Shown here: positions 1 to 64,000 of the stretch, one piece after another
Layout: each line of letters begins with the position of its first letter
Position numbering within the stretch: position 1 is the first letter of the stretch
Virus record (IMG/VR): IMGVR_UViG_3300021964_000026
Span: 38,932 to 102,931 of that record
Length of the DNA: 64,000 bases
Direction: 5' to 3' (one strand)
DNA from: a virus
Made by a program: the position numbers and the translations under genes
Notes under the pieces: generated by a model
Told to the model about the DNA's origin: nothing
Databases searched by the model: none
Seen by the model: the letters and a program-made list of their open reading frames with translations, nothing else

Positions 1-1948
1 ACTCAACATGGAGGTCTGCATCGGGGGCATTCGTGCCGATACCAAGACGGTTGTTGGTGTCGTCCCAATGTAAGTTTGCATCGTCGCTGGCGAACGCCGC
101 CCCGTCGCTGAACTGAACTGCACCAGCAACACCCGATGGTGTCCCACCGCCGCCAGCAGAAGCAAGCGCGGTGTCAATTCCAGCAAGGTGAGCCTCAACA
201 TCAGCGGTAGCGGCGGTGTAGTTGCTCGGCGTAGCGGCCACAGGAACTTCGTCAGCGTCTTGGTCAGCGGTCGCCGCAGTTTCAATACCCCCCAACTTTG
301 TCCGTTCAGCCGATGTGATGATGGCTCCACTACCCGCATTGGTCACATCATTGAGTTCAGTCACGCTGTGAGTTGAAAGGTCAGTAATGTCGCTCGGCTT
401 GTTGAGGATTTGCGCGTCACCACTTACCGCATTCCAATCAGCGTTGACATTGACTTCAGCACCCGTAGCAATACCGTTCAACTTGGTGTGGTCAGCATCG
501 GTGAACACATTGGAATCGGTAGCCGCTTCAACCGCCGCGCGGATTTCAGCATCGGTTTGGTCAGCCGTCGCACCCGCCTCAACACCAAGAAGGGTGAGCA
601 TTTCTCCTTGCGTGATACCTGTCGCAAAGGCTGGCGCACCGCCGCTGATTTCAATTGCAGGGGCATTAGCGATGATGGCTGACTGATAATCACACCGAAC
701 CCACACCGTTCCTTCGTAGATGAATGTAGCGCGGTGTCCCGATGAGAGTGTAGCATTCAGTCCGCTCGGTGTAGTTTGGTTGTCAAACACAATGTCCCCC
801 ACACCATCGTTGCACACCTCAATGATGTGGCCTTCGGGGAACTTGTAGTTCGCGCTTCCGTCTCGTTCGGGGTTGAGCGTGATGGTCACGCCGCTGTTTG
901 GCGAGAGCATGAGGAACGAATCACCTTCCGCCGTCAACACCCAAGTGCCGTTTGTGGTTAGCGCGGTGCTGGTTGCATCAACGCCTCGCCCCTGCAACCG
1001 CACCGAGTAGTGTCCCGTCTGTTCGTTGTTGCGCCCTGCGAAGTAAAACGAGTCAGCCGCGTGGCTACCGCCACGGTCTGCGCCGCGTGATGGACCTTGC
1101 CCGTAGCCAGCGTCGCTGGCCGATGGTGGAGTTTGAGCAAATGCACCGTAGCGCGGATGGCTTACCCAATGCACATTCACGGTATCGGTGATAGCGAGTT
1201 CGCCGTTATCGTTGTGGATAGCGTTGAGGTGTGCGATGTTGTTGATACCTTCCGCACCACCGTCTGCAATCTCGCCGCCGCTGGTGATTGTTCCGACAGA
1301 AAGAGGCACACGGTAATCGGCTGTGCTTTCCAAGAACACGCGCTTGTCGTTGATTTCAACAATGTTGAGGTTGTTTGTTCCACCACCGCTGGCGGCGTAT
1401 TCCACACGGACATGCGCAAGCACGATGACTTTGGAGTTATCACCCGATGAAAGCGTCTTGTAGTTGATGAGGTATTGATTGGACGCGGATGGGTAAAGTC
1501 CCGTTGTTGTATCCGCAGGGCTTCCTCCTTCGTAGTGGACTTTGTTGTTGCCGCCGCTCGGCGCAATGTAGATGGTGTAAATGGCTTCTTCGTTGGCCGA
1601 CAATGAAAGTGCGCCTGTTCCGTGTGAACCGCTGTTGAGGTCAAGCGTGATGGTGTTGCCAACGCCGCTTCCAAACTCGTAGAGCGCGCCATCAAGCACA
1701 GCAAAACCACCGCTCACGGTGAGTGTGCTTTTGGTTGCACGCACCATTGAACCGGGCTGGTTGCCGCTGTTCGTTTCGTTGCGCGTAGAGCCGAAGGCTC
1801 CGTCTTGATACCGAAGAATGCCGTTGCCATGCACACCCTGCATCATGTTTGTCAGCGTCGTGGGCGACAACGAATCGCCGTCTCGCAGTCCGTCTTCGCC
1901 AAGTGTGTTCTGCGCGGCTGTATGCCCTGCTATGTTATCTGTTGCCAT
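1..1948 (-). CDS. Tail fibre protein (partial, C-terminus off the left edge)
   Basis: Reading leftward from the ATG at 1948, an open frame runs to the window edge without a stop (about 649 residues seen). The start has a GGAGG ribosome site 9 bases upstream and overlaps the previous stop as TGATG. The N-terminal half is rich in Gly, Ser, Thr and Asn (TITLDLNSGSHGTGALSLS). The distal part has features common in phage fibres: GITQGEMLTLLGVEAGATAD, DHTKLNGI and LGIGTNAPDADLHV, the last often seen where a shaft joins a receptor-binding or chaperone tip. It is the last gene of the tail cluster, after the hub and a small baseplate-type gene, which fits a host-binding fibre. The receptor-binding tip is not in the window. 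Confidence 0.85.
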   Translation of the reverse strand, partial: MATDNIAGHTAAQNTLGEDGLRDGDSLSPTTLTNMMQGVHGNGILRYQDGAFGSTRNETNSGNQPGSMVRATKSTLTVSGGFAVLDGALYEFGSGVGNTITLDLNSGSHGTGALSLSANEEAIYTIYIAPSGGNNKVHYEGGSPADTTTGLYPSASNQYLINYKTLSSGDNSKVIVLAHVRVEYAASGGGTNNLNIVEINDKRVFLESTADYRVPLSVGTITSGGEIADGGAEGINNIAHLNAIHNDNGELAITDTVNVHWVSHPRYGAFAQTPPSASDAGYGQGPSRGADRGGSHAADSFYFAGRNNEQTGHYSVRLQGRGVDATSTALTTNGTWVLTAEGDSFLMLSPNSGVTITLNPERDGSANYKFPEGHIIEVCNDGVGDIVFDNQTTPSGLNATLSSGHRATFIYEGTVWVRCDYQSAIIANAPAIEISGGAPAFATGITQGEMLTLLGVEAGATADQTDAEIRAAVEAATDSNVFTDADHTKLNGIATGAEVNVNADWNAVSGDAQILNKPSDITDLSTHSVTELNDVTNAGSGAIITSAERTKLGGIETAATADQDADEVPVAATPSNYTAATADVEAHLAGIDTALASAGGGGTPSGVAGAVQFSDGAAFASDDANLHWDDTNNRLGIGTNAPDADLHVE

Positions 1949-2295
1949 CACGATACCTCCAATATGAATGAGAAGCGCACTTCGTTCTCCGCGCTCTTTG
2001 TGAGCGAATGAATGTCAGCGCGATACACAGGAACGAACTCTCCCGTAGACGCGTCTTTGTATTGCAGGTAAACCTCTTGGATAGGTTTGGCAAACACATG
2101 CGACGCGTTTAGCACACCTTCTACGAGAATGCTGGTGTCGTCAATGATTTGCACACGAGGCACGATGCGTGCCAGCGTGCGCGCACCGCCGTCTTCGGAT
2201 GTGGCGATGGTTCCGTCGCTACCGACATGCAACTCGTTGACAAGCGTCGCAAGGTGTTCCACCAAGCGTCTCTTGACAGCGTTGAGCATTGGCAT
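1948..2295 (-). CDS. Small tail-tip or baseplate-associated protein, unknown
   Basis: This 115-residue protein starts MPMLNAVKRRLVEHLATLV. It has a helical N-terminus followed by a beta-rich part (ARIVPRVQIIDDTSILVEGV) and ends SFILEVS. I chose the ATG at 2295, which overlaps the upstream stop as TGATG and has a GAGGAAGA ribosome site; a TTG one codon earlier is also possible. It sits between the hub-like protein and the fibre, so a tail-tip or fibre-attachment role is likely by position. I do not recognise the family. Confidence 0.6.
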   Translation of the reverse strand: MPMLNAVKRRLVEHLATLVNELHVGSDGTIATSEDGGARTLARIVPRVQIIDDTSILVEGVLNASHVFAKPIQEVYLQYKDASTGEFVPVYRADIHSLTKSAENEVRFSFILEVS

Positions 2296-3965
2296 CAAAT
2301 CTTCCTCCGTATTCGTCGTCCCTTCGTGGTTCGCATTTCGTGTGCGCGCGGTCGGAGCATACGCACCTCCGCCGCTGAACCGGGTATTGCGGCTCCGCTT
2401 ACCAAACTTACGCCTGTGAAAGTGGTGGCTGTTTTGCCGCTATACGATACGAGCGATTGGTCAGCGATGATGAGGTGGCCGCTTGAGTCAAAACCGTCGG
2501 TGCTGGCGACTGTGATAGCCCCCGCCGAGTGTGTGCCGCTGATGCGCTTCGTGATACCGAAGCCAAGTGCTGACCGACCCGAACCATATCCGCTGTTGCG
2601 GTGAGCCAAAAGCATGCCAGCGTGGATGTCCGAGCCTGTGTTTGTTGCGCTTGTTTTGGTTCTCGCCAACTTCCCGATAACAGGACGGATTCGCAGTATG
2701 CCGCGCACCTTCAACTCCGCGCTACCTACGCCGCTTTTGTTGACGCTAACAACCTGTTGAGTTCGGTCAGCCTCACCTGCTTCATCGTCTACATCTGCGT
2801 CGTTGCCGAAAGCGTTGACCACAGCCTCAAGTCCCGCTTCGTAAGAAATCATTTGAAAGTTTGAAGTGCCATCCGAACTGTGTTCCAACTCAATGATGGC
2901 TTGACGCGATTCGCTGAATGAGGATTTGTAGTCAACGACATCACCGGGTTCCATGTCCCAAGACTGCGCGTGAAGGTTTGACTGCAACGCACCTTGCGCT
3001 TTTTTGTTGAGGCGAAGCATTTGGTTTGCGCTACTTCGTGCTTTTGTTTCGTTGTTCACAGTAGGGTCTTTGACCTTCATTTGTTTGATTGAGCCTTGTC
3101 GCTTCTGTGCTTCCGCGTCATCTACTTCAACGCTGATGGCGTCGTTGAGAGCGATGCCTGTGCCGCGCATAAGAATGCGATTAGCGACATCGGTGATGGG
3201 GTCAACTTTGGTTTTGCCGATGCCGCGCTGGATACCCAACTCACGGTCTTTGATGTTGAAGATTTTAGGCGCGTATGTGAAGTTCCCAAAGCGGTCGTAA
3301 TACATGATGAAGTGGTCGTGCCGACCAACAAAGCGCACCGCTGTTGGCAGAACAGTTGAGTTGAAGTTTTGCGCAACGAAGAGCGTGCTGATACCTTTCG
3401 CTTGCACGCTGTTCAATCCATGCAACGCCTTCGTGAACAACTTCTCAACTAAATCGGTGCTTCGCAAACCAACGCTCACCGTTTGTCCAGCGCGAACATG
3501 ACTTGTCTCAATCATTTGATAGTCAGCCAAACTCTTTCCTCTCATGTTGATAAGTTGAACTTGCGCGCCTTTGGTTGCTGACGCAACACCCTGTGTTCGC
3601 AGACGAAGTGTTGGGTCGTTCGCATCAATCAACAACATGGGGCGAGATGATGACGCGCTTAGTTGTTCACCGTTGAAGAAAGGTGCGTCTTCGTGTGTTG
3701 TGTGCGCGAGTCTTACTGATGATTGTTCTTCGCTGATGCGATAACGACGAGGGTGAGTCGGTTGGAAATCCTCTTGGTTGGGTTTGCTCACTTGCGTTGT
3801 CTTGCTGGTGTCTTGAATTGTTTCGTAAACAACATGATGAACGGCGTTATCCACAAAGGTTGGGCTTTCAGCGATAGCCCCCACTTCGTCGTGAACTTCT
3901 TTTGCACGCCCAAGACGCTGACCCGCGTATGAAGTATTGGTTGGTGATGGAACGCTGAATGTCAT
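2295..3965 (-). CDS. Putative tail hub / tail-tip protein
   Basis: This 556-residue protein lies between the giant tail protein and the fibre genes. The segment MEPGDVVDYKSSFSESRQAI resembles the part of phage hub (gpD/gp27-like) proteins where a PGD-V loop begins a late beta barrel. The region around 470-540 (GAITVASTDGFDSSGHLIIA, then SYSGKTATTFTG) is a motif often found in phage tail proteins that link hub to fibre. Its ATG overlaps the stop of the giant gene (ATGA) with a GGTGGGTG ribosome site. Hub identity is inferred from weak motif likeness plus gene order; a tail-spike base is an alternative. Confidence 0.55.
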   Translation of the reverse strand: MTFSVPSPTNTSYAGQRLGRAKEVHDEVGAIAESPTFVDNAVHHVVYETIQDTSKTTQVSKPNQEDFQPTHPRRYRISEEQSSVRLAHTTHEDAPFFNGEQLSASSSRPMLLIDANDPTLRLRTQGVASATKGAQVQLINMRGKSLADYQMIETSHVRAGQTVSVGLRSTDLVEKLFTKALHGLNSVQAKGISTLFVAQNFNSTVLPTAVRFVGRHDHFIMYYDRFGNFTYAPKIFNIKDRELGIQRGIGKTKVDPITDVANRILMRGTGIALNDAISVEVDDAEAQKRQGSIKQMKVKDPTVNNETKARSSANQMLRLNKKAQGALQSNLHAQSWDMEPGDVVDYKSSFSESRQAIIELEHSSDGTSNFQMISYEAGLEAVVNAFGNDADVDDEAGEADRTQQVVSVNKSGVGSAELKVRGILRIRPVIGKLARTKTSATNTGSDIHAGMLLAHRNSGYGSGRSALGFGITKRISGTHSAGAITVASTDGFDSSGHLIIADQSLVSYSGKTATTFTGVSLVSGAAIPGSAAEVRMLRPRAHEMRTTKGRRIRRKI

Positions 3966-6900
3966 GCACCCACCCCGTTGTCTGTTCTGTCTCCTTCGCT
4001 ACTGTGGTTGCTCGTGTTGAGTTTGTCGCCAGCGTAGAGCGATTGCGTGTAGCGTGGTTGCACCGTGTAGTCAAGACGAACAAATGTATCCTGTCCTTCG
4101 TTCACCGATTGCCGACGAGCCGCGTCGCCACGGAAGTGTTGTAGCGTGTTGTTGGTCACAATCATGCGCGCGACAGGTTGAGTAGCCAGCGTTGTGAAAT
4201 CGCTGGCTTCACTACCGGGGATTTGAGGTCCGTTGCTGGTAGGGTCGCTTGTTGATGTCGTAAGGTCAAACAAGTAAACAGGCGCGTATGGTGGGTTGGA
4301 CGGAGCAGGGTTGCTGTTTCGCATGTAGGAAGAAGCGGCATCAGCGGCGCGTGCGTTGGGCGTGTCGTAGACAAACACACCGTAGCGACCGGCGGCAGTT
4401 GCGGACAGCACATGCGTCGTATCATCACGGAACAATTCAATGTGTTGGTTATCAAGAACGCGCACAGGGCGAACGAGGAACTTGATGGTCGTGTCCTTTG
4501 TGTTGGTTCTGTATGAGGTTGAGTCATGATTGCTGGTTTGATACGGATTGGTCGTGACACCGGAAGACGCGCCCCAATTAAGGTCGCTGATTGCCTCTCC
4601 ATCCGATGAAACTTCCATGATGTAAGTGCCACCCAGCGGAGGAATGCCATGCGTGGTTCCAAACTTCAAAACCTGCTTGGCTGATGAAAGGTTGAGCGTG
4701 TGGAGATTGAGGTTGTCAACCGCGCGGTTTGCTGTGCTAACACCACCCGCGAGAATAAAGCGTTGTCCAACCTGTCGGTCGGTGTGAACGCTGTTTGCTT
4801 CGGTGCTGGCGACAACATATCGTGGCGACATCTGTCCATCATTTTCAACAACACTCATGCCGTCAATTCCAATACGCGGTTTTGATTTTGCAATCGGTTC
4901 TTGCATGAAAGTGAAGTTTGATTTTTCAACATTGGTTCCAACATTTGCTTCGCGCTTAAGCAATCCATCATCACCTGCGAGTTCCAACTTTGCGCTAATT
5001 CCACGAGCCACTTCGTGAGATTCCAATTGAACATTTGAAGGGCGCAAAAAGCCACTCATGAACGGCGGCTCGCTGGTGTGATGAGAAAGCACCAAACCAA
5101 ACGGACGCATGTCTTCGGACACATCTTGGAGAATGTCTTCGTTGAAGTAAGTAGGATAGCGCACACCGCGTCCGTCTCCACGGTCGCCTACGCGCTTGGC
5201 TGTCGCAGGGTCAAAGAAATGAATGTGTGTTTCTGCGCTTCGTAGGTTGCTATCGGTAAACATCGTCTCGGCTACCTTTGTTCGGTCTGTTGCCCGGTAT
5301 GCATCCTCCGGGTCCCAAGACGGGCGGATGCCAAAGCCGCGCACAGGGAAACGACGAACCTCTTCACCGGTCGTGTTGCCCCACCAATCAATCATGTAGT
5401 GCGCTTGAGCCAATGCGAGATTTACGCGTTGGTCATCCGCGTCTGTCCCTGCTCTATGACCCGTTGGTGAATCAGCGTGGAACTTGCGAAGAGCGGTTGT
5501 CGGGTTGCGTATGTTGCGCACCGCACAACCAAACCCTTTCGTCATTCGGCGACCATCGCTGTATCGCACCTGTTGAAACTTAAGGTCGCTACCGATAAGC
5601 GCGGATGCGTTTGTCTGCCGCTCAATGATGCCGACATAATTTTGCTTGGTGGTTTCTGTTGTTGAACTGTTAGCACTTCCGTTTTGCACATTGGTGCGCG
5701 TCGTTGCATTTTGACTGCTGATAAACGGACCTTCGGCTTGGAAGTGATAGTAGATGTGTGGGTCGCGCAATCCTTGATTTGCTTTGATAGACCAGCGCGG
5801 TCGGTTGTAAGGTTGACGAACGGATATACGGTATCCCCACCCTGCTTGTTTGTGTGTTGCTTTAGTTTGAATAGTATCCGTTGTCGTTTCTACATCAGCA
5901 TTTGCGACAGTCAAACCCTTTGCATCCGATACCTGCTTGATGTTGTTGTCATCCCACTTGTCGCGCCAACCGGGTGCGGCTGTGCCGTAAAGCGAAAGCG
6001 AACTCATTTGCGCACCAAAACGATGACCACCCGGCCAAAATGCACCGAGGTTGTATTTGCGCGACTTTCCGTCTATCCCTGCTTGATTGGTGAGCGCGGC
6101 CACAGAATAAGTGTCAGCGATTGAACCATCCACATTGCTCGGTGATTTCATTCGGAACTTGAACGGACCGTCGCTCATGGCGTAGGTAAACTCGTGGTAG
6201 TGAATCATCTCGTAGTGTTCGGGCGCGTGGTTGTAGGCTTTCTTGTCAACCGCCGCATCACCTTTGTTGGTTCGGCTGTCCGAAAACCATGTCATCGGAC
6301 GACCGAGGTTGTAGTGCCATAGGCAAAGGTATGCATCGGGCAAATGTAGGCTGTTGGTGTCGCGCGTTCCGGACAGCAGTTGTGGCAAGTTGCGCGTAGC
6401 AACACTTGCTTGTGATTTGTTGTAGACTTCACCAGCACCGAGGTTGTTAAACTTGGACTTGATGCGGACGGTTGCGCCTTGAACAGCCGCGCTCCAAAAT
6501 CCGCTCGTGATGGCTGTCACGCTGTTGAACACAACAGGACCACTTGCGCTAAGACCGCTGATGTAGCCACGGTCTTCGTATGATGCGGTTTGCTCTACAC
6601 CACTATCATCAATGATAACAAGGTGTTGCGCATAGTAGTCAGCACCAGCAACAGGGAAAAGGTTGTTGTTGCGCACATACAGTTTGCTGTTTGATTGGTC
6701 GCCGTGTTCAACAGTCGCGGTAGGCGTAAGAGAAGTGAGGTAGTCCGTGTAAACATCAAGGTAGTGGGACGGGTATCCAAGCATTGTCGTTTGTGTTCCA
6801 ACTGCACCAAGCGTTGAACGACAGAAGAGGTAGTAGTCATCGGGGTGATAGTGTTGCGAACCTTTCCACGGCGCAGTTGCCGAAAAAATCGTAGAAGAAG

Positions 6901-9900
6901 CAAGCGCGGCACTCCACCACGGAACGGTCACGGTGTGGCCCGGTGTTGAGCGGTGGAACATGTTTGGATGATACGGTAGACTGCGACGCGTAAATGCACC
7001 CGAAGAAGTAGCATTGACACCGAATGGGTTGCTCAATCCGAGTGTGGGAATGTTGGTGAATTGTTCGCGCGTTGATGGGTCAATGTCCAAAATAACTTCG
7101 TTGAGGTAGATTTCACAACCGCGCACATCAGCCATTGTTGCTTCGGAAAGAATGAGGTCGCGGTCTTGCATAGCGACGACCGTAGCAAACAGTTGGTCGG
7201 TGAGTGTGCGCACCGTTGTGTTTGTCCCACCGGGGTCTTCGGGAGCATCGGTTGAAGCAAAGGTCGTGTTCTCGTTGTTCCCCATGAATTGTTTGCTGAA
7301 CAGGTTGGGTTGGATAACAATTTGATATGCGCCTACTTCTGCTGGGTCGGGGAAATGGAAGGCGGTGTTGTAGTTGGTTCCGCTTTCAAGTTGAATGCGA
7401 TGACCACCAGCGGCGTTGCATGATGCGCTGTCATCTGCGACGCCGTATCCATCAAAGCGCAACTTGGTTTCAGTCAACAGCGTAAATCCATCACCGTGAA
7501 TATCGCTTGGTGGGTTAGACGCGGTTGTTCCCGAAAACCACACAAGCGGGTTGGCAATGGTCTTGGTTGTGTCGTAGTCGGTTGCACCAAAGCATGCGCG
7601 ATTTGCTTGGTAGATTTGTTGATAGAGTGGGTGTGCGAGGTGGCCGGGAAGCATCGCCATCGTCGGCATGACATAGTGGTGTCCCATGCGCGGTAATGGC
7701 ATGGGCGTCAATTTGTTTGCCGCGCGCACCAAAGTTGCTGGGCTTGTTCCAGCCGCGAGCGAAGTCCAATCGGTGTGTGCTTTGTCGGGGCTGTTCCCAC
7801 TCACTTCGGCGTGGTCACGCAATCTGCGCGCCGCAAACTGTCGTGTAGACCCAGCAGGGATGTAGTAAGACGGTTTGATGGCGTCGTCTTCTTTGGCTGT
7901 AAAATCGGGCGCGAAGACAACACCTGTAAATCTGTGATAGGTCACACCCTCAATCACCACGGTTGTGTTGTTAGTAAAAGACGCGATTGTGCCATTGACT
8001 GACAGGAAGTAGCGTCCGTCCGGTGTCGGGTCTTGCTTCCAAATGTCAGCCGTGATGCTTTCATTGACGGTGATGTAGTCGTTGCCTTTGTCTTTGAATG
8101 TCAATCTGTTGAGCGTCATAGCATTGCTGACGATGCGCAACGGTTCGCGTTCCGTATAGGTGTAGCCCATCTTGGTGATGTGAAAATACAACGCGCGGTC
8201 GTGAGGCTCGTATGCGGTTTCAAGAATGTTGGTTGATTGCAACGCGTTGTTGCTGTCGGGGAAGTTGTTTGGGTTTTGATTGATGTGTTCGTAGCCATCC
8301 TGTTCCCAAAACGGTTCTGTTCGCGGTCGGTCGCTGTCCGATTCAAACGCTTGAGACACACCGCTTACCGGTTGACTTGGGTGTTGCAACCCGCCACCAC
8401 CCAGCGTTTCATGCTGGTAGGCTTGTAGGCGGTCAAAACCAGCGCGCACAAGAATGTTGCCGGGGATGTCATCGTGATTCGGCAACTGAATGCGCATGTT
8501 AGGAGAAACGCCCGAACCTGCGAGTGCGGGTGCAAGACCTTCGTTTTCTCGGTCATGCACCATTTCGTAGTCGCGAACAACAACACCCAGCGGTGAACCA
8601 CCGGTCAGTCGGTGTTGTTGACCCGTATCATCAACAACTATGATTTCGGTGAATTGGATTTCTTCGTTCGGTATGTTAAGCGCGTTTCGGACTTCGTAGG
8701 GGTATTGTTCAGCGAGTGCTGGATGAGCCAACTCTTGTGCTTGGATAATTGGATACATTGCCGCGTTTGTTGTTTCAAACGAAAAGCGCACATTGCCGTA
8801 GATGGTTTCACCAAAGCGAATGTATTCCGACCCAACCTTGTGAACCTGCCACGGCATTGAACCAAGCCCTCGCGCGTTTTGAGCAGGGAGTGTAAGGTTG
8901 CCTCCACCCATCCGTTTCCAAACAACATGCTCGGCGAAGAAATTGCGTGCGGCTAATCGTCCTTTGTAGTGCGCGTAAATGCCATCGCGGTGTGTTGAAT
9001 AAGTATCGTAGCCTGTGTTTTCGGTCTTGGCTGTTTCCGAATCAAACAGATTATCGTTTGGGTAGTGCGCGTTGTTGGGGTTTTCGGTCTTGTCAAAGAA
9101 CAAATCACCGGTAGGATAGAGGCAGGTTTCAGCCTGTGCAAGTTGTGAAGCAGTAGCCGCCGATGTTGTCCACAACGGGTTTGCGTCTGTTGGTTCAGTC
9201 ATGGTGGTGTCGTGCATTGCTTCTACATGCGGACCAGCGTTTGATTCAGCGTTGTAGCGGTCGTTGTTGAAACGGTCGTTGTGATACGCTGTGATGGTCC
9301 CGCCTTGCGTTCCTCCCCACTTGAGTTGAAGCATGTCTCCGCAGGTTTGTTGTCCGTTGCGCGCGGCTTTAGCAATGATAGGCAGGTCGCCTTCATAAGA
9401 AATAACAACAAAGTGTCGTTGATGCATTCCGACTGCATTGTGCGTGCTGGTTTTTGGCTCCCAAATATAATCGCCGTTTTCCAACTCTCCACCTTCTGCT
9501 ATGCGCAAAACCCACTCCATTGATTGAGGGTTATGACATGCGGTAGCCGCACCGTAAGGCGTAAAGCCCAACATTGGATGCCATGCGCCAAGACCAGCCG
9601 CAACTTTGTTGCTGATGTTGAGACTGTTGAGGTAGGAATAACGCTCACCATGCCAGCCGACAGCACCAACCGCGCGTGTTCGGTCTATGGCATCAACAAC
9701 GCCGTTAAAGTGGACTTGTGTTGACGCATAATGGTCAAACGGGCTGTTTGACATTTGCCCCGACGAAGTTGCTCCTGTGGCTCGCGAGCCGTCAACTGCG
9801 TTTTGAAAGCCGTTATCCCAGCGCAAATTGCCAGCCTTTGACCAAACAAACACTTTGTGACCTTCTCCCGTTACGCTGGTTACATCGCCCGTTCCGCTAA

Positions 9901-12900
9901 GGCTTGGTTGCTCCAATCGGTTTTGTCCGTTTCGGAAGTTCGCTCCAAGAATAAATGTTCCTTGCGCGACATCGTAGTTTGAATAATACCCGTAGTAAGA
10001 ATTGACTCCGTTGCTCACGCGTATCCAACCGTTTTCGGGTAGCGTCATCGGCAACGCTGTTCCTACGGAGACATGTCCGCCGCTTCCAGCGTCGGTGTAA
10101 GTGCCGAGGTCGCCAACATCAATCCAACCATAGCGGTCTTGCCGTTGCGCGTCTTGGAATGAAGGAAGGAAAGAACCACCAAGAGCCTTGAGATTTGACC
10201 GACCGGGCCATGTATTGATTGCCGCGGCAACAACTGCACCCAACTCTTCGCTGTTTTGACAGCGCGTTGCATCAATCAAGAACACATCGTCGGGAACATC
10301 AGCATCCAAGTCATGGTCGTAGTCTGTTAGCACTTGAGAACCAACCCGGAACATTGTAGCGTTGAGTCCAAGTCGGTCAATGTATTGCACCGACGCGTTT
10401 GCTGAATTGACCAGCGTGGCCGTGACAGGATGCGGTGGGTTTTTGCGCACGCTATTATCAAACCATGACCCTCCAACCGTATAACCTCCGTCAAGGTGGA
10501 AAATCAGTTTGTCTTCACGGAAGTTGCTATGCGATGTTGGAAATCGCGCAACTGCGGTATAATGAGAAAATGGATGACCGTATTCGTTCGCCGCGCTTTG
10601 CACCACCGAGTTTGCACCGAAAAAATGACTGCTAACATAACGCGCTTCAGTAGAAACAGTTTGATTAAACGCGCTGTTTGGAGAACCATAAGACGGCTCC
10701 CAATGTCGGAATGTTTCGTATGGGAACACATTGTTTGCACCGTATGCATTGGTTGGTGGCAAAAATTGATTTGCCGCGCCGTTAAGTGTTCCATTGCTCA
10801 ACTCGTTAGGGAAGAAATAACCCGACTCATTGCCTTGATTGAAGGTTGTTGCCATTGCACCATCAAGTGAGCAGTATTTTTTGAACGCGGCAGTCCATTT
10901 TGCCGACGGCTCAACTGATGTCGTTATGCTCGCGCTTTCTCCACTCCAATGTTTCGGGACTGCTTGACCCGGACCGAACACCATGTAGGCTACGCTGTTG
11001 GTTGAATCCGTGTAGCGTGCGTATGGATGAGCAAACCGAAGCACGACGGGTGTTGGTTGCGCGATGTTGACATTGGTGTAGGTGGTGTCGGGAATGGTGT
11101 GCGTGTTGTTATTGCCGTCAATGTCGGTGTTGAGAATGGCGTCTTGGTTGGCGAACGGTGGAGTCGCTTCTCCGCGATGTTGATTTGTAAGAACAGTAGC
11201 AGGGAACATAGCAAACAACGCGGTTGTGTCAAGAAGCGCGTAGGCTCCCATTTTTTCTCCGATGTCTTGTAGACCAGCACTCCCCGTTGGACCGCTTGAG
11301 TAGGGGTGTTTGTTGTGTGTGCTATAATCTACACGCGACCCATCGTTGATGTCCATAACAACACCGCTGAATCCGCCTCCAAAGTAAAGCGGCACATGGT
11401 GGTCAATGCTGTCTTGTGCGCCTCGGAAGTAAAGCAACGGGTTGCCTTTTCTGTTTGCGCGTAGACGCAACCCTTGAATGTCATTGACGAACTTGAATCG
11501 TTGAAGGATGAGATTGGTGTCAAGTGAGTCTTTGAAATCACCTTTGCTGTCGTCGTGATGCCACGCGAGTAGATGTCGCGCTACATCAGTTGGTGCATCA
11601 ATTGAACTCAACGCGGCGCAATGAATGTAAGTGTCTTCGTCAATGTCCATGCGTTTGAACGGCGACCATGAGCCGTCAATGGTTGTGCTACCTCCGAACT
11701 CGGTTGATGAGTCTTGATTGAGATTGCTACCACCGCTGATGTGTTGCAATTGCCACGCGTATTGACGACCAAGAACAGCAAAATGATGTGGGTCGCGCAT
11801 TTCAATTTGATAGGTGTCATACGCTGTTCCACTTGGGTAGGCTAAACTTCCGCTTTGCGGGTCAAGTTCGTAAGTTGCCGCTTCAAGCGAGGGCGTGATG
11901 TGGTCGCCTTCATATCGCGTATATTTGTCGCCACGCAAATGCTTCTGCCAATCGTCAGTAGGCACAGCGTTGTTTGTTTGGTCAATGAGAATCGGTGTTG
12001 CTGTGTTTGCGTTGCTTCCTTTGTAGCGCGTAGCAATGTTGAGAAGCGTGTAAGGGATGTATCCAACTTCCTCCATTCCTTCGCCTACATCATTTCCAAG
12101 ACCACCGAATTGTCCTCCCGAACTAAAAGAAGCGGAGATAGTATCGTGTTCTTGACTGCTGGCTTGCAAACCCCAATCGCGCGATAAAGAAGCGGAAAAC
12201 AATTTGTTCAACGGGATGATTTCTTTGTCGCTATTGAACTTGGTGATTTTGATAGCAGTCTGTGCGGCTTCACCCATGACTTCACCGTAAGTGCGACCGT
12301 CGGGTGCGCGCAAGTGTGAACAGTCAAAGTATTGGTCGTCTTCGTTTGGGTCTGCTGTGAAAGCGAAAGCGGTTGCCGCGGCAATCAATTCGTCAGTTAC
12401 GATGGTTGTTTGGTTGAGGTGAGGACTGATAATAACAGGAGCGCGTGTGTTAGACACGCTGGTAGGTCCACACTTGTCTTGACTGTTAAACCAAGTTGCA
12501 ACCATTGAATCTGCTTCTACACCTTCAACTCCACCGAAGATGTGAGGACCGCCGCGACCGTTGTGTGTGCGCGAAGTGTATGAAAAAACGACACCAACTT
12601 TGTCGTATTGACTTCTTGATGATGGGATAGCCAGCCAAACCAACCCACTATCGGGGAAGCCCATCCAACCCAACACATCGTCAACATCCGGCAAATGATG
12701 CCAAATACCGCCGTTGTGATAGCCGTAGCCGCTCGCGTCATGAATAGCCAACTGATTGTTTGCCATTGCTGTGTCCATTGTGACAGCGTATCCAGCGTTA
12801 GGTGTGTAGACGCCGCGCCATTTGTTGCCGCGCCAATTATAGTCTGTCGTTCCTGTGTAAAAGAACGGCGTTCCATCACCACCCTTGCCCCACATGTTTG

Positions 12901-15900
12901 CACCGATGGTGAAACCACCTTGTGCTATATCGCGGTCGTCAAAATGAATGAGCGTTTCTTCATCAATTGTGTTTGGCATAACCGAGTTGCGATGTGAAAA
13001 TGATTCACCCGCGCGTCGGTAGATGTAGCGAAGAATGTGAGACTTACCACGATGGTCAACCATTTTCAATCCGTAGAGTGGTTGAGTTCCAACTGATGCG
13101 TCGTTGACTTCTGTTGTCGGAACATACGAGTTGTATGTTTCAAAATAGGTGTCGCCTGTGGCGAGATAGTTGCCGTAAACCGAAGAAACAAAGCGTCCAG
13201 CACCCTTTCCGTCTTCACCAAAACCCCAATCGCCAGCATCGGGCGCAAAGCCGGGAACACCTGCGGCAACGATACCGCCGAAGTTTACTCTTGCGCGTGC
13301 ATAACTGCCGGTCTGTAATCCTTCACGGATGGTGAACTTTTGACCGCCGTTTTCAAACGATTCCATTGCACCTGTGTTTGAAGCGCGTCCTGTGGTTGTT
13401 CCTGTGTTGGGTGTTTCAAACCCTTCTGCGCTGTTGAAGTTGGTGGCGTATCCGAGGTGGAGGTTGGTGAAAAACTCGTCCGAGTCTTCATCCAATGCCA
13501 CATATTCGCGTAGAGTTGTGATGGGCGCAAACGGTTTGCCGTTTTTGTCAATCGGCATGGGTGCAGGGTGCATGTTTTCACCTGCAATTTCGGGTGGCGC
13601 GCAGTAGAAGTTGCGGAAACGACCACCATGCCCGATGAGGAATTGCGGTTTGTATTCTGCCTGTGCTTTGCTGTTGTCAAGCCACGCGCAAAAATTGCGG
13701 CTGGTTGCACCGGGAACGGTGCTGTGAACAACGATGCTGTATCCCTCATTGCCGTTTGCATCCTCAACAACGCGACCTAAATGAGCGCGTAGGTATCCCA
13801 TGTGAGAACCACGGTCAAATGATGTGAAGGCTGTGCGCGTGTTCCAAAACGGCGCGGGGTCATGCGTAGAGCCGGTCACGGCAAAGTCCGCGTGTTGGTG
13901 TGCGGATGTTGCGTCTGTTGGCTCTTGAGTGTCAATACCGCCTACGGAAATAGCGCGACGGTTGATGTCAAATCGTTCACCTTCACCTGCGTATTGGTCG
14001 GATGGTCGTCGTTGACTGCTACGACCGTTGAGCGCACCGCCTTGATTGATGAGACGAACAACTTCGCGAGCCGCCGCTTCAATGTCCGTGACACCTTCGC
14101 GCAACCCAATTTCACCCATGTCAATTGTGAGGCGGCGAACGAAGTCCATATCGGTCCAATGAGGTAGTTGGTTCAACCGAGCATCAACGATGGTGTTGTT
14201 TGTAGCACGCTTACCCTTCAAACAAAGGAAGGCCGAAATAACGCGTGTGCCTTCCGGTGTGTCAAAGAAAGTAGCCGAAAACTGATAGTGTCCACCGCTG
14301 TCGTCAATGATGGCCTCGGATGTGTCATGGTCAATTGTTTCGGCGTGGCGTAGAGCGGCTTTGTCAACATCAACAGTTGACTGCGCAACGCGTCCTTGAC
14401 CAAACTGCGTTGTTTCATCACCAAATGCTACGGTGTGTTCAGTTTGCCGCTTTGGTTTATTGTGTTTGGTTGCCGCAACATTGGATGTTGACATGAAGGA
14501 TTCATCCATGAGCCACCACGATTTGTGTGCGTAGGCTCCTTCAACAAATTGCGACTTACCTTCGTCTTTAATGAGGTTGTAAACAACGGTGTTGATGGTT
14601 TCCGCATGCGTGCTTGATGTCGTGGCTTTGTTTTTGTCTTGCGTCTTGAATCCAGCCGCTACATCAAGACCTTCAATCGTTGGTGTTGTTGCACTCGTTT
14701 GAACTTGCATGTGCAAGTCGTGGAACGCGATGAACTCACGGTCATGCTCTACATCGTAAAGCAACACTCGCGCGTGTGTTTCTGTGCTAAGGTAGGGGTC
14801 AAGGAACGCAACAACGGGTGCAGATGTGCTGTGTCCAAGTTCAGTCCAATTGAGTTCAATGGTTTTGTTCACATGTTGAACAAAGTTGCGAGCAGTTTCA
14901 AGACAAGTATCGCCAATAAGGAAGTTTTCAACAGGGAGAGTGTCGCGTGCTTCAACTCCAAGCGCACCCTTTCCACCATTGAAGCCCGACCATACTTCAT
15001 ATTCGTTGTAAACACCGCGCGATTTACAAAACATTCCCTCAATTGCGTGAGGATTGGTGTAGTGCATGTTCATCCAAACCGTATCACCGTAGCGCAATCC
15101 GCCGGGGCAGTAGGGGTTGTTCCATGTTGCGTTCGCGATACCGTCGGGTTGCTTGAGAGGTAGTTGAGTTGCGCTTGTTGCATAAATGCCAATGACGGTG
15201 AGTGTGTCCCCTGCCGCAAGACTTGGTGCGGTGCTGTCAAGAACCGGGTGAGCCACGACCTGCATTTCTCTTACCGTGGTTGTTGAGTTGTAAGTAATTT
15301 GATACTTACGACCTGTGGCTTCGTTAATAGCGGCAAACGCGTAGTTGGTTGGCAGATGTCCTTTGGGTAAATCACCTTCAAAAATAAAGGTCTGTGATGG
15401 TGAAAGCGGGTTAAGAAGAATAAGTTTGAGACGCGCACCTTTTGATTGAATGCGAGACAGATGAGGATTGGCTGTTGGTCCAGCCTTAAACTCAACCGCG
15501 CTGACATATTGGCGTAGGCCGTAGTCAAGGTTGCCTCCCTGTGTCATCACGCTTCCTCGGTCGTAGTAGAACGGTCGTCGGTATTCTTGAGCAGAAGAGT
15601 TGTAGTTGTCGTCGCCTGTAAGCGGGTATCCGTCTCCGTTTGGCAAAACACCAATGGTGATTTGAGAACCAACATCAAGCAAAGTGAAGAAGTCGGGACT
15701 TGAATGGCTTGCGAGTCCACTCAAAGAAAAATAACTGCCGCCCGCGTATTCGTAGTAAGCCCACTCACCGTTTCCAAGCACAACTTTACGCGCGCGTCGT
15801 GTGCTAACACCTTTGACCGTCCCAGCCGCGTTGAAGTTTGAATTGGGAATGCGCCCACTTCCTTCTGCGATGTAGACTCTCCTGTTGCTTCCTTGTCGGT

Positions 15901-18900
15901 CGTATCGCAACACCGTGGCGCGGATAGGCAGATTGTTGCTAAAACGATACTGATACTGTCCAAAGGCTTCGTAGTCGTTAGCGGCGTAGTTGGGCGCACG
16001 ACGACCCACAGGTGATGGGTTCCAAGCCTGTGCTGTCATTGTTGCATCCAAATGCAACTTCATGCTGTTGTCGGGGCCGGGGAACACACCTGCGTCTCGG
16101 TCTTCAAAGAATTGTTGAGGGAAAAGGGGGATTTCAACAAGCGCGCGAGTGCTGGCGTATTGTGTTCCCAACTGATAGTCGTGTTGAACAGAACCAATGG
16201 ACTGAAACAGCCGGTCGTTGACGGTTGTTCCATCCGCGCATATTGAAGAAGTTGCAAACAACGGGTCAAGCAAAACCAATTGACCTTCCTCAATTCTGCT
16301 TTTTGTGACCCAATCGGCAAACGATGCCGCTTCTTGTCCGTTAGCGAGTTTAAATGTCCCTGTTCCATGAACGAGTGTTCCGCTTGTAAAAGTGAAAGCG
16401 GTTCCGGTTTTGCTTGTGTATTCAGCACTTGCACCGTTCTGCAAATAAATACGACCGGTAGCAGGGAAGCAATAAGTCCCCCATGTTGCCAGCGATGTTC
16501 CCGCATTGTTCAATGCTTGAACCGACACGGTTCTCGCGGTGCTGTCCACTTCATTGATTTGCGCGGCACAATCATGACGCGTATTCCATCCGATGCGCGA
16601 TAATGTCGCGGGGTCCCATGTTGGTTTTGTGTTGACAGCACCTTGACCAGCACCACCGAGCGTGACCGAGACGACAGGCGCGCCCGGTTGAATCTCTTTG
16701 ACGATGTGCGAATCGGGACTTCCATCACCGCTATACGCCACAGTTTGGTCGGCGACATCGGACATCATACCCTGCCCCTCCATGATGAGGTAGCGTCCAG
16801 CACCGCTATCGTTGACTTGCATTGATGTGATACGCGCGGTAGATTGAATGTATTCAATGGTAAAGTAGGTGTTATCCGTAAAGTCCACAGTCGCGGGTGT
16901 TGCTCGCGATAACTGCATGGTGCGCTCGCGCTTTGTTGGTTGAACGATAAAGAGGTAGGAGTCGCCCTCTTTGTCGTTGTCAATGATGTCAAACATTTCA
17001 AACGCGCCGCCTTTTTGTGATGCGAACTGTTTGCTTTCTTGATAGTGAGTGGGTGATTCACCTACGGGTGGGTCGCTTGCGCCTCGTTGCATCGGTTGAA
17101 GGTGCAATTTGTGATAGGCTGACGGGTGGACTGTTGTTCCCACACCTTGTGGTGGCTTTCTTGGTTCATCATCGGATGTGCGCGGTGTGTAGTTGCTTGG
17201 GAGGTGCGACTCATCCAATTCATCGTTGTAAGCAATACCGCCTGTGTTGTCTCCGATAAGGTGGTGCGGCTTCATAACAACCTGTGCGTTGCCTACATCG
17301 CTTGAAGAAGCAACAATCACACCACCGGGTGCGTGGATGGTCGCGTTAGCACCAACAGCGTCAGCAATGTGTTCGGCTACGCGTTTTCCGTCAATCAAAG
17401 AACCTCCATCGGGGACAGTCTTGGTGATGAGAAGGGCTGGGTTGCTCAATCCCATTTTGCCGCCGGTGAGGTCAACAGCGTTGTAGTGGATTTCAACATA
17501 ACCAGCGGTGATACCCGACACTTCAAGAAGCGCGACACGAGATTCGGTTTCGGGTGTGAGGTGTGTTTTGTAGGCCGCATCGCTGGTTGAATCAACACCA
17601 ATGCCGCCACCCTTCAACAAAAACGGTTGAATGTCATCAACTGAAATCGCAATGACACCCGACCGCTTTCCATCAAGCGATGACAAACCGTTATCCACCA
17701 CACCGTTTGTTGTTGCTGATGTTCTAACATCCATGATTCGCGCGTTAAACGCTGTGTGTGTCAACGACACTTTGCTGTTAATCGGCATCACCTCTTTCAG
17801 TCCGAGGTATGAGCCAGCGAAGGTCACAAGAACATCATCGGCTATACCGTCAATGGTTCGCGTGATTTCCTGTTCATGGATGGGTGGAAGCATCCGCAAA
17901 AATGGGTGTCCTTCCCTGTGAGTCAATGTGTGTCGTCCTGTGTGGCCTGTCTTGAAGCGTTCAGCGATGGTCCACGATGTCGGCGCAAAACTGTTGGTGT
18001 TGACGGCAAGAGCGCGCGAATACATGAAGCCGTGAAACTCATTCGGGCTTTCATCAATCACCATCGCACCCGTTCGGTCAATTGCTTGACTCCCTGTGCC
18101 GAGCCGTTGAAACGGCTTTCCACTCTCGCTGTCAATCAACAAATCGGAGCGGATGAGAACCATTGCTGAATCGTTAGCGCGATGATAAGTTGCATCGTAT
18201 GCTGTGCGTGAATGAAGCACACCGCGCGAACCTGTGTCGGCTGAAACACCAAAGTCAAGGTGGATGCTGTCAACGGTGATGGTTCCGTTGGTGTTGATTT
18301 GCTTGAGACGAACGCGTTCGGGTGGGCTGTTGTTTTGCACACCTGTGAGAACATCTGTTGCTGTTGGATTGATGAGCAGGTTGAATGGCGTGTGAGCCAC
18401 GCTAATAACCTGCGCTCCCCCGCTATGCGCGGCGTTAGCAACGCGGTAGTTGCCGAGGCTTTCCAGCGTGTAGTTGCTCGCGAGCGTGTCGGACTTACCG
18501 CTTACCGTTTCGTAAAGCGTTTGACAAGCGGTGGCCCCAATGGTGATGGTGGTGTCGCCAGCAGACACATTTGAAGTCGCGTAAAACACAGTTTCGTCAA
18601 CGCTCACCGGCTCTTCAAAACGCCAAAGGCCCAGCGTGCTTGTAGAAAGCATGCATGGTTTAGCGCGCGATTCAATTGTTGAAACATCAGCCTTCCAATG
18701 AACGGATTCAATGTAGCCGCGATACTGACCACCTTCACCACCAATGAACAGGTCTTGGTCGTTGACATTGCATGTGTAGGATTTGTTGAGTTTGTGCGAC
18801 GCCATCAGTTCGCCGTTGACATACAGTTTAACCTGCTGTCCGTTGAACTCACCGGAGATGTGATACAATTCTCGCTGTCCAGCGTTGTAGCCCACATCAT

Positions 18901-19291
18901 TGCTGATGAAGGAACCCGCCGCCGTTGGATAATTGTTCGCGCTTGCGGCGATAGCGGAGGTTTTGTTGGTGAGTTGCACTTTAAACGAAGCGACACCGGG
19001 TGCATCAACGGTCCCCATTCTCAACTCAAACAGCCCTGCTTTGCTGGCAATAACACCACCGCAGTCGGGCGAAACCCAAGCCTCAACCGTGAACTGCTTG
19101 AGTGTTTGATTGTTGGCGTTGGCGAAACGATGGTTGTCGCCGTCTTGAAGAACAGGAGCAGATGAGCGCGCAACGCTACCGTTGAGTTCGCGCTTATGGC
19201 CTGTTTTGACAAAGTTGCCCTGTGGACAAACAACGCTGTCGCTTACGCCGTTGAAAAACAACGCGTGGCTTGACAGACCAATAACCGCCAC
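3962..19291 (-). CDS. Giant tail protein (5109 residues) with N-terminal LamG-like domain
   Basis: One uninterrupted frame of 5109 residues, roughly 560 kDa and 24% of the window. Residues about 70-240 look like a LamG/concanavalin-type jelly roll: TLKQFTVEAWVSP, then a strand pattern ending VKLYVNGELMASHKL, DLFIGGEGGQYRGYIESVHW and LGLWRFEEP. The rest is Asn, Thr, Gly and Asp rich, with many aromatic strands and no transmembrane segment that I can see. I find no catalytic motif. It lies between the distal tail protein and the hub, the place of central tail fibres or tail-tip J-type proteins, so it is probably a giant tail-tip adhesin. The start is GTG at 19291, right after the previous stop. 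Frame integrity over 15.3 kb argues strongly for function. Confidence 0.8.
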   Translation of the reverse strand: MAVIGLSSHALFFNGVSDSVVCPQGNFVKTGHKRELNGSVARSSAPVLQDGDNHRFANANNQTLKQFTVEAWVSPDCGGVIASKAGLFELRMGTVDAPGVASFKVQLTNKTSAIAASANNYPTAAGSFISNDVGYNAGQRELYHISGEFNGQQVKLYVNGELMASHKLNKSYTCNVNDQDLFIGGEGGQYRGYIESVHWKADVSTIESRAKPCMLSTSTLGLWRFEEPVSVDETVFYATSNVSAGDTTITIGATACQTLYETVSGKSDTLASNYTLESLGNYRVANAAHSGGAQVISVAHTPFNLLINPTATDVLTGVQNNSPPERVRLKQINTNGTITVDSIHLDFGVSADTGSRGVLHSRTAYDATYHRANDSAMVLIRSDLLIDSESGKPFQRLGTGSQAIDRTGAMVIDESPNEFHGFMYSRALAVNTNSFAPTSWTIAERFKTGHTGRHTLTHREGHPFLRMLPPIHEQEITRTIDGIADDVLVTFAGSYLGLKEVMPINSKVSLTHTAFNARIMDVRTSATTNGVVDNGLSSLDGKRSGVIAISVDDIQPFLLKGGGIGVDSTSDAAYKTHLTPETESRVALLEVSGITAGYVEIHYNAVDLTGGKMGLSNPALLITKTVPDGGSLIDGKRVAEHIADAVGANATIHAPGGVIVASSSDVGNAQVVMKPHHLIGDNTGGIAYNDELDESHLPSNYTPRTSDDEPRKPPQGVGTTVHPSAYHKLHLQPMQRGASDPPVGESPTHYQESKQFASQKGGAFEMFDIIDNDKEGDSYLFIVQPTKRERTMQLSRATPATVDFTDNTYFTIEYIQSTARITSMQVNDSGAGRYLIMEGQGMMSDVADQTVAYSGDGSPDSHIVKEIQPGAPVVSVTLGGAGQGAVNTKPTWDPATLSRIGWNTRHDCAAQINEVDSTARTVSVQALNNAGTSLATWGTYCFPATGRIYLQNGASAEYTSKTGTAFTFTSGTLVHGTGTFKLANGQEAASFADWVTKSRIEEGQLVLLDPLFATSSICADGTTVNDRLFQSIGSVQHDYQLGTQYASTRALVEIPLFPQQFFEDRDAGVFPGPDNSMKLHLDATMTAQAWNPSPVGRRAPNYAANDYEAFGQYQYRFSNNLPIRATVLRYDRQGSNRRVYIAEGSGRIPNSNFNAAGTVKGVSTRRARKVVLGNGEWAYYEYAGGSYFSLSGLASHSSPDFFTLLDVGSQITIGVLPNGDGYPLTGDDNYNSSAQEYRRPFYYDRGSVMTQGGNLDYGLRQYVSAVEFKAGPTANPHLSRIQSKGARLKLILLNPLSPSQTFIFEGDLPKGHLPTNYAFAAINEATGRKYQITYNSTTTVREMQVVAHPVLDSTAPSLAAGDTLTVIGIYATSATQLPLKQPDGIANATWNNPYCPGGLRYGDTVWMNMHYTNPHAIEGMFCKSRGVYNEYEVWSGFNGGKGALGVEARDTLPVENFLIGDTCLETARNFVQHVNKTIELNWTELGHSTSAPVVAFLDPYLSTETHARVLLYDVEHDREFIAFHDLHMQVQTSATTPTIEGLDVAAGFKTQDKNKATTSSTHAETINTVVYNLIKDEGKSQFVEGAYAHKSWWLMDESFMSTSNVAATKHNKPKRQTEHTVAFGDETTQFGQGRVAQSTVDVDKAALRHAETIDHDTSEAIIDDSGGHYQFSATFFDTPEGTRVISAFLCLKGKRATNNTIVDARLNQLPHWTDMDFVRRLTIDMGEIGLREGVTDIEAAAREVVRLINQGGALNGRSSQRRPSDQYAGEGERFDINRRAISVGGIDTQEPTDATSAHQHADFAVTGSTHDPAPFWNTRTAFTSFDRGSHMGYLRAHLGRVVEDANGNEGYSIVVHSTVPGATSRNFCAWLDNSKAQAEYKPQFLIGHGGRFRNFYCAPPEIAGENMHPAPMPIDKNGKPFAPITTLREYVALDEDSDEFFTNLHLGYATNFNSAEGFETPNTGTTTGRASNTGAMESFENGGQKFTIREGLQTGSYARARVNFGGIVAAGVPGFAPDAGDWGFGEDGKGAGRFVSSVYGNYLATGDTYFETYNSYVPTTEVNDASVGTQPLYGLKMVDHRGKSHILRYIYRRAGESFSHRNSVMPNTIDEETLIHFDDRDIAQGGFTIGANMWGKGGDGTPFFYTGTTDYNWRGNKWRGVYTPNAGYAVTMDTAMANNQLAIHDASGYGYHNGGIWHHLPDVDDVLGWMGFPDSGLVWLAIPSSRSQYDKVGVVFSYTSRTHNGRGGPHIFGGVEGVEADSMVATWFNSQDKCGPTSVSNTRAPVIISPHLNQTTIVTDELIAAATAFAFTADPNEDDQYFDCSHLRAPDGRTYGEVMGEAAQTAIKITKFNSDKEIIPLNKLFSASLSRDWGLQASSQEHDTISASFSSGGQFGGLGNDVGEGMEEVGYIPYTLLNIATRYKGSNANTATPILIDQTNNAVPTDDWQKHLRGDKYTRYEGDHITPSLEAATYELDPQSGSLAYPSGTAYDTYQIEMRDPHHFAVLGRQYAWQLQHISGGSNLNQDSSTEFGGSTTIDGSWSPFKRMDIDEDTYIHCAALSSIDAPTDVARHLLAWHHDDSKGDFKDSLDTNLILQRFKFVNDIQGLRLRANRKGNPLLYFRGAQDSIDHHVPLYFGGGFSGVVMDINDGSRVDYSTHNKHPYSSGPTGSAGLQDIGEKMGAYALLDTTALFAMFPATVLTNQHRGEATPPFANQDAILNTDIDGNNNTHTIPDTTYTNVNIAQPTPVVLRFAHPYARYTDSTNSVAYMVFGPGQAVPKHWSGESASITTSVEPSAKWTAAFKKYCSLDGAMATTFNQGNESGYFFPNELSNGTLNGAANQFLPPTNAYGANNVFPYETFRHWEPSYGSPNSAFNQTVSTEARYVSSHFFGANSVVQSAANEYGHPFSHYTAVARFPTSHSNFREDKLIFHLDGGYTVGGSWFDNSVRKNPPHPVTATLVNSANASVQYIDRLGLNATMFRVGSQVLTDYDHDLDADVPDDVFLIDATRCQNSEELGAVVAAAINTWPGRSNLKALGGSFLPSFQDAQRQDRYGWIDVGDLGTYTDAGSGGHVSVGTALPMTLPENGWIRVSNGVNSYYGYYSNYDVAQGTFILGANFRNGQNRLEQPSLSGTGDVTSVTGEGHKVFVWSKAGNLRWDNGFQNAVDGSRATGATSSGQMSNSPFDHYASTQVHFNGVVDAIDRTRAVGAVGWHGERYSYLNSLNISNKVAAGLGAWHPMLGFTPYGAATACHNPQSMEWVLRIAEGGELENGDYIWEPKTSTHNAVGMHQRHFVVISYEGDLPIIAKAARNGQQTCGDMLQLKWGGTQGGTITAYHNDRFNNDRYNAESNAGPHVEAMHDTTMTEPTDANPLWTTSAATASQLAQAETCLYPTGDLFFDKTENPNNAHYPNDNLFDSETAKTENTGYDTYSTHRDGIYAHYKGRLAARNFFAEHVVWKRMGGGNLTLPAQNARGLGSMPWQVHKVGSEYIRFGETIYGNVRFSFETTNAAMYPIIQAQELAHPALAEQYPYEVRNALNIPNEEIQFTEIIVVDDTGQQHRLTGGSPLGVVVRDYEMVHDRENEGLAPALAGSGVSPNMRIQLPNHDDIPGNILVRAGFDRLQAYQHETLGGGGLQHPSQPVSGVSQAFESDSDRPRTEPFWEQDGYEHINQNPNNFPDSNNALQSTNILETAYEPHDRALYFHITKMGYTYTEREPLRIVSNAMTLNRLTFKDKGNDYITVNESITADIWKQDPTPDGRYFLSVNGTIASFTNNTTVVIEGVTYHRFTGVVFAPDFTAKEDDAIKPSYYIPAGSTRQFAARRLRDHAEVSGNSPDKAHTDWTSLAAGTSPATLVRAANKLTPMPLPRMGHHYVMPTMAMLPGHLAHPLYQQIYQANRACFGATDYDTTKTIANPLVWFSGTTASNPPSDIHGDGFTLLTETKLRFDGYGVADDSASCNAAGGHRIQLESGTNYNTAFHFPDPAEVGAYQIVIQPNLFSKQFMGNNENTTFASTDAPEDPGGTNTTVRTLTDQLFATVVAMQDRDLILSEATMADVRGCEIYLNEVILDIDPSTREQFTNIPTLGLSNPFGVNATSSGAFTRRSLPYHPNMFHRSTPGHTVTVPWWSAALASSTIFSATAPWKGSQHYHPDDYYLFCRSTLGAVGTQTTMLGYPSHYLDVYTDYLTSLTPTATVEHGDQSNSKLYVRNNNLFPVAGADYYAQHLVIIDDSGVEQTASYEDRGYISGLSASGPVVFNSVTAITSGFWSAAVQGATVRIKSKFNNLGAGEVYNKSQASVATRNLPQLLSGTRDTNSLHLPDAYLCLWHYNLGRPMTWFSDSRTNKGDAAVDKKAYNHAPEHYEMIHYHEFTYAMSDGPFKFRMKSPSNVDGSIADTYSVAALTNQAGIDGKSRKYNLGAFWPGGHRFGAQMSSLSLYGTAAPGWRDKWDDNNIKQVSDAKGLTVANADVETTTDTIQTKATHKQAGWGYRISVRQPYNRPRWSIKANQGLRDPHIYYHFQAEGPFISSQNATTRTNVQNGSANSSTTETTKQNYVGIIERQTNASALIGSDLKFQQVRYSDGRRMTKGFGCAVRNIRNPTTALRKFHADSPTGHRAGTDADDQRVNLALAQAHYMIDWWGNTTGEEVRRFPVRGFGIRPSWDPEDAYRATDRTKVAETMFTDSNLRSAETHIHFFDPATAKRVGDRGDGRGVRYPTYFNEDILQDVSEDMRPFGLVLSHHTSEPPFMSGFLRPSNVQLESHEVARGISAKLELAGDDGLLKREANVGTNVEKSNFTFMQEPIAKSKPRIGIDGMSVVENDGQMSPRYVVASTEANSVHTDRQVGQRFILAGGVSTANRAVDNLNLHTLNLSSAKQVLKFGTTHGIPPLGGTYIMEVSSDGEAISDLNWGASSGVTTNPYQTSNHDSTSYRTNTKDTTIKFLVRPVRVLDNQHIELFRDDTTHVLSATAAGRYGVFVYDTPNARAADAASSYMRNSNPAPSNPPYAPVYLFDLTTSTSDPTSNGPQIPGSEASDFTTLATQPVARMIVTNNTLQHFRGDAARRQSVNEGQDTFVRLDYTVQPRYTQSLYAGDKLNTSNHSSEGDRTDNGVGA

Positions 19292-19292
19292 T

Positions 19293-20456
19293 TCACGACC
19301 CCACTATGAAATCAATTGGCATGAAGGTCAATGAGCCTTCGTAAACATTCTCGCCAGCCATGTAGTTGAACGACATCGCGACAACTGTTCCGGAGATGCC
19401 TGTGAACTTACTTGTCGGGTTGAACTCAACACCGACGGGTTGATTGTTTGCCAACGCGTCTTGTTCGTCAGCATCCGCGCGCCCTGTGACCATGATGAGA
19501 TTGCGTTCGGTGTAGTCATCGGAGGCGGCTGTGCTGGTGATGAGTGAGTTGTAAGGGATTTGGATACCCACGATGTAGTCAGCCGTTTGTTTGTTTAAGA
19601 GACTCGCGTCTGCTTCAAAAATAGGGTCGTCGTCGGGTGTGTTGGCGATGGCTCCCGATGCACCAAGAAGGCTGGCGTTGCCGACATACGCGATGAGGTC
19701 TTGCAACTTATCACCCGCGCTACGGCACGACTTTGCTTGACCGCCAGCGCACACCTCAAACAACGGTGCTTTTGTAGCCAACCCCTTGCTGAAAAACGGT
19801 GTTTCGTTGTTGCCGCCAGCCCCTTTGTCCACTTGAGTGAAAGTGAGTTTTGCGTTGTTGGTCAATTCGCCGTTGCTGGTGGTGATAGTGAACGCGCTAC
19901 TGAAAGTTGTGCCTGTGGTGCTGACTTGTCGCGGGCTAAAGTCGGCGGCTTCACATGCGGTCTTGACAGCCGCCGCCAAGCCATCGTCGGTGGTGATGCC
20001 TTGAATGCCAACGGTCACGGTGGGTGGAACATTGATGTCGCTATGGGACGCTGTGCTACTGTCAAATTGGATTTTGATTGGGTCGCGCGTTGTGTTCTCA
20101 CCGGTGTAGGTTGATTCAATTGAAAAGGATTGACCGTTGAGGTCGCTCAATGAAACCGATGGACTGCTCCCACTCAAGTAGGATTGACGCGTTCCTCCGT
20201 CGCTGTTTGCTAACGCGCTAAAATCAATTGACGCTTTTGCCGCAACCGACTCAAACTCACTCGCCGCGCAATCGTCGTCAGCGAGAATGACATTGATTTT
20301 GAAGTCAGCCGTGACCATGTTGAGGTCAATACCGTAGCGTTCGCCAAGCACAGGCATTGGCATAACAGGAACGCTACGCGTGATGTTCATGCTGTAATCG
20401 GTCGCATCAACGGTCATGATGGTCCCGTCGTTGCGAATCAACCGTATTTTCGTCAA
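19293..20456 (-). CDS. Probable distal tail / tail-tip protein
   Basis: This 387-residue, beta-rich protein directly follows the tape measure gene, the usual place of distal tail proteins in siphoviruses. It opens with TKIRLIRNDGTIMTVDATDY and contains a Thr/Asn/Ser-rich middle and a C-terminal strand set (GVEFNPTSKFTGISGTVVAM). The start is TTG at 20456: it overlaps the tape measure stop as TTGA and has a perfect AGGAGGT ribosome site seven bases upstream. Cys occurs only in isolated positions. The assignment is mainly by order; a tail-tube-like accessory ring is an alternative. Confidence 0.5.
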   Translation of the reverse strand: MTKIRLIRNDGTIMTVDATDYSMNITRSVPVMPMPVLGERYGIDLNMVTADFKINVILADDDCAASEFESVAAKASIDFSALANSDGGTRQSYLSGSSPSVSLSDLNGQSFSIESTYTGENTTRDPIKIQFDSSTASHSDINVPPTVTVGIQGITTDDGLAAAVKTACEAADFSPRQVSTTGTTFSSAFTITTSNGELTNNAKLTFTQVDKGAGGNNETPFFSKGLATKAPLFEVCAGGQAKSCRSAGDKLQDLIAYVGNASLLGASGAIANTPDDDPIFEADASLLNKQTADYIVGIQIPYNSLITSTAASDDYTERNLIMVTGRADADEQDALANNQPVGVEFNPTSKFTGISGTVVAMSFNYMAGENVYEGSLTFMPIDFIVGS

Positions 20457-22156
20457 ACGCCCGACCTCCTGTTGCCGTGTGAGCGACCGCCGCGAGACAT
20501 TTCAGCGCGAATAAGGTCGCCAATTTCGCGCGCAAGTTGCTTCTTATCGGTGCGGTCGGTCACGCCACCGACATTGATGTTGACCGTCATGCCACCACCA
20601 CCACCCAAACCGATGCCTGTGGGGTTGTTCTTACGGTTGAGAGGCACGACAGCCTCCGGGCCATCCTCACCAACCACCGCAAGCGTAGGGCTGGTCACGA
20701 TGCCGCCTTCCGCGAGCAATGGGATTTTCGGTAAGCCCATTGTGCCGCCACCAAGAATCTCCGGCAGTTCAAACGAAAACTCTTCCGCGAAGTCGTTGTA
20801 AACGCCGATGATGCCGTTGAAAATGTCAAAGAATCCATCCTTTGCGTTGGTCCACATGCGCCCCGGCAATTTCATGAAGTAGTCCAAAAGGCTCTCGCCA
20901 CCATCTATCACATTTTCTTTTAAGGAAGTCAATGGTGTGAGCAACGCGGCAACAAGCCCCCCTACTAAACCAACAACGACTCCGAAACCTGCTGTGAGAA
21001 GTCCGAACGCTAAGCCGAAAATCGCTTTGATAGTTGACGCGATAAAGGTCACAATTTCCGAACCGAGGAACTTGATGAACTCCAACATCCCTGTAAGGAA
21101 GAGTGTGAATGTTTCCCAATTGCGAATAATGAAAGCAATGACGAAAAGAACCGCCGCGGTGATGGCCGCAGGGATAGCCAGCCCTGTTATCAAGAACAAG
21201 CCAACAAAGACAGCAAACGCGCCAAGAACACCAATAAGAACGCCTTTGATACCTTCACCAGCACCCATCGCGTAAGCAACAAGCGCGGCGATGCCACCAA
21301 CAACAAGTCCAACACCAGCGACAATAGCACCAATGGTTCCTTGAATGGCTACTGCGGTTCCAGCCTTAACCGCGGCAACAACTGTTTGAAGCATTAAGAA
21401 AGAACCAATGAGCGTCGCCAACACACCAACTGCGCCTACAACCGCGAGAACCACATTGTCAAACTCCGCGTTGAAAAGACGGTAAGCACCGACGGTGATA
21501 ACAGCCGCACCAGCCAGCAAACCCATAGTTGCTCCAAGTGCGGCTGACGCAATACCCGCAGTCAACAAAGCCGCCGCGAGAACATCAAGCGCGGTTGCCA
21601 ACCCACCCTCATCACCTTCACCTGTGATGACATAGACCAACCCCTGCATCGCATCGTGCAACGGCCCCAAGTCTTCGGTGTATGTAAGAAGCGGACTATT
21701 CGCGCCTTCAAACGCCAGCGATAAAGCGGCAAGCGCGAATCCAACAATGAGGAAAATGCTCACCAGCGAGAATGCCGACACCATGATGCGACGAAAGAGC
21801 GTGTTCTTCTTGTCCAACACCTTGTTGCCGAACTTGACTGCTACACCATGTGCAATGGTTGCCGCGGCCAATTTTTCCATCACGGTCATGTTGGCTTTCA
21901 AATCATCTCGCTGTTTGTCATTGAGGTTGGCAAACAACACGCCGCGTTTGACAACATTCACCATTGATTCAGCAAACCCTTGCAATTGAAGACGGATGGC
22001 GTTGAGTGGTGAGCGTTTTAGCGCGGTCGTGACCTTCTTCTGTTGCTTTTCAAACACGCCCATTTTCTTTGTCGCGTTCATGTTGAAAACGCCAAACTGT
22101 TCAAGCGCGACGGTGAGTTCATCCACTTGGTCTTTCAACTGCTGAATATCACTCAT
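20453..22156 (-). CDS. Tail tape measure protein
   Basis: This 567-residue protein begins with an alpha-helical coil (SDIQQLKDQVDELTVALEQF) and continues through about eight hydrophobic, Gly/Ala/Val-rich segments between residues 120 and 420, as tape measures often do. Near the C-terminus, LAEGGIVTSPTLAVVGEDGP followed by EAVVPLNR is a hallmark of phage tape measure proteins. It ends with a Gly-rich linker and the RAEMSRGGRSHGNRRSGV tail. It follows the frameshifted chaperone gene, as expected. If length sets tail length at about 1.5 angstrom per residue, the tail would be roughly 85 nm, short for a siphovirus. No lysozyme or peptidase motif was seen. Confidence 0.9.
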   Translation of the reverse strand: MSDIQQLKDQVDELTVALEQFGVFNMNATKKMGVFEKQQKKVTTALKRSPLNAIRLQLQGFAESMVNVVKRGVLFANLNDKQRDDLKANMTVMEKLAAATIAHGVAVKFGNKVLDKKNTLFRRIMVSAFSLVSIFLIVGFALAALSLAFEGANSPLLTYTEDLGPLHDAMQGLVYVITGEGDEGGLATALDVLAAALLTAGIASAALGATMGLLAGAAVITVGAYRLFNAEFDNVVLAVVGAVGVLATLIGSFLMLQTVVAAVKAGTAVAIQGTIGAIVAGVGLVVGGIAALVAYAMGAGEGIKGVLIGVLGAFAVFVGLFLITGLAIPAAITAAVLFVIAFIIRNWETFTLFLTGMLEFIKFLGSEIVTFIASTIKAIFGLAFGLLTAGFGVVVGLVGGLVAALLTPLTSLKENVIDGGESLLDYFMKLPGRMWTNAKDGFFDIFNGIIGVYNDFAEEFSFELPEILGGGTMGLPKIPLLAEGGIVTSPTLAVVGEDGPEAVVPLNRKNNPTGIGLGGGGGMTVNINVGGVTDRTDKKQLAREIGDLIRAEMSRGGRSHGNRRSGV

Positions 22157-22157
22157 T

Positions 22158-22792
22158 TCACCACCCCTCGCTGAACGGCATCGGGCCGTGTGTTGAGCCT
22201 ACGCGTGTTTTGCTTTTTGCTCCATCGGTCGCCTTCTGCATTTCCTCGGCCTTCACGCGTTCCGAAGCACTCGCCCAAACAAACGATGTTTCAAACGCGC
22301 TGATGCTCATGTCCCACACCTGTTGAATGCTGATTCCATAATGCTTGGCTACGAAATACGCCGCCGCATCAAAGTTATGCGACAAGTCGGGCGATGGCTT
22401 TCGTAGAAACTGATAGGCTTCTTCTACTCGTCCGCCCCACCCGCTAAAGGGTTCGCCAGCAGGTCTTGAGGTTGGGGCAACAACGCGGTGATTTGGTTCG
22501 CGATGAATGGCCGTAGCGACAGCATTTGCGGAATGGTGAGGCGCGGTTCTGTTTTCTCCACAGCCTCGGCAAACATGTATTTCCAATAGTTGGCGAGGTC
22601 AATATCAACCGAGCCAGCCGCGCTTAGGTTCACGAAAGTCTTGATTGCGTCTTGCAACTGCATGAAGGAGAGTTCCTTCACCCATACTTTCATGACCACT
22701 TCGGGGTCATTTTCGTCTGCTTGTATTTCATGCTCAACCGCTTGGCTACTCACCAAGAGGCTCATTGGGTCTGCTATTTTCGGCATTGTCAT
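22158..22792 (-). CDS. Tail assembly chaperone, -1 frameshift fusion (gpGT-like)
   Basis: The long form is produced by a -1 ribosomal shift at CCCTTTA (22445-22451 on the plus map), joining the gpG-like frame to a second frame ending at 22158, for about 211 residues. After the shift the frame reads FSGWGGRVEEAYQFLRKPSP and then AAAYFVAKHYGISIQQVWDM, which looks like real helical protein. The upstream part of the second frame, before the shift site, looks like noise (many His/Pro/Arg), and no good start lies near the junction. The arrangement matches lambda gpG/gpGT: same place, same polarity, same -1 direction. The coordinates enclose both frames. Confidence 0.8.
22424..22792 (-). CDS. Tail assembly chaperone, short form (gpG-like)
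   Basis: This 122-residue acidic helical protein (PEVVMKVWVKELSFMQLQDA) lies immediately before the tape measure region, the position of lambda gpG. I chose ATG 22792, with GAGGGAG upstream; GTG 22795 is possible. Near its 3' end the heptamer CCCTTTA (minus strand of 22445-22451) sits in the X-XXY-YYZ register five codons before the stop. A second frame that is -1 relative to this one continues for 266 bases beyond it, so this is the unshifted product. Such chaperones bind the tape measure during tail assembly. Confidence 0.85.
   Translation of the reverse strand: MTMPKIADPMSLLVSSQAVEHEIQADENDPEVVMKVWVKELSFMQLQDAIKTFVNLSAAGSVDIDLANYWKYMFAEAVEKTEPRLTIPQMLSLRPFIANQITALLPQPQDLLANPLAGGADE
22445..22451 (-). 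promoter_or_regulatory. Programmed -1 frameshift slippery heptamer CCCTTTA
   Basis: On the minus strand the zero frame reads AAC CCT TTA GCG. Slipping back one base gives CCC TTT, keeping tRNA pairing at the first two positions in both sites. It obeys the X-XXY-YYZ rule, lies inside the overlap of the two chaperone frames, and the zero frame stops five codons later. Confidence 0.8.
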
Positions 22793-23147
22793 CACTTACT
22801 CCCTCATCACTTGTCGCGGCCTCTTTGGAGGGAACGACGGCCTCGGCTTCAACTGCCTCTTTGGAGGGGGTATCGGCTTCGGTAAGGCGGGTAATGAGTT
22901 CCGCCTTTGTGCCTGTGACCGGTAGACCTCGCGCCCGTAGCAGGGCTTTGAGTTCGTCAACAGTCATGGACTCGTAATTGGGTTCGTCAACTTCAACGGG
23001 TTGTTCTTCCGTCTGTTGCTCTTTGGGGAATGGATTGCCGTCGCTCTTGGCGGCTTCGGGGTTGAACACTTCTTCAACGGGTTCAGCAATGAATGCACCT
23101 TCTGCAACCGCGCGAATACGCAATGGGCGGTTGCTACCAATGTGCAT
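22746..23147 (-). CDS. SAP-domain protein in the tail gene cluster
   Basis: This 133-residue protein carries YESMTVDELKALLRARGL followed by PVTGTKAELITRLTEA (residues about 58-91), a clear SAP helix-extended-helix motif that in other proteins binds DNA. The N-terminus is short and beta-like (RPLRIRAVAEGAFIAEP) and the C-terminus is acidic with a repeated PSKEA. Its 3' end overlaps the chaperone gene by about 47 bases. The start is unsure: ATG 23147 has a weak ribosome site and GTG 23168 would overlap the previous gene. Small phage head-tail proteins with SAP or HeH domains are common, but their exact role here is unknown. Confidence 0.65.
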   Translation of the reverse strand: MHIGSNRPLRIRAVAEGAFIAEPVEEVFNPEAAKSDGNPFPKEQQTEEQPVEVDEPNYESMTVDELKALLRARGLPVTGTKAELITRLTEADTPSKEAVEAEAVVPSKEAATSDEGVSDDNAENSRPNEPLGE

Positions 23148-23155
23148 GTCGCGAT

Positions 23156-23305
23156 TCAAGCACCACACCCGCCTTTATCCATGCAGTCGGAACACTTGTT
23201 CTTCCCGCAGTTGTCGCAACACTTGCTCGCGCGGCAACCACTTTTGCCGCACTCGTCGCATCCATCACCTTTCATAATCGTCCAAGCATCGTTCATTGGG
23301 TTCAT
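23156..23305 (-). CDS. 49-residue cysteine-rich protein with N-terminal W-x-I-M-K tag
   Basis: ATG at 23305 has a GGTGAAT ribosome site and starts four bases before the previous stop region (GGTGAATGAAATG). The protein begins MNPMNDAWTIMKGDG, a clear copy of the tag seen in other proteins of this window, and the remaining 35 residues contain nine cysteines as CDEC, CRASKCCDNC, KCSDC and a final GC. This suggests two zinc knuckles or a metal-bound mini-fold. It is too short for most gene callers. Function unknown; the tag suggests incorporation into the same structure as the other tagged proteins. Confidence 0.75.
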   Translation of the reverse strand: MNPMNDAWTIMKGDGCDECGKSGCRASKCCDNCGKNKCSDCMDKGGCGA

Positions 23306-23306
23306 T

Positions 23307-23786
23307 TCATTCACCTAACCGTTGGACTCGTCGCATTGTTGACGCAGACGGCTCAAACACGCTTTGAGGGTTTTTGTCCATTGGGAATGCTTGACGATAG
23401 TCTGCACCTGCTCCCGTTTGTTCTGCTCTTTGAGCCAAACGCTGTTGTTTTGCATCGCGTCTTCGGTCCATGAAACGCTGTTTTGGTGGTCGCGAAATCG
23501 CTGACTCTTCTTGTCCTGTGTGACCTAACGATTGAAACGAGCGTTCGTCACCGACAGATGGGTGTTGCTGACGCTCCGGCCTTCCTGCCCTGTATCCGTA
23601 TTGTCCATAAGTCCGCATGTCTCTTGAAGAAGGATGTGTGTCGCCAGCATTGTAGGTTGCTCCGGGTTGTTGCACAAACTGTTGAGGTATCGTGCCTCCC
23701 GTTCCTAACCGATTCGTTCCTTGCATGTCTGCTTGTTGCTCCGGGTTTGCTTTCAACAATTTCCACGCTTCATTCATCGGATTCAT
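23307..23786 (-). CDS. Tagged low-complexity basic protein
   Basis: This 159-residue protein starts MNPMNEAWKLLKANPE at ATG 23786, with GAGGTGA six bases upstream; the longer frame to 23816 would be a read into the upstream gene and is unlikely. After the tag it is rich in Gln, Arg, Gly, Pro and Ser, probably disordered, with Arg/Lys clusters (RFMDRRRDAKQQRLAQRAEQ). It lies between the tail tube gene and the cysteine-rich tagged gene. No known family is recognised. A virion-associated, nucleic-acid-binding role is possible. Confidence 0.7.
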   Translation of the reverse strand: MNPMNEAWKLLKANPEQQADMQGTNRLGTGGTIPQQFVQQPGATYNAGDTHPSSRDMRTYGQYGYRAGRPERQQHPSVGDERSFQSLGHTGQEESAISRPPKQRFMDRRRDAKQQRLAQRAEQTGAGADYRQAFPMDKNPQSVFEPSASTMRRVQRLGE

Positions 23787-23796
23787 TCTGTTCACC

Positions 23797-25743
23797 TCAC
23801 ATATGCAAGAAAGCATCGCGCGAAATCACGCGCACATGCTTCGGCATGATTTTCAATTCACTCTTGATAACACCCTTGTCTTCGGGGATGGGGAGGGGAG
23901 CCTCCGTGATAATGTAGTCGTCAACAACAATAATGACCTCTTCGCGGTTTGCACCAGCACCAGCCTTCGTCAGCGTGAGTGTGATAGGTTCGGTGAAGTC
24001 ATGTGTTCGGTTGGTTCGGAACTCGTGCCAAATCAACGGGTCGCTGGCGATGACGGTCATGGACAATTCGTATTCCATCGTCTTTTCAATCATGAGGTTG
24101 GCGTTGCGCGAACCACCGAAGGGGATTTGCTCAAGCGAATCGCCAGCCGTGTTGCGGTCTTCGGCTTGGCTGTTGCCGCGAATGGTGTAGATGGCTTCGG
24201 TGTTGTTGTTGCCGCTCAAAGCAAAGTTTGTGACTTGCGCGATGTTGACACCAAATGAACTGATTTGTCCGTTGTAGAAGAAGAAGGGCTTCTCGGTGTT
24301 TGGCGCGATGCCAGCCTTCTTTCGGTTGATTGTGCTATTTCCGACATTCTCAAACATGCGGTGCGCGGTGTAGCGGTCGCCTTTGTTGGAGTTCTCAAGA
24401 CGACCGGTGTCGGTGTAGCAGTAGAGCGCGTCAAAGTTGATGCTCAATTTTACTTCTGCATCTGCGTCAGCCGCGAGTGAGAAGTCCTTTACTTTGCATC
24501 CTTTCCAAACGCGCGTAAGTTGTTTGCTGTCCGATGCGGAACCGGGTGCGGCTTCGTTCGCTAATGCATCCGATGTGTTAGCGTTGTAAGAACCGGTGTT
24601 GCGAGTGCGAATGCTTGATTCAAGAGCAAAAGTGGGGAGTGTAGCACCGGAGAAAAGCAGTCGCGATTGACGGTTGGTGATGGTTCCGTAGGTGGCCGCG
24701 TCGGTGTCAAAGTGCGGCGAACCGTTGGATGAAGCGGCATCATACTTCAAACGCTTGATGGTGTAGTTGCCGAGCGCGTGACTGAAATAGAATGGTTCGT
24801 CAACATGGATTCTGCGCTCGGAGAGCGTCTCGTCAACATACAACACTTGGCGGATTTCGTTTCGCTCGGCATTCTCCATTGTGATTCCTGTGCCGTCCGC
24901 ACCCCATGTTGCGCCGGAGGCGGCGGCGGGAGTGTCCTTTGGGAAGGCAACCGTTGTGCCGTCCGCGATGATGATGTAATCACCGGGGTCCGGCTTTCCG
25001 GTCATGGTTCCTGTGAAAGCGACATAGGTATCGCCAGCGGCGATGTCCTTCTTGGTATGACCGCTGGGGTCAGTCATGACTGCGCTTGGCACATCAATGA
25101 CTTCGCGACCGAGTGAGTAGTAGAGCCAACGCGCGCTGTTCATCATTATTTCCATTGAGCCGCCCTCGTTGGAGAATCGCTGTGGTTCTTGGATGACAAC
25201 ATCACGGCCTACGCCGACGATGTGCGAGCGTCGCACTTCCACTTTGGTTTCGGGAAGCGAGACGGTTGCCGCGAGGCCGATGAATTGGTCAGTCAACACC
25301 GACTCGTCAGCGGAAGCGGCATTAGCGTGATGGGTCATACCGGTGTCAATCGTGGGCGTTCCCAGCGTTTGAATGACGAGTTCATCACCCGAAGTTGAAG
25401 CAGTTGATGTGGCCTCCTTCAAATCGCGGTCAAGTGTGATTGATGTTCCAGCGTTCGCGACGATGGTGTAGGAGTTGCCCGTCGTCGCGTAGTCGTCAAG
25501 AGGGAATGTTCCGCCGCCGATGATGCGGAGTTCCGAGCCGACGAGCATGTTCTTGGGGTATCGGAGGTTGGATGAAGGAGACTCAAAGAAACCTGCGTTC
25601 GCGCCGCTAAAGGTCAACACATTGCGATTGCTTGAGTCAACTGTAAACACAAGTCCGCCAAATGAACCATGCGCGAGAACGATTCCACATTCTTTGCCGA
25701 ATGTGACCTCGGATAAGTCGCCCTTGTAAACCGTTGATACCAT
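23797..25743 (-). CDS. Major tail tube protein (large)
   Basis: This 648-residue beta-rich protein precedes the chaperone and tape measure genes, as major tail tube genes do. The motif EPQRFSNEGGSMEIMMNSAR near residue 185-205 resembles a conserved patch of large siphovirus tail tube proteins. The C-terminal part (EKTMEYELSMTVIASDPLIW and ITLTLTKAG) has the strand pattern of a tube barrel. It is longer than typical tubes (150-350 residues), implying insertions, for example Ig-like decorations. I considered a contractile sheath; no second tube gene or sheath pattern was seen, so tube is preferred. Starts at ATG 25743. Confidence 0.65.
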   Translation of the reverse strand: MVSTVYKGDLSEVTFGKECGIVLAHGSFGGLVFTVDSSNRNVLTFSGANAGFFESPSSNLRYPKNMLVGSELRIIGGGTFPLDDYATTGNSYTIVANAGTSITLDRDLKEATSTASTSGDELVIQTLGTPTIDTGMTHHANAASADESVLTDQFIGLAATVSLPETKVEVRRSHIVGVGRDVVIQEPQRFSNEGGSMEIMMNSARWLYYSLGREVIDVPSAVMTDPSGHTKKDIAAGDTYVAFTGTMTGKPDPGDYIIIADGTTVAFPKDTPAAASGATWGADGTGITMENAERNEIRQVLYVDETLSERRIHVDEPFYFSHALGNYTIKRLKYDAASSNGSPHFDTDAATYGTITNRQSRLLFSGATLPTFALESSIRTRNTGSYNANTSDALANEAAPGSASDSKQLTRVWKGCKVKDFSLAADADAEVKLSINFDALYCYTDTGRLENSNKGDRYTAHRMFENVGNSTINRKKAGIAPNTEKPFFFYNGQISSFGVNIAQVTNFALSGNNNTEAIYTIRGNSQAEDRNTAGDSLEQIPFGGSRNANLMIEKTMEYELSMTVIASDPLIWHEFRTNRTHDFTEPITLTLTKAGAGANREEVIIVVDDYIITEAPLPIPEDKGVIKSELKIMPKHVRVISRDAFLHM

Positions 25744-25763
25744 GTTGTTTGCCCCGCCCTGTC

Positions 25764-26204
25764 TTACGCGATGAGTTCCGAGAATATAACGATTTCAACT
25801 TGGAAGGTCATCCTGTGGAGTCGCTTTGTCCGGTCCGAAAGGTCAGTCCGCATCTTATAGAGTAATCGGTCAAAGTTCGCGCCATCGCCTTTTCGTTGAC
25901 TATGCACCACGCGACGAACCTCATCCTCCATTTTCATGAGGTGGCTACGACCGTTCATGGTGCGCGCATCCACGGTGATGTTGATGCGCGTGTGAACAAA
26001 GTCGTAGAACACTTCGGGTTGCTCTTCGTTGTGAACCGTTTCGTAAAGGAGGATAGCGTCTTTGTTGGTGAGGTCAAGACGCTTACCGCGACCAGCCTCA
26101 ACCGTCGTGATGTCCTCAATGATGGGTGTGCGTTGGTTCGTGTTGCCACGGTTCCAATTATCCGAGAGGATTTTTTTGATGAGTTCAACGGATTCAAGAG
26201 CCAA
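25764..26204 (-). CDS. Probable tail terminator / tail completion protein
   Basis: Start chosen at TTG 26204, which follows GGGAGG by eight bases and overlaps the upstream stop region; the longer frame to 26312 reads through the neighbour. The 146-residue product begins ALESVELIKKILSDNWNRGN, then has strand-rich sequence (EVFYDFVHTRINITVDARTM) and a C-terminal helix-strand (RMTFQVEIVIFSELIA). Size, fold pattern and place between connector and tube match tail terminators (gpU-like). Confidence 0.6.
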   Translation of the reverse strand: MALESVELIKKILSDNWNRGNTNQRTPIIEDITTVEAGRGKRLDLTNKDAILLYETVHNEEQPEVFYDFVHTRINITVDARTMNGRSHLMKMEDEVRRVVHSQRKGDGANFDRLLYKMRTDLSDRTKRLHRMTFQVEIVIFSELIA

Positions 26205-26466
26205 TAATATCCCTCCCAATTGCAGATTGTGCGCGTGCTTGTTTCTTCGCCAAAGCGACGATGTTTTTGTATTCGGGACTTGACTCGTCCATGACTTTTC
26301 CGTTCGCGTCAATCAACTCTCCTTCGCTGTTGACAGCCGCTCCGTAGTCAAGGGCGCATGCGTCAAGGAAAACGCGACCTTTGTCGCTAAACACGCTGTT
26401 CTCGCGTGCTTGCTTGACAGGCTCTATGAGAGCCTTCGCGATGGCTTTATTGATTATTTCTTTCAT
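26194..26466 (-). CDS. Small neck-region protein, unknown
   Basis: This 90-residue protein starts at ATG 26466 overlapping the connector stop (TGATG). It begins with a helix (KEIINKAIAKALIEPVKQAR) and has an acidic middle and a Lys/Arg/Ala-rich end (NIVALAKKQARAQSAIGRD). By position it is a head-tail joining component. No motif is recognised. Confidence 0.55.
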   Translation of the reverse strand: MKEIINKAIAKALIEPVKQARENSVFSDKGRVFLDACALDYGAAVNSEGELIDANGKVMDESSPEYKNIVALAKKQARAQSAIGRDIIGS

Positions 26467-28061
26467 CACAACACCGTCATCACTTCTGTGTAGCGCGGTA
26501 AGGTTTCTGCTACCTGCGCCTTGAACAACTGATACTTACTACCCAAGTCCACATTCTGCGTGCCTTCGGGCAACAGCACGCTTCGGTCGTCGGACAGAAT
26601 CAAATCCATCGCGACCAACTTCGTGCAAACATCCTCAATAGCCTTCTCAACATACCGCTCACCGTAAACATAGGACACCTTGACGGCGTTCCATGAGAAG
26701 TAGGGGTAGGAGTTGTTGAAGTAAATCACACCCATGTCGTAGTCAGCCCACCAATCACGAAGACGAGCCTCGTCGCCTGTGGTCGTGCCTACATAATCAA
26801 TTTTGAACTTCTTTTGGAGGATGGTCGCGTCAGCGACAGCCGCCGCGCTGATGTCGCCTACGAGGTCAGCAACACCGCTCATGACATTCCCGCTAAGGCT
26901 GGTGTAGTAGCCGAACGCGCTTCCAATGCTGATGATGCCGTAAGGTGCGAATCCCGTAGCGTCAGCGACCGTGATAGTGGTCGCGGTTGATGACGACACC
27001 GTGGTTGAGTTGTCGGTCGCACCGGTGAAAGTGATGCCGTCGGAGGTGCATGCGTAGGTGGCGTTTTCGCCAGCCTCACCGCGACGCATGGAGGTGATTT
27101 TGAGTTGACCGCCACCGTAGTCAGCATTCGCGGAAGCCATAAACTCGTGATGCACCGATGCGGTGATTTGCCCGTCGGTGGCGGCGGTTGTGTCTTCAAG
27201 GTGAAAGTTGGGTGAGAAATGAATCTCATTTTTCCCTTTGCGCGTATCCTTATTGATGAGGTCGGCAAGTTGTTGAGCGGTGCTAACATTGTCAAAACGA
27301 GCCGCGAACCGATGCGTGTGGTTGCTTGTGCCATCACCAGCCGTCAGCGTAGCCACACCTCCACCACCGGGACACAGAAACACTTTGTCCGTCCCAGCCG
27401 TCAGTTGCGTAAAGTCAGCCACCTTAAGTCGGATTTCAGCCGCCGCGATTTCGCGGTAATCAGCACCTTGCCATATCTCAAGGCGAAGAATCTGTTGCGC
27501 GTTGCGGAACATCAAGGGGACAGAACCCACATAGTCGGTGTAGTAGCGGCGACGGTAGGGCTTGTAGGTGTCAAAGTTGAGGTATTCAGCCGTCTGCAAC
27601 ATAGGTCGCCATGCGTTGTTTGTGAGGTTGTCAATTTTGTCTTGGGTGCGGAGGATGAGCGTTTCAACCTGCGCTTTCGTGACCCCTTTGCGTTTGCCGT
27701 TCGTGAACGATTGGAGGTTTTGCACCTGCGCGTTTGCCGCTGTGGTGTAGTCTCCTGTCAAAGCCCCTGTGAAAGAAAGACGAACATTGCCGGAAGCGCG
27801 AGCCACACTTGTGATAACTCGTTCCTCACCCATTTCGGTATCGCTGGTAATTTCAATCGTATCACCTACTTCAAACCCAACCAATCGGTAGTCTGCGGGG
27901 GAAATGTCAACATGGGTAGAGCCGTCTTCTGCGGCCAAGTAAACAGGGTCGGGGAATGGGATTTGAAGAATGTCAGCAACCTTCTGTGCGGATGTGTAGT
28001 AAAGCCTGTCGGGAAAAAGAGGACGACCTTCGCGCTCACCTGTTTGGAATACGGTCGGCAT
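26466..28061 (-). CDS. Probable head-tail connector with large inserted beta domain
   Basis: This 531-residue protein sits between capsid genes and the tail terminator. The C-terminal 90 residues (VIYFNNSYPYFSWNAVKVSY, then YVEKAIEDVCTKLVAMDLIL and LGSKYQLFKAQVAETL) look like the helical end of gp6-type adaptors. The N-terminal half contains helices (KAQVETLILRTQDKIDNLTN) typical of the same family. Between about 230 and 420 there is Thr/Ala/Gly-rich beta sequence that could be an inserted decoration domain. ATG 28061 overlaps the previous stop (TGATG). Confidence 0.6.
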   Translation of the reverse strand: MPTVFQTGEREGRPLFPDRLYYTSAQKVADILQIPFPDPVYLAAEDGSTHVDISPADYRLVGFEVGDTIEITSDTEMGEERVITSVARASGNVRLSFTGALTGDYTTAANAQVQNLQSFTNGKRKGVTKAQVETLILRTQDKIDNLTNNAWRPMLQTAEYLNFDTYKPYRRRYYTDYVGSVPLMFRNAQQILRLEIWQGADYREIAAAEIRLKVADFTQLTAGTDKVFLCPGGGGVATLTAGDGTSNHTHRFAARFDNVSTAQQLADLINKDTRKGKNEIHFSPNFHLEDTTAATDGQITASVHHEFMASANADYGGGQLKITSMRRGEAGENATYACTSDGITFTGATDNSTTVSSSTATTITVADATGFAPYGIISIGSAFGYYTSLSGNVMSGVADLVGDISAAAVADATILQKKFKIDYVGTTTGDEARLRDWWADYDMGVIYFNNSYPYFSWNAVKVSYVYGERYVEKAIEDVCTKLVAMDLILSDDRSVLLPEGTQNVDLGSKYQLFKAQVAETLPRYTEVMTVL

Positions 28062-28921
28062 CACTCATCCTCCATTCTCGCGCGATAATCAAGGAACCTG
28101 TTTTTCAAGTTTTTCGGCATTTTAGGTAGTCTTCCGTGTTCTTGATGGAAAGCGTGTATGTCGGGGAACAGGTGGTCAACTCTACCGCCGCGTGATTCTT
28201 TGCGAGTGCGACGCAGTTTTTGTTCAAACTCTTCTTGCGCTCGTCGTTGCGCTAATTGGAGGTTGTATTGTTGAACGCGAGGTGTTTCTTTTGGAGCCTG
28301 TGCTTGAGACTGTTGACGGATGCGCTGTTCTTCTGCTTGCATTTCTCGCAACTTTTGAGCGTGTTCTGCGAAACCTTGAGCCTCCATTTCTTCGGGCGTC
28401 ATTTTCAGCAACCGCCAAGCCAACTCCATCGCTTCGCCAGCGTTTTTTTGCTGAAAATCACGAATGTTTTGATTGAAGTCCCCATGCACCGAATCCTGCC
28501 AATCACTTTCCCCTCTATTGGGAGGCATAGGATTCTTTTCATTGTCGCGGCCAACATCAATCATGTTTCTTTTAGGGATGATGTTCACCCCTCGCCTCGC
28601 TCGCTCATCGGATAACCGTTGATGCCATTCCGCACTCGGTGCGACATGTTGAGCAAAGTCCAATTCCTTAGCACTCCATTGTGATACATCGTCGGGTCGT
28701 TGCGCTACCCACGATTCCCATTCTTGCGGACTCGGAACCCTTCCCATGTAACCTCCGCCTCTATTGTTAGGGTCAAACTCCAATCGCGACTGCCTCGGTG
28801 CGAATAAGCCAATTTCGGGTGTATTCAAAGGAAGTGGCGGGGTGTCCCCATGATACGCGGGAGGTTCCTCACCCGCGGCGTTATTTTTCAACAGCCTCCA
28901 AGAGAAGTTCATTGGATTCAT
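28061..28921 (-). CDS. Twice-tagged Arg/Gln-rich protein
   Basis: This 286-residue protein begins MNPMNFSWRLLKNN, and residues about 163-174 repeat the tag as EAMELAWRLLKMT. The first half is Pro, Arg, Trp and Asp rich. After the second tag come a Gln/Glu/Arg coiled helix (EEQRIRQQSQAQ) and a basic C-terminus (EFEQKLRRTRKESRGGRV). I chose ATG 28921, which overlaps the stop of the upstream zinc protein and has GAGGTGG five bases before it. The doubled tag suggests two modules of the same kind joined head to tail. Function unknown. Confidence 0.7.
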   Translation of the reverse strand: MNPMNFSWRLLKNNAAGEEPPAYHGDTPPLPLNTPEIGLFAPRQSRLEFDPNNRGGGYMGRVPSPQEWESWVAQRPDDVSQWSAKELDFAQHVAPSAEWHQRLSDERARRGVNIIPKRNMIDVGRDNEKNPMPPNRGESDWQDSVHGDFNQNIRDFQQKNAGEAMELAWRLLKMTPEEMEAQGFAEHAQKLREMQAEEQRIRQQSQAQAPKETPRVQQYNLQLAQRRAQEEFEQKLRRTRKESRGGRVDHLFPDIHAFHQEHGRLPKMPKNLKNRFLDYRARMEDE

Positions 28922-29187
28922 CAAACCACCTCTTCGGTCTTCGCGAGGTTATACTCCATCGGCTTCTTGCATGCACCGCATCGCTCAAGGTAGCAAAAGT
29001 GGAGCATGCCGCAGAAGCGGCAACGCGTGCCGGAACCGATGTTCACAATGTCTCGGATGTTGCGCGTCTTCATGTTTTGACGCTTGATAACACCCTTCAA
29101 CTTGTCGCGCTCATCGGTCTTGACCATTGATTCTTCGGCCTTACGCCAGCCTTGTTTCTCAAGGCGTTGCAGTTCACTCAAATCCAT
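28921..29187 (-). CDS. Small zinc-ribbon protein
   Basis: An 88-residue protein starting MDLSELQRLEKQGW at ATG 29187, six bases after GAGGTG; a GTG nine bases upstream lies within the ribosome site and is rejected. Residues about 55-75 read CRFCGMLHFCYLERCGACKK, a four-cysteine zinc ribbon (CxxC plus CxxC). It sits between head genes and the tagged protein. Role unknown; small zinc-ribbon proteins are common in archaeal viruses and marine phages. Confidence 0.7.
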   Translation of the reverse strand: MDLSELQRLEKQGWRKAEESMVKTDERDKLKGVIKRQNMKTRNIRDIVNIGSGTRCRFCGMLHFCYLERCGACKKPMEYNLAKTEEVV

Positions 29188-29197
29188 GTCGTTCACC

Positions 29198-29371
29198 TCA
29201 CGAGGTGACGACTACGACATAGAGGTTGCCCTGCATGGTGTAAGAGGTGATACCCTCAACCGTCTTCCCGTTGGTGTAGTCGTCAAGGACCTTTTGCACG
29301 CCACCAGCCACAGCCGCGCCTGTCTCGCACCCTTCGTTGGGTGTGAACTCAAACACTTTTGTGTCGGACAA
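29198..29371 (-). CDS. 57-residue protein in the capsid-connector region
   Basis: Start TTG at 29371 follows GAGGTGAT at a spacing of about five to six bases, and the frame ends at TGA 29198-29200, filling the gap between its neighbours with 11 bases on one side and 10 on the other. The product begins SDTKVFEFTPNEGCETGAAV and ends with strong beta strands (GNLYVVVVTS). It is too short for ordinary ORF cut-offs but has a strong ribosome site and tight packing. Likely a small head or tail component. Confidence 0.65.
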   Translation of the reverse strand: MSDTKVFEFTPNEGCETGAAVAGGVQKVLDDYTNGKTVEGITSYTMQGNLYVVVVTS

Positions 29372-29382
29372 GGTGAATCACC

Positions 29383-29631
29383 TCATCGCTTGCCGACGAC
29401 GAAGAGCCTTCCACCTGCCGCGTTTGCGGGGTCAGTAAACTTGAGGGTGGTCCCGTCAATGGTCGCGCCATGAGGCGCGCCAACGCCACCCAAAGGTGAA
29501 ACGGTTCCCATGAGGATTTCGCTAAGGAAAGCACTCAAGTCTGCTTCGGTATCACCGTTTGCAACGGTTCCGGTAATCACAATCATGTCGCCAATAGTGT
29601 GCGGTCGGTTATCGCTAACAAATGCCATCAT
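29383..29631 (-). CDS. Small beta-rich head protein, possible decoration
   Basis: This 82-residue protein (HTIGDMIVITGTVANGDTEA and a Gly-rich end AAGGRLFVVGKR) has the look of short phage head or tail proteins built from a repeated strand-turn pattern. The first ATG (29631) overlaps the previous stop; the next ATG (29628) is also possible. It is encoded among head completion genes. Exact role unknown. Confidence 0.55.
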   Translation of the reverse strand: MMAFVSDNRPHTIGDMIVITGTVANGDTEADLSAFLSEILMGTVSPLGGVGAPHGATIDGTTLKFTDPANAAGGRLFVVGKR

Positions 29632-30002
29632 TCATCATCTCCTGTTGGTTCTGCTTCTTCGCCATCGGTTAAAGACTCTTCGGACGGGTTGAGGTGCGCG
29701 TCAATTGCCGCGAGCAACTTCTTCTTGGTGGACAGGGAAGAGGATTCAATTTCCTTTTCCTCCATCCACGCGAGAATGTCGCCTTTCGTCCAACCCATGT
29801 CGGGAATGCCGTCGTCGCCAGCGTCCACGGTTGGGGCTTCAAAGGTGTAGCCCTCAATCCGGAACTCCGGCCCGTCAATAGCCACACGGTTTGCCTCAAG
29901 CCATTCAGCCGAGACTTCGCGGGCTTTACCCCAAGTCCACCAACCTAAACGACCCATGTTCGCGCCAGCGCGTCGTGGACCTTTGTAGGTAATCGTTGGC
30001 AG
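29628..30002 (-). CDS. Head-completion-type protein with C-terminal HeH/SAP-like motif
   Basis: The N-terminal part (PTITYKGPRRAGANMGRLGW) resembles the KGP-containing start of many small phage head proteins. The C-terminal WTKGDILAWMEEKEIESS followed by STKKKLLAAIDAHL looks like a HeH/LEM or SAP-type helical hairpin. The start is unsettled: a GAGGTGG ribosome site ends five bases before a CTG at 30002, which fits spacing best (124 residues). The longer frame to 30086 runs into the decoration gene and an internal ATG gives a truncated protein. Confidence 0.5.
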   Translation of the reverse strand: MPTITYKGPRRAGANMGRLGWWTWGKAREVSAEWLEANRVAIDGPEFRIEGYTFEAPTVDAGDDGIPDMGWTKGDILAWMEEKEIESSSLSTKKKLLAAIDAHLNPSEESLTDGEEAEPTGDDE

Positions 30003-30012
30003 AAGAACCACC

Positions 30013-30474
30013 TCAAACCACAAGCAAAAGAAGTTCAGCACCCGTCGTATCGTCGGTTGTGCCGTCGCTGGACAGTTCAACATCAAAGGTCAAAACAAGC
30101 GCGCTGGTCTTGGTCACACCAAGAGAAGCGGTTGCGTCAGTCTGTGAGGTGTAAACACCAAGAATGCTTGTGATGCCCGCGCCACCTGCGTCCTGTGTTG
30201 GGTCGTTGGAGAGCGTCAGCGTGTCGCCTTCGGTAAGCGCGCTACTCATCGTAATGCCAATCAATCGCGGGCTTTGAGACGAGTTCGTGCCGTCAGCCTG
30301 TCGTGGCTCAAAAGGCGTGAGTGTGCCGGGGTAGGTCCCGGTTCCGCCCGTCTGCCAAGTCGTGCTGTCGTTGTTGCTCGCACCTGCTTGCATTTCAATG
30401 TCAAAGTTCACGGTAGTCGTAGCCGTTCCGCTACAAGTGTATCGTATTCCTCGGTTGTCTTTTTCTGTTGCCAT
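30013..30474 (-). CDS. Putative capsid decoration protein
   Basis: This 153-residue protein directly follows the major capsid gene, with GAGGTGATGAAAT before its ATG. It is beta-rich and Thr/Ser/Gly rich (CSGTATTTVNFDIEMQAGAS, ALVLTFDVELSSDGTTDDTT) with almost no basic residues. Position and composition fit a decoration or cement protein; the sequence itself shows no decisive family motif. Confidence 0.5.
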   Translation of the reverse strand: MATEKDNRGIRYTCSGTATTTVNFDIEMQAGASNNDSTTWQTGGTGTYPGTLTPFEPRQADGTNSSQSPRLIGITMSSALTEGDTLTLSNDPTQDAGGAGITSILGVYTSQTDATASLGVTKTSALVLTFDVELSSDGTTDDTTGAELLLLVV

Positions 30475-30485
30475 ATTTCATCACC

Positions 30486-31634
30486 TCATTGTAGGTCGCG
30501 AATGCTCCCGCTTGCGCCAAAGAACGAACACCAAAGTTCGCCCATCGTTCGGTAAAGCCCCTCTTGTCCAAGACGGTTAATCGCGAATGGGTCGCCCGTT
30601 TCAATACCGCTTTCGTAGTATTGGGTTGGGATTGCAGTTTGGAACCACAGGTAGTCCGTGTCCAAGTAGTAAATGCGCGACAGACTGCTTGCGCCTTCGT
30701 CGGGCATGTCTTTGGTTGGAATCATGGGGACACCGTTGTAAGTCGCGACGATGAACCCAGCCTCAAGACCGGGAACACCCTTCACACCGTTGAAAGTGGG
30801 GGTCACGCGCTTGCTGTCCATGAATCGCTGTTGCGATTGGAGCAATTGCTGAACGCGCATCAAAGTGTCGTAGCCCGTAAGCATGACCTTCGGGTTGCCA
30901 CCACGAGTCCAAAGTTGTTGGAACAATCCGTCCATTTGGTTGAGGGACAGGTTGCGGTTCGCGGATAGAGCGTCAACATCAACTTCCGCGCTGTGGAAAG
31001 CGGCGGAACCATCGCGAGTGATGGAATACATGTCGTGCTTGGTTAGCGAAGTAGTAATGTGGTTGGTTCCCGTCGTCATCTTGTCCGGGTCGGAGGTGAT
31101 TCGGTCAAGAGACTCAAAGTTGTTGCCAGCGGTCGTGTCAACATCCTCAAGGAGCATGCGGTTGATGTGTTCTGCGTGGTGCTTCCCCATTTCTTCTTTG
31201 AGAACGGTGCGCACATCGCCAAGTCCATCGTCCTTGTCGGAAAGGAACATGCTCACTTCGGACAGGTCAAAAGTGTGCGCGACAGTCTTGGGCTTTGCGG
31301 CCACATGCAGGAACTCCGGCTTGGTGGTGTCGGGAAGAACGCCGTTCTCCGCGATGCCACCGCCCTTGGTGAAGGAAGCGCGCTCCGTGAGGATGCGCCA
31401 TCCACTTCGCTCCCAAGGCTTCTTTGGCAGAATGGAGAATGCGTTGAACTCTTGGTTCAATTGCGACCACACTTTGCGACCGTAGATTGCTTGATAGGTT
31501 CCCGCGGTGGTGGACAACAAAGGCGCGTCAGCCTTCAAAATGTCGCCGCTTCCGTAGGTGTAGCCGGTTTGGGACGCGCCACCGTAGTAGTAGCGTTCCA
31601 TGTCTTGAACTGTTCTTACATAATTTCGTGCCAT
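30486..31634 (-). CDS. Major capsid protein (HK97-type)
   Basis: This 382-residue protein follows the prohead protease gene (stop/start overlap TGATG) and has the strongest ribosome site of the window (AGGAGGGG, seven bases). Size and sequence order fit HK97-fold capsid proteins: an N-terminal arm, E-loop region (GWRILTERASFTKGGGI), spine helix (RTVLKEEMGKHHAEHINRML) and a C-terminal P/A-domain part with VMLTGYDTLMRVQQLLQS and AFINRLGQEGLYRT-like strands. The N-terminal about 40 residues could be a delta domain removed by the protease. The identity rests on gene order plus overall pattern. Confidence 0.85.
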   Translation of the reverse strand: MARNYVRTVQDMERYYYGGASQTGYTYGSGDILKADAPLLSTTAGTYQAIYGRKVWSQLNQEFNAFSILPKKPWERSGWRILTERASFTKGGGIAENGVLPDTTKPEFLHVAAKPKTVAHTFDLSEVSMFLSDKDDGLGDVRTVLKEEMGKHHAEHINRMLLEDVDTTAGNNFESLDRITSDPDKMTTGTNHITTSLTKHDMYSITRDGSAAFHSAEVDVDALSANRNLSLNQMDGLFQQLWTRGGNPKVMLTGYDTLMRVQQLLQSQQRFMDSKRVTPTFNGVKGVPGLEAGFIVATYNGVPMIPTKDMPDEGASSLSRIYYLDTDYLWFQTAIPTQYYESGIETGDPFAINRLGQEGLYRTMGELWCSFFGASGSIRDLQ

Positions 31635-33064
31635 CAGTATTCCCCTCCTTTGAGTGCCTTGTCAGCAAGTCGGTGAACATCGTCCCACGACATGTTTGCC
31701 AAGTCAGCAGTTTCGGGAATGGTCACGGATGCAGTCGCGGCGGACTTTGCAATCATGGATGAAGCGGATGAAACATTGTCAATCCGTTCGTTGAGCGCGA
31801 GGACAGCCTTCTGCAACTCAACCATTGGCTGGCGCGCGTCAAATCGGCTCTTGGCGATTGCGTCAGCCTCGGCTTTCTGCTCCTTGAGGAACCGGTCGGT
31901 GAAGTGGTTGTTCAAGTCCGACTTGAATTGTTGCTCGGTAGCCGCGGCCTTGAACACCTCGTAAGCGGACTCAATCTCGGACTGCGAAACATTCGCGGCG
32001 TTGAGGTAGTCGCCCTTGATGACATTCTTGTTGCCACTTGGCGCGGAGCCAAAGTTGGGCTGTGGTCGCTTGCCGGAATCGTCTTCGCCAGCACCTTCAA
32101 GGGAACCCTGTCCGCGCATGTCAAATGCACTTTCGCCGGGTCCGTAGCCCTTGTTGAAGTGGTCGCGAGCGGCGTTGGGGTCAAACCCTGCGCTCTTTAC
32201 AGTCTGCTCAAGCCACAGTAGGTAGTCGCTCGTAATCATGTCATTTCCTTTGCTCATTTTCTCATCTCCGTCTTCGTCGTCGTCGTCGTCGTCGTCCGCA
32301 TACATGCCTGTCTCTTTGTCCTCCATCATGGGAGGTTTCGGTTTCTTCTTGTCTTCACGAGCATCCATCAACGACTCTTCTTCGTTTCCGTCTTCGTCAA
32401 TGTCTTTCGTGTCAAGAAGGTCATCAAGACCCTTGTCTTTGGACTCTTTGTCTTTCTTGTCCTCGTCTTTCTCGTCAAGTTTCTTTGACAAGCGTTCAAG
32501 GACGCTTTGCAGTTCGCTCATCGTATTGGTCATGTTATCACCTGTGTCTTCCTTAAGGATACGAAATTGTGCTTCCGGGTTGATACCCTTCTCGCAAATC
32601 GTGACCTCATGGAGTTCCATACGACGGATTTCGCGGTAGTCTCCGCGGGTTTGGTCGCTCTTGTTGACGCGCTCAAAGGCTTGACCGCCAATGGAGAACG
32701 AGCGCAGGTTCCCTTTGCGGATTTCCGAAGCCACTTCACGCGCCTTCTCAATGTCGCCGCGTAGTTTGATAACAACAAACATGCCGGTGTCGTCCACTTC
32801 GGACTTCCACATGCGACCGGATGAATCGGTGTAGGAAGGGATGACCGTTCCCACTTGGATGTTGGAGTGTGCGAGTTGCACATTGCGAAAACCATCGGCT
32901 TTCATGAACTTGCCGAACGCGTCTTTGAGTGCCGAGCGAGTGATGAGGTCGCCCTGCTTGTCAACCATCTCAACCGACGCGTATCCAGCAACAACCAAAT
33001 CGTTCCCAAGACCCTTCAAAATGATGGGGTCCGAGGAAGAAGAGGGAGCCGCGAGAATCGCCAT
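31634..33064 (-). CDS. Prohead protease (S78-type) fused to scaffold
   Basis: Residues 1-170 form an HK97-type protease: VVAGYASVEMVDKQGDLI (24-41), candidate catalytic His66 in QLAHSNIQVG, Ser124 in RSFSIGG, and MELHEVTI (149-156). Residues about 180-300 are a charged linker with a run of Asp encoded by a TCG repeat (32272-32297). The C-terminal 170 residues are helical and scaffold-like, ending SSMIAKSAATASVTIPE, then MSWDDVHRLADKAL. The protease is expected to cleave the scaffold and capsid protein after assembly. The C-terminal motif is also found in the gene at 39483-39836. Confidence 0.88.
   Translation of the reverse strand: MAILAAPSSSSDPIILKGLGNDLVVAGYASVEMVDKQGDLITRSALKDAFGKFMKADGFRNVQLAHSNIQVGTVIPSYTDSSGRMWKSEVDDTGMFVVIKLRGDIEKAREVASEIRKGNLRSFSIGGQAFERVNKSDQTRGDYREIRRMELHEVTICEKGINPEAQFRILKEDTGDNMTNTMSELQSVLERLSKKLDEKDEDKKDKESKDKGLDDLLDTKDIDEDGNEEESLMDAREDKKKPKPPMMEDKETGMYADDDDDDDEDGDEKMSKGNDMITSDYLLWLEQTVKSAGFDPNAARDHFNKGYGPGESAFDMRGQGSLEGAGEDDSGKRPQPNFGSAPSGNKNVIKGDYLNAANVSQSEIESAYEVFKAAATEQQFKSDLNNHFTDRFLKEQKAEADAIAKSRFDARQPMVELQKAVLALNERIDNVSSASSMIAKSAATASVTIPETADLANMSWDDVHRLADKALKGGEY
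32272..32297 (-). repeat. TCG microsatellite encoding an Asp run
   Basis: A tandem trinucleotide repeat on the plus map that codes on minus for eight or so consecutive Asp residues in the acidic linker between the protease and scaffold domains. Such tracts are prone to slip and vary in length. Confidence 0.8.
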
Positions 33065-33082
33065 TGTCCACCCGACTCATTT

Positions 33083-36000
33083 TCATGCTATATCAAGGGA
33101 ACCCTTCTCAATCGCGATAACACCTTCGTCTTCAAGACGCGCTGTTTCGCCTCTATTGCTTCGCAGTCGCTTGGTTTTTTTTGCCGTGGCTGGCTTCAAC
33201 TCGTCATCGGCTCGCGCTTGGGGGTCAAAATCCGGCATGGTGTTATCGCGGATGTTCTGCGTTGGTCCTCGCGGAGACTCGTCGGGTGTCGCATAATCCA
33301 TACCCAAACCCTGCACACCGGTGCTGGTGATTTTCTCTTTGGCGAGATGTTCCAATCCGCGCTCAATCAAATCAAGTCCACGCTTGATGACCTCTTCTTC
33401 TTCCTCCAACACATGCTTTCGTTTCTTGGAGTGTCCAGCGGGAGGTTCGGGTTCAACTTCATCGTATTCGGGTTCTTCAACATCCTCTTCTTTCAACAAC
33501 CAAGCCGCTTTTGCAACCCAATACGCTTCTTGGTCCCGCGCTAATCGCACAAGGTATTCGTTGCCCCACACGGAAGACTGCGGCTCAACATGCCACAGAC
33601 CGTCTTCTTTGCGCGTTTTGCAAATCACCTCATCGTCAAACGCAGGGAAGCGTATGATGATGTTGCCTTTCTTCATGGATACGCGTTGAGGAACATGATG
33701 CTCACCCGACATGATAGCGAGGGTTTCTACGCTGTTTGCCGCGAACGGTTCGTTGTCGGTGATTTTTGCGGAGCGGATGCGGTAGACGGGGTGTTCTTTC
33801 TTTGATGCACTCACACCTGTGCAACGCACCGTAGCAAAATCACCCACCTTCAACCCGCGTGGTCCTTTCGCGCTACCTACATTCATGTAGTGTTCTTCAC
33901 CAACCTGTTGTGCGCGCTTCCCGTAATTTTCCGGATGCATCAGCGGTCCGACACCAATGCCGTAAGTCGTCCCCGATGCGGAGAGAATGATGACATCCAC
34001 CATTTTTTCTTTGCTCAACAGCACCCATTTCGGATGACGCGACTCTCCTTTCATGTAGGTTGCGTTGGCATCGCGAAGAAGAATGTCAACGCCATCGTTT
34101 TCTTTCCGCAAACCGTCAATCGCGGTTTGCAACCCTTCGTCATCGCTACGCTTGGTGTTGATGGGTTCGGGCATTTTGATGTGTTCGCTGGATTCGTATT
34201 GAGCGCGAAGGTGGCGGATGCGGTCTTTCGTCGGCATGTTGTGCGTGTCCTCGTCTGCCGTCTTGAGCAAGTCAATGACGGTCATCAATCCATCATGAAG
34301 AACCGCGTGAACCGTGAAGTCCTTCTCGTAGACCTTATCCGCTTCCTCCAAAATAGTCTCATCCAACTTCACCTCTCCGTCAACACCGTATGCCGTGATG
34401 CCTTTTTTGTCTTTGGTCGCGATAACATGTTCACCTTGCGGGTAGAGCGATATGACCCAATCACCTGTAAAACCGCGCAGATGTTGCATGTCATCCAAGT
34501 CAAATATCCGGTGCATGAACTTGACAGGTTGGGGCTTCCCGTCCTCTTTGATGAGCAAAGTGTCGTCAAGCGCGACATCAAGAATGTGGGCTGACATGTT
34601 GAAGCCTTCGCCGACTTCGGGCATTTGGTCTTGAGCGTTCGCCATCACCGCGTGAAGGTCTTGACCTAAGCGTTGGTTCGGGTTTGGTTGACCTTCAAAC
34701 TGCGTGTAGTCCAAGTATTGCAGGTTGTTGGTGTCCAACTGCGGCAGGTCCGGATTTGCTCTTTTCATGGCTTTGGGAGGCATCACCAACTTCATCGCAG
34801 GTGGAGGATTGAATGTGTGCGTGTCCTCGTTTTCAAAGTAGACCTTCGCATCGTTCAACGCACCGGGGATAGCGGTGAAAGGTAAAGGACGACGCGTTGC
34901 GTATCCCAAGTGAAACTTTTTGTCCGCGCAAGTGAAAACAGGCGTGACCGGTGCGTTGTGCAAATTGGAACGACGGTCCCCCAACTCACCCATTGAGTCT
35001 CCCAGCGTGCTTCCCATCATGACAGGTTCGGAGTTGGTTGATGTGTTTCGTAGCACTCGTTTGCTGGTTGCATCACCCAGCACATCGGCGATGTTGCGGA
35101 GGGATTGACCGTTGTGAAAGTTCATCACTTTTTGAGGTCGCCGTTGTGGGGCATTTCCTTGAAACATACGCAGTTTGGAAAAGTCAAGCGCGACATCCGA
35201 GCCTTGCTCGGTGAGTTTGTGCGCGTTTTGCAAAACACGAACGATGGCTTGGCGTTCACGGTCAAAGGATACCGGTTGATTCTTTTTGCCTCTCTTGAGT
35301 GTTGCACTCGCGCCACCATGACGAACGCCGTGGATTTGAGCGTCAAGTTCTGCAAAGGAACCACCGTTGTTGAAAACATAATTGTTGCCTCCGCGCTTCG
35401 GTAAATCAACGATGTCCAACATGTCTTTCGCGTTAGCACCGGTCAACATCACACCATCGTTGTTGTGTAAAGCGTATCGTGCTACGAATGCGTCTTTCCA
35501 AGAAATCTCCTGTTCTTTGCTCGCCGCTTTGACATTCTCCATCACTTGATTGAAAATGCTCACATCATCGTCTTCAACCGCGTCAACACCATCAGCGAGG
35601 TCCGAAGCCACACGATGACCTTTCGGTTGAACACCGCCGTAGATACGGTCAAGCATTTTTTCTGCCATGTAAGGGGAACCGCTATGCACATTTCTGTTGA
35701 CGCGAAGTTCCTTCAAACCTTTGACGACATCATCGGGTAAATCAAACTTCGCTGTTTTTTTGCCGATGCTGATACCGTCCTTCAACAACTTTTCTCGCGT
35801 TTCCGGTTTGAGCATGGCGATTTGCTCCGCAAGTTTCAGCGCGTAAGCAGTCGCGACCCACGCTTTGTCGTTGTCTTCTGTGAACACACCGGGAAACAAC
35901 TTCTCAATCGTGGGACGAAGGGCTTGTTGGAAAATCTGCTCAACCGCATTCAAGGTGTCCACATTGTTTTGCAACAGCCGCGCGTCATTCTCCAATTTCA

Positions 36001-39000
36001 TCTCACCACCATCAACGGGTAAAGGGTTCTCGCGCACTTTGCTCAACCGCTGATTCAACCGCTCCAACAGTTGCGTATCACCGTCTTCGCTCGCTTGGTG
36101 AATCATCCTCATGAGGCGCGCTTCGTATGACGATTGAAGGAACGAGGGTGTAGCATCAATCACCAACGCGTCGTTTTGAATAACGCCATCATCGTCTTCG
36201 TATTGGTGGTATCCTACAACTCGCCCCTTGTTGTCTTGAAATCCGGTAATGAGACTGTTCAACTCCTTTGCGCGTTGACCCATCGCTTGTTCATCACCGC
36301 GCTGTTTTGCAACTTGATACATGTTGTCAAGGCGTTTGATTTCCTGTTCTAAACGCCCCCTCGTGGTGATGTTCTTCACTTTTGGTGTTGGTGGACGATA
36401 GGGTTGATTGAGGTCGTCAAGGCGTTTGATGTAGTCTTGATACTCTTCTTTGCTGTAAATAGCATGCTGTGAAGGAACATAAGCATCATCATCGCCTAAC
36501 ACATCCAACAGCATGTCCTTTGAGCCGCGACCGCCATAACCAACAGCATCGTGATGATGTCGTGATTGCTTGATGTGACGCATTCGCTCATGCGTCTTTG
36601 CATCAATCAGCGCGTTGTAAGCCTTCATCGCTTCATCGCTGTGAGCATGAAGCGGCTCGTGCGCACCGAGAAGCAACAAATCAATGAGCATTTTTTGTTG
36701 CCGCGAGTATTGGCTTCGTGGTTTGCCGAGTTCCATTTCCTTTGCTTGACTACGATTCGTTTGCCTTCTTCCGAAAATGCGTCGCGTGTTGCCTTTTGAT
36801 TGAGCGTTCATACGCTCTTTGCGAGCGTCAAACATTGGAGTGTGCAGGGCTGTGCGTGTTGTTTCAAGAGGGATGCCATCAAGACCCAAGAAGCCCAGCA
36901 GGTCTTCCATGTCAAGCCCCAAGTGGTCGTTGTGAGCCATGTGAAACGAGTGCATCCCTCGCGCGGCTGATGTTCTTGGCAACGGCATGTCTTTGGTGTA
37001 TTCTTCAATTTCTTGAAGCACCGTTGAAGGGTCTTCGTCGGGAAGTTCAACGCCGCGATAATCACCGAAGAAGGGGTTGATGCCCGTTTCAACCATTTCT
37101 TGGGCTGACATTTCTCCGCGCGGCATCACGAGATTGACCGGCTGACCCGCATCGTATTGAGCGAGCAGGTCATCCATTTGTTCTGTCATACCGTATTCGC
37201 GAATTGCATCCATCAAGTCTTGACGCGTTTGGCCCTCGGTGTCTTTTGTTGGGTCAAAAATGTTGAGTTGTTCTTTGGCTGGGTTTGCGCCCGACCCTGT
37301 GCGTTTTGCTCTTCGGCTCATCATCACTCTTCGGGATGGCAACTCGGAAAACAAAACACCGGGCATCGCGCTTTCATACCCGTTGATGAAATCACCCCAA
37401 TCGCCGTCGCTGTTTCCGCGTCTACCGACACCCTCCATGAGAACACCAAGAGGTGTGTCTTTGAGTTCCGGCTCTTCAAGCATGTCAAACTCGTTGACCT
37501 CATTGGTGTGCATGTAGCCGTTGATGGTGTGGCGCATCAAATCGGTGAAGTCTTTCTTGACCTTTTGATTGGTTCCGGCCTCAATGATGTGTTCCAACTC
37601 ACCCTCGTTAAAGAAGCCGCGCCGAACCAAGTCCTTCATGTCCGGCAAATGGCTGTTGAGGAAAATGGTTGAGCCAAGCGCGTCTTCATGAAAGTGAGGA
37701 TAAAGCGTGTCGCTACTGTCGCCATCAAGTTGAACACCCATGTTGTTTTTGTTTTGAAATCTCGTAAGAACGGCCATCATGTCAATTTCGTTCAACGCGT
37801 TTTCAAGTTGTGAATCGTCAAGTCGGCTCCATTGGTTGAGTTTCAACTGCTCTTTGGTTTCTTCATACTTTTCCTCAATGTTGGCTCGCGCATCGGCAGT
37901 CGCTTGTTCCGAAAAACGATTGGGTAGCGTCCCCGACTCCCCGTTTCTCCCCGCACCACCAGCGTGAAGCGTGTGCAACATGTTGTCAATCATGAATGCG
38001 TGATGCGCCATATAGCCGCGCAAATCGGGGAACTTGTTGAACACCCTCTTCAAGCCGCTGTCGTCAATCGTTCCGTCGTTTCGCGTCCCACCGTTGGTTA
38101 GCAACATCCACTTCGCGATGTTGTATTGGTCTTGGAAAGGAAGCATGCCGATGCCGAGCCGTTGCGATTCAAGACCTGTGCGACCAAAGTTCCCACCATT
38201 CTTATCAACTTCGTCTTCGGTAGGAATTGAGTTGCGGTCTTTTCGCGAGTTAGCAACTGTGCGCAACTCATCAACAGGTGATTTCCCACTACGACCAACT
38301 CCTTTCGGAATACCGTCTTCGTCAAATAGGCGTTTGAGAATATCACGACGAGGAATACCTTCATTCTCCCAATTCTTGACGCGCATGAAATGCATGTCCA
38401 ACAAAGGATGTGAAAGCAAAGGATGGTCTTGACCAAATTGTTCAGCAAAGGATGTTTTGAAATCATCAAGACCGTATTGATAGAGTGCGCTCGTTGTTGC
38501 ATTGTTGCCTCTCCATTGGCTGAACATGTGGTCTTTCTTCAACGAAGGGTGAAGGTTGTCGGCAATGTCCTTCATCGTTTTATCTAAACGCTTTGCGTTG
38601 CGCGCGTTGTTCCCGTAGAGATGACGATTGAGTTGTTGAAAGAGCGGTGCTTCGGTGAACGCCACTTGACCTTTTCTTGTCGGGAACATGTGTAGAGGGT
38701 CAAAATGCGAGTGCTGACCCACCACATCGGTTCCGCGCTCTTCTACATTGGGAACAGTCTCCATGCGGAAACCGAGATACATGCGAACATAGCGGTCAAG
38801 TTTGTCTTCGTCTCCGCTGTCAATTGCTTCTTGCAACTCTTCTTGAGTGAAAAGGTGTTTGACTTTGTGATGACGACGACCTGCGCGTTCAGCGCGTGTT
38901 CCTGTTTTGGAATAGTCGGAGAATATGCGCTCCGCACCTCGCGACGAGGGGCGGCGCAGTTGAACCTCCGCTTCTTCTTTGAGAAGAATACGCGTGAATC

Positions 39001-39130
39001 CGTGGTTCTCCAAGTTGTTTGCACTCATCAAGAGGTTGACGGCTTCTTCGCGAGCATCGCCTTTGTTGATGATAGCGTGAACAAACTCATCAATCACGCG
39101 GCGGTGATATTGAACAGCGTCCTCACGCAC
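33083..39130 (-). CDS. Large virion protein with degenerate DNA-ligase-like domain
   Basis: This 2015-residue protein lies between portal-linked genes and the protease, where minor head proteins are encoded. Residues 1-1500 are helical and charged with no family I recognise. Residues about 1555-1710 resemble the nucleotidyltransferase fold of ATP-dependent ligases: TVIDLL followed by DRIRHLRAQ (like motif IIIa), DGVDILLRDANATYMKGE (like motif IV), and HPKWVLLSKEKMVDVII (like motif V). The motif I area GDWVISLYPQGEHVI lacks the active-site Lys of KxDGxR, so catalysis is doubtful. The C-terminus has an A-A-W-L-L-K tag-like stretch (about 1875), an acidic linker and a helix. GTG 39130 follows GAGGTGAT; GTG 39136 is possible. 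Confidence 0.65.
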   Translation of the reverse strand: MREDAVQYHRRVIDEFVHAIINKGDAREEAVNLLMSANNLENHGFTRILLKEEAEVQLRRPSSRGAERIFSDYSKTGTRAERAGRRHHKVKHLFTQEELQEAIDSGDEDKLDRYVRMYLGFRMETVPNVEERGTDVVGQHSHFDPLHMFPTRKGQVAFTEAPLFQQLNRHLYGNNARNAKRLDKTMKDIADNLHPSLKKDHMFSQWRGNNATTSALYQYGLDDFKTSFAEQFGQDHPLLSHPLLDMHFMRVKNWENEGIPRRDILKRLFDEDGIPKGVGRSGKSPVDELRTVANSRKDRNSIPTEDEVDKNGGNFGRTGLESQRLGIGMLPFQDQYNIAKWMLLTNGGTRNDGTIDDSGLKRVFNKFPDLRGYMAHHAFMIDNMLHTLHAGGAGRNGESGTLPNRFSEQATADARANIEEKYEETKEQLKLNQWSRLDDSQLENALNEIDMMAVLTRFQNKNNMGVQLDGDSSDTLYPHFHEDALGSTIFLNSHLPDMKDLVRRGFFNEGELEHIIEAGTNQKVKKDFTDLMRHTINGYMHTNEVNEFDMLEEPELKDTPLGVLMEGVGRRGNSDGDWGDFINGYESAMPGVLFSELPSRRVMMSRRAKRTGSGANPAKEQLNIFDPTKDTEGQTRQDLMDAIREYGMTEQMDDLLAQYDAGQPVNLVMPRGEMSAQEMVETGINPFFGDYRGVELPDEDPSTVLQEIEEYTKDMPLPRTSAARGMHSFHMAHNDHLGLDMEDLLGFLGLDGIPLETTRTALHTPMFDARKERMNAQSKGNTRRIFGRRQTNRSQAKEMELGKPRSQYSRQQKMLIDLLLLGAHEPLHAHSDEAMKAYNALIDAKTHERMRHIKQSRHHHDAVGYGGRGSKDMLLDVLGDDDAYVPSQHAIYSKEEYQDYIKRLDDLNQPYRPPTPKVKNITTRGRLEQEIKRLDNMYQVAKQRGDEQAMGQRAKELNSLITGFQDNKGRVVGYHQYEDDDGVIQNDALVIDATPSFLQSSYEARLMRMIHQASEDGDTQLLERLNQRLSKVRENPLPVDGGEMKLENDARLLQNNVDTLNAVEQIFQQALRPTIEKLFPGVFTEDNDKAWVATAYALKLAEQIAMLKPETREKLLKDGISIGKKTAKFDLPDDVVKGLKELRVNRNVHSGSPYMAEKMLDRIYGGVQPKGHRVASDLADGVDAVEDDDVSIFNQVMENVKAASKEQEISWKDAFVARYALHNNDGVMLTGANAKDMLDIVDLPKRGGNNYVFNNGGSFAELDAQIHGVRHGGASATLKRGKKNQPVSFDRERQAIVRVLQNAHKLTEQGSDVALDFSKLRMFQGNAPQRRPQKVMNFHNGQSLRNIADVLGDATSKRVLRNTSTNSEPVMMGSTLGDSMGELGDRRSNLHNAPVTPVFTCADKKFHLGYATRRPLPFTAIPGALNDAKVYFENEDTHTFNPPPAMKLVMPPKAMKRANPDLPQLDTNNLQYLDYTQFEGQPNPNQRLGQDLHAVMANAQDQMPEVGEGFNMSAHILDVALDDTLLIKEDGKPQPVKFMHRIFDLDDMQHLRGFTGDWVISLYPQGEHVIATKDKKGITAYGVDGEVKLDETILEEADKVYEKDFTVHAVLHDGLMTVIDLLKTADEDTHNMPTKDRIRHLRAQYESSEHIKMPEPINTKRSDDEGLQTAIDGLRKENDGVDILLRDANATYMKGESRHPKWVLLSKEKMVDVIILSASGTTYGIGVGPLMHPENYGKRAQQVGEEHYMNVGSAKGPRGLKVGDFATVRCTGVSASKKEHPVYRIRSAKITDNEPFAANSVETLAIMSGEHHVPQRVSMKKGNIIIRFPAFDDEVICKTRKEDGLWHVEPQSSVWGNEYLVRLARDQEAYWVAKAAWLLKEEDVEEPEYDEVEPEPPAGHSKKRKHVLEEEEEVIKRGLDLIERGLEHLAKEKITSTGVQGLGMDYATPDESPRGPTQNIRDNTMPDFDPQARADDELKPATAKKTKRLRSNRGETARLEDEGVIAIEKGSLDIA

Positions 39131-39141
39131 ACTTCATCACC

Positions 39142-39486
39142 TCAATAATAATCGGTGATGGTGTATGCGGATTCGGGGTTTTTGTCGGAGGGGTCGCCTG
39201 TTTTGTTCTCGCGCATATCAACCGTATTCGGCCATCCAGCATGCGTCTTGAGTTTTGCTTCCTCTTTCTTCGCACCGGTGTTCTTGACATCCTCAACCTC
39301 AATCTGTTGCTGGTTCGTCCAATAAGTGCCGGGGCGAACCTTGTCAACACCACGAACGCTTTCAAACGAGTCGCCGGTCTTTGACCCCAACTTCGCGTCA
39401 GCCTTTTCCATCAATTCGTTGGCCTGTTTGATGAGTTCGTCAACATCGGGCGCGTGTTGCCCTGCTCCAACCTTCATTGGCTTCAT
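39142..39486 (-). CDS. Small charged head protein, unknown
   Basis: This 114-residue protein starts MKPMKVGAGQHAPDVDEL at ATG 39486, after a strong AGGAGGATTGACCA site, and overlaps the previous stop (ATGA). It has an N-terminal helix (IKQANELMEKADAKLG) and a polar, probably extended rest ending AYTITDYY. It lies between the scaffold-like gene and the 2015-residue gene. Not recognised. Confidence 0.55.
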   Translation of the reverse strand: MKPMKVGAGQHAPDVDELIKQANELMEKADAKLGSKTGDSFESVRGVDKVRPGTYWTNQQQIEVEDVKNTGAKKEEAKLKTHAGWPNTVDMRENKTGDPSDKNPESAYTITDYY

Positions 39487-39836
39487 TGGTCAATCCTCCT
39501 TCCTTCAACTTGCGCGGCTTCGTTTGCCATCGCGTGAATCTCATCCCATGACATTTCATGCCATTCTTCGTTTGATGATGGCATGCTCATACCTGCGTCG
39601 TCAATCGCGGCGGCGGCTTTGCTGATAACGGTGTCTCGGTCGCCACGGAGTGGGTCGCCCCAAACATCCTCGTTTGCGGGAGTGTTAGCGCGAACAAATC
39701 CAGCGCGCTTGAGCAGAAGTTCGGGTGTGTTCATGCTCTTACGCATGGCGGACAATTCGGCATCCATCGTTTCCATTTTGCTGATGAGTGCTTTCATCAG
39801 CGTTATTGCGTCTCCGGATTCTTCCGACACGCTCAC
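39483..39836 (-). CDS. Scaffold-like protein sharing the protease-scaffold C-terminal motif
   Basis: The 117-residue product has a coiled helix (ALISKMETMDAELSAMRKSM), a middle LLLKRAGFVRANTPANEDVW, then VISKAAAAIDDAG and a C-terminal EMSWDEIHAMANEAA. The last two parts align with the end of the protease-scaffold fusion (MIAKSAATA and NMSWDDVHRLADKA). In other viruses scaffold C-termini bind the capsid protein, so this may be an auxiliary scaffold. Start GTG 39836, or better GTG 39830, which lies five bases after AGGTG. Confidence 0.6.
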   Translation of the reverse strand: MSVSEESGDAITLMKALISKMETMDAELSAMRKSMNTPELLLKRAGFVRANTPANEDVWGDPLRGDRDTVISKAAAAIDDAGMSMPSSNEEWHEMSWDEIHAMANEAAQVEGRRIDQ

Positions 39837-40177
39837 ACCTGTCCTTGCTTCTTGAAGTGGCTACCGATTCGGTCGGGGCCAATGTAGCCCATTGGACGGT
39901 CGCCCGATTTCGCGATAACACCTTGCGTGCTGTTGAATTGCATCACAGGTGCGCCGCCAGCAAACACATCATTGACACCAAGAATGCGGTCGTTTTGTCC
40001 GGTTTGGGCTTTGTAGATATGACCAACATCATCCGCGAGGTAGTCGCTGGTTTGCTGAATGCTTCGTAGGAATTGTTCGGCTGAAACGAGGTCGTTGTTA
40101 GCGAGCGCGACCTTGAACTCACTCAATGAAGTTTCAAGTTTGCGCACCATCGGGTCCATCTTTTGCAGTAGGCTCAT
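39833..40177 (-). CDS. Small helical protein after the portal gene
   Basis: This 114-residue protein begins with a long amphipathic helix (PMVRKLETSLSEFKVALANN, then LVSAEQFLRSIQQTSDYLAD) and continues with a Gly/Gln-rich strand part (GGAPVMQFNSTQGVIAKSGD). The ATG at 40177 directly follows a small hairpin that separates it from a GGTGAA ribosome site. It may be a scaffold helper or head joining protein; no family is recognised. Confidence 0.55.
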   Translation of the reverse strand: MSLLQKMDPMVRKLETSLSEFKVALANNDLVSAEQFLRSIQQTSDYLADDVGHIYKAQTGQNDRILGVNDVFAGGAPVMQFNSTQGVIAKSGDRPMGYIGPDRIGSHFKKQGQV

Positions 40178-40200
40178 GCGTCCGACGAGGACGCTTCACC
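40178..40200 (-). promoter_or_regulatory. Hairpin between ribosome site and start codon
   Basis: On minus the order is GGTGAA, then GCGTCC, loop TCGTC, GGACGC, then ATG. The six-base-pair GC-rich stem fills exactly the space between ribosome site and start codon, so folding would bring the two next to each other. It could tune or switch translation of the gene at 39833-40177. Confidence 0.5.
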
Positions 40201-40208
40201 ACTTTAAC

Positions 40209-42056
40209 CTATTGGAAACCGCTTTCTTTCTGTTTTGAAGTCGGGTCTTTCGCGGCTTGAACGCTGTCAAGAGCCTGTTCAAGCGGTGTCTTTTCACTTC
40301 CGCGTTGATTCTTTTTGGAAGAGGGTGCGCCCGATTGATGGGTTTCGGAACTGATAGGTGCAGGGCCACGGTCGCGCTGACCTGTGCCTTCACCAAGTCC
40401 GATGGCCTTCTCCATCATCATGATTTGACCGCCTCCCTGCGGTGGGGGTCCTCCCCCACCGGGGGGAAGCCCTGCCCCCGGCGGCATCATCGGACCCCCA
40501 CCCTGTGGAGGTATGCCGCCCCCCGGCGGCATGGGTGGAGGCATACCGCCACCCGGTGGCATACCGCCACCCGGTGGCATACCGCCCATCGCGCCACCCT
40601 GTTGTTGCATGGCGGCTTCTTGTGGGTCGGGTTTCTTGTAAACGAAGCGTATGTCGCTCCCAGCATCTTCGGTCAATTCCGGCTGGAAACCAAGTGCTTG
40701 CATACGCTGTGCGATGTTGACTTCCTGTTCGTCGCGTCGCAGTCGTGTGATTTCATCCTCTTCCTCGTTTGGATACAGCGTGAGCGACCAATCGTGAACG
40801 CCCATTTGTTCAAGCAATCGTGGGAACAATTCACGCGAATACAACTTTTGACCCGATTCAACAGCGCGGTTGGTCACAAGGATTTGCATACCCTCGTTAT
40901 TGAGTCCACCCGATTTACCCGCGTCCATCATGAACACATTGGATACACCGTAGAAAGCGGCGATACGCATGCGGATTTCGTCGCGAACCTGCGCGTATTG
41001 CATTTCATCAAGACTATCCATGAAGCGAACAAACTCAACTTTACCACGACCCGATGCTGATTCAACACCAACCTTCGGGATGTAGTGAGGGTCGCGTTCC
41101 ATTTTCTCTTCTGCGCCTTTCCAAAACGAAGCGGTGGATTGAATGTTGTCCGTGGTGATAGCGAGAACGCCACGAGGAATACGACGCTTTTGATACGCGA
41201 GGTAGATGTAGTTGTCCATCGCGGTGAGTGATTGCGCCTGTCGCCACATGCTGGCTACGGGTGAGCGACCGTAGAGTTTTGACGGATTGAACTTTGAGAT
41301 GTGCAACACTTCACCGTCAATGTAGTATTGCGTCTTTCCACTACCGGCGGTGTTGATGTAGTGAACATCTTGGAGAGGCAAACCGCAGTTGTGAACTTCA
41401 CACTTTTTGTGGTCGCCGTTGTGGGGATAGGTCTTATCGCGATGCACAGGACACAGAAGGTATCGTCCTCCGCGCTTACCTGCTTTGTCAGCCACAATGC
41501 GCATGAAAGTGGGGTCGCCACGCACCAACTCTTTGATGCGGAAAAACTCAATTTCACCGTTCTTCGGGTCAATAAAATACTCCTTGATGAGCAAAAGAAA
41601 CGCGTCATCAACGATGTCCAAGTCCCATTCAATCTCTTTCATCACCTCAATGAAGGATTGGTCCATGCTGTTGCGTTGTTTCATCAACCAGCGCGGGTAA
41701 AGGATTTGGTCAGCGTCGGGGGTTTCAAACTCTTCTTGACCGCAAATGCGACATTGACTCACCGTATCGTGTTGATACTCTTCTTCACAGTTCGTGCATT
41801 TCTTGTGAAACTTCTTCTCCCAATAGTAGCCGCGACGAAAAATCTCTTGACATAGCGTGTTAATGGTCGTGCGGAGGATGATGGATTCTTGAACGGTCGC
41901 GTAAAGCGCAGGGATGGACACACCTTGGACGAGAACGGGTTCTTGGATACCCGTCTTCCAAAGCGGCATTTGTGGTTCGGGGGTTGTTCGGCGGCTAAAC
42001 GGCTTCGTCAATGTTGACAAAAAACGACCGACTAAGCCTCTTTCTTCGGCCATCAT
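40209..42056 (-). CDS. Portal protein with zinc-finger insertions
   Basis: This 615-residue protein lies between terminase-linked and protease genes and has a portal pattern: SIPALYATVQESIILRTTIN, LYGRSPVASMWRQAQSL, then FVRFMDSLDEMQYAQVRDEI and FYGVSNVFMMDAGK, ending with the clip and crown region. Cysteines 87, 90, 102 and 105 (CTNC, CRIC) form a probable zinc ribbon, and a second His/Cys cluster (CPVHR, CEVHNC) follows near residues 200-225. The C-terminal part is an unusual Pro/Gly/Met-rich, probably flexible tract (about 480-560) and a charged tail. It makes the dodecameric ring through which DNA enters. ATG 42056 or 42053. Confidence 0.85.
   Translation of the reverse strand: MMAEERGLVGRFLSTLTKPFSRRTTPEPQMPLWKTGIQEPVLVQGVSIPALYATVQESIILRTTINTLCQEIFRRGYYWEKKFHKKCTNCEEEYQHDTVSQCRICGQEEFETPDADQILYPRWLMKQRNSMDQSFIEVMKEIEWDLDIVDDAFLLLIKEYFIDPKNGEIEFFRIKELVRGDPTFMRIVADKAGKRGGRYLLCPVHRDKTYPHNGDHKKCEVHNCGLPLQDVHYINTAGSGKTQYYIDGEVLHISKFNPSKLYGRSPVASMWRQAQSLTAMDNYIYLAYQKRRIPRGVLAITTDNIQSTASFWKGAEEKMERDPHYIPKVGVESASGRGKVEFVRFMDSLDEMQYAQVRDEIRMRIAAFYGVSNVFMMDAGKSGGLNNEGMQILVTNRAVESGQKLYSRELFPRLLEQMGVHDWSLTLYPNEEEDEITRLRRDEQEVNIAQRMQALGFQPELTEDAGSDIRFVYKKPDPQEAAMQQQGGAMGGMPPGGGMPPGGGMPPPMPPGGGIPPQGGGPMMPPGAGLPPGGGGPPPQGGGQIMMMEKAIGLGEGTGQRDRGPAPISSETHQSGAPSSKKNQRGSEKTPLEQALDSVQAAKDPTSKQKESGFQ
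40430..40600 (-). repeat. GC-rich repeat tract encoding Pro/Gly/Met repeats
   Basis: Short degenerate repeats of about 15-18 bases (for example the ACCCGGTGGCATACCGCC unit seen twice on the plus map near 40551-40585) code for PPGGGM-like units in the portal C-terminus. It is a coding repeat, not a CRISPR array: no spacers are present. Confidence 0.7.
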
Positions 42057-43444
42057 ATCATCTCCACAAGTCGGTTAGCGTCGTCAAGGAGACGAAGGGT
42101 TTCACCATCCCGACTGAATAGCGCACGCACTCCCGCCTCATCAATGTTCCACTCCTTAAGCAATTCTTCACGCTTGTCCGGAACATCCTTCCAATTTAAC
42201 CATTTGACGATGCGATAAAGTTCATCGCGACGCGATTTGATAATGTCAGTTTTCCGACCGCGCAAATCAAGCAATTCAAGGACAGCACCCGCTTGTCCCT
42301 TCTTCATACGAAGGTGCGGACGAATACCCTTCATCAATGCGCGAAGGTCGTTTTCGCTGTAAAATTGAAGACGATGTTGTGTGCGTCGGCTGTTCTTGTG
42401 GATTTTCAAATCGGTTTGAAGCACACCACAACCGAGGGCTTTGTGCAATTGTTCGCAATGCAACTTCCCCCGCTCACCTGTCGCGATGAAACCAGCACGA
42501 GGCTCAAGCCGCTTGGTGATGGTGATGTAGCCATCAGCGTCAAGGAAGCCAGCGGCGTAAGCCCACACATCCTTGAAAATCACGGTGTTATCGCGAACGA
42601 TTCCCCACCCTGCACCGACTTTTTCAATGTCGTATTCTACACCATGCATTTTGAACAGCGCGCTTAGTTGCGGTATTGAAAGGTGTTTGGTGTTTTCCAT
42701 GCTCGCAAACACTTCACTCGCAGGTAAAGGTCCGCGCTCTTCAAGCACCGTCGCGGCTTTTGTCAAGTAAATTGCATCGGTCTTTTTGATGTTGTCAACC
42801 GAATGGAGACTGTTTCGCCACTCTTTTTTTGCATTCTTTTTCAGTTGTTGCGCGTCAACCCACATCTGCCGTTGTTCTTCATTGAAGTCGCCTTCAATCA
42901 ACAGCAACTTGCTGATGATGTCGTTCGCTTTTTCCCATTGCACGCAAGCACGACGAAGTGCATATTCACGCGTTTGACCGTGTTTGCGGAGTGCGAGCAA
43001 ATCGCGTTCGCTCACACCCAAATTGCGAACGGTTGATTCGTGCTTCCCAATCCAATCAATGGATTGAAGCGTAGCCTCCACTTCCTGTTTCTTCGCAATG
43101 CGGATGGCGTCAATCGCGTGGTCAATGGCTTCGCGCATTTCTTTATGCTCGCGTCGTGCCATACGGAGGTCTTTGACCAAATCCCCAGCACCACGACCGA
43201 ACATTGATTGAAACCAACCACCGTCGGGGAGAGAACGGTTGAGTTGTTGAGCAACTTCCCGCGCCATCTGTTTCTTTTTTTCTTCTTCCTCTACTTCGTT
43301 AGGGCGCGGAGGTGTAGGGTTTGCGTTGGCTTCACCCTGTCCTTGAGACACAGGCATGGGTGCATCACCAAATGTCGGACCCTCAATGACATTCTTCAAC
43401 AACGGATTGTCGCTGAACATGTCGGGGTCCGACAAATCAATCAA
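42053..43444 (-). CDS. Packaging-region protein with winged-helix and LAGLIDADG domains
   Basis: This 463-residue protein starts at TTG 43444, overlapping the stop of the preceding small gene as TTGA, with GGGGGCGAG six bases upstream. Its N-terminal 220 residues are charged and helical (coiled coil, with LVKDLRMARREHKEMREAID). Then TKAATVLEERGPLPASEVFA and SIPQLSALFKMHGVEYDI form a likely winged helix. From about 290 it reads AYAAGFLDADGYITITK, a clear LAGLIDADG motif with the acidic catalytic residue, followed by HPHLRMKK-like and GAVLELL segments typical of homing endonuclease folds. Gene order between terminase and portal suggests a packaging function, as HNH nucleases have in other phages. 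Confidence 0.7.
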   Translation of the reverse strand: MIDLSDPDMFSDNPLLKNVIEGPTFGDAPMPVSQGQGEANANPTPPRPNEVEEEEKKKQMAREVAQQLNRSLPDGGWFQSMFGRGAGDLVKDLRMARREHKEMREAIDHAIDAIRIAKKQEVEATLQSIDWIGKHESTVRNLGVSERDLLALRKHGQTREYALRRACVQWEKANDIISKLLLIEGDFNEEQRQMWVDAQQLKKNAKKEWRNSLHSVDNIKKTDAIYLTKAATVLEERGPLPASEVFASMENTKHLSIPQLSALFKMHGVEYDIEKVGAGWGIVRDNTVIFKDVWAYAAGFLDADGYITITKRLEPRAGFIATGERGKLHCEQLHKALGCGVLQTDLKIHKNSRRTQHRLQFYSENDLRALMKGIRPHLRMKKGQAGAVLELLDLRGRKTDIIKSRRDELYRIVKWLNWKDVPDKREELLKEWNIDEAGVRALFSRDGETLRLLDDANRLVEMI

Positions 43445-43608
43445 TACGCTCGCCCCCAATACAATGCAAAATCAATTTTGCATGTTAGGCATTTGTCCGA
43501 TTGCAAAGTCGCTTTTTTGCATTTGCGACATACCGTCGCGTAACGAATGCGCTTCGGCAACTTTCTCCGCACTTTGTGCTTGAACACATCGTAGTGTTTG
43601 CTCGGCAT
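43441..43608 (-). CDS. 55-residue basic zinc-ribbon protein
   Basis: ATG 43608 overlaps the stop of the upstream gene (TGATG) and TGA 43441-43443 overlaps the next TTG. The protein begins MPSKHYDVFKHKVRRKLP and has two CxxC pairs (CRKC at 27-30 and CLTC at 40-43), a compact zinc ribbon on a basic body (KRIRYATV). It is too short for ordinary ORF cut-offs. Probably nucleic-acid binding. Confidence 0.75.
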   Translation of the reverse strand: MPSKHYDVFKHKVRRKLPKRIRYATVCRKCKKATLQSDKCLTCKIDFALYWGRAY

Positions 43609-44477
43609 CACCACTTCACCTTATCCGCCCAATACGCGGCACTCATCGGACCGCGTGCTATGTTCTTTCGGTGTCGCGACTTGAATGACTTGCGTTTTGC
43701 TTTCATCCGCGCGGATTCACCAGCCTTCGGTTTACCTGCAACGCTTGCGCCCTGCTCACCGAAGCGAATTGTTTTGACTTTGCCGCCCGAACGAGCGACA
43801 ACAATGTGCGACTTCTTGGGATGGTCGGGTGTCTTCTTCGGCTTGTTGTAGCCTTCCACACCCGCACGCTCAAGGCGCGTGTCTTTCTTGAGAAGCCGCC
43901 AAGAAAGGTTCATTGGATTGCCTGTGCGAATGTCGGGGTGTCGCATGTTGCGAAACGAATTAGGCATGTTTTGTGCTTCATCAATTTCTTGCGTGATTAT
44001 TTGAGGACGAGGCGCGTCAATCTCAATGTAAGGGTCTTCCTTCGGTTTGTTAGGGTCGGGTCGTAATGCCCCTCCTGTCAGCATATCAAAGAATGCATTG
44101 CCTGTCTTTTCATTCGGGTCAACGCGCGTCGTCGTGGTTTTAGTAGGAGTCACTTGTCCGACTTCAACTCCAATAAGACCGCGGTGAGGCTCTCCTTGAG
44201 GTAAATTGCTTCCTTGCATCGCGCTTGCCGTGTTCGCAATGCAGTCGTCCGTGGTGCATCCGATGCCACCATGCCCCATGTGGACTTTGTTGCCTCCGCA
44301 TTCATACGGACAATCGCCGCCTATGTCCATGCTGGCTGGATTGTATTGAGTGATGGAGTTTCCTTGTTGGTCATACGCGTAAGGAACAGAATGAACAGGG
44401 TGGTTAGGGTCCTTTACCCTCTCCCATTGTTCCATGTAGTCTTCCTGTTTGAGAAGAAGCCACCAATCGTCGCTCAA
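43608..44477 (-). CDS. Twice-tagged protein with C-terminal basic module
   Basis: I chose TTG 44477, five bases after GAGGTGG and overlapping the upstream stop as TTGA; the product then starts MSDDWWLLLKQED, a version of the tag. A second tag copy, NPMNLSWRLLKKD, lies near residue 187-199. Between them is a Cys/His patch (CPYECGG, CTTDDC). The C-terminal 65 residues form a basic module (KVKTIRFGEQGASVAGKP, then RMKAKRKSFKSRHRKN and AAYWADKVKW) that I have seen as a recurring module in marine phage proteins. Function unknown; it may bind DNA or pack into virions. Confidence 0.7.
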   Translation of the reverse strand: MSDDWWLLLKQEDYMEQWERVKDPNHPVHSVPYAYDQQGNSITQYNPASMDIGGDCPYECGGNKVHMGHGGIGCTTDDCIANTASAMQGSNLPQGEPHRGLIGVEVGQVTPTKTTTTRVDPNEKTGNAFFDMLTGGALRPDPNKPKEDPYIEIDAPRPQIITQEIDEAQNMPNSFRNMRHPDIRTGNPMNLSWRLLKKDTRLERAGVEGYNKPKKTPDHPKKSHIVVARSGGKVKTIRFGEQGASVAGKPKAGESARMKAKRKSFKSRHRKNIARGPMSAAYWADKVKW

Positions 44478-44887
44478 CAATTCCACCTCTTCAATGCCGC
44501 TCCCTTCGGGGTCAACTTACCCTTCTTGGAGGTTGGACCTTTGACGCCACTCATCCGCGCGCAAAAAGACTTCCTACGACCAGCGGCTTTGCCACCAGCC
44601 TTGAGTTTGCTTGGTTTCTTTGTGACAGGTCGCTTGAGGTTCGCGCCTGTTTTGCGCTTGGCGGCGGCACGACCTTTTGCATTCAAACCGCCTGTGCGCG
44701 CATGTTTGTTCTTGTTATAGCCGTGAAACGGTTTGCTTTTACTTTTGGCTTTGAGAATCGCCATGCTGATTTCAAACGGAGTGCAACATGTGCAAAAAGA
44801 GACTTCTTTCGCGATGTCATCATCATACATCGCAATCAACTCTTCCGCGGTGATTGGCTTGTGATAAATCAATTCAAACTCACTCAT
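44474..44887 (-). CDS. Basic protein with SFCARMSG module (DUF6321-like)
   Basis: This 137-residue protein has an acidic helical start and a CTCC pair, then a Lys/Arg/Gly-rich stretch and the C-terminal RRKSFCARMSGVKGPTSKKG ending LTPKGAALKRWNC. This last module recurs in marine phage and some algal virus proteins; I recall it as DUF6321. A weak tag variant (PFEISMAILKAK) is seen at about residue 37-48. ATG 44887 follows GAGGGG. Role unknown; strongly basic, so possibly DNA binding. Confidence 0.65.
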   Translation of the reverse strand: MSEFELIYHKPITAEELIAMYDDDIAKEVSFCTCCTPFEISMAILKAKSKSKPFHGYNKNKHARTGGLNAKGRAAAKRKTGANLKRPVTKKPSKLKAGGKAAGRRKSFCARMSGVKGPTSKKGKLTPKGAALKRWNC

Positions 44888-44891
44888 TTTG

Positions 44892-45359
44892 TCAACCCCT
44901 CGTCAAATGATGATACCCGCATATACATGGGTATGTGTTGATTCTATAACCCACTTGCTTTGATTGATACGCTCTATCGGGTTCCGCGTGCGCGGGAGAT
45001 TGGTATTGATTCTTCTTCGGAGTAGGGCATTTTTCACCTGTTGGTGTGTCGTAGCCACCGCCCTTCATGAAAAGCCACGCATCATCCATCGCTTTAACGA
45101 TGGTGGGCTTTCCGCCTACACCCTGCTTTTTACTACGCTTGCGTTTTGTTGCCGCGCGCTTTTGACCCGTTGACATAGAGCCGCTGGTCTTGGGAGTTTT
45201 GCTTGATACCTTAACGGATGGGCGACACTTGGGGTAGCCCTTTGAGGAAGTCTTGGCTTTGCTTCGGCCACAGGGAGGATGCTTACCGTCCTTACCTGTG
45301 CGCGAAACATCCACCCACTTCTCCTTGAACCAACGGTTCAAGTTCTTTTCAACCGTCAT
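44892..45359 (-). CDS. Basic protein with DUF5872-like module and tag
   Basis: ATG 45359 overlaps the previous stop (ATGA). The N-terminal module FKEKWVDVSRTGKDGKHPPC followed by GRSKAKTSSKGYPKCRPSVK is like DUF5872, found in viruses of marine microbes. It is followed by a Lys/Arg-rich stretch, the tag KAMDDAWLFMKGG (about residues 89-101), and a C-terminal Cys/His patch (CICGYHH). The order is basic module, tag, variable tail. Confidence 0.7.
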   Translation of the reverse strand: MTVEKNLNRWFKEKWVDVSRTGKDGKHPPCGRSKAKTSSKGYPKCRPSVKVSSKTPKTSGSMSTGQKRAATKRKRSKKQGVGGKPTIVKAMDDAWLFMKGGGYDTPTGEKCPTPKKNQYQSPAHAEPDRAYQSKQVGYRINTYPCICGYHHLTRG

Positions 45360-45559
45360 TTTCCAGCCCACGCATCACAAGTATAGTCTTCGTGGCAGTT
45401 AAAATCATACCACTTACAGTAGCCCGTCTTTGGGTCTTCTGTTGCTGAATCGTCCCACGCTTTGCAGTTGCCGCAACACTTCTTGTTTTCACAAGGGCGA
45501 TAATTCGGCGCGTCTTTCTTGGCTTTCATCAAAGCCCACGCTTCTTCAAGAGGAATCAT
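45356..45559 (-). CDS. Small Cys-rich protein with N-terminal tag
   Basis: ATG 45559 (GGGG upstream, overlapping the previous stop as ATGA) gives a 67-residue protein starting MIPLEEAWALMKAKKD, again the tag at the very N-terminus. The body has CENKKCCGNCKAW, then GYCKWYDFNC and YTCDAW, a metal-binding domain with eight Cys/His ligands. The longer frame to 45616 runs through the neighbour and is rejected. Function unknown. Confidence 0.7.
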   Translation of the reverse strand: MIPLEEAWALMKAKKDAPNYRPCENKKCCGNCKAWDDSATEDPKTGYCKWYDFNCHEDYTCDAWAGK

Positions 45560-45747
45560 TTCTTCTTCCCCCCTTTCTTCCCGCGGAACTTTCCACGACA
45601 GTATTGAACAGCCCAACCGTTTGCATACGCGCTTGGATACACCTTGAACTTCCGCTTGGCCGCGGCCTTACCCGCTGGACACAACTTCTTCTCAAGGTAG
45701 CCAAACGCGGCATCAGTTCCAATGCACAAATCGCAATCGCAACTCAT
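45556..45747 (-). CDS. Small basic protein with KVYPSAYAN motif
   Basis: A 63-residue product from ATG 45747 (GGGG upstream), or 69 from ATG 45765. It has CDCDLC at the start and LCPAGKAAAKRKFKVYPSAY then ANGWAVQYC, a motif I recall as widespread in marine phages and large algal viruses, ending in a Lys-rich tail. It directly follows the large terminase gene and starts the run of small basic genes. Confidence 0.65.
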   Translation of the reverse strand: MSCDCDLCIGTDAAFGYLEKKLCPAGKAAAKRKFKVYPSAYANGWAVQYCRGKFRGKKGGKKK

Positions 45748-45777
45748 TTCAAAAACCCCATTCATTAAAAGGATAAA

Positions 45778-47181
45778 TCAATCCAACAACCCCGCCATAA
45801 TTTCATCCAAGTCCACGATGCGCTCACGGAACTCCGTAGTGGCCCAATGAGCCAGCGCGAGAGCGATGGCGAAGTCGTCGTGCCGACCGATGCTGTCAAG
45901 CCGCCCCTTCTTGCTCATACCGAACATGAGCAGTTCGCGCTCAAGTTCGGACATCAGCGTTCGGGAGCGGTCGTCGCCCCACGGCAGACGGATTTGCTCT
46001 TTCTCAAAGCGCAACACCAAACCCATGAGAAGCGACTCACGGCGTTGGCGTGTAGAAATGAAGGTCTTGATAGGAAGGTCGGTGTCCGCGCGCAATTCAG
46101 TTGCGAAGACGCGCTGGAAGTTGTTCGCCTCAAGTTCAATGACATCGGGATTGAACTTCGCATTCAATCGTTGAATCTCGGTGATTTGTGTGCGGAAATC
46201 CATGTTCTTCCTACGAATCGCGTGAACCAACTCAAGCAATTCGGGGTTGGTGGATGGACGACGAAGCACGACCATCACGGTGTAGTCAGCCGAGCGGTCG
46301 GATGAAATAGCGGGGTCCCAACCGATGAAGTATTGGTCGTCGGGGTCGCCGACTTCGCGCTCAATCAACTTGAGTGTTGTGTCTTTCGCGGCTTGGAGAA
46401 TGGTTGATGGGAAAAGACTGCTCACATCATCCATCGGTTCGCACAGGTATTCACGAGCGAACGCGATGGCTGGCATATCGTTGCGTCGTGCATCAAGTGA
46501 TTCCAAGTCCCAACGCTCCGGCCAAAGAGCCTCACCTTTGGTGTTGATAGCGGGGTAGGTTTCAACGAGATAACCTTCGCGCGATTCAAGTTCGGTGTAA
46601 AGGTCAGTTGGTGTAAACGGTGTGCCGACAATCATCAGTTTGGAGGTGTGGTGAAGCGTTGGCACGAGGACTTCGTAGAACCATGATGCGACGCGAGCGA
46701 GTTCAGTATCCGTTGTCCCCCACAGAATGTCATCGCAAAGGATGAGGTCGGGGTGAATACCACGGATAGCACCACCAACCGACTTCGCGCTGATGTTTGA
46801 ACCGTTGCTGAAACCGAAGAAGGTCTTTGACCACGAATCGGATTTTTTCATTTTCGCGAGAAAAGGAACGCTGTCAATCAAATCGTTGAGTGTGCGCATG
46901 TGGTGGATGGACTGATGCAGACTGTGCGAAATCAACACGGCTTTTGTCTTCGGGTTGAATGCCGTTTTCCACAGCATGTAGCCGAGGAACAGCGTTGACT
47001 TACCGTGGTCACGCGCGGCTTTAACACAATACCGCTTACGCGATTCAAGGTTGTTGAACCATTGCTCATGATGCCATGAAAGTTGAAACCCAAGAATCTC
47101 TTCAAAGAAAAACTTGAAGTCGCGCTTCGCTACCTCAAAGTCAATTTCTTCAATTGCTTCAAGGGAGAGGGGCGACTGCAC
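45778..47181 (-). CDS. terL: Terminase large subunit
   Basis: This 467-residue protein has all marks of a packaging motor. The ATPase shows Walker A RDHGKST (57-63), Walker B LILCDD (146-151), and motif III VGTPFTPTDLY (185-195). The nuclease part shows GWDPAISSDRSADYTV (about 286-301), the acidic VIELEANNFQ and the C-terminal HDDFAIALALA. It cuts concatemeric DNA and pumps it through the portal. GTG 47181 follows GGGTGATG. The gene lies just after the 517-residue unknown gene and before the small basic cluster; the small subunit candidate is at 51789-52457. Confidence 0.95.
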   Translation of the reverse strand: MQSPLSLEAIEEIDFEVAKRDFKFFFEEILGFQLSWHHEQWFNNLESRKRYCVKAARDHGKSTLFLGYMLWKTAFNPKTKAVLISHSLHQSIHHMRTLNDLIDSVPFLAKMKKSDSWSKTFFGFSNGSNISAKSVGGAIRGIHPDLILCDDILWGTTDTELARVASWFYEVLVPTLHHTSKLMIVGTPFTPTDLYTELESREGYLVETYPAINTKGEALWPERWDLESLDARRNDMPAIAFAREYLCEPMDDVSSLFPSTILQAAKDTTLKLIEREVGDPDDQYFIGWDPAISSDRSADYTVMVVLRRPSTNPELLELVHAIRRKNMDFRTQITEIQRLNAKFNPDVIELEANNFQRVFATELRADTDLPIKTFISTRQRRESLLMGLVLRFEKEQIRLPWGDDRSRTLMSELERELLMFGMSKKGRLDSIGRHDDFAIALALAHWATTEFRERIVDLDEIMAGLLD

Positions 47182-47187
47182 ACAGCA

Positions 47188-48741
47188 TCACCCACGAATG
47201 TTCAACCCTTTCAGTAGCGAGTCCCACGAGGCTTGGTGTTTGTCTTCGGATGCATTGATACTAAACGCGTCGTCTCCGTCAACGCTAATGTCGCCGACAT
47301 CAAGTTTTTCCGCTTTTTCTTCCGCGACTTTTTTCGCTTTTTCTTCATCACCCGCGGCAACAGCCTGTTGGAATCGCGAGTCGTTTTTGAGTGATTGCAA
47401 GAAGAAGCGTCCCTGTGGTGATTTAGGATTCAATTGAAACGCGTCAAGCATTTCTTGTGTGATTTTCATTTCGGCATTTTCGGGGTCAAAACCTGCGTCA
47501 AACATACGCTGTGGCAATTCTGCTTGACTACCCTTTGGTCCGATGGTTTTCTCACCGTAATACTGACGGGCTTTTCGCCCTTCTTTGGATGTCAAATAAT
47601 TGCGAATACCGCGCATCCGTGGGTCTTCGGATTCGGTCGCCGTAGCGGTTTCAGCCGGTGCTGGGGTTGGTGGCCCCGCTTGAGTCGCAGGTGGCGCGGA
47701 TGCTTCGGGTTCTTCGGGTTCTTCGGGCATGGTGATGTTGCCAACATCAAGCGTTTCGGGTTCTACCGGAGCATCAGCACGCTCGCGTTCGGCGGCGGCT
47801 TCGGACGGTGCTTCGGGCATCGGTTGTTCGGTTTGTTCAACCACTTGGTCGGGTCGGAATGCGTCGCCTCGTTTTTGAGCGCGCCTTCGTTCTGCCATCT
47901 GTCGCGCTCGGTCAAACATACCCGGTCGTGCTTGTGTTGCACCTTCACCGATTCGTTTGATTTCAGCACGCATGGCGTCCTCGGCAGTCATGGTTGGGTT
48001 GCCGTCGGCGTCTTTTGGGATTTCAACATTGAAATCGCGAGCGAGGTTGCGGTTTTGCTGACCTGCGAACTGTTGCATGTTTTCCGAAAATCCTTGACTC
48101 CCCTCAACATAGCGGTCACGCGCTTGTTGTCGCTCACCCTCGGCGGTGCTAAGTCCGCCTTCAAGTCGGCGTCGTCGTGCCTCGGATTCGCGAGCGTCAG
48201 CACTTGCGCGTCGGTGTTGCACGAATGCACGAGGGAGTTCACGCATGGTCTGTCCCATACGGCGCGCCATACCGGGTTCACCCGTCTGTCCACCGCCACC
48301 GAACATATCACTCATTTTTTGCCCTATCGCACTTCCGTAAAGTCCAGCGTGCCGATAGTCTCGCGCGCTGGCACGATTCCCGGCCATTTCAGCATCACTT
48401 ACGCGTTGACCTGCTTGACCAACTCGTTGTGCGCGAACCGCTTGTTTGGCGGCTCTTGGATTTGGGGCAACCGATGTGCCACCTGCTTGAACCGCCGGTT
48501 GAAATGTGGGAGTAGGCATACCGTAGGTCCCAACTTCCTTCCGAATAATATCGGGGTGAGAGTTGTCGCGCTTTGCAACGGCTTTGATAACGGGTTCCCA
48601 ACTGTCTTCTTGAACGCCGTAAAGAACATAATTGATGTCGCTAAGGTTGCCGCCTTTTGCGATGAGGAACTCAACAGTCCCCATGTCTTGTCCATGCCGA
48701 AGCATGCTGTCGTTCCATTCAATTTCCCAATTTTCAACCAT
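47188..48741 (-). CDS. Arg/Ala-rich protein with LDVGDI motifs
   Basis: This 517-residue protein, just before the terminase gene, has an N-terminal helical part (GTVEFLIAKGGNLSDINYVL), an Arg/Gln-rich coil (ESEARRRRLEGGLSTAEGER) and Pro/Glu/Ala-rich linkers. Two copies of a short motif occur, ETLDVGNITMPEE and EKLDVGDISVDGD, separated by a helical domain of about 110 residues, and the C-terminus reads HQASWDSLLKGLNIRG. The same LDVGDI string occurs in the 2310-residue protein. Its function is unknown. Confidence 0.55.
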   Translation of the reverse strand: MVENWEIEWNDSMLRHGQDMGTVEFLIAKGGNLSDINYVLYGVQEDSWEPVIKAVAKRDNSHPDIIRKEVGTYGMPTPTFQPAVQAGGTSVAPNPRAAKQAVRAQRVGQAGQRVSDAEMAGNRASARDYRHAGLYGSAIGQKMSDMFGGGGQTGEPGMARRMGQTMRELPRAFVQHRRASADARESEARRRRLEGGLSTAEGERQQARDRYVEGSQGFSENMQQFAGQQNRNLARDFNVEIPKDADGNPTMTAEDAMRAEIKRIGEGATQARPGMFDRARQMAERRRAQKRGDAFRPDQVVEQTEQPMPEAPSEAAAERERADAPVEPETLDVGNITMPEEPEEPEASAPPATQAGPPTPAPAETATATESEDPRMRGIRNYLTSKEGRKARQYYGEKTIGPKGSQAELPQRMFDAGFDPENAEMKITQEMLDAFQLNPKSPQGRFFLQSLKNDSRFQQAVAAGDEEKAKKVAEEKAEKLDVGDISVDGDDAFSINASEDKHQASWDSLLKGLNIRG

Positions 48742-50530
48742 TCAACGCGCCCCCACAAGACCTCTTGATAGCGCGAACCACATCGTGCGTAGTGTTAAAG
48801 GATTTCGCAATGACACCCCAATCACCAAGCGACATAGCAATCGCGCGAGCAGTTGCGCTGGATACGCCGACTTCGTTGCTTAATCGTTGCATATCGTATG
48901 CATCCAACGGGTCGTATTTCACTATCAAAGAGCCACCAGCATCGTGCAACTGCACACGCTCCATGATGTTCGCGATAACACCCATTGGGTCGTCATCGGA
49001 GAATTGAAAATCGCTGGGGTCAAAAAAAGGATTGAAGTTTGGATTCGCGAAAAAGCCCGGTTGAGTTTGAGGTGTTATCGGCATGTCATCGCCGATGACC
49101 TCCTGTGTGGTGTCAATCGCTGGTGGCGCGCTCATCGGCTCTTCGGGCATAACAGGCGCAACAGGTCGGTCATCACCAAGCGCACCTCCACTCAAATGCG
49201 CGGGGAACTCATCATATCGGTGGTCTGTTCCCTGCTCCACGCCTTGACGCAATGAGTGTCCTGTGTCAGCCATACCTAACGCTTCCATGTCAAGTTGCTT
49301 TCCACCCGATTGAAGTGCAACATCGCGCCAACCGCTGACGACCGAACCGGGTGCTGTTTGATACATTGAAAATTGATTGGGGTTGACGCCTAATTGCTCG
49401 GCTGTTTTCATCATCGCCAAGATTTCAATTGCCGCGGTGTTGCGTCCTTTGTCGCCTCCGCGCACCATCGGTGCAACATGGTCGCGGTGGTTTCGGAACA
49501 TCGCGTGAACTTCATCGTTGGTGTCAATTTGTAGTCCGGCTCGTAAGTTTCTCATCACTTTACGCAATCCTGTGGCCGCACCGTCTTTTCCTCGTCCGTA
49601 AAGCAGTTGATTGACAGGCGCGCGAGCCATTTGACGAGCCGTCTCTTGACTGTATCCGTTGTCTTGGAGTTGACGCATCACTTTGCTGGACATGCCGCCG
49701 CTGGCCGAAGGCACGAAAAAGTCGCTGGGGAGGATGGACACGATGTCCATTGGTGAAATCCGACCGTATGCCGCGCTTTGCTCGTGTAGGTCTTTGTGGT
49801 GAGAAGGAAACTTCGTGTTGTCTCGCGAAGTCGGGTCTTTGTCGTTTGAAGTGTAGCGGTGGGTCACACCGTTGGTGATTTGTTGAGGCTCAACGACATT
49901 TTGTTGCGCGCCTATGGTGGTTTCCAAACCAATTGCTTTCGCTTCGTCTTGGATTTCTTTGGCGGCATGTAAAGCGGCTGACTCAAGGTGTTGTCCGAGT
50001 TCGGGGTGCGTCTCGTTTCGTGCGTGGTTGTTGATGAGTTTGCCGTCGCTGGTTCTCACCTTTCGCTGTGCAGTAGGAATGCGCTTGTGTTCATGACCGC
50101 CGTAGTGGTTGTTTTTGTAGTCGGGATGAAGTGAACCATCATCGCCGAAAGGTGTAGGGAGGATGTGAAAGTCATCACCGTTCTGCCGTTTGATAGCGTT
50201 GAAGCGTTTTGTAGCGCGATTGATGAGGTCTTTCGCGGTTTTCAACGCAGACCCCTCCGATGAAGGTTTCATGCGAACACCGCCTTCACCGGTGTAGCCA
50301 CTTTCCATCAATTCACGCGCCATGATACGAGCCGCGATGTCCATTGGGAACAGACCCAACAACCCCGATTCAATCAGTTCGTTAAACGGCTTACCTGTGC
50401 GCGAATTGATGTGAAAATGTGAAAGCGATTCGTGGTCGGAATCAGCCGAGGGAAACGATTGGTCTTCCAATTTGCCTGTTTCGGGATTGAGATACCACAC
50501 ACCCTTACCCTTGAGAATAATATCGCTCAT
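48734..50530 (-). CDS. Large low-complexity late protein, unknown
   Basis: This 598-residue protein begins SDIILKGKGVWYLNPETGK and overlaps both neighbours by a few bases. The body is hydrophilic and Asn/His/Gln rich with short helices. The C-terminal about 60 residues (DMQRLSNEVGVSSATARAIA, then GVIAKSFNTTHDVVRAIKRS) look like two helix-turn-helix units. It may bind DNA or a packaging partner. No family recognised. Confidence 0.5.
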   Translation of the reverse strand: MSDIILKGKGVWYLNPETGKLEDQSFPSADSDHESLSHFHINSRTGKPFNELIESGLLGLFPMDIAARIMARELMESGYTGEGGVRMKPSSEGSALKTAKDLINRATKRFNAIKRQNGDDFHILPTPFGDDGSLHPDYKNNHYGGHEHKRIPTAQRKVRTSDGKLINNHARNETHPELGQHLESAALHAAKEIQDEAKAIGLETTIGAQQNVVEPQQITNGVTHRYTSNDKDPTSRDNTKFPSHHKDLHEQSAAYGRISPMDIVSILPSDFFVPSASGGMSSKVMRQLQDNGYSQETARQMARAPVNQLLYGRGKDGAATGLRKVMRNLRAGLQIDTNDEVHAMFRNHRDHVAPMVRGGDKGRNTAAIEILAMMKTAEQLGVNPNQFSMYQTAPGSVVSGWRDVALQSGGKQLDMEALGMADTGHSLRQGVEQGTDHRYDEFPAHLSGGALGDDRPVAPVMPEEPMSAPPAIDTTQEVIGDDMPITPQTQPGFFANPNFNPFFDPSDFQFSDDDPMGVIANIMERVQLHDAGGSLIVKYDPLDAYDMQRLSNEVGVSSATARAIAMSLGDWGVIAKSFNTTHDVVRAIKRSCGGALNG

Positions 50531-51789
50531 CCAAGACCACCTCGCCTCACATATAGGTCGTAGGGGTGCGCTCCCCAGCGTGTCGCGTCATCATCGGGGT
50601 CAGTCTCCGTCGCACCTGTGGGTGCAGAAGTCAAGCCACCCGACGCGTTATCGGTCGCACCTTCGGTCGCACCCTGCATGGATTTGTCCTCTTTGCGCAT
50701 CATGCGTCGCAACAAATGATTGAGTTGGTCAATGAGTTGACGGTATTCAATACGGTCGCGAGGCGAAATGCGGTTAGTCAGTTTAACACGCTGTGCGCGC
50801 GCTTTCAAGAACTCTTCGGAGGCGAGAATAGCGTCGCTCGCACCAATGCCGCCAGCACCGCCAGCGAGTGATGTCGCTTCGGACATCATTTTTCCACCGG
50901 GTGTTTTCGCTGTGCGCGGTTGCCGAGTAGCCTTTGAGTGTGGTTTGGAGTCGCGAGAGCCACGAGGCGCGCGGACCTTTCTCGCTTCGGGTGTAACAGT
51001 CGGTGTTTGATAAGGGTCGTCCAGCGGTGGTGATTCAAGTGCTGTTTGTTGACGAAAGTCTTGACCTATGCGCTTTTGCGGGTTTGCATAGTTTGAGCGT
51101 GCTTGTGTTTGTGTGGCAGAAGTCAAACGAGGGAACCCGAAGCGATTTGGTTGTTGGTGTCCGTAGAATCCACCGAACGAACGAAACGGTGCTGAACCAG
51201 CCATCATCGGTGTAATTGCGGCTGTTCGTCGTCTTGGGCCAACGCGATATTGCTTACTTTTTTTGCCTTTACCCTTCGTTTGAGTTTCGGTGGTTTCTAT
51301 TTTCCCTTTCTTCCGCCTACCTTTCTTGGCGCGTTGCCTCGCCATCACCGTATCAATGGTGGTGGTTTTCTTCGGTTTTTCATCATCAAACTTCGGTTCG
51401 CGTTTTTTGCGAATCATTTCAAACGCTTCATCAATAAATGGAGCGGTGGACATCAACATGTTCATCCCCATGCCGCTTGCGCGAGGGTTTGCGCCGTCAA
51501 TTGCTTCGCTTTGACCGACCTGCCCTGTGAGTTGGCTCAATTCAGCCTGTTGCTTCACTTGACTGTCTTCTTCGTCATTGGGATTCTTTTGCGGGATTTT
51601 GATTTTCATGTGTTGCAATCCCTGCAATTTATGAGCGCGCTGTTCTTGTTCTTCACGCTTCTTCGCATCGTGTCGTGCGCGCTCATCGGAGTCTTCACGA
51701 CCCACTTGGGAATCACCTTGCAATTCTTCCGCGCTTTCGCGTGGGTTGAAACGCATACCAGCGGTGCTTCCTTCGGGTCCACCGACCAT
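50527..51789 (-). CDS. Basic low-complexity late protein, unknown
   Basis: This 420-residue protein has a charged N-terminus, the segment APFIDEAFEMIRKKREPK (a weak tag-like variant with Phe for Trp), a very basic stretch (MARQRAKKGRRKKGKIETTE, then KGKGKKSKQYRVGPRRRT), a Gly/Gln/Arg middle and a helical end (RDRIEYRQLIDQLNHLLRRM). Its ATG overlaps the stop of the small terminase candidate. It could be a packaged DNA-binding protein; this is inference from composition. Confidence 0.5.
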   Translation of the reverse strand: MVGGPEGSTAGMRFNPRESAEELQGDSQVGREDSDERARHDAKKREEQEQRAHKLQGLQHMKIKIPQKNPNDEEDSQVKQQAELSQLTGQVGQSEAIDGANPRASGMGMNMLMSTAPFIDEAFEMIRKKREPKFDDEKPKKTTTIDTVMARQRAKKGRRKKGKIETTETQTKGKGKKSKQYRVGPRRRTAAITPMMAGSAPFRSFGGFYGHQQPNRFGFPRLTSATQTQARSNYANPQKRIGQDFRQQTALESPPLDDPYQTPTVTPEARKVRAPRGSRDSKPHSKATRQPRTAKTPGGKMMSEATSLAGGAGGIGASDAILASEEFLKARAQRVKLTNRISPRDRIEYRQLIDQLNHLLRRMMRKEDKSMQGATEGATDNASGGLTSAPTGATETDPDDDATRWGAHPYDLYVRRGGLG

Positions 51790-52457
51790 CAGTCTTCACC
51801 ACCCATGAGTTTTCCACGAAGTCGCGCCCACACTTCGGGACTCTCTTTCGCCAATTCAACCTTGAGAATGTTGATGGTTTGAGCGTTCATGGTTTCGTTG
51901 GTTGTTCCAGCCGCGCGCTCTTGAACGCGCATGATGTCTTTTACCGTCTCACGCACCTCTTTGTGAAGTGAAACGATGTTGCGCACATATTGAGGGTCGT
52001 TGCGGTCAGCGTCGTCAAGAAAATGTCCCAATTCGCCGTTAATTCGCGATAGGTTGTTGCGCAAAGCATTCATTTCATGCCCTGCTTCAACGATGATAAG
52101 GTCTGCCGCACCCTTTTGCACAACGGGTTTGAGGTGGTGCTTGAGGTGATGATAAATGCTGGATTCGGGCATTTGGATGTCCAAAGCGATTTCTTCGGCG
52201 GTCATTGACGCGTTGAAGTAGGCCATTTCCAACTCTTCGCGCTTAATAGACACACAAAAACCGCATTCGCTGTTGCTCCCCATGTGATATTCGCCCATGT
52301 GGTTGCGAAAATGACGGTCAGCCGTTCCTTCGCGCCAACCTTTGTCTTTGTCCAACTGTTTTGCGATAATGATGCCATGTGTCATCATTTCCTCAAGACC
52401 GTCGCGTTCCGAGTCTTGACAAAACTTGCAAGACGCTCGCGTTATACGCTCCGCCAT
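51789..52457 (-). CDS. Probable small terminase subunit with zinc finger
   Basis: Start chosen at MAERITRASCKFC (ATG 52457, seven bases after GGAG); the longer frame crosses the plus-strand gene. This 222-residue protein has CKFCQDSE and ECGFC, a possible zinc site, then a helix-turn-helix SMTAEEIALDIQMPESSIYH followed by HLKHHLKPV, and a long C-terminal helix region (PQYVRNIVSLHKEVRETVKD). HTH plus helical oligomerisation region plus place in the late operon are typical of small terminases. An unusual feature is the zinc site. Confidence 0.55.
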   Translation of the reverse strand: MAERITRASCKFCQDSERDGLEEMMTHGIIIAKQLDKDKGWREGTADRHFRNHMGEYHMGSNSECGFCVSIKREELEMAYFNASMTAEEIALDIQMPESSIYHHLKHHLKPVVQKGAADLIIVEAGHEMNALRNNLSRINGELGHFLDDADRNDPQYVRNIVSLHKEVRETVKDIMRVQERAAGTTNETMNAQTINILKVELAKESPEVWARLRGKLMGGED

Positions 52458-52494
52458 AGCAAACTCCAAGTAGCCGTAGCAAAAGAGTGTTTCC

Positions 52495-52833
52495 ATGCGA
52501 AAGCGGCTCGGTCGTGCGCCTAAAGTTGCGGGTGTTCCACTCACCGTGGACACAGCGAGAAGCCTTTCGCGGGCGGCATTGGACATCATCGCCAACAACA
52601 AAGCATCATTGAGTGAGCGAGAACGCCGAATGAACATTTGTCGCGCATGTCCCGACCGAAATCACGACCGTTGCGGTCTTTGTGGTTGTTTCATCAAAAC
52701 GAAAACCATTCTCAACAGTAGCGAATGTCCCGTCGGAAAATGGTCAACCCTGTTGACCGAGACGGCGGTAGACGATGCCGGTCGCGCTAAAACAAACGAA
52801 AAGCGCGCCGATAATCCAAGTGAGCGTGTTTGA
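52495..52833 (+). CDS. Zinc-binding protein (CxxC...CGLCGC...CPxGKW), opposite strand
   Basis: This 112-residue plus-strand gene contrasts with 46 minus-strand neighbours. Residues about 44-82 read RERRMNICRACPDRNHDRCG, then LCGCFIKTKTILNS and SECPVGKW, a small zinc-binding motif I recall from many marine phage proteins (DUF6171-like). The N-terminus is SRSLSRAALDIIANNKASLS. The plus ATG at 52495 faces the minus start at 52457, and its 3' end overlaps the antisense membrane gene by 90 bases. No ribosome site is clear; a TTATACG box at about 52442 might be its promoter. Confidence 0.7.
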   Translation: MRKRLGRAPKVAGVPLTVDTARSLSRAALDIIANNKASLSERERRMNICRACPDRNHDRCGLCGCFIKTKTILNSSECPVGKWSTLLTETAVDDAGRAKTNEKRADNPSERV

Positions 52834-52977
52834 ATCCATTTTTGGACCGGAAAACACCAACAACATGAAGCAACCCAGCGTTAGCGAGATGAGTTGCACC
52901 ATTATCATGTCAACAACAACGGATTTGCGCAAATTGGTCATATCGCTAACAGCACCAAAGAGTGTAGTCATGTCCAT
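52744..52977 (-). CDS. Small membrane protein (two transmembrane helices)
   Basis: This 77-residue protein has two hydrophobic segments, roughly 28-44 (VQLISLTLGCFMLLVFS) and 53-70 (WIIGALFVCFSATGIVY), with a basic end (RRLGQQG). GGTGAT precedes the ATG. It ends the membrane module that begins with the 173-residue gene, and its 3' part overlaps the plus-strand zinc gene. Probably a partner of the GTPase module. Confidence 0.65.
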   Translation of the reverse strand: MDMTTLFGAVSDMTNLRKSVVVDMIMVQLISLTLGCFMLLVFSGPKMDSNTLTWIIGALFVCFSATGIVYRRLGQQG

Positions 52978-52981
52978 GTTA

Positions 52982-53554
52982 TCACCGCCCCGTCATCACC
53001 GAGCGAAGGAATGAACCAGCACCTTGACCCACGCTTTGCACCATACCGGGGTCTGCGAGCGCGCTATCCAGCATACCTTGCATAGTTGATTGATTCGCGA
53101 TAGCGACTATTTGCTGGAATTGCATGTTCATTTGCTGAACATTGTTGGAGGCCGCGTTGAGGATTTGCGTTTGGGTCATGGTCACGCTATCACCCGTTGG
53201 CAAACCCTGCACGCCGCTAAAATCAAAGGTAAAACCGTCGTCTGCCTCTTTGATTTTGGCGTTCGCGAGCATTTGATGCACCGAAACCGCGACCACATTG
53301 CTGATGAGGCCGATAAGCATGTTCAAGTTCGCACCGTTGTTGTCCGATAGCCACTTATCAATGAGCGGGTTGGTGGTTATCATCATGGATAGGATGTCCA
53401 TTTCGCTCGGTGGGGGTGGGGGTGCGTAGGGATTGTAGCCGCCACCCGCGCTCATGGTTCCCATTTGAGGCACTTGTTGTTGTCCATTCGGCAATCCGAG
53501 GTTCAACGCACCCGGATTTTGTGCAGGTTGTTGGTTATTTGACCACCATGCCAT
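52982..53554 (-). CDS. Gln/Pro-rich protein of the GTPase module
   Basis: This 190-residue protein starts AWWSNNQQPAQNPGALNLG, has a Pro-rich tract (NPYAPPPPPSEMD), and continues with helical and weakly hydrophobic segments (NLNMLIGLISNVVAVSVHQM), then Asn/Gln-rich helix (SNNVQQMNMQFQQIVAIANQ). GAGGTGG lies five bases before ATG 53554. No family recognised; probably soluble or membrane-peripheral. Confidence 0.6.
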   Translation of the reverse strand: MAWWSNNQQPAQNPGALNLGLPNGQQQVPQMGTMSAGGGYNPYAPPPPPSEMDILSMMITTNPLIDKWLSDNNGANLNMLIGLISNVVAVSVHQMLANAKIKEADDGFTFDFSGVQGLPTGDSVTMTQTQILNAASNNVQQMNMQFQQIVAIANQSTMQGMLDSALADPGMVQSVGQGAGSFLRSVMTGR

Positions 53555-53563
53555 GATACCACC

Positions 53564-54445
53564 TCACGCGCTACCCTCATTTTGTTGTTGCGGTAGAGGG
53601 AGAGGTGCGCTTTGTTGTTGCATTTGATGCATCGCGAGTGCGTCATGAAGCAGTTTTGTGTTGTTCCCCGCTTGGAATTGACGCATATCAAACACAATCA
53701 TCACCAAATCGTTCATTCCCGTCGCGGAATTGGTGAAATGCGTGATGGGAATGTTGTCTTGTTTCAACATCGCGAAGAATTGTTCGTATTTTGCAAGGAT
53801 TGGCGGCGTATTATCCTTCTTTTTGATGCTGTTGACAGGCACAGCAACGACTGAAACACCCTTTTTCAACTTGGCTTTGAGGGTTCCGCCACTCGCTTCT
53901 TCCTCCGCTTCATCCTCTTTTTCCCATTTTGTAAGCAAATGATACAGGTGAAGGTGTTCCGGGCAGTAAGTTGCGCGCATTCTACGACCGCTTGTGACCT
54001 TTTCTCGCGCTACGAAGGCTTCAATCTCGCCTGTGACCGGGTTTTTGAAGTAAATGTCCCACAGCGATTTACCGTTTTCTTCGTCAATAATTTGCTCGTA
54101 GATGTTGCCAGCCATGCGTAGAAGGTATTCAACATCGCATCCATCCACGCAACAGCGCATTGTGTTGGTGTTGTAGCGATATTTGCCACCCCAAGCGCGT
54201 TTTGGAGAGAAAATAGACCGTTTTGTTGGCGTAAGCAACTTGTAAGCCTGTTTAATGTCCTTTCTACGCGCTTTTTTGAGGTTTGAGTGCTGTGAAGGGA
54301 AGAAATTGACCTGCGGAACCTCAATGTGGTCGCTCGCGTTGGTCATCGCGGCCTGTGCAGAAGCCTGTTGTTGCATCTGCGCGAGGCTCATTTGAGTCTG
54401 TGCGGCAAGCCGCAGTAGGTCGTTTTGGGGTGTATTTCCAAGCAT
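53564..54445 (-). CDS. Cys/His-containing protein of the GTPase module
   Basis: This 293-residue protein begins with a Gln/Ala-rich helix (QTQMSLAQMQQQASAQAAM), then a basic part (KKARRKDIKQAYKLLTPTKR). The middle has CCVDGCDVEYLLRMAGN and CPEHLHLYH, a possible zinc site with CPEH. A C-terminal helix domain follows (PPILAKYEQFFAMLKQDNIP, FDMRQFQAGNNTKLLHDALA) and a Gln-rich tail. GGTGATAAA precedes ATG 54445. Located right after the GTPase, it may be an effector or regulator, by position only. Confidence 0.55.
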   Translation of the reverse strand: MLGNTPQNDLLRLAAQTQMSLAQMQQQASAQAAMTNASDHIEVPQVNFFPSQHSNLKKARRKDIKQAYKLLTPTKRSIFSPKRAWGGKYRYNTNTMRCCVDGCDVEYLLRMAGNIYEQIIDEENGKSLWDIYFKNPVTGEIEAFVAREKVTSGRRMRATYCPEHLHLYHLLTKWEKEDEAEEEASGGTLKAKLKKGVSVVAVPVNSIKKKDNTPPILAKYEQFFAMLKQDNIPITHFTNSATGMNDLVMIVFDMRQFQAGNNTKLLHDALAMHQMQQQSAPLPLPQQQNEGSA

Positions 54446-54449
54446 TTTA

Positions 54450-55172
54450 TCACCAACTTAGCATCTCAATCATCGTTTTTTCAACATTCCAGCCAATTTT
54501 CGTCGCCATCATGCTAATGCGACACGGAATACCGGCTTTTTGGAGTCTTCGCATGGCTGGACGGTGTGCGTTGAACACTTTATGCTCTCGCAAACGCCCG
54601 GATTGCCACAAAATGTTCGCATTATCGTCCCACCACTCGTCTGCTTTGTTCGCGACAAGCCAAATCTGCTTCGGAGCGTAGCGTTTTCCCTTCAAACGGG
54701 ACTTCAAAGAGCGATAATTCCACCTTTTTTCAATCAGCGCGTCTACGAGGTATTCAAAACCACCCACAGCGTCAATCACCTGCGCTCCGTTGCCTTTCAA
54801 AACGCGAGTATCGGTCATGAAAATGACGATTTCCACCTGTCGGTCCACCATATCGTCAATCCACAGGTTCCAAAAGCGTTGCTGACCGCCAATATCGGAG
54901 GAATGAACGACTCTTTTCTCACCTTTCCAGCGAACACGCTTGCGCGTTGCCTTCGGAAGCACATATCCGCCTCCTAAAAGCCGTTTCGCGTGCATGGTGC
55001 GCTCTTCAATGTCGTCCATTTCGCCCGGAGTGCGCATAAACAAGTCAAGCGTCGTTTTTCCGACCTGTGTTGGTCCGTAAACGCCGATTCTGCGCGGTTT
55101 GACGAAGTTGTAGAGTTCACGACCGTAAACGACCGCGCCCATCAACGCGCTACCAGCGAATGTTGCGACCAT
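54450..55172 (-). CDS. Membrane-anchored small GTPase (Ras/Arf superfamily-like)
   Basis: This 240-residue protein has the GTPase motifs in order: G1 GPTQVGKT (33-40), G3 SSDIGGQQRFW (91-101, DxGG), G4 NKAD (175-178) and a G5-like ATKIG near 222. The DIGGQ form resembles Arf/SRPRB-type G3. An N-terminal hydrophobic stretch (VATFAGSALMGAVVYG) could anchor it in a membrane. I chose ATG 55172, overlapping the upstream stop (TGATG). It lies within a run of membrane genes, so it likely acts on membrane events such as assembly, trafficking or egress. The switch I Thr is not obvious. Confidence 0.7.
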   Translation of the reverse strand: MVATFAGSALMGAVVYGRELYNFVKPRRIGVYGPTQVGKTTLDLFMRTPGEMDDIEERTMHAKRLLGGGYVLPKATRKRVRWKGEKRVVHSSDIGGQQRFWNLWIDDMVDRQVEIVIFMTDTRVLKGNGAQVIDAVGGFEYLVDALIEKRWNYRSLKSRLKGKRYAPKQIWLVANKADEWWDDNANILWQSGRLREHKVFNAHRPAMRRLQKAGIPCRISMMATKIGWNVEKTMIEMLSW

Positions 55173-55408
55173 CAGCCCACCCAATCACGAACTTTGTTGT
55201 AAAACCACTCAACGGTGTTCTCCCAAATGCTCACATCGGCGGTTGTTTCAAACCAAGAAACACTCAAACCACTCGCGACGCCAACAATGATGCACAAAAT
55301 CAAGGCTCTTCCACGCTCGTAGTAGGTGTCAAGCGTGTTTTGCGTGTGCAAAGCGCGTAGTGTAGCCTCCGTCGCATCATCACCCGGCGTTTTGAAGAGC
55401 CAACCCAA
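55172..55408 (-). CDS. Single-pass membrane protein
   Basis: This 78-residue protein from TTG 55408 (AAGGAG eight bases upstream) reads GWLFKTPGDDATEATLRALH before a transmembrane helix at about 36-52 (ALILCIIVGVASGLSVSW) and an acidic end. A GTG at 55417 is an alternative start but lies inside the ribosome site. It lies between the 173-residue membrane gene and the GTPase. Confidence 0.65.
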   Translation of the reverse strand: MGWLFKTPGDDATEATLRALHTQNTLDTYYERGRALILCIIVGVASGLSVSWFETTADVSIWENTVEWFYNKVRDWVG

Positions 55409-55413
55409 CGCTA

Positions 55414-55935
55414 TCACTCCTTTTTCTTTGCGTATGTGCCGTCAGCGTTCCTTTTGCGCGTGTCGCCACTACCCAAATTGAGTGATTTTTTGGTTTGAGC
55501 CTTGTGTTGCGGAGCATCCGCTTCCACATCACCGTTCATCAACTTGAGGTATTGCTGAACTTCGGGGTCTTCTTCCAACGCTTCAAGTTGTTTCGCGAAG
55601 GCGACCTCCTGTTTTTTGATTTCCATGTCCATTTGCTTCTGCGCAAAGCGCATTTGTTGATTTTGCATCTGCCGCGTCATGTTTCGTTGCATGTTTGAGA
55701 TGACCGCGCGTTGGTCCATGCCGTCTTGTGCCAGCATTTTGTAAATGAAATACGCCATACCCTGCAAAGTGAACGCGCCCATTGTGTAGGTGATGGCGTT
55801 CGTGTAGGTCGTGTCGTCGTAAAGCCACAGTCTCGCGTCAAAAACTGCGATGGCGCACCCGACAAGGATGCTCACAAATGAAATCAGTCCAAGCACGCGT
55901 AATTCGTCTTTGTTTTGGGGGGTTTGCGGTTGCAT
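55414..55935 (-). CDS. Two-pass membrane protein with coiled coil
   Basis: The ATG at 55935 has AAGGAGGAT six bases upstream, so it is preferred over GTG 55992. The 173-residue protein has hydrophobic segments at about 13-32 (VLGLISFVSILVGCAIAV) and 47-66 (AITYTMGAFTLQGMAYFIYK), then a long Gln/Met/Lys coil (NMQRNMTRQMQNQQMRFAQK), and a basic tail ending TYAKKKE. It is the first gene after the AT-rich promoter region and probably the base of the membrane module. Confidence 0.7.
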   Translation of the reverse strand: MQPQTPQNKDELRVLGLISFVSILVGCAIAVFDARLWLYDDTTYTNAITYTMGAFTLQGMAYFIYKMLAQDGMDQRAVISNMQRNMTRQMQNQQMRFAQKQMDMEIKKQEVAFAKQLEALEEDPEVQQYLKLMNGDVEADAPQHKAQTKKSLNLGSGDTRKRNADGTYAKKKE

Positions 55936-56002
55936 AACAGAATCCTCCTTACTACGCGACATCGCGTGCGCTACATAAGCGTGTTGATTCACCCTTTTAT
56001 TG

Positions 56003-56016
56003 ATATTTTTATATTA
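56003..56016 (-). promoter_or_regulatory. Probable TATA-type promoter of the membrane/late operon
   Basis: On minus this AT-only element reads TAATATAAAAATAT, a good archaeal TATA-like box. It lies about 70 bases before the ATG at 55935 in a stretch of AT-rich DNA, with predicted transcription start near 55980. Start of the operon is inferred; no other promoter is as strong in the minus-strand genes. Confidence 0.45.
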
Positions 56017-56038
56017 TCATTATAACAATAATAACTTA

Positions 56039-56060
56039 TTTCTTATTATAAGAAAAATGT
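56039..56060 (-). terminator. Hairpin plus T-run after the 2310-residue gene
   Basis: About ten bases after the stop at 56065, minus reads CATTTTTCTTATAATAAGAA, a T-run followed by a weak inverted repeat (TTTCTTA/TAAGAAA). Archaeal termination at oligo-T is one reading. It would separate the 2310-residue gene from the membrane module. Confidence 0.4.
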
Positions 56061-56064
56061 GAGA

Positions 56065-59000
56065 TTATTGCGAATCCTCTTCACCCGGTCGCTTTGGTCG
56101 CATTGCTTCCGACATCATCGCGTAAGGCTGGTATGGAGGGAATGCCGCCATCCCTTCTCTCAACTCTCGCCCTGCTTGTAGTTGCTGACCGTATGCAGTT
56201 CGTGGGTTTTGCATCATTTCCGGCATATTCGGGTCCACCGTCGGTCGTCGTATATCTCGTCGTATATCCGCCGCCGTTCCCGCAACAGGAGGTTGTTGTG
56301 GTTGTTGTTGCATTATGCCACCAGCCGCACGCACATCTTGTTCAACTTGTTCATACCCCCTTTGCTTCCGAGCCTGTTCAATTTGATTCGCGGCGTAGTC
56401 GTATCCCATCATTGCGTCGTAGTTGTTTGGTCGGAGTGTTGGGTTCGTTTTGACCATCATGGTGAGCGCGTCATCAATCTGCTTCTGTGTTTCGGGAGGC
56501 AACGCACCAACCGCGTGTGCGGCAGTCAACTCACCGTAGTTGGCAATGCCGTCCTTTTTACCCGCTTCACCTTGAAGAATGCGGTCCATCAATTGCTCGT
56601 ATTCGTAGTTTGGTTGTTCGCGGAACTCCGTCATGCGAACCATCATGTCATACGCGTTTTGGTCCGCTTCGGAAATGTTGACCGGGTTGTTAGCGTTGAT
56701 GAGGTCGCGTAGTTTTGTTTCTTCAAATGAGCGCGAAACGACATCTTCTCCATCCTCGTCTTTCGTTGTTTGATACTTCATCACACCCATCGGTAGTCGC
56801 TGAATGTCATCAAAAGCCAAGTTCGCGCGAACCTTGTCTGCGAAATCACGCGGGCTGATTTTTACAACATTGTCGTATTTGTCACGCTGGTCGCCAGCGG
56901 TTTTGTGACCGAGCGGGATGCGGATGTAGGAATTGAGTTTGACGGCTTCGGCTAATTCCTCCGCCGTCTCAAAGTCTTTGTCTTCAATAATTTGCGCCGC
57001 GTAGTCTTCAAGAATGGTTCGCAGGTTTGAGTTTTCTTGAGTCTTCTGCGCGTAGTTGTTGATGTTCAAATCAGCGGGAATGTTGGGGTGGTCAAGTGCA
57101 TTAAGGTGGCCGTTGATGAAGACTTCCATCGCTTTGTGCTTCACGAAGTCTTGAAACAACTCCGTAATTTGCGCGTTGAGGCTTTTGGTGTAATTGTCGT
57201 TGATAGAACGCATTTGTCCCCTTTCGTTCGGTGTTAGGAAGAAGGCATCAGCGTCTTTGATACTTTTCAGTTTACCCTTCGCTTCATCGCTGAAAGTCAA
57301 TTCTGCTTCCGGCATTTCCAACTCCGAATAGGGAGACAAACCAAACTTGGCGCGCAAATCATTCAACTCTTCACTTGCGATACCGATAGCGCGTTTCATC
57401 ATCATTGGTGTTTTCATACGACCAAGCGCGCGTTGCACCTGTTGGGCTGTTTCGGGGTTGAACTCTTGACCTTTCTTCACACGCTTGAACGCCCTCATTG
57501 CCTTCGGCATGTGTCCGAAAATGCGCTCAACATCATCGGTGGTGATGGGGGACGGCTCGTGATTCGCGCCCGGTTCAAACAATCCTTCCTTCAATTCTTT
57601 TGGTGAGAGATGTCGCCCATGAGCAAATGTCAATGGGTTGTAGAAGCGATAACTCATTGGGAGTTTGTTAGCGAAAATGTCCTTGTAGGTGATGTTGAGT
57701 TTGCCCTCATCATCCATTGGCAACACATCCTTCTCACCGAACTTTACTTTCTTCGGTTTACCCGTTGCAGGGTTGATGATTTTTTCACCTGCCAATTGAC
57801 CACGCGTAAAACTCTCTTCTGCGTAAGACTGCAATTCTTGAAGCAAACCTTGCGCGTAGTGGAAATCATCGTTGTGGACATCACGGAAATCGTCAAGCGG
57901 GATGGCCTGTATTTTTGACACCAACTCTTTGAACTCGTCCGCGATTGATTGGTCTTGAGTTGACTGCACATAGCGCAAACCCATCGCGGTGAGTGTTTTG
58001 ATTCGGCTTTCAATTGAACTCTTGATGTGCGCGTGTTGAGCGGCTTCGTGTGTTCCCGTCATCGGTAGGATGCTTCCAACATCCAGCGTTGGTTTCTCTT
58101 CACCGATGTTGATGTCGCCAACATCCAGCGTTGGTTTCTCTTCACCGATGTTGATGTCGCCAACATCCAATTTAGGTTCGGGTTGAGGGATTGGTTTCCA
58201 TTTGCCATCAACCATTGTCAAACGCGTTGAAGCGTCAACGGCGTTTCGTCCTAAACGCCTACGCGCCTCTTCTCGTTTTCGTGCCGCGGCGTCTATTCCG
58301 CGGCTTCGGTCGCTCACGAACTTCTCGCGACCAATGATGTCGCCGTAGATTTGCATAGCGGGTTTGAGTGGTTTCATGTCATACAATTCTCGCACGAAAT
58401 CCGGCATGTCGTCGGATGTCAGCATGCTGGTCTTCATCGCGAGAAGTTGGTTGGCGTAGTCCATCGCCTGTCCAGCCATACTGCTATGCACATAGTGGTG
58501 ATTCTTACCTTCAATCAACTCACCCGTTTCGCGGTCAATGTAGCCTTCAATGGGTGTCGGGTCTGTTGGGTCAATGATACCGCTACCCAAGCAATGCGAA
58601 CAAAGACCATTCGCGCACCTGCCTGTTTGGGAGTGTTCAGCGGTGTGGTCGCAATCCGGACACGCGAGTTGTTCGTGGTCGTGAGGTTCCATCAATTCAG
58701 CATGAGGGTGGTCATCAAACGATTTGGTCCCATGAGGTCGCAGATGTTGCTTCATGTATTTTTTCATCGCGGCTTCGTTGACACCCATTCCTTTCAATTC
58801 GGGAACATGGTGGGACAAGTAGATGGCCGCTTCATCGGGTGTGACATGCCGGTGGCCGAAGCAAGTGCCACACATCGTAGGTGCGTGGTTTTTGAAATTG
58901 CTCAAGAGATTAAACGCGTCATGAAGTCCTTGTTTGATTTTTTCTTCCGAGCCGCGCGTAAAGTGAGAGTTCTGCTCCCGTCGTGCGGCTTCTTCTTCGG

Positions 59001-62000
59001 TCAACAACCCCATCTCGTTTGGTTCCGCGTCATGGTGTTCTTGAGGAATGGTTGCGTGATTCATTTCCGCATCCGATGAAACTTCCATGTTGTCAATAGC
59101 ATCCGCGAGCGATTTGACTTCCTTCTTTGTGCTTGCCGCCTTCGTATCGTTCAACAAAGCCGACGCGCGCTTCTTTTCCTGTTCAGTCATGGGGTGTCCC
59201 ATCATGGCTCGCTTTGCGAACAGCATGTTTTCATCATTGATTCGCATTCGCGCTTTGTTGTTGTTGAAGAAACGGATACCTGTCCCACCCATTTCACCGA
59301 TGCGTCCCATTTTGAAGTTGTCAAGTGACATGCTGTAATCGGTCATCGGTTGCCCTGTTCCGGGGTCAATTGACAGGATGGTGTTGAAATCGTCGCCGTA
59401 AACATCCGCGTGGAGTTTGTTCATCGCGGCCAAGTAGTCTTCGTAGTTGTCAATGTCGCCCAACTTGGCGATTTTGTCTCCCGCCTTCAAGTAAGCCGCG
59501 ATAATACGACTGTTGAATCGCTCGGTGTGTTCCGGTAGGTTGTCTTTGAGAAGAGCGGCTTTCTTTTGCGCTTCTTCAACCAACCGCTCGCGATACTTGT
59601 ATTTGTCCTTCACCTTCTTGTAGCGTTTGTTGATGGCTACGCGTTGCTCTTTGATTTCGTCTTTCTGTTGCTGGGACGAGTAGAGTCCCGGCTCATTGAA
59701 CTCTCTACCGTCGCGCATCACTTTGACCGGTTTTGTTTGTTCCCACATCGCGTCGTTTTGAGCAATGGCGTCCAAGTAATTGTCGTAAGCCTCTTGGAAC
59801 AACGCGAGGTCTTCTTTTCGCTCACCGACAGCGGTCATCGCTTTACCGTAGTTGATGAGCGGTTCGTTGATGGTTTGAATGACATTGTTGCGAACAGCCT
59901 CGTTGTCATGCTTGATGTTGACATTATCCTTCCCGTAAACGCCTTTGTTCAAGTCTTTGATGAAATCCATCACGCCTTCAAATGCGTTCAATCGGTTTGC
60001 GAGCAAAATGCCGCGACGGTCTTCTTCATGATACCGGTCATGCGCGTCGTCGTTATCCAACAAAAACGAGTTGGCGACCAATTCTTCGTTGTTCAACCCA
60101 GCAGGGCCGGAAGCCACCGTCTTTTCACGATGCTTGTAGAGTCCGAACTTTTTGTAAATGGCTTGCGCGTTTGGGTTGCCGCTAAGGACCGCCTTTTTGA
60201 TTTCCTTTCGCAATCGCTTTGCCGTTCTGTTTTCCCACTCACCTTGATATTTCCCTTCCCCAGCGCGTCGCAGTTGCGACAATAAATCGTCGCGCTTGAA
60301 CTTGTCGCTGTTGGGGTAAATGAAGTTGTAAATCGCCTCCAATGAGGGTGTCCCTTCATCAGCCACGACCTTCAAAAAATCGTCGCCCAAACCCTCTTTT
60401 TGATACCGTTGCAACAACGGAACGGTCATCACTTTGTAAACATAGGGTGTTCGGTCGCCCAAACTGATAGGTGCGTTCGGTCGCTCTTGTTTTGCGCGTT
60501 CGGCTGTGCGCGTGCTGTGCCTGTCGGGATGACATGCGAGACATTCTTCGGGTTCGTGAAAAATATCCTTCTCGTATTCGGGTGGGATGTCGTCGGGGTC
60601 TGCTAACCCAAGTTGAGCGAACGCGTCTTCCTCCATGTGCTTTCGCGCGACATGGTTTCTTTGACGCTTTCTCATCTGTTCAGCGACTTTCGCTTGATGC
60701 TCGTTGTCTACGGCAGACCGTTGACCGTTGACCTTCATGAACGCAAGAAGTCGTCCAAGCGCGTATCCAGCAAGGCCACCACGCTCGGTTTCATTGACAA
60801 GCGAGTTCATCGCTTCTTCGTAGCCTTCGGGCGACATGTCTTTGTTGGCGTATTTCATAGCGGCCTCAACAAACGCGAGTTTGGAAATCCCCAAGTCGTC
60901 AATTCGCTTGGTCGCGTTGTTGAGTTGCGCACTCAACCTCGGCATGATGTTTGAGAGTCTACCGAAGTTTTGGACTGACCTGTATTGAGGGTTGCCCTCT
61001 TCGTCTTTACCAGCCTCCACAACGCTATAACCGGTCACGAGTTCATCCAACGCTTGATACCGCATTTTGTCATCAATGTCCATCTCTTCGGGTTTTTGGA
61101 ACTTGACGAAATCCTCCGCCGTCAAATTGAGTTTTGCGATTTTTTCGTCAATTTCGCGCTTTTCGTCGTCCTCTTTGGCGTTTTGCGCTTTGTGAGCCGC
61201 TACACGCAGTTGTCGCACAACGCGACCAACACCTGCGAGTTGGTGGTGAAGGTCTTGCACAGCCTCAATCATCTTCCCTTCGCTTGCGCCGTGAAGCATG
61301 TGAGACGGGTCAAAATCAGTCCCAGCCAGCCCACCGAGAACGGCTTCATCGTCAATTTGGTGTTTTTGTTCAGCGTCTTTGTTTTTGGTCAACGCCCTCT
61401 CGTGTTCGCGAATCGCGGTTTTGTGCATCTCAAATTGATGTTGCGTCAATTCACCCGTCTGCAACCTGCGTTCAAGGTCGCGCAAACGCTTGTCCATCGT
61501 GGTTCGTGTTGCTTCACCGCGAATCCGTTTCACTTCCGATTCCTCGGTGTTGATGGCCGATTCGGTTGCTTCTCCTAACCTACCGTATTGTGCCGCTTCA
61601 CTCGCACGCGATGCGCGTTCAGCGATGCTCCCAGCGGCTTGTCCTTGGTCAAGCCCTATCGCTCGCTCATCATCGCGACTTGAACCGCTCAACACTTCAC
61701 CGGGCGACATTGCCGCACCAAGACCGGGGTGATAACCAGCGTTGTCTTCATTTTCCAAGAAGTTGCCTATTTCCTCGCGCACTTTGTCGCTAAACGGACT
61801 TTTGTTGCTCGTGAAATAAGGGAGAAGGAAGTCGGGAATGTTCGGCGCGCCTGTTTCAATGCCAAGTTCCTTTGCCGCATCACGCATGGAGGGTGTGATA
61901 GCGTTGGGTCGCTGTTTTACGCTCTCACCAACAACGCCGCCACCACGCGTTCGCTTAGGGCCGAAGTTTTTCTGCCCCGTCAACGAAATCATGAACTCGT

Positions 62001-62997
62001 TGAATTGGTTTTGCAACAAACCAAACGCTCGCGCGTCGTCCATAGGAGCAAGTTCTTCACCCTCGTCGCTCATGGTGCGGTCAACGGTTCGCATACTTGG
62101 GTCGGCCTTGATTTTATCAATGCGTTGCAACAAACCTTGAGTCAGCGCGGTGGATGGTTTCTTGACCTGTATTTCGGGGACATCCTGTGGCCCCCGCTGG
62201 GTCATGTCCACCCGGTCAAAGAATTGCTTGTATTGGTCTTCCAACTGCTTATCCTCTCTACGCTTACGCGTTTTGAAAGCCTCAAGGTTGTCAAGTCCCG
62301 AATCGGTGTCGGTTTGTAGGTCTTCACGCTCTTCTTCGTATTGCCTGTCCCTAAACGAAGGTTGCACGACAACGCGCTTACGCTTCATGCGCACTTGTGG
62401 GTTCATCGGAGTTCCCATTTCATCTACACCAGCGTCGCGAGAAAGCGTGGTGTAAAGCGGGTGTTGCGCTTTCTTCATCAACTGCAAAATACCTTTGAGG
62501 CTATCCTTACGGTAAAACCCTTCTTGCGCGATAGGGTCGGCGATGAATGAGGATAGTTTTGGGTGTTTGATGCCCTTTTGCGCCGCCTCTTCCAGCGTGT
62601 CATTCTTTTGTTCATTGCCTTCATCATCCTCGTAGGTGAAGTTTTCATCCTCTTCGCGACATTTTTTCAGTTCGGGATACTTACCGCTTATTGTGTTCAG
62701 CGCGAAAATAACCGTGTCGTTGATGATGGGTTCCGAAGCGATAGAGGGCATACCGTCTTCGCGTTCAGCCTCCGGGTCTTCAATTCCCAAACCGCGCGCC
62801 AGCAATGTGTTGTGAATGCCGGTGATACCGTAGTAGAGATTCCACGCGTCTGCTTCGCTTTTCTCGGTCGCCTCGTATTTCTCAACCTCTTCAAGAAGAA
62901 AGGGTGCAAGGCTGTTGTAGCCTTGCTGGATAGCACCCATTCTGCTTTCGCGCTCGCCGTCTTCCTCGGCTTTGACGATGCGGATAAAGCGACCCAT
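56065..62997 (-). CDS. Very large late protein (2310 residues) with DnaJ-type zinc clusters
   Basis: This is the first late gene after the divergent control region. Most of the 2310 residues are charged helices (RERDLERRLQ-type coils). Around 1370-1470 it has CGTCFGHRHV, then CPDCDHTAEH and CANGLCSHCLGSG, CxxC pairs spaced like a DnaJ zinc domain; EECLACHPDRHS near 819 is another cluster. At about 1605-1645 is a 14-residue repeat LDVGDINIGEEKPT twice plus LDVG. It ends in Pro/Gln-rich sequence. ATG 62997 has no clear ribosome site. Its role is unknown; candidates are an injected virion protein or an assembly platform. Confidence 0.6.
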   Translation of the reverse strand: MGRFIRIVKAEEDGERESRMGAIQQGYNSLAPFLLEEVEKYEATEKSEADAWNLYYGITGIHNTLLARGLGIEDPEAEREDGMPSIASEPIINDTVIFALNTISGKYPELKKCREEDENFTYEDDEGNEQKNDTLEEAAQKGIKHPKLSSFIADPIAQEGFYRKDSLKGILQLMKKAQHPLYTTLSRDAGVDEMGTPMNPQVRMKRKRVVVQPSFRDRQYEEEREDLQTDTDSGLDNLEAFKTRKRREDKQLEDQYKQFFDRVDMTQRGPQDVPEIQVKKPSTALTQGLLQRIDKIKADPSMRTVDRTMSDEGEELAPMDDARAFGLLQNQFNEFMISLTGQKNFGPKRTRGGGVVGESVKQRPNAITPSMRDAAKELGIETGAPNIPDFLLPYFTSNKSPFSDKVREEIGNFLENEDNAGYHPGLGAAMSPGEVLSGSSRDDERAIGLDQGQAAGSIAERASRASEAAQYGRLGEATESAINTEESEVKRIRGEATRTTMDKRLRDLERRLQTGELTQHQFEMHKTAIREHERALTKNKDAEQKHQIDDEAVLGGLAGTDFDPSHMLHGASEGKMIEAVQDLHHQLAGVGRVVRQLRVAAHKAQNAKEDDEKREIDEKIAKLNLTAEDFVKFQKPEEMDIDDKMRYQALDELVTGYSVVEAGKDEEGNPQYRSVQNFGRLSNIMPRLSAQLNNATKRIDDLGISKLAFVEAAMKYANKDMSPEGYEEAMNSLVNETERGGLAGYALGRLLAFMKVNGQRSAVDNEHQAKVAEQMRKRQRNHVARKHMEEDAFAQLGLADPDDIPPEYEKDIFHEPEECLACHPDRHSTRTAERAKQERPNAPISLGDRTPYVYKVMTVPLLQRYQKEGLGDDFLKVVADEGTPSLEAIYNFIYPNSDKFKRDDLLSQLRRAGEGKYQGEWENRTAKRLRKEIKKAVLSGNPNAQAIYKKFGLYKHREKTVASGPAGLNNEELVANSFLLDNDDAHDRYHEEDRRGILLANRLNAFEGVMDFIKDLNKGVYGKDNVNIKHDNEAVRNNVIQTINEPLINYGKAMTAVGERKEDLALFQEAYDNYLDAIAQNDAMWEQTKPVKVMRDGREFNEPGLYSSQQQKDEIKEQRVAINKRYKKVKDKYKYRERLVEEAQKKAALLKDNLPEHTERFNSRIIAAYLKAGDKIAKLGDIDNYEDYLAAMNKLHADVYGDDFNTILSIDPGTGQPMTDYSMSLDNFKMGRIGEMGGTGIRFFNNNKARMRINDENMLFAKRAMMGHPMTEQEKKRASALLNDTKAASTKKEVKSLADAIDNMEVSSDAEMNHATIPQEHHDAEPNEMGLLTEEEAARREQNSHFTRGSEEKIKQGLHDAFNLLSNFKNHAPTMCGTCFGHRHVTPDEAAIYLSHHVPELKGMGVNEAAMKKYMKQHLRPHGTKSFDDHPHAELMEPHDHEQLACPDCDHTAEHSQTGRCANGLCSHCLGSGIIDPTDPTPIEGYIDRETGELIEGKNHHYVHSSMAGQAMDYANQLLAMKTSMLTSDDMPDFVRELYDMKPLKPAMQIYGDIIGREKFVSDRSRGIDAAARKREEARRRLGRNAVDASTRLTMVDGKWKPIPQPEPKLDVGDINIGEEKPTLDVGDINIGEEKPTLDVGSILPMTGTHEAAQHAHIKSSIESRIKTLTAMGLRYVQSTQDQSIADEFKELVSKIQAIPLDDFRDVHNDDFHYAQGLLQELQSYAEESFTRGQLAGEKIINPATGKPKKVKFGEKDVLPMDDEGKLNITYKDIFANKLPMSYRFYNPLTFAHGRHLSPKELKEGLFEPGANHEPSPITTDDVERIFGHMPKAMRAFKRVKKGQEFNPETAQQVQRALGRMKTPMMMKRAIGIASEELNDLRAKFGLSPYSELEMPEAELTFSDEAKGKLKSIKDADAFFLTPNERGQMRSINDNYTKSLNAQITELFQDFVKHKAMEVFINGHLNALDHPNIPADLNINNYAQKTQENSNLRTILEDYAAQIIEDKDFETAEELAEAVKLNSYIRIPLGHKTAGDQRDKYDNVVKISPRDFADKVRANLAFDDIQRLPMGVMKYQTTKDEDGEDVVSRSFEETKLRDLINANNPVNISEADQNAYDMMVRMTEFREQPNYEYEQLMDRILQGEAGKKDGIANYGELTAAHAVGALPPETQKQIDDALTMMVKTNPTLRPNNYDAMMGYDYAANQIEQARKQRGYEQVEQDVRAAGGIMQQQPQQPPVAGTAADIRRDIRRPTVDPNMPEMMQNPRTAYGQQLQAGRELREGMAAFPPYQPYAMMSEAMRPKRPGEEDSQ
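58076..58168 (-). repeat. 42-bp tandem repeat
   Basis: Two identical 42-base units (58076-58117, 58118-58159) and a truncated third unit, in frame, encoding the LDVGDINIGEEKPT repeat. Perfect identity shows recent duplication or gene conversion. Confidence 0.85.
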
Positions 62998-63162
62998 TGG
63001 TGATGGGGAGGGTGGCTACGCCCTTGAAGGTAGCGGTTGGCAATTTTTTTGCTGGATTTTTTTTTTGCCTCCCACGAAAAAATTGTCTGTATTTCGCACG
63101 CGGTTAAGCAGGGCAAATTGCCCGTCGCGCGACGCACCTCCGGCTAAGCGCGAGGGCAAATA

Positions 63163-63177
63163 GCGCGAGGCTCGCGC
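63163..63177. repeat. Perfect inverted repeat, GCGCGAG-g-CTCGCGC
   Basis: A 15-base palindrome with seven-base arms. It belongs to a set of GCGC-rich inverted repeats in this region, including GCGCGAT-gct-ATCGCGC at 63261-63277 and CGCG-ctat-CGCG at 63241-63252. Confidence 0.8.
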
Positions 63178-63203
63178 GAAACCGTTGCACCACGCGCCTA
63201 TCG

Positions 63204-63233
63204 GCGATGCCCTGTATGTCGCGCGATGCCCTG
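63204..63233. repeat. Direct repeat GCGATGCCCTG twice
   Basis: The 11-base unit occurs at 63204-63214 and 63223-63233, a distance of 19 bases, each preceded by a GC-rich flank. Could be a binding site for an initiator or regulator. Confidence 0.7.
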
Positions 63234-63289
63234 CAATGGTCGCGCTATCGCGGGTTGGGCGCGCGATGCTATCGCGCTTCCAACCATAC

Positions 63290-63346
63290 GGTTGTCGCGC
63301 GTGTGTTGCGTTCCTTCTCGGCAACACGCGCGAGAGGCCGACAACC
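63290..63346. repeat. Large imperfect hairpin
   Basis: GGTTGTCG at 63290-63297 pairs with CGACAACC at 63339-63346, and the inner CGCGTGTGTTGC pairs with GCAACACGCGCG except for a small bulge, around an 11-base loop. This is the strongest secondary structure in the window. Confidence 0.75.
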
Positions 63347-63360
63347 CGATTTTGGCTGAC

Positions 63361-63372
63361 CCCTTATAAGGG
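63361..63372 (+). promoter_or_regulatory. TATA-like palindrome of the rightward gene
   Basis: CCCTTATAAGGG is a perfect 12-base palindrome centred on a TTATAA box. It lies about 57 bases before the ATG at 63429, so a transcription start some 25 bases downstream leaves a short leader with a GATGAGGT ribosome site. Confidence 0.5.
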
Positions 63373-63428
63373 AGTCGCCAACCCTTGCTGTTCGGTCAAG
63401 CGGCCAAGAGCCGTGATGAGGTATTGAA

Positions 63429-64000
63429 ATGAAACCACAATTGAAGCCCGAAGTGAAGACCTATGTCCTTGGGATGCTCGCCCCACACAGCGACTCCCTC
63501 AAGGATGAAATGTTTGAGACGCATGTTCTCAACAGCGAAAGCCCCGCCTTCTCAACGAAGGCGAAGCCGACCAGCGACAGAAACAGCCAAGCGAAGGGGG
63601 CCACCCTTCTCGTTCGCTTCGCCGCATCTGTCGGTGTTGAACATGCGCTGATTGAACGCTACCACACCAAAGGTGGCGGCATCAATGCCAAGAACGACCG
63701 CAACGCTCTCAACGAGATTAACACCCTCGTCGTGAAGCACTTCTTGAATGCTGGACACAGCGGGAACGCTCTCGTTGACGCCATCGCTCAAGCACTCTCC
63801 GACTACGGCGACAGCCCAGCACCGACCCTTGAGGTTGACATTGACGCCCCGACCCTTGAGGTTGGCTCCGTTGGTGGCTTTGACCTTGACGCCGCCATGT
63901 CCGAGGTTGACGATGACGCCACCACCACCACCACCACCACCACAGCGACGGAGCGAGATTCTCGCATTCTCGTCCGTTCCGTTGATGATGTGGCCCACCT
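63429..64000 (+). CDS. First rightward gene, N-terminal part, unknown
   Basis: ATG 63429 follows GATGAGGT and the frame stays open to the window edge (190 residues). It begins KPQLKPEVKTYVLGMLAPHS, has a helical domain to about residue 130 (NALNEINTLVVKHFLNAGHS), then APTLEVDIDAPTLEVGSVGG, a short Thr run from an ACC repeat (about 63920-63943), and TERDSRILVRSVDDVAH. The PTLEVGS phrase resembles PTLDVGS in the 2310-residue protein. It probably belongs to the early or replication unit; no enzyme motif is yet in view. Confidence 0.6.
   Translation, partial: MKPQLKPEVKTYVLGMLAPHSDSLKDEMFETHVLNSESPAFSTKAKPTSDRNSQAKGATLLVRFAASVGVEHALIERYHTKGGGINAKNDRNALNEINTLVVKHFLNAGHSGNALVDAIAQALSDYGDSPAPTLEVDIDAPTLEVGSVGGFDLDAAMSEVDDDATTTTTTTTATERDSRILVRSVDDVAH

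Follow-up and report, generated by a model that had tools for sequence, protein, structure and literature searches.

A conserved 5109-residue tail-module protein with a LamG lectin-type start, kept across three tape-measure length classes of magrovirus-like viruses

We show that a giant protein of 5109 residues, which begins with a LamG domain of the lectin type, is encoded by a single conserved gene that evolves under uniform purifying selection and makes up 15 percent of a viral genome. This gene is embedded in a tail module, where the genes of a protein in the connector position and of a hub-like protein flank it. The gene lies in the window analyzed here, a stretch of 64,000 nucleotides that covers positions 38,932 to 102,931 of IMG/VR record IMGVR_UViG_3300021964_000026. 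Judging from sequence, a conserved tail-tip or baseplate body that carries a lectin-type domain describes the protein better than a repeat-rich adhesin or a central needle does. Probably, it is a structural component of the virion and supplies the main body of the distal tail, at the tail tip or baseplate, in an archaeal siphovirus of the magrovirus-like kind; its virion location, shape and oligomeric state are inferred. The features of the tail module, in late-strand order, are as follows.

23797..25743, minus strand: tail tube protein, 648 aa (Pfam Phage_tube_2, E 3e-9; hhalign to HVTV-1 gp128, 96%)
20453..22156, minus strand: tape measure protein, 567 aa (PHROG; hhalign to HVTV-1 gp131; seven transmembrane-like segments)
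19293..20456, minus strand: 387-aa protein in the tail-connector (Dit/BTC-like) position, directly after the tape measure
3962..19291, minus strand: gene of the giant, putative tail-tip protein, 5109 aa, GTG start (intact relatives, dN/dS)
18698..19126, minus strand: LamG / ConA-like lectin domain, residues 56-198 of the giant (Pfam PF13385, AlphaFold model, Foldseek)
2295..3965, minus strand: tail hub-like protein, 556 aa (orthologues match Phage-tail_3 and YQBQ)
1948..2298, minus strand: conserved tail-module protein, 116 aa (beside the hub in 42 loci)
2..1951, minus strand: tail fibre gene, 889 aa in full (PHROG tail fiber, E 2.2e-12; extends left of the window to G000:C1:38213)

The uninterrupted 15.3-kb frame noted in an earlier, sequence-only reading of this DNA was confirmed by the open reading frame listing, which gives 5109 codons to the stop on the minus strand from a GTG start; the plus strand across 3962-19291 holds many stops. 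The same reading had recognized a LamG-like jelly-roll at the N-terminus, and two lines of evidence agree with it. Pfam Laminin_G_3 (PF13385) matches residues 56-198 with an E of 2.7e-10, a match that passes the curated cut-off, and the AlphaFold model of residues 1-1200 (mean pLDDT 67.5), a region predicted to be beta-rich, contains a LamG-like jelly-roll whose Foldseek match is neurexin LNS2 (TMt 0.56). With both the family match and the fold present, the protein belongs among the LamG / ConA-like lectin domain proteins, and the domain recurs in six of seven N-terminal pieces of its relatives. Fold matches to botulinum receptor-binding domains and to PAPP-A reflected only the common LamG-type fold. 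Beyond LamG, searches of Pfam, PHROG and NCBIfam found no further domain, save one weak isolated match in a relative; profiles of residues 1-1200 and 3910-5109 had no sequence match in the PDB, and no transmembrane segments were predicted. The predicted model of residues 3910-5109 has a mean pLDDT of 41 and no usable fold, and the fold that ranked first against it, that of a phage tail tube (E 0.098), received no support from a profile comparison with the virus's own tube. The description of the protein as Asn/Thr/Gly-rich was right as to the existence of a bias and overstated as to its size, which is mild (G 9.1, A 9.0, T 8.8, S 7.7 and N 6.0 percent).

A protein scan of viral contigs with the giant recovered 70 loci, and scans with its parts recovered 310 related stretches for the N-terminal part and 316 for the C-terminal part. 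Of the 70 loci, all in other IMG/VR contigs, 36 have the whole frame intact; there it spans 5098-5980 aa with 43-94% identity end to end in collinear alignments, and it is intact in larger records as well. Relatives were confined to viral contigs, with none in 50,697 phage records or in GTDB genomes. Against four close relatives, dN/dS is 0.08-0.13 for the whole gene and 0.05-0.19 in 500-codon windows. Window identities to one relative (L007) are 74-95% and fairly even over the length, with no hypervariable end, and insertion hot spots fall between conserved blocks. Because purifying selection is even and conservation uniform, the protein behaves as a scaffold rather than as a repeat adhesin or receptor-binding tip. 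A sequencing merge, which the sequence-only reading had named as its own refutation, is ruled out by the 36 complete collinear relatives and by a dN/dS of about 0.1 throughout; since these frames come from contigs of many metagenomes and from larger records too, we regard an assembly or sequencing artefact as virtually inconceivable. In UniProt, entry A0A1B1IU10 (BFVD) has 36% identity to the giant over 1308 alignment columns (E 1.7e-98) and is a direct homologue of its N-terminal part, the entry being a piece without a named function.

The surroundings of the gene are those of a tail module. On the late strand, the tube gene is followed by small genes, the tape measure, the 387-aa protein, the giant, the 556-aa protein, the 116-aa protein and the 889-aa fibre; neighbouring genes touch or share a few bases, and their order is the same in the relatives examined. 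That the tape measure is only 567 residues long, as the sequence-only reading had it, was upheld by the PHROG family for tail length tape measures (E 5.9e-7) and by comparison with the annotated HVTV-1 tape measure gp131 (hhalign probability 97.6%, E 3.6e-12). The 387-aa protein, whose copy in the window has no family match, is placed by its position. The hub families Phage-tail_3 (best E 2.7e-5) and YQBQ (best E 4.1e-6) were hit by orthologues of the 556-aa protein, which itself has a weak profile similarity to the HFTV1 hub gp44 (20.6%). In the 889-aa fibre, the N-terminal ~420 aa are conserved and the remainder is variable or missing among the relatives compared; this fibre, with its variable C-terminus, is the likely host-range determinant.

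Several other roles can be considered for the giant. It could be an adhesin, a long side fibre in which domains strung one after another reach toward the host, over as much as ~200 nm by the rough rule of ~4 nm per 100 residues. Its size, the LamG domain at one end, the mild G/T/S/N bias and the beta-rich prediction for residues 1-1200 would all suit such a role. However, tandem repeated domains, the mark of repeat-rich giant adhesins, are absent: the internal repeat search that the sequence-only reading had proposed as a check found none, either by all-against-all comparison of profile windows or by a tandem-repeat search. Purifying selection is even with no hypervariable end, and the module already has a separate, typical tail fibre, so that the variable, receptor-type end sits in the neighbouring 889-aa gene. 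The proposal of a giant adhesin is thus not borne out by these data, and we consider it unlikely. The alternative of a central tail needle, made in the same reading, is weakened. Siphophage Tal proteins usually come directly after the connector-position protein, and the giant, with its great size, occupies just that place, so it could itself be the central hub or needle (gpJ/Tal-like), with the 556-aa protein as an accessory. Yet the Phage-tail_3 and YQBQ signatures sit in the orthologues of the adjoining 556-aa protein, and the giant starts with LamG instead of a gp27-like domain and matched no hub in any library scanned; a hub role is therefore improbable. Even less credible is a polyprotein that is cut after translation into several tail-tip proteins. 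Its length, the position of the insertion hot spots between conserved blocks and the prohead protease encoded by the virus would be compatible with processing, but cleavage-site evidence is lacking and the gene is a single frame in all 36 complete relatives.

For the tail-tip or baseplate body that we prefer, the trimeric baseplate of HFTV1 offers a model. By this analogy, several copies of the giant, perhaps three, of ~0.56 MDa each, would assemble at the tube end around connector and hub and carry the variable 889-aa fibres. The LamG domains might add weak, generic binding to cell-surface glycans, a predicted activity since LamG alone is no proof of glycan binding, while specific host recognition would fall to the fibre and opening of the tube to the hub and the tape measure. 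The tape measure varies about fourfold between clades and the giant persists in all of them, so the size of the tip would be set independently of the length of the tube.

The record, 102,931 bp long with early genes on the plus strand and late genes on the minus strand, agrees with the genome size of ~90-110 kb and the oppositely directed replication and morphogenesis genes described for Magrovirales (PMC12999244, PMC10768690). It encodes DNA_pol_B (3.9e-31), ERCC4 (3.6e-8), the pyrimidine dimer glycosylase Pyr_excise (1.3e-8) and helicases, together with an HK97-type capsid, portal, terminase and prohead protease; no tail sheath family was found among the tail genes scanned. A viral chaperonin, Cpn60_TCP1 (2.3e-116), is present here and in nine of nine related records, and it shares at most 38% identity over full length with cellular archaeal chaperonins, with no favoured lineage. 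ATP-dependent DNA ligase, typical of almost all Magrovirales, had no PF01068 match in the record, which may be incomplete. Save for this missing ligase, the sequence of the record has magrovirus gene content and fits Magrovirales (PMC10768690, PMC12999244, PMC10160649). Magroviruses are viruses of planktonic marine archaea, and the host of Magrovirales is given as Poseidoniales. Upstream of the terminase block, the minus strand also holds a 2310-aa ORF (56065-62997) that lacks a convincing family match and, at 58076-58169, includes a perfect 42-bp tandem repeat.

A tally of auxiliary metabolic genes included Laminin_G_3 proteins from four magrovirus groups (PMC10160649). They share the Pfam domain and the kind of virus with our window; however, what counts there as a metabolic gene is here the start of a tail-module protein of 5-6 thousand residues, and part of those proteins are probably this giant tail gene. 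In the accessible literature the LamG part of the giant is at most catalogued among metabolic genes, although the virus group is widespread in the sea. Assigning it to the tail module corrects the metabolic interpretation and indicates what these viruses, known only from metagenomes, are likely to use for attachment.

Two archaeal viruses frame the comparison. HFTV1, an archaeal siphovirus, carries three fibres and a trimeric hub that includes a carbohydrate-binding domain (PMC12494034), and its baseplate (connector gp41, hub gp44, fibre gp42) resembles the tail end in the window in outline. In contrast, the HFTV1 hub has 954 aa and no giant stands between gp41 and gp44, and the giant has no sequence similarity above noise to HFTV1 tail proteins. 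In HVTV-1 (Druskaviridae), the tube, the tape measure and two head-completion genes are homologous to those of the window and lie in the same order, whereas the HVTV-1 proteins encoded after the tape measure have 151-524 aa, with no counterpart of the giant detected, and nothing in the part of the window downstream of the tape measure aligns to HVTV-1 above noise in hhalign. Between portal and prohead protease, a 2015-aa ORF without a family match (33083-39130, minus strand) occupies the position taken in HVTV-1 by gp115 (1313 aa, annotated 'zeta toxin'); the ORFs of relatives at this position have 1817-1895 aa. A LamG-like jelly-roll in a baseplate protein also occurs in the baseplate wedge initiator of cyanophage ACG-2014f (Foldseek E about 5e-6); this is a different type of phage and a different protein from the giant, and the match appears limited to the LamG fold.

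In most relatives, the tape measure was located by a C-terminal motif, approximately GxTDRxDKxxLAxEI; a 122-aa frame near a contig edge (L121) was set aside as truncated. The 81 sequences fall into length classes of 517-609, 273-451 and 136-162 aa. On a tree of 81 distinct N-termini of the giant, the three classes form three clades and need two changes, the minimum. Retention of the giant through such large changes in tape-measure length was unexpected: it is kept in all three classes. Several transmembrane-like segments are present in long tape measures and none in the mid and short examples checked, and a search of whole records with the long tape measure yielded only the short frame in short-class genomes. 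The 387-aa gene, single in the window, is represented by two longer copies in the short clade: two such genes are present in all 22 short-class loci and one in the 89 other loci (some loci come from the same contig), and in some short-class members one of the copies carries a LamG insert (E 1.9e-16).

HFTV1 provides a scale for these lengths, as its tail has 11 tube rings and measures 56 nm (PMC12494034), which with a tape measure of 341 aa gives ~0.16 nm per residue. Applied here, and taking tape-measure length only, this scale predicts a tail of ~85-93 nm for the window and of at most 22-27 nm for the short class. The sequence-only reading had raised the possibility of a tip longer than the tube. 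Our survey makes this more plausible: the tip may exceed the tube, most plausibly in the sister clade with tape measures of 136-162 residues. It is tempting to go further and imagine, as a tentative scenario that we consider somewhat short of probable, a stepwise shrinkage of the tube from ~85-100 nm to ~20-27 nm or less by tape-measure scaling, within one archaeal virus group that kept a tip protein of 5-6 thousand residues. In the short clade the tip would then be the larger part of the tail, and loss of tape measure, with duplication of the connector gene and gain of a lectin domain, would amount to a transition from a siphovirus to a podovirus-like form. The three tape-measure classes are a natural experiment on tail shortening. 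A protein other than the tape measure could also set tube length in the short class. In one short-class contig, an 856-aa helix- and Met-rich ORF lies between capsid and head-completion genes (L027 contig, L274:2069-4639). As a replacement tape measure it is not a general substitute, since no such ORF is present at that place in L073, a locus from the same clade. Loci that combine a 136-162-aa tape measure with two connector-like genes include L021, L022, L027, L028, L032, L060, L063, L064, L073 and L075, among others.

What the first reader, a model, noticed from the sequence alone, without database searches (positions are those of the whole stretch)
23267..45559. A recurring W-x-[LIF]-[LM]-K tag in at least six otherwise unrelated virion-region proteins
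Copies seen: MNPMNDAWTIMK (N-terminus, gene ending 23156), MNPMNEAWKLLK (gene 23307-23786), MNPMNFSWRLLK and AMELAWRLLK (gene 28061-28921), MSDDWWLLLK and NPMNLSWRLLK (gene 43608-44477), KAMDDAWLFMK (44892-45359), MIPLEEAWALMK (45356-45559), with weaker variants in the 2015-residue protein (AAWLLK) and 44474-44887 (MAILKAK). Codons differ between copies (AAC/AAT, CCA/CCG, GCT/GCG/TCT), so the peptide, not the DNA, is conserved. The tag stands at the N-terminus of small basic or Cys-rich proteins encoded next to protease, scaffold and terminase genes. T4 uses a short N-terminal helical capsid-targeting sequence to bring internal proteins into proheads before cleavage. I propose an analogous, apparently undescribed targeting tag here.
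Basis: partly seen in the sequence, partly recalled or inferred. Interest (0 to 1): 0.85.

Follow-up and report, generated by a model that had tools for sequence, protein, structure and literature searches.

The report
Shared cargo tag in archaeal viruses
A family of tailed viruses of marine archaea puts the same 12-residue helical tag, usually at the very front, on dozens of otherwise unrelated late proteins, including predicted host-modifying enzymes; the tag probably loads these proteins into the virus particle for injection, though that last step is not yet shown.

Summary
The window lies in a 102,931-bp archaeal tailed-virus record (thermosome, PolB, RFC; capsid protein 33% identical to haloarchaeal HVTV-1). 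Consensus: M-[NTS]-[PA]-[FM]-[DEN]-x-A-W-x-[LVI]-L-K. In about 0.95 Mb of related viral DNA the tag regex hits 302 ORFs, against 1 in the reversed sequence. These fall into 118 clusters by the sequence after the tag. All sampled tag-bearing records (23/23) share one capsid-protein family, TerL and S78 prohead protease. In an unbiased capsid-selected sample, 39/44 records carry it: 123 matches on the capsid strand, 1 opposite. DNA polymerase, where present, is always on the other strand. Bacterial and archaeal genomes lack it. Untagged homologues begin where the tag ends (HD hydrolase, phrog_7595, a KptA/DarT-like enzyme), so it is a grafted module. Tags on unrelated proteins in one genome co-vary, suggesting one shared receptor. 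Best explanation: an N-capped amphipathic helix that loads late proteins, including ADP-ribosyltransferase-like, HD and GNAT proteins, into the procapsid. This is analogous to T4 capsid-targeting sequences, but with no detectable homology and no visible cleavage site. Virion localisation and the receptor are not shown. Nothing describing it was found in the papers searched.

The parts
23270..23305 (-). tag MNPMNDAWTIMK at the N-terminus of a 52-aa Cys-rich protein (ORF 23156-23314)
   Evidence: a related tagged gene IMDIMSDAWTILKGEDCDECGKKGC in L006/L038
23751..23786 (-). tag MNPMNEAWKLLK at the N-terminus of ORF 23307-23816 (likely start 23786)
   Evidence: tagged relative MKPIDEAWALLKARPEIQAHLQGT in L016/L030/L032
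28886..28921 (-). tag MNPMNFSWRLLK at the N-terminus of ORF 28061-28924
28403..28438 (-). internal tag GEAMELAWRLLK before a second cargo segment (MTPEEMEAQGF...) in ORF 28061-28924
   Evidence: the same segment is a stand-alone tagged gene in L006 (MSVFEKAWRILKMTPEEMEAAGF) and L091/L102 (MNPFEKAWLLLKMTPEEMEAAGF)
43887..43922 (-). internal tag GNPMNLSWRLLK before the phrog_7595 domain in ORF 43608-44486
   Evidence: stand-alone tagged gene in L004/L007; untagged homologues in phages start after the tag
44448..44483 (-). tag variant ELLSDDWWLLLK at the N-terminus of ORF 43608-44486 (likely TTG start at 44477)
   Evidence: homologous N-terminus MNPFDNAWRIIKDEAYDKVKNPEHAVHHVP in L103
44750..44776 (-). 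degenerate tag FEISMAILK (W to M) before the DUF6321 domain in 44474-44887
   Evidence: relatives FEVAWDILK (L087) and MNPMDEAWAVLK (L026)
45063..45098 (-). internal tag VKAMDDAWLFMK after the DUF5872 domain in ORF 44892-45371
   Evidence: also in L037 and L103
45524..45559 (-). tag MIPLEEAWALMK at the N-terminus of an 86-aa Cys-rich protein (ORF 45356-45616, likely start 45559)
   Evidence: tagged relatives in L008, L026, L037, L061, L081
30486..31634 (-). major capsid protein of HVTV-1 type; marks the head module that always accompanies the tag
31634..33064 (-). S78 prohead protease with a long C-terminal extension (candidate scaffold)
   Evidence: the scaffold role is inferred from architecture
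40209..42056 (-). likely portal protein
   Evidence: sequence and position between TerL and protease, as in HVTV-1/HCTV-1; no family search was run on it
45778..47181 (-). terminase large subunit, adjacent to the tagged cluster 43608-45616

Best explanation
The motif is a modular docking tag: an N-capped amphipathic alpha-helix of about 12 residues, M-[NTS]-[PA]-[FM]-[DEN]-x-A-W-x-[LVI]-L-K, added mostly to the N-terminus of late proteins of one lineage of archaeal tailed viruses (order Magrovirales-like). Its most likely job is to bind one common partner in the growing procapsid (scaffold part of the protease, capsid-protein interior, or portal) so that a variable set of small basic/zinc-binding proteins and enzymes is enclosed in the head and enters the next host cell with the DNA. 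Shown: existence, modularity, restriction to one head module and to the late strand, within-genome co-variation. Inferred: helix from sequence and one model, shared receptor, location inside the virion, injection.
For: (1) Signal: regex 302 ORFs versus 1 in reversed DNA, same strand in all 44 multi-tag loci; GCNTGGNNNNTNNTNAAR 183 versus 6 by strand in 23 tag-selected records, reversed-pattern control 3; in 44 capsid-selected records 123 on the capsid strand versus 1, control 3, 39/44 positive. (2) Not descent of one family: 208 proteins at 90% non-redundancy, 118 single-linkage clusters after the tag. (3) Grafting: the HD domain starts exactly after the tag in untagged phage homologues; same for phrog_7595; the KptA/DarT-like YYHATP domain is untagged in an early gene of the window's own genome and tagged in a late island of G003, 49% identical. 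(4) Late and head-linked: all 23 records have the HVTV-1-type capsid protein, TerL and S78 protease; PolB, when present (14), is on the opposite strand. (5) Shared-receptor signature: tags on unrelated proteins in one genome agree on F versus M/L/I at position -4 (0.85 versus 0.53 permuted, 0 of 5000 reach it, pattern-selected tags removed). (6) Helix N-cap [NTSD]-[PA]-x-[DEN] and hydrophobic positions i, i+3, i+4, i+7; the AF2 model puts helix 3-18 at the tag. (7) Cargo: ADP-ribosyltransferase-superfamily fold by Foldseek, HD and GNAT domains, basic DUF6321/phrog_7595 proteins. T4 packages Alt, an ART, and basic proteins by such tags (PMC9026906, PMC7411985). (8) 36-bit DNA pattern in 84,980 prokaryote genomes: 9 isolated hits, near chance, none archaeal.
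Against: No virion proteomics exists for these uncultured viruses. Residues after the tag show no conserved cleavage motif (information at most 1.3 bits), whereas T4 CTSs are cleaved. 34 of 208 tags start more than 30 residues into the open frame, so a free N-terminus is not always needed. The cultured relatives HVTV-1 and HCTV-1 lack the tag. Co-variation could also arise by recombination between tag-coding 5' ends. Most cargo has no recognisable function. The tagged ART model has only medium confidence (pLDDT 74; PDB E-value 0.014).
Confidence: 0.63

Rival explanations
1. The tag is a docking peptide for a non-structural hub (viral thermosome, a replication or assembly compartment, or a host factor) that concentrates or folds late proteins, without packaging them.
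For: A thermosome gene is present in 13 of 14 PolB-bearing tagged records; co-variation of tags needs a shared partner but does not name it.
Against: Tags never appear on early or replication proteins in the window's genome and lie on the head-gene strand. Capsid, protease, portal and TerL themselves carry no tag. Linkage to the head module is complete (23/23), while thermosome is missing in G001, though that record may be incomplete.
Confidence: 0.17
2. The tagged proteins are loaded into or onto the tail or baseplate rather than the head.
For: Late-strand location; the tagged genes include several flanking tail-region genes (window 22-29 kb).
Against: The largest islands carry 13 tagged ORFs (L095), a bulk that suits the head better than a tail lumen; many islands lie on the TerL side (for example G002, G020).
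Confidence: 0.09
3. The tag is an in-plane membrane anchor (amphipathic helix).
For: An amphipathic helix with a conserved Trp.
Against: Near-absolute identity at A-W and L-K, and genome-specific co-variation, are unusual for membrane helices and typical of a protein groove; internal copies occur.
Confidence: 0.06
4. The repeated peptide is a by-product of DNA: a recombining 5' end or translation-start leader that spreads with no protein role.
For: Mostly at start codons; a conserved Shine-Dalgarno-like leader read as RCCD[NST]|M precedes many copies.
Against: Synonymous sites differ between copies, internal copies are kept in frame, and A-W-x-x-L-K is conserved as amino acids across 118 clusters.
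Confidence: 0.03

Closest known systems
T4 capsid-targeting sequence (CTS) on IPI-III and Alt
   Same: Short N-terminal peptide shared by otherwise unrelated small basic proteins and an ADP-ribosyltransferase, encoded in viruses with a prohead protease; basic and enzyme cargo (PMC9026906, PMC7411985).
   Different: Different sequence and a virus lineage of archaea; many more cargo families; no visible cleavage motif; also internal copies; packaging not demonstrated.
Long N-terminal propeptides of ejection proteins in giant phages (SPN3US)
   Same: N-terminal segments proposed to target ejected proteins to the prohead (PMC7411985).
   Different: Those are 100-130 residues and cleaved after a Glu motif; here 12 residues with near-invariant A-W and L-K.
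Recurring modules of Druskaviridae virion-region proteins (HVTV-1, HCTV-1, HCTV-5)
   Same: Related capsid protein; a short module (RVYVDSPSEAPEGVQVQQG..GG.YY; EWVSDPTEQAPNRWTNTETGEHRYQ) recurs in head-region proteins with zeta-toxin domains.
   Different: Unrelated sequence, non-helical looking, and the AWxLLK tag is absent there.

Membership tests
T4-type capsid-targeting sequence | short N-terminal peptide shared by unrelated cargo proteins | tested here: met
   118 clusters; 174 of 208 tags start within 30 residues of the open frame's start
T4-type capsid-targeting sequence | modular: the same domain exists without it | tested here: met
T4-type capsid-targeting sequence | virus encodes a prohead protease and the HK97-fold head module | tested here: met
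   23/23 records with S78 protease, capsid protein and TerL
T4-type capsid-targeting sequence | cleavage by the prohead protease at a conserved site | tested here: inconclusive
   no conserved motif directly after the tag; cleavage itself cannot be tested here
T4-type capsid-targeting sequence | tagged protein is enclosed in the head and ejected | not testable with these tools
   needs virion proteomics or reconstitution
T4-type capsid-targeting sequence | sequence homology to T4 CTS | not tested
   too short for a homology test; I claim analogy only
Magrovirales-like archaeal tailed virus (the carrier) | replication and morphogenesis genes on opposite strands; PolB, RFC, chaperonin; HVTV-1-related capsid protein; genome of about 90-115 kb | tested here: met
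   compared with PMC10768690; no direct comparison with a named magrovirus genome was possible
ADP-ribosyltransferase / KptA superfamily (for two cargo families) | fold | tested here: met
   Foldseek: PDB E 1.7e-5, probability 1.00 to archaeal Tpt1 for the untagged L117 protein; tagged L064: PDB E 0.014, probability 0.99; BFVD E 3.6e-5; Pfam finds nothing for L117, L095:5305-5739 and L095:9795-10298, nor any ART family among the 129 tagged representatives

The most novel reading that the evidence does not exclude
A whole lineage of marine archaeal viruses uses one helical address code, co-evolving with its head module, to load a rapidly exchanging arsenal of injected effectors (ADP-ribosyltransferase-fold, HD, GNAT and zinc proteins) into virions: the archaeal counterpart of T4 internal proteins, with an order of magnitude more cargo families.
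Probability: 0.58. Interest if true: 0.9.

Novelty: new variant of a known kind. Interest (0 to 1): 0.8.

Why it matters
If the tag is a packaging signal, it turns a simple sequence search into a list of virion-delivered proteins for uncultured archaeal viruses, whose takeover strategies are almost unknown. It would be a second, independently built address system after T4's, would predict effectors by tag rather than by homology, and could be used to load foreign proteins into archaeal virus capsids. [quoted passage not shown]

Tried and rejected
Chance: rejected. One family by descent: rejected. A host-wide motif: rejected (9 isolated hits near chance). Pfam and PHROG scans of 129 tagged representatives found no family naming the tag. 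AAWLLK in the 2015-residue protein: wrong spacing, dropped. The tag in HVTV-1/HCTV-1: absent. Thermosome presence/absence as a discriminator: uninformative (13/14). Searching IMG/VR with the untagged KptA/DarT-like protein alone found no relatives; an alignment search in 40 records found only the two known copies. phmmer of two ART candidates against PDB sequences gave nothing; only fold comparison worked. Virion proteomics of HVTV-1 was not in the held papers, and the original magrovirus paper was not held. Tag-receptor complex modelling could not be run (single chains only).

Full report
What was checked. Eight in-frame copies of W-x-[LIFM]-[LM]-K lie on the minus strand between 23267 and 45559, in six ORFs. 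Shuffling the residues of the 46 minus-strand ORFs gives 0.46 expected for the loose motif (8 seen) and none for NPM..[AS]W.[LIFMV][LMI]K (4 seen). Synonymous codons differ, so the peptide is what is kept.

The carrier. The window is bases 38932-102931 of a 102,931-bp virus record. Its first 35 kb encode, on the other strand, a thermosome, a clamp-loader-type AAA protein, family B DNA polymerase, an ERCC4 nuclease and a SNF2 helicase. The capsid protein matches only archaeal viruses in the phage collection, best HVTV-1/HCTV-1 at about 33% identity. This fits the order Magrovirales as described (PMC10768690), whose members are linked to Poseidoniales; the host is inferred, not shown. GC is about 52%, against 31.5% for the one named aoguangvirid.

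Breadth. A 43-bit DNA pattern for MNPM[DNEK].AW..LK-type starts (about 0.01 matches expected by my estimate) hit 46 stretches of IMG/VR; a 36-bit relaxation hit 103. In about 0.95 Mb of these loci the tag regex finds 302 ORFs against 1 in reversed DNA, and in all 44 loci with several tags they share one strand. After removal of near-identical copies 208 tagged proteins remain, in 118 clusters by the sequence after the tag. Clusters were made by single-linkage BLASTP at 1e-4, so distant homologues may be split; the true number of unrelated families is lower but certainly in the dozens. L095 has 13 tagged ORFs in 13.5 kb.

Linkage to the head. All 23 whole records tested with tags have the HVTV-1-type capsid protein (0 of 14 control genomes), TerL and S78 protease. 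PolB, in 14 of them, is always on the strand opposite to the tags. Starting from the capsid protein instead (473 relatives in IMG/VR; 44 records of at least 20 kb), 39 carry the pattern, 123 matches on the capsid strand and 1 on the other, reversed-pattern control 3. The same 36-bit pattern in 84,980 prokaryote genomes gives 9 isolated matches, about the chance level, with no tag clusters.

Modularity. An HD phosphohydrolase domain is MNPFDQAWALLK + domain in these viruses and starts directly at the domain in Aggregatibacter phage S1249 and Pseudomonas phage phiPsa374. The phrog_7595 domain of window ORF 43608-44486 is stand-alone and tagged in L004/L007, and untagged in cyanophages, roseophages and a Vibrio phage, beginning at or just after the tag position. 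A KptA/DarT-like domain is untagged (MTRYYHATP...) in an early gene of the window's own genome and tagged (MTAFDAAWALVKAPWYYHATP...) in the late island of G003, 49% identical over 109 residues. Two of the three internal tags in the window (28417, 43901) precede segments that are separate tagged genes elsewhere, so they look like fusions of tag-cargo units.

Shape and co-variation. Position frequencies (positions -4, -1, +2, +3 and +4 were constrained by the regex): M 70%, [NTSD] about 80%, P/A 94%, F/M/I/L, D/E/N 84%, x, A 97%, W, x, L/V/I, L 89%, K. [NTSD]-[PA]-x-[DEN] is a classical helix N-cap; the hydrophobic residues fall on one face. AF2 models the tag of L064 as a helix. Tags on unrelated proteins of the same genome agree on F versus M/L/I at -4 in 85% of pairs versus 53% when shuffled, none of 5000 shuffles reaching it, after removing all tags that the search patterns had selected. 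This is what a genome-specific common receptor predicts; recombination between tags is the alternative. Related genomes share ancestry, so the permutation is not a strict probability.

Cargo. Two tagged families fold like the ADP-ribosyltransferase superfamily: L064 (pLDDT 74; top PDB matches KptA/Tpt1 and other ART-fold enzymes, E 0.014, probability 0.99; BFVD E 3.6e-5) and the YYHATP family through its untagged member (pLDDT 79; archaeal Tpt1, E 1.7e-5). Whether they transfer ADP-ribose or act like KptA is open. HD and GNAT domains are above Pfam cut-offs, DUF6321, DUF5872 and phrog_7595 are small basic proteins, others are Cys-rich. HExxH motifs occur in several tagged proteins (sequence only).

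Mechanism. The pattern of a short, portable helix, one per cargo, on late genes of one head type, with basic proteins and ART-fold enzymes as cargo, is that of T4 capsid targeting, where the first 10 residues of IPIII suffice for packaging and Alt is an ART that enters the cell (PMC9026906, PMC7411985). I therefore infer that the tag docks cargo to the procapsid interior. The partner is unknown; the protease's long C-terminal extension is one candidate. Unlike T4, no conserved cleavage site follows the tag. A non-structural hub, the tail and the membrane remain as rivals.

Novelty. Searches of the held papers for magroviruses, archaeal ejection proteins and capsid targeting in archaea found no description of it; subscription journals are mostly not held, so this is not exhaustive. 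I class it as a new variant of a known kind (protein-packaging tag), by analogy and not by descent.

Noticed in passing
31634-33064 (C-terminus near 31693) and 39483-39836 (near 39554): The protease ends in a conserved peptide LANMSWDDVHRLAxKALxGG (in at least 16 relatives), and a separate small protein carries the same MSWD[DE][IV]H motif, also in L103; a possible scaffold-shell binding helix.
   Followed up: partly
L129:13623-18018, L130:12968-19561 (HVTV-1, HCTV-1): Haloarchaeal Druskaviridae reuse a different short module (RVYVDSPSEAPEGVQVQQG..GG.YY and EWVSDPTEQAPNRWTNTETGEHRYQ) in several head-region proteins, including zeta-toxin proteins; it is found only in these viruses in the phage collection apart from weak hits.
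   Followed up: partly
L039, L046, L062, L075, L076, L086 (tagged ORFs): A second short motif, T[ML]HPA[IV], sits 22-56 residues after the tag in 10 tagged proteins; the spacer RQ[ST]TLGE[FY]HPD[FL]PS is shared by different cargos.
   Followed up: partly
L117:16878-17321 (G000:C1:16878-17321): Early-strand KptA/DarT-like protein in the window's own genome, without tag.
   Followed up: yes
L034:4338-5312, L075:1301-1942, L068:2400-3044, L098:1071-: Several tagged proteins contain HExxH, suggesting metalloproteases; no Pfam match for the first three.
   Followed up: no
42053-43459: The protein contains GFLDADGYI, a LAGLIDADG-like endonuclease signature, just upstream of the portal gene.
   Followed up: no
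L009, L012-L014, L016-L018 and others: Many tagged starts are preceded by the same leader, read in frame as RCCD[NST]|M, containing AGGTG; perhaps a common ribosome-binding leader.
   Followed up: no
3962-19291 and 56065-62997: Very long ORFs (5109 and 2310 aa) on the late strand, not studied.
   Followed up: no
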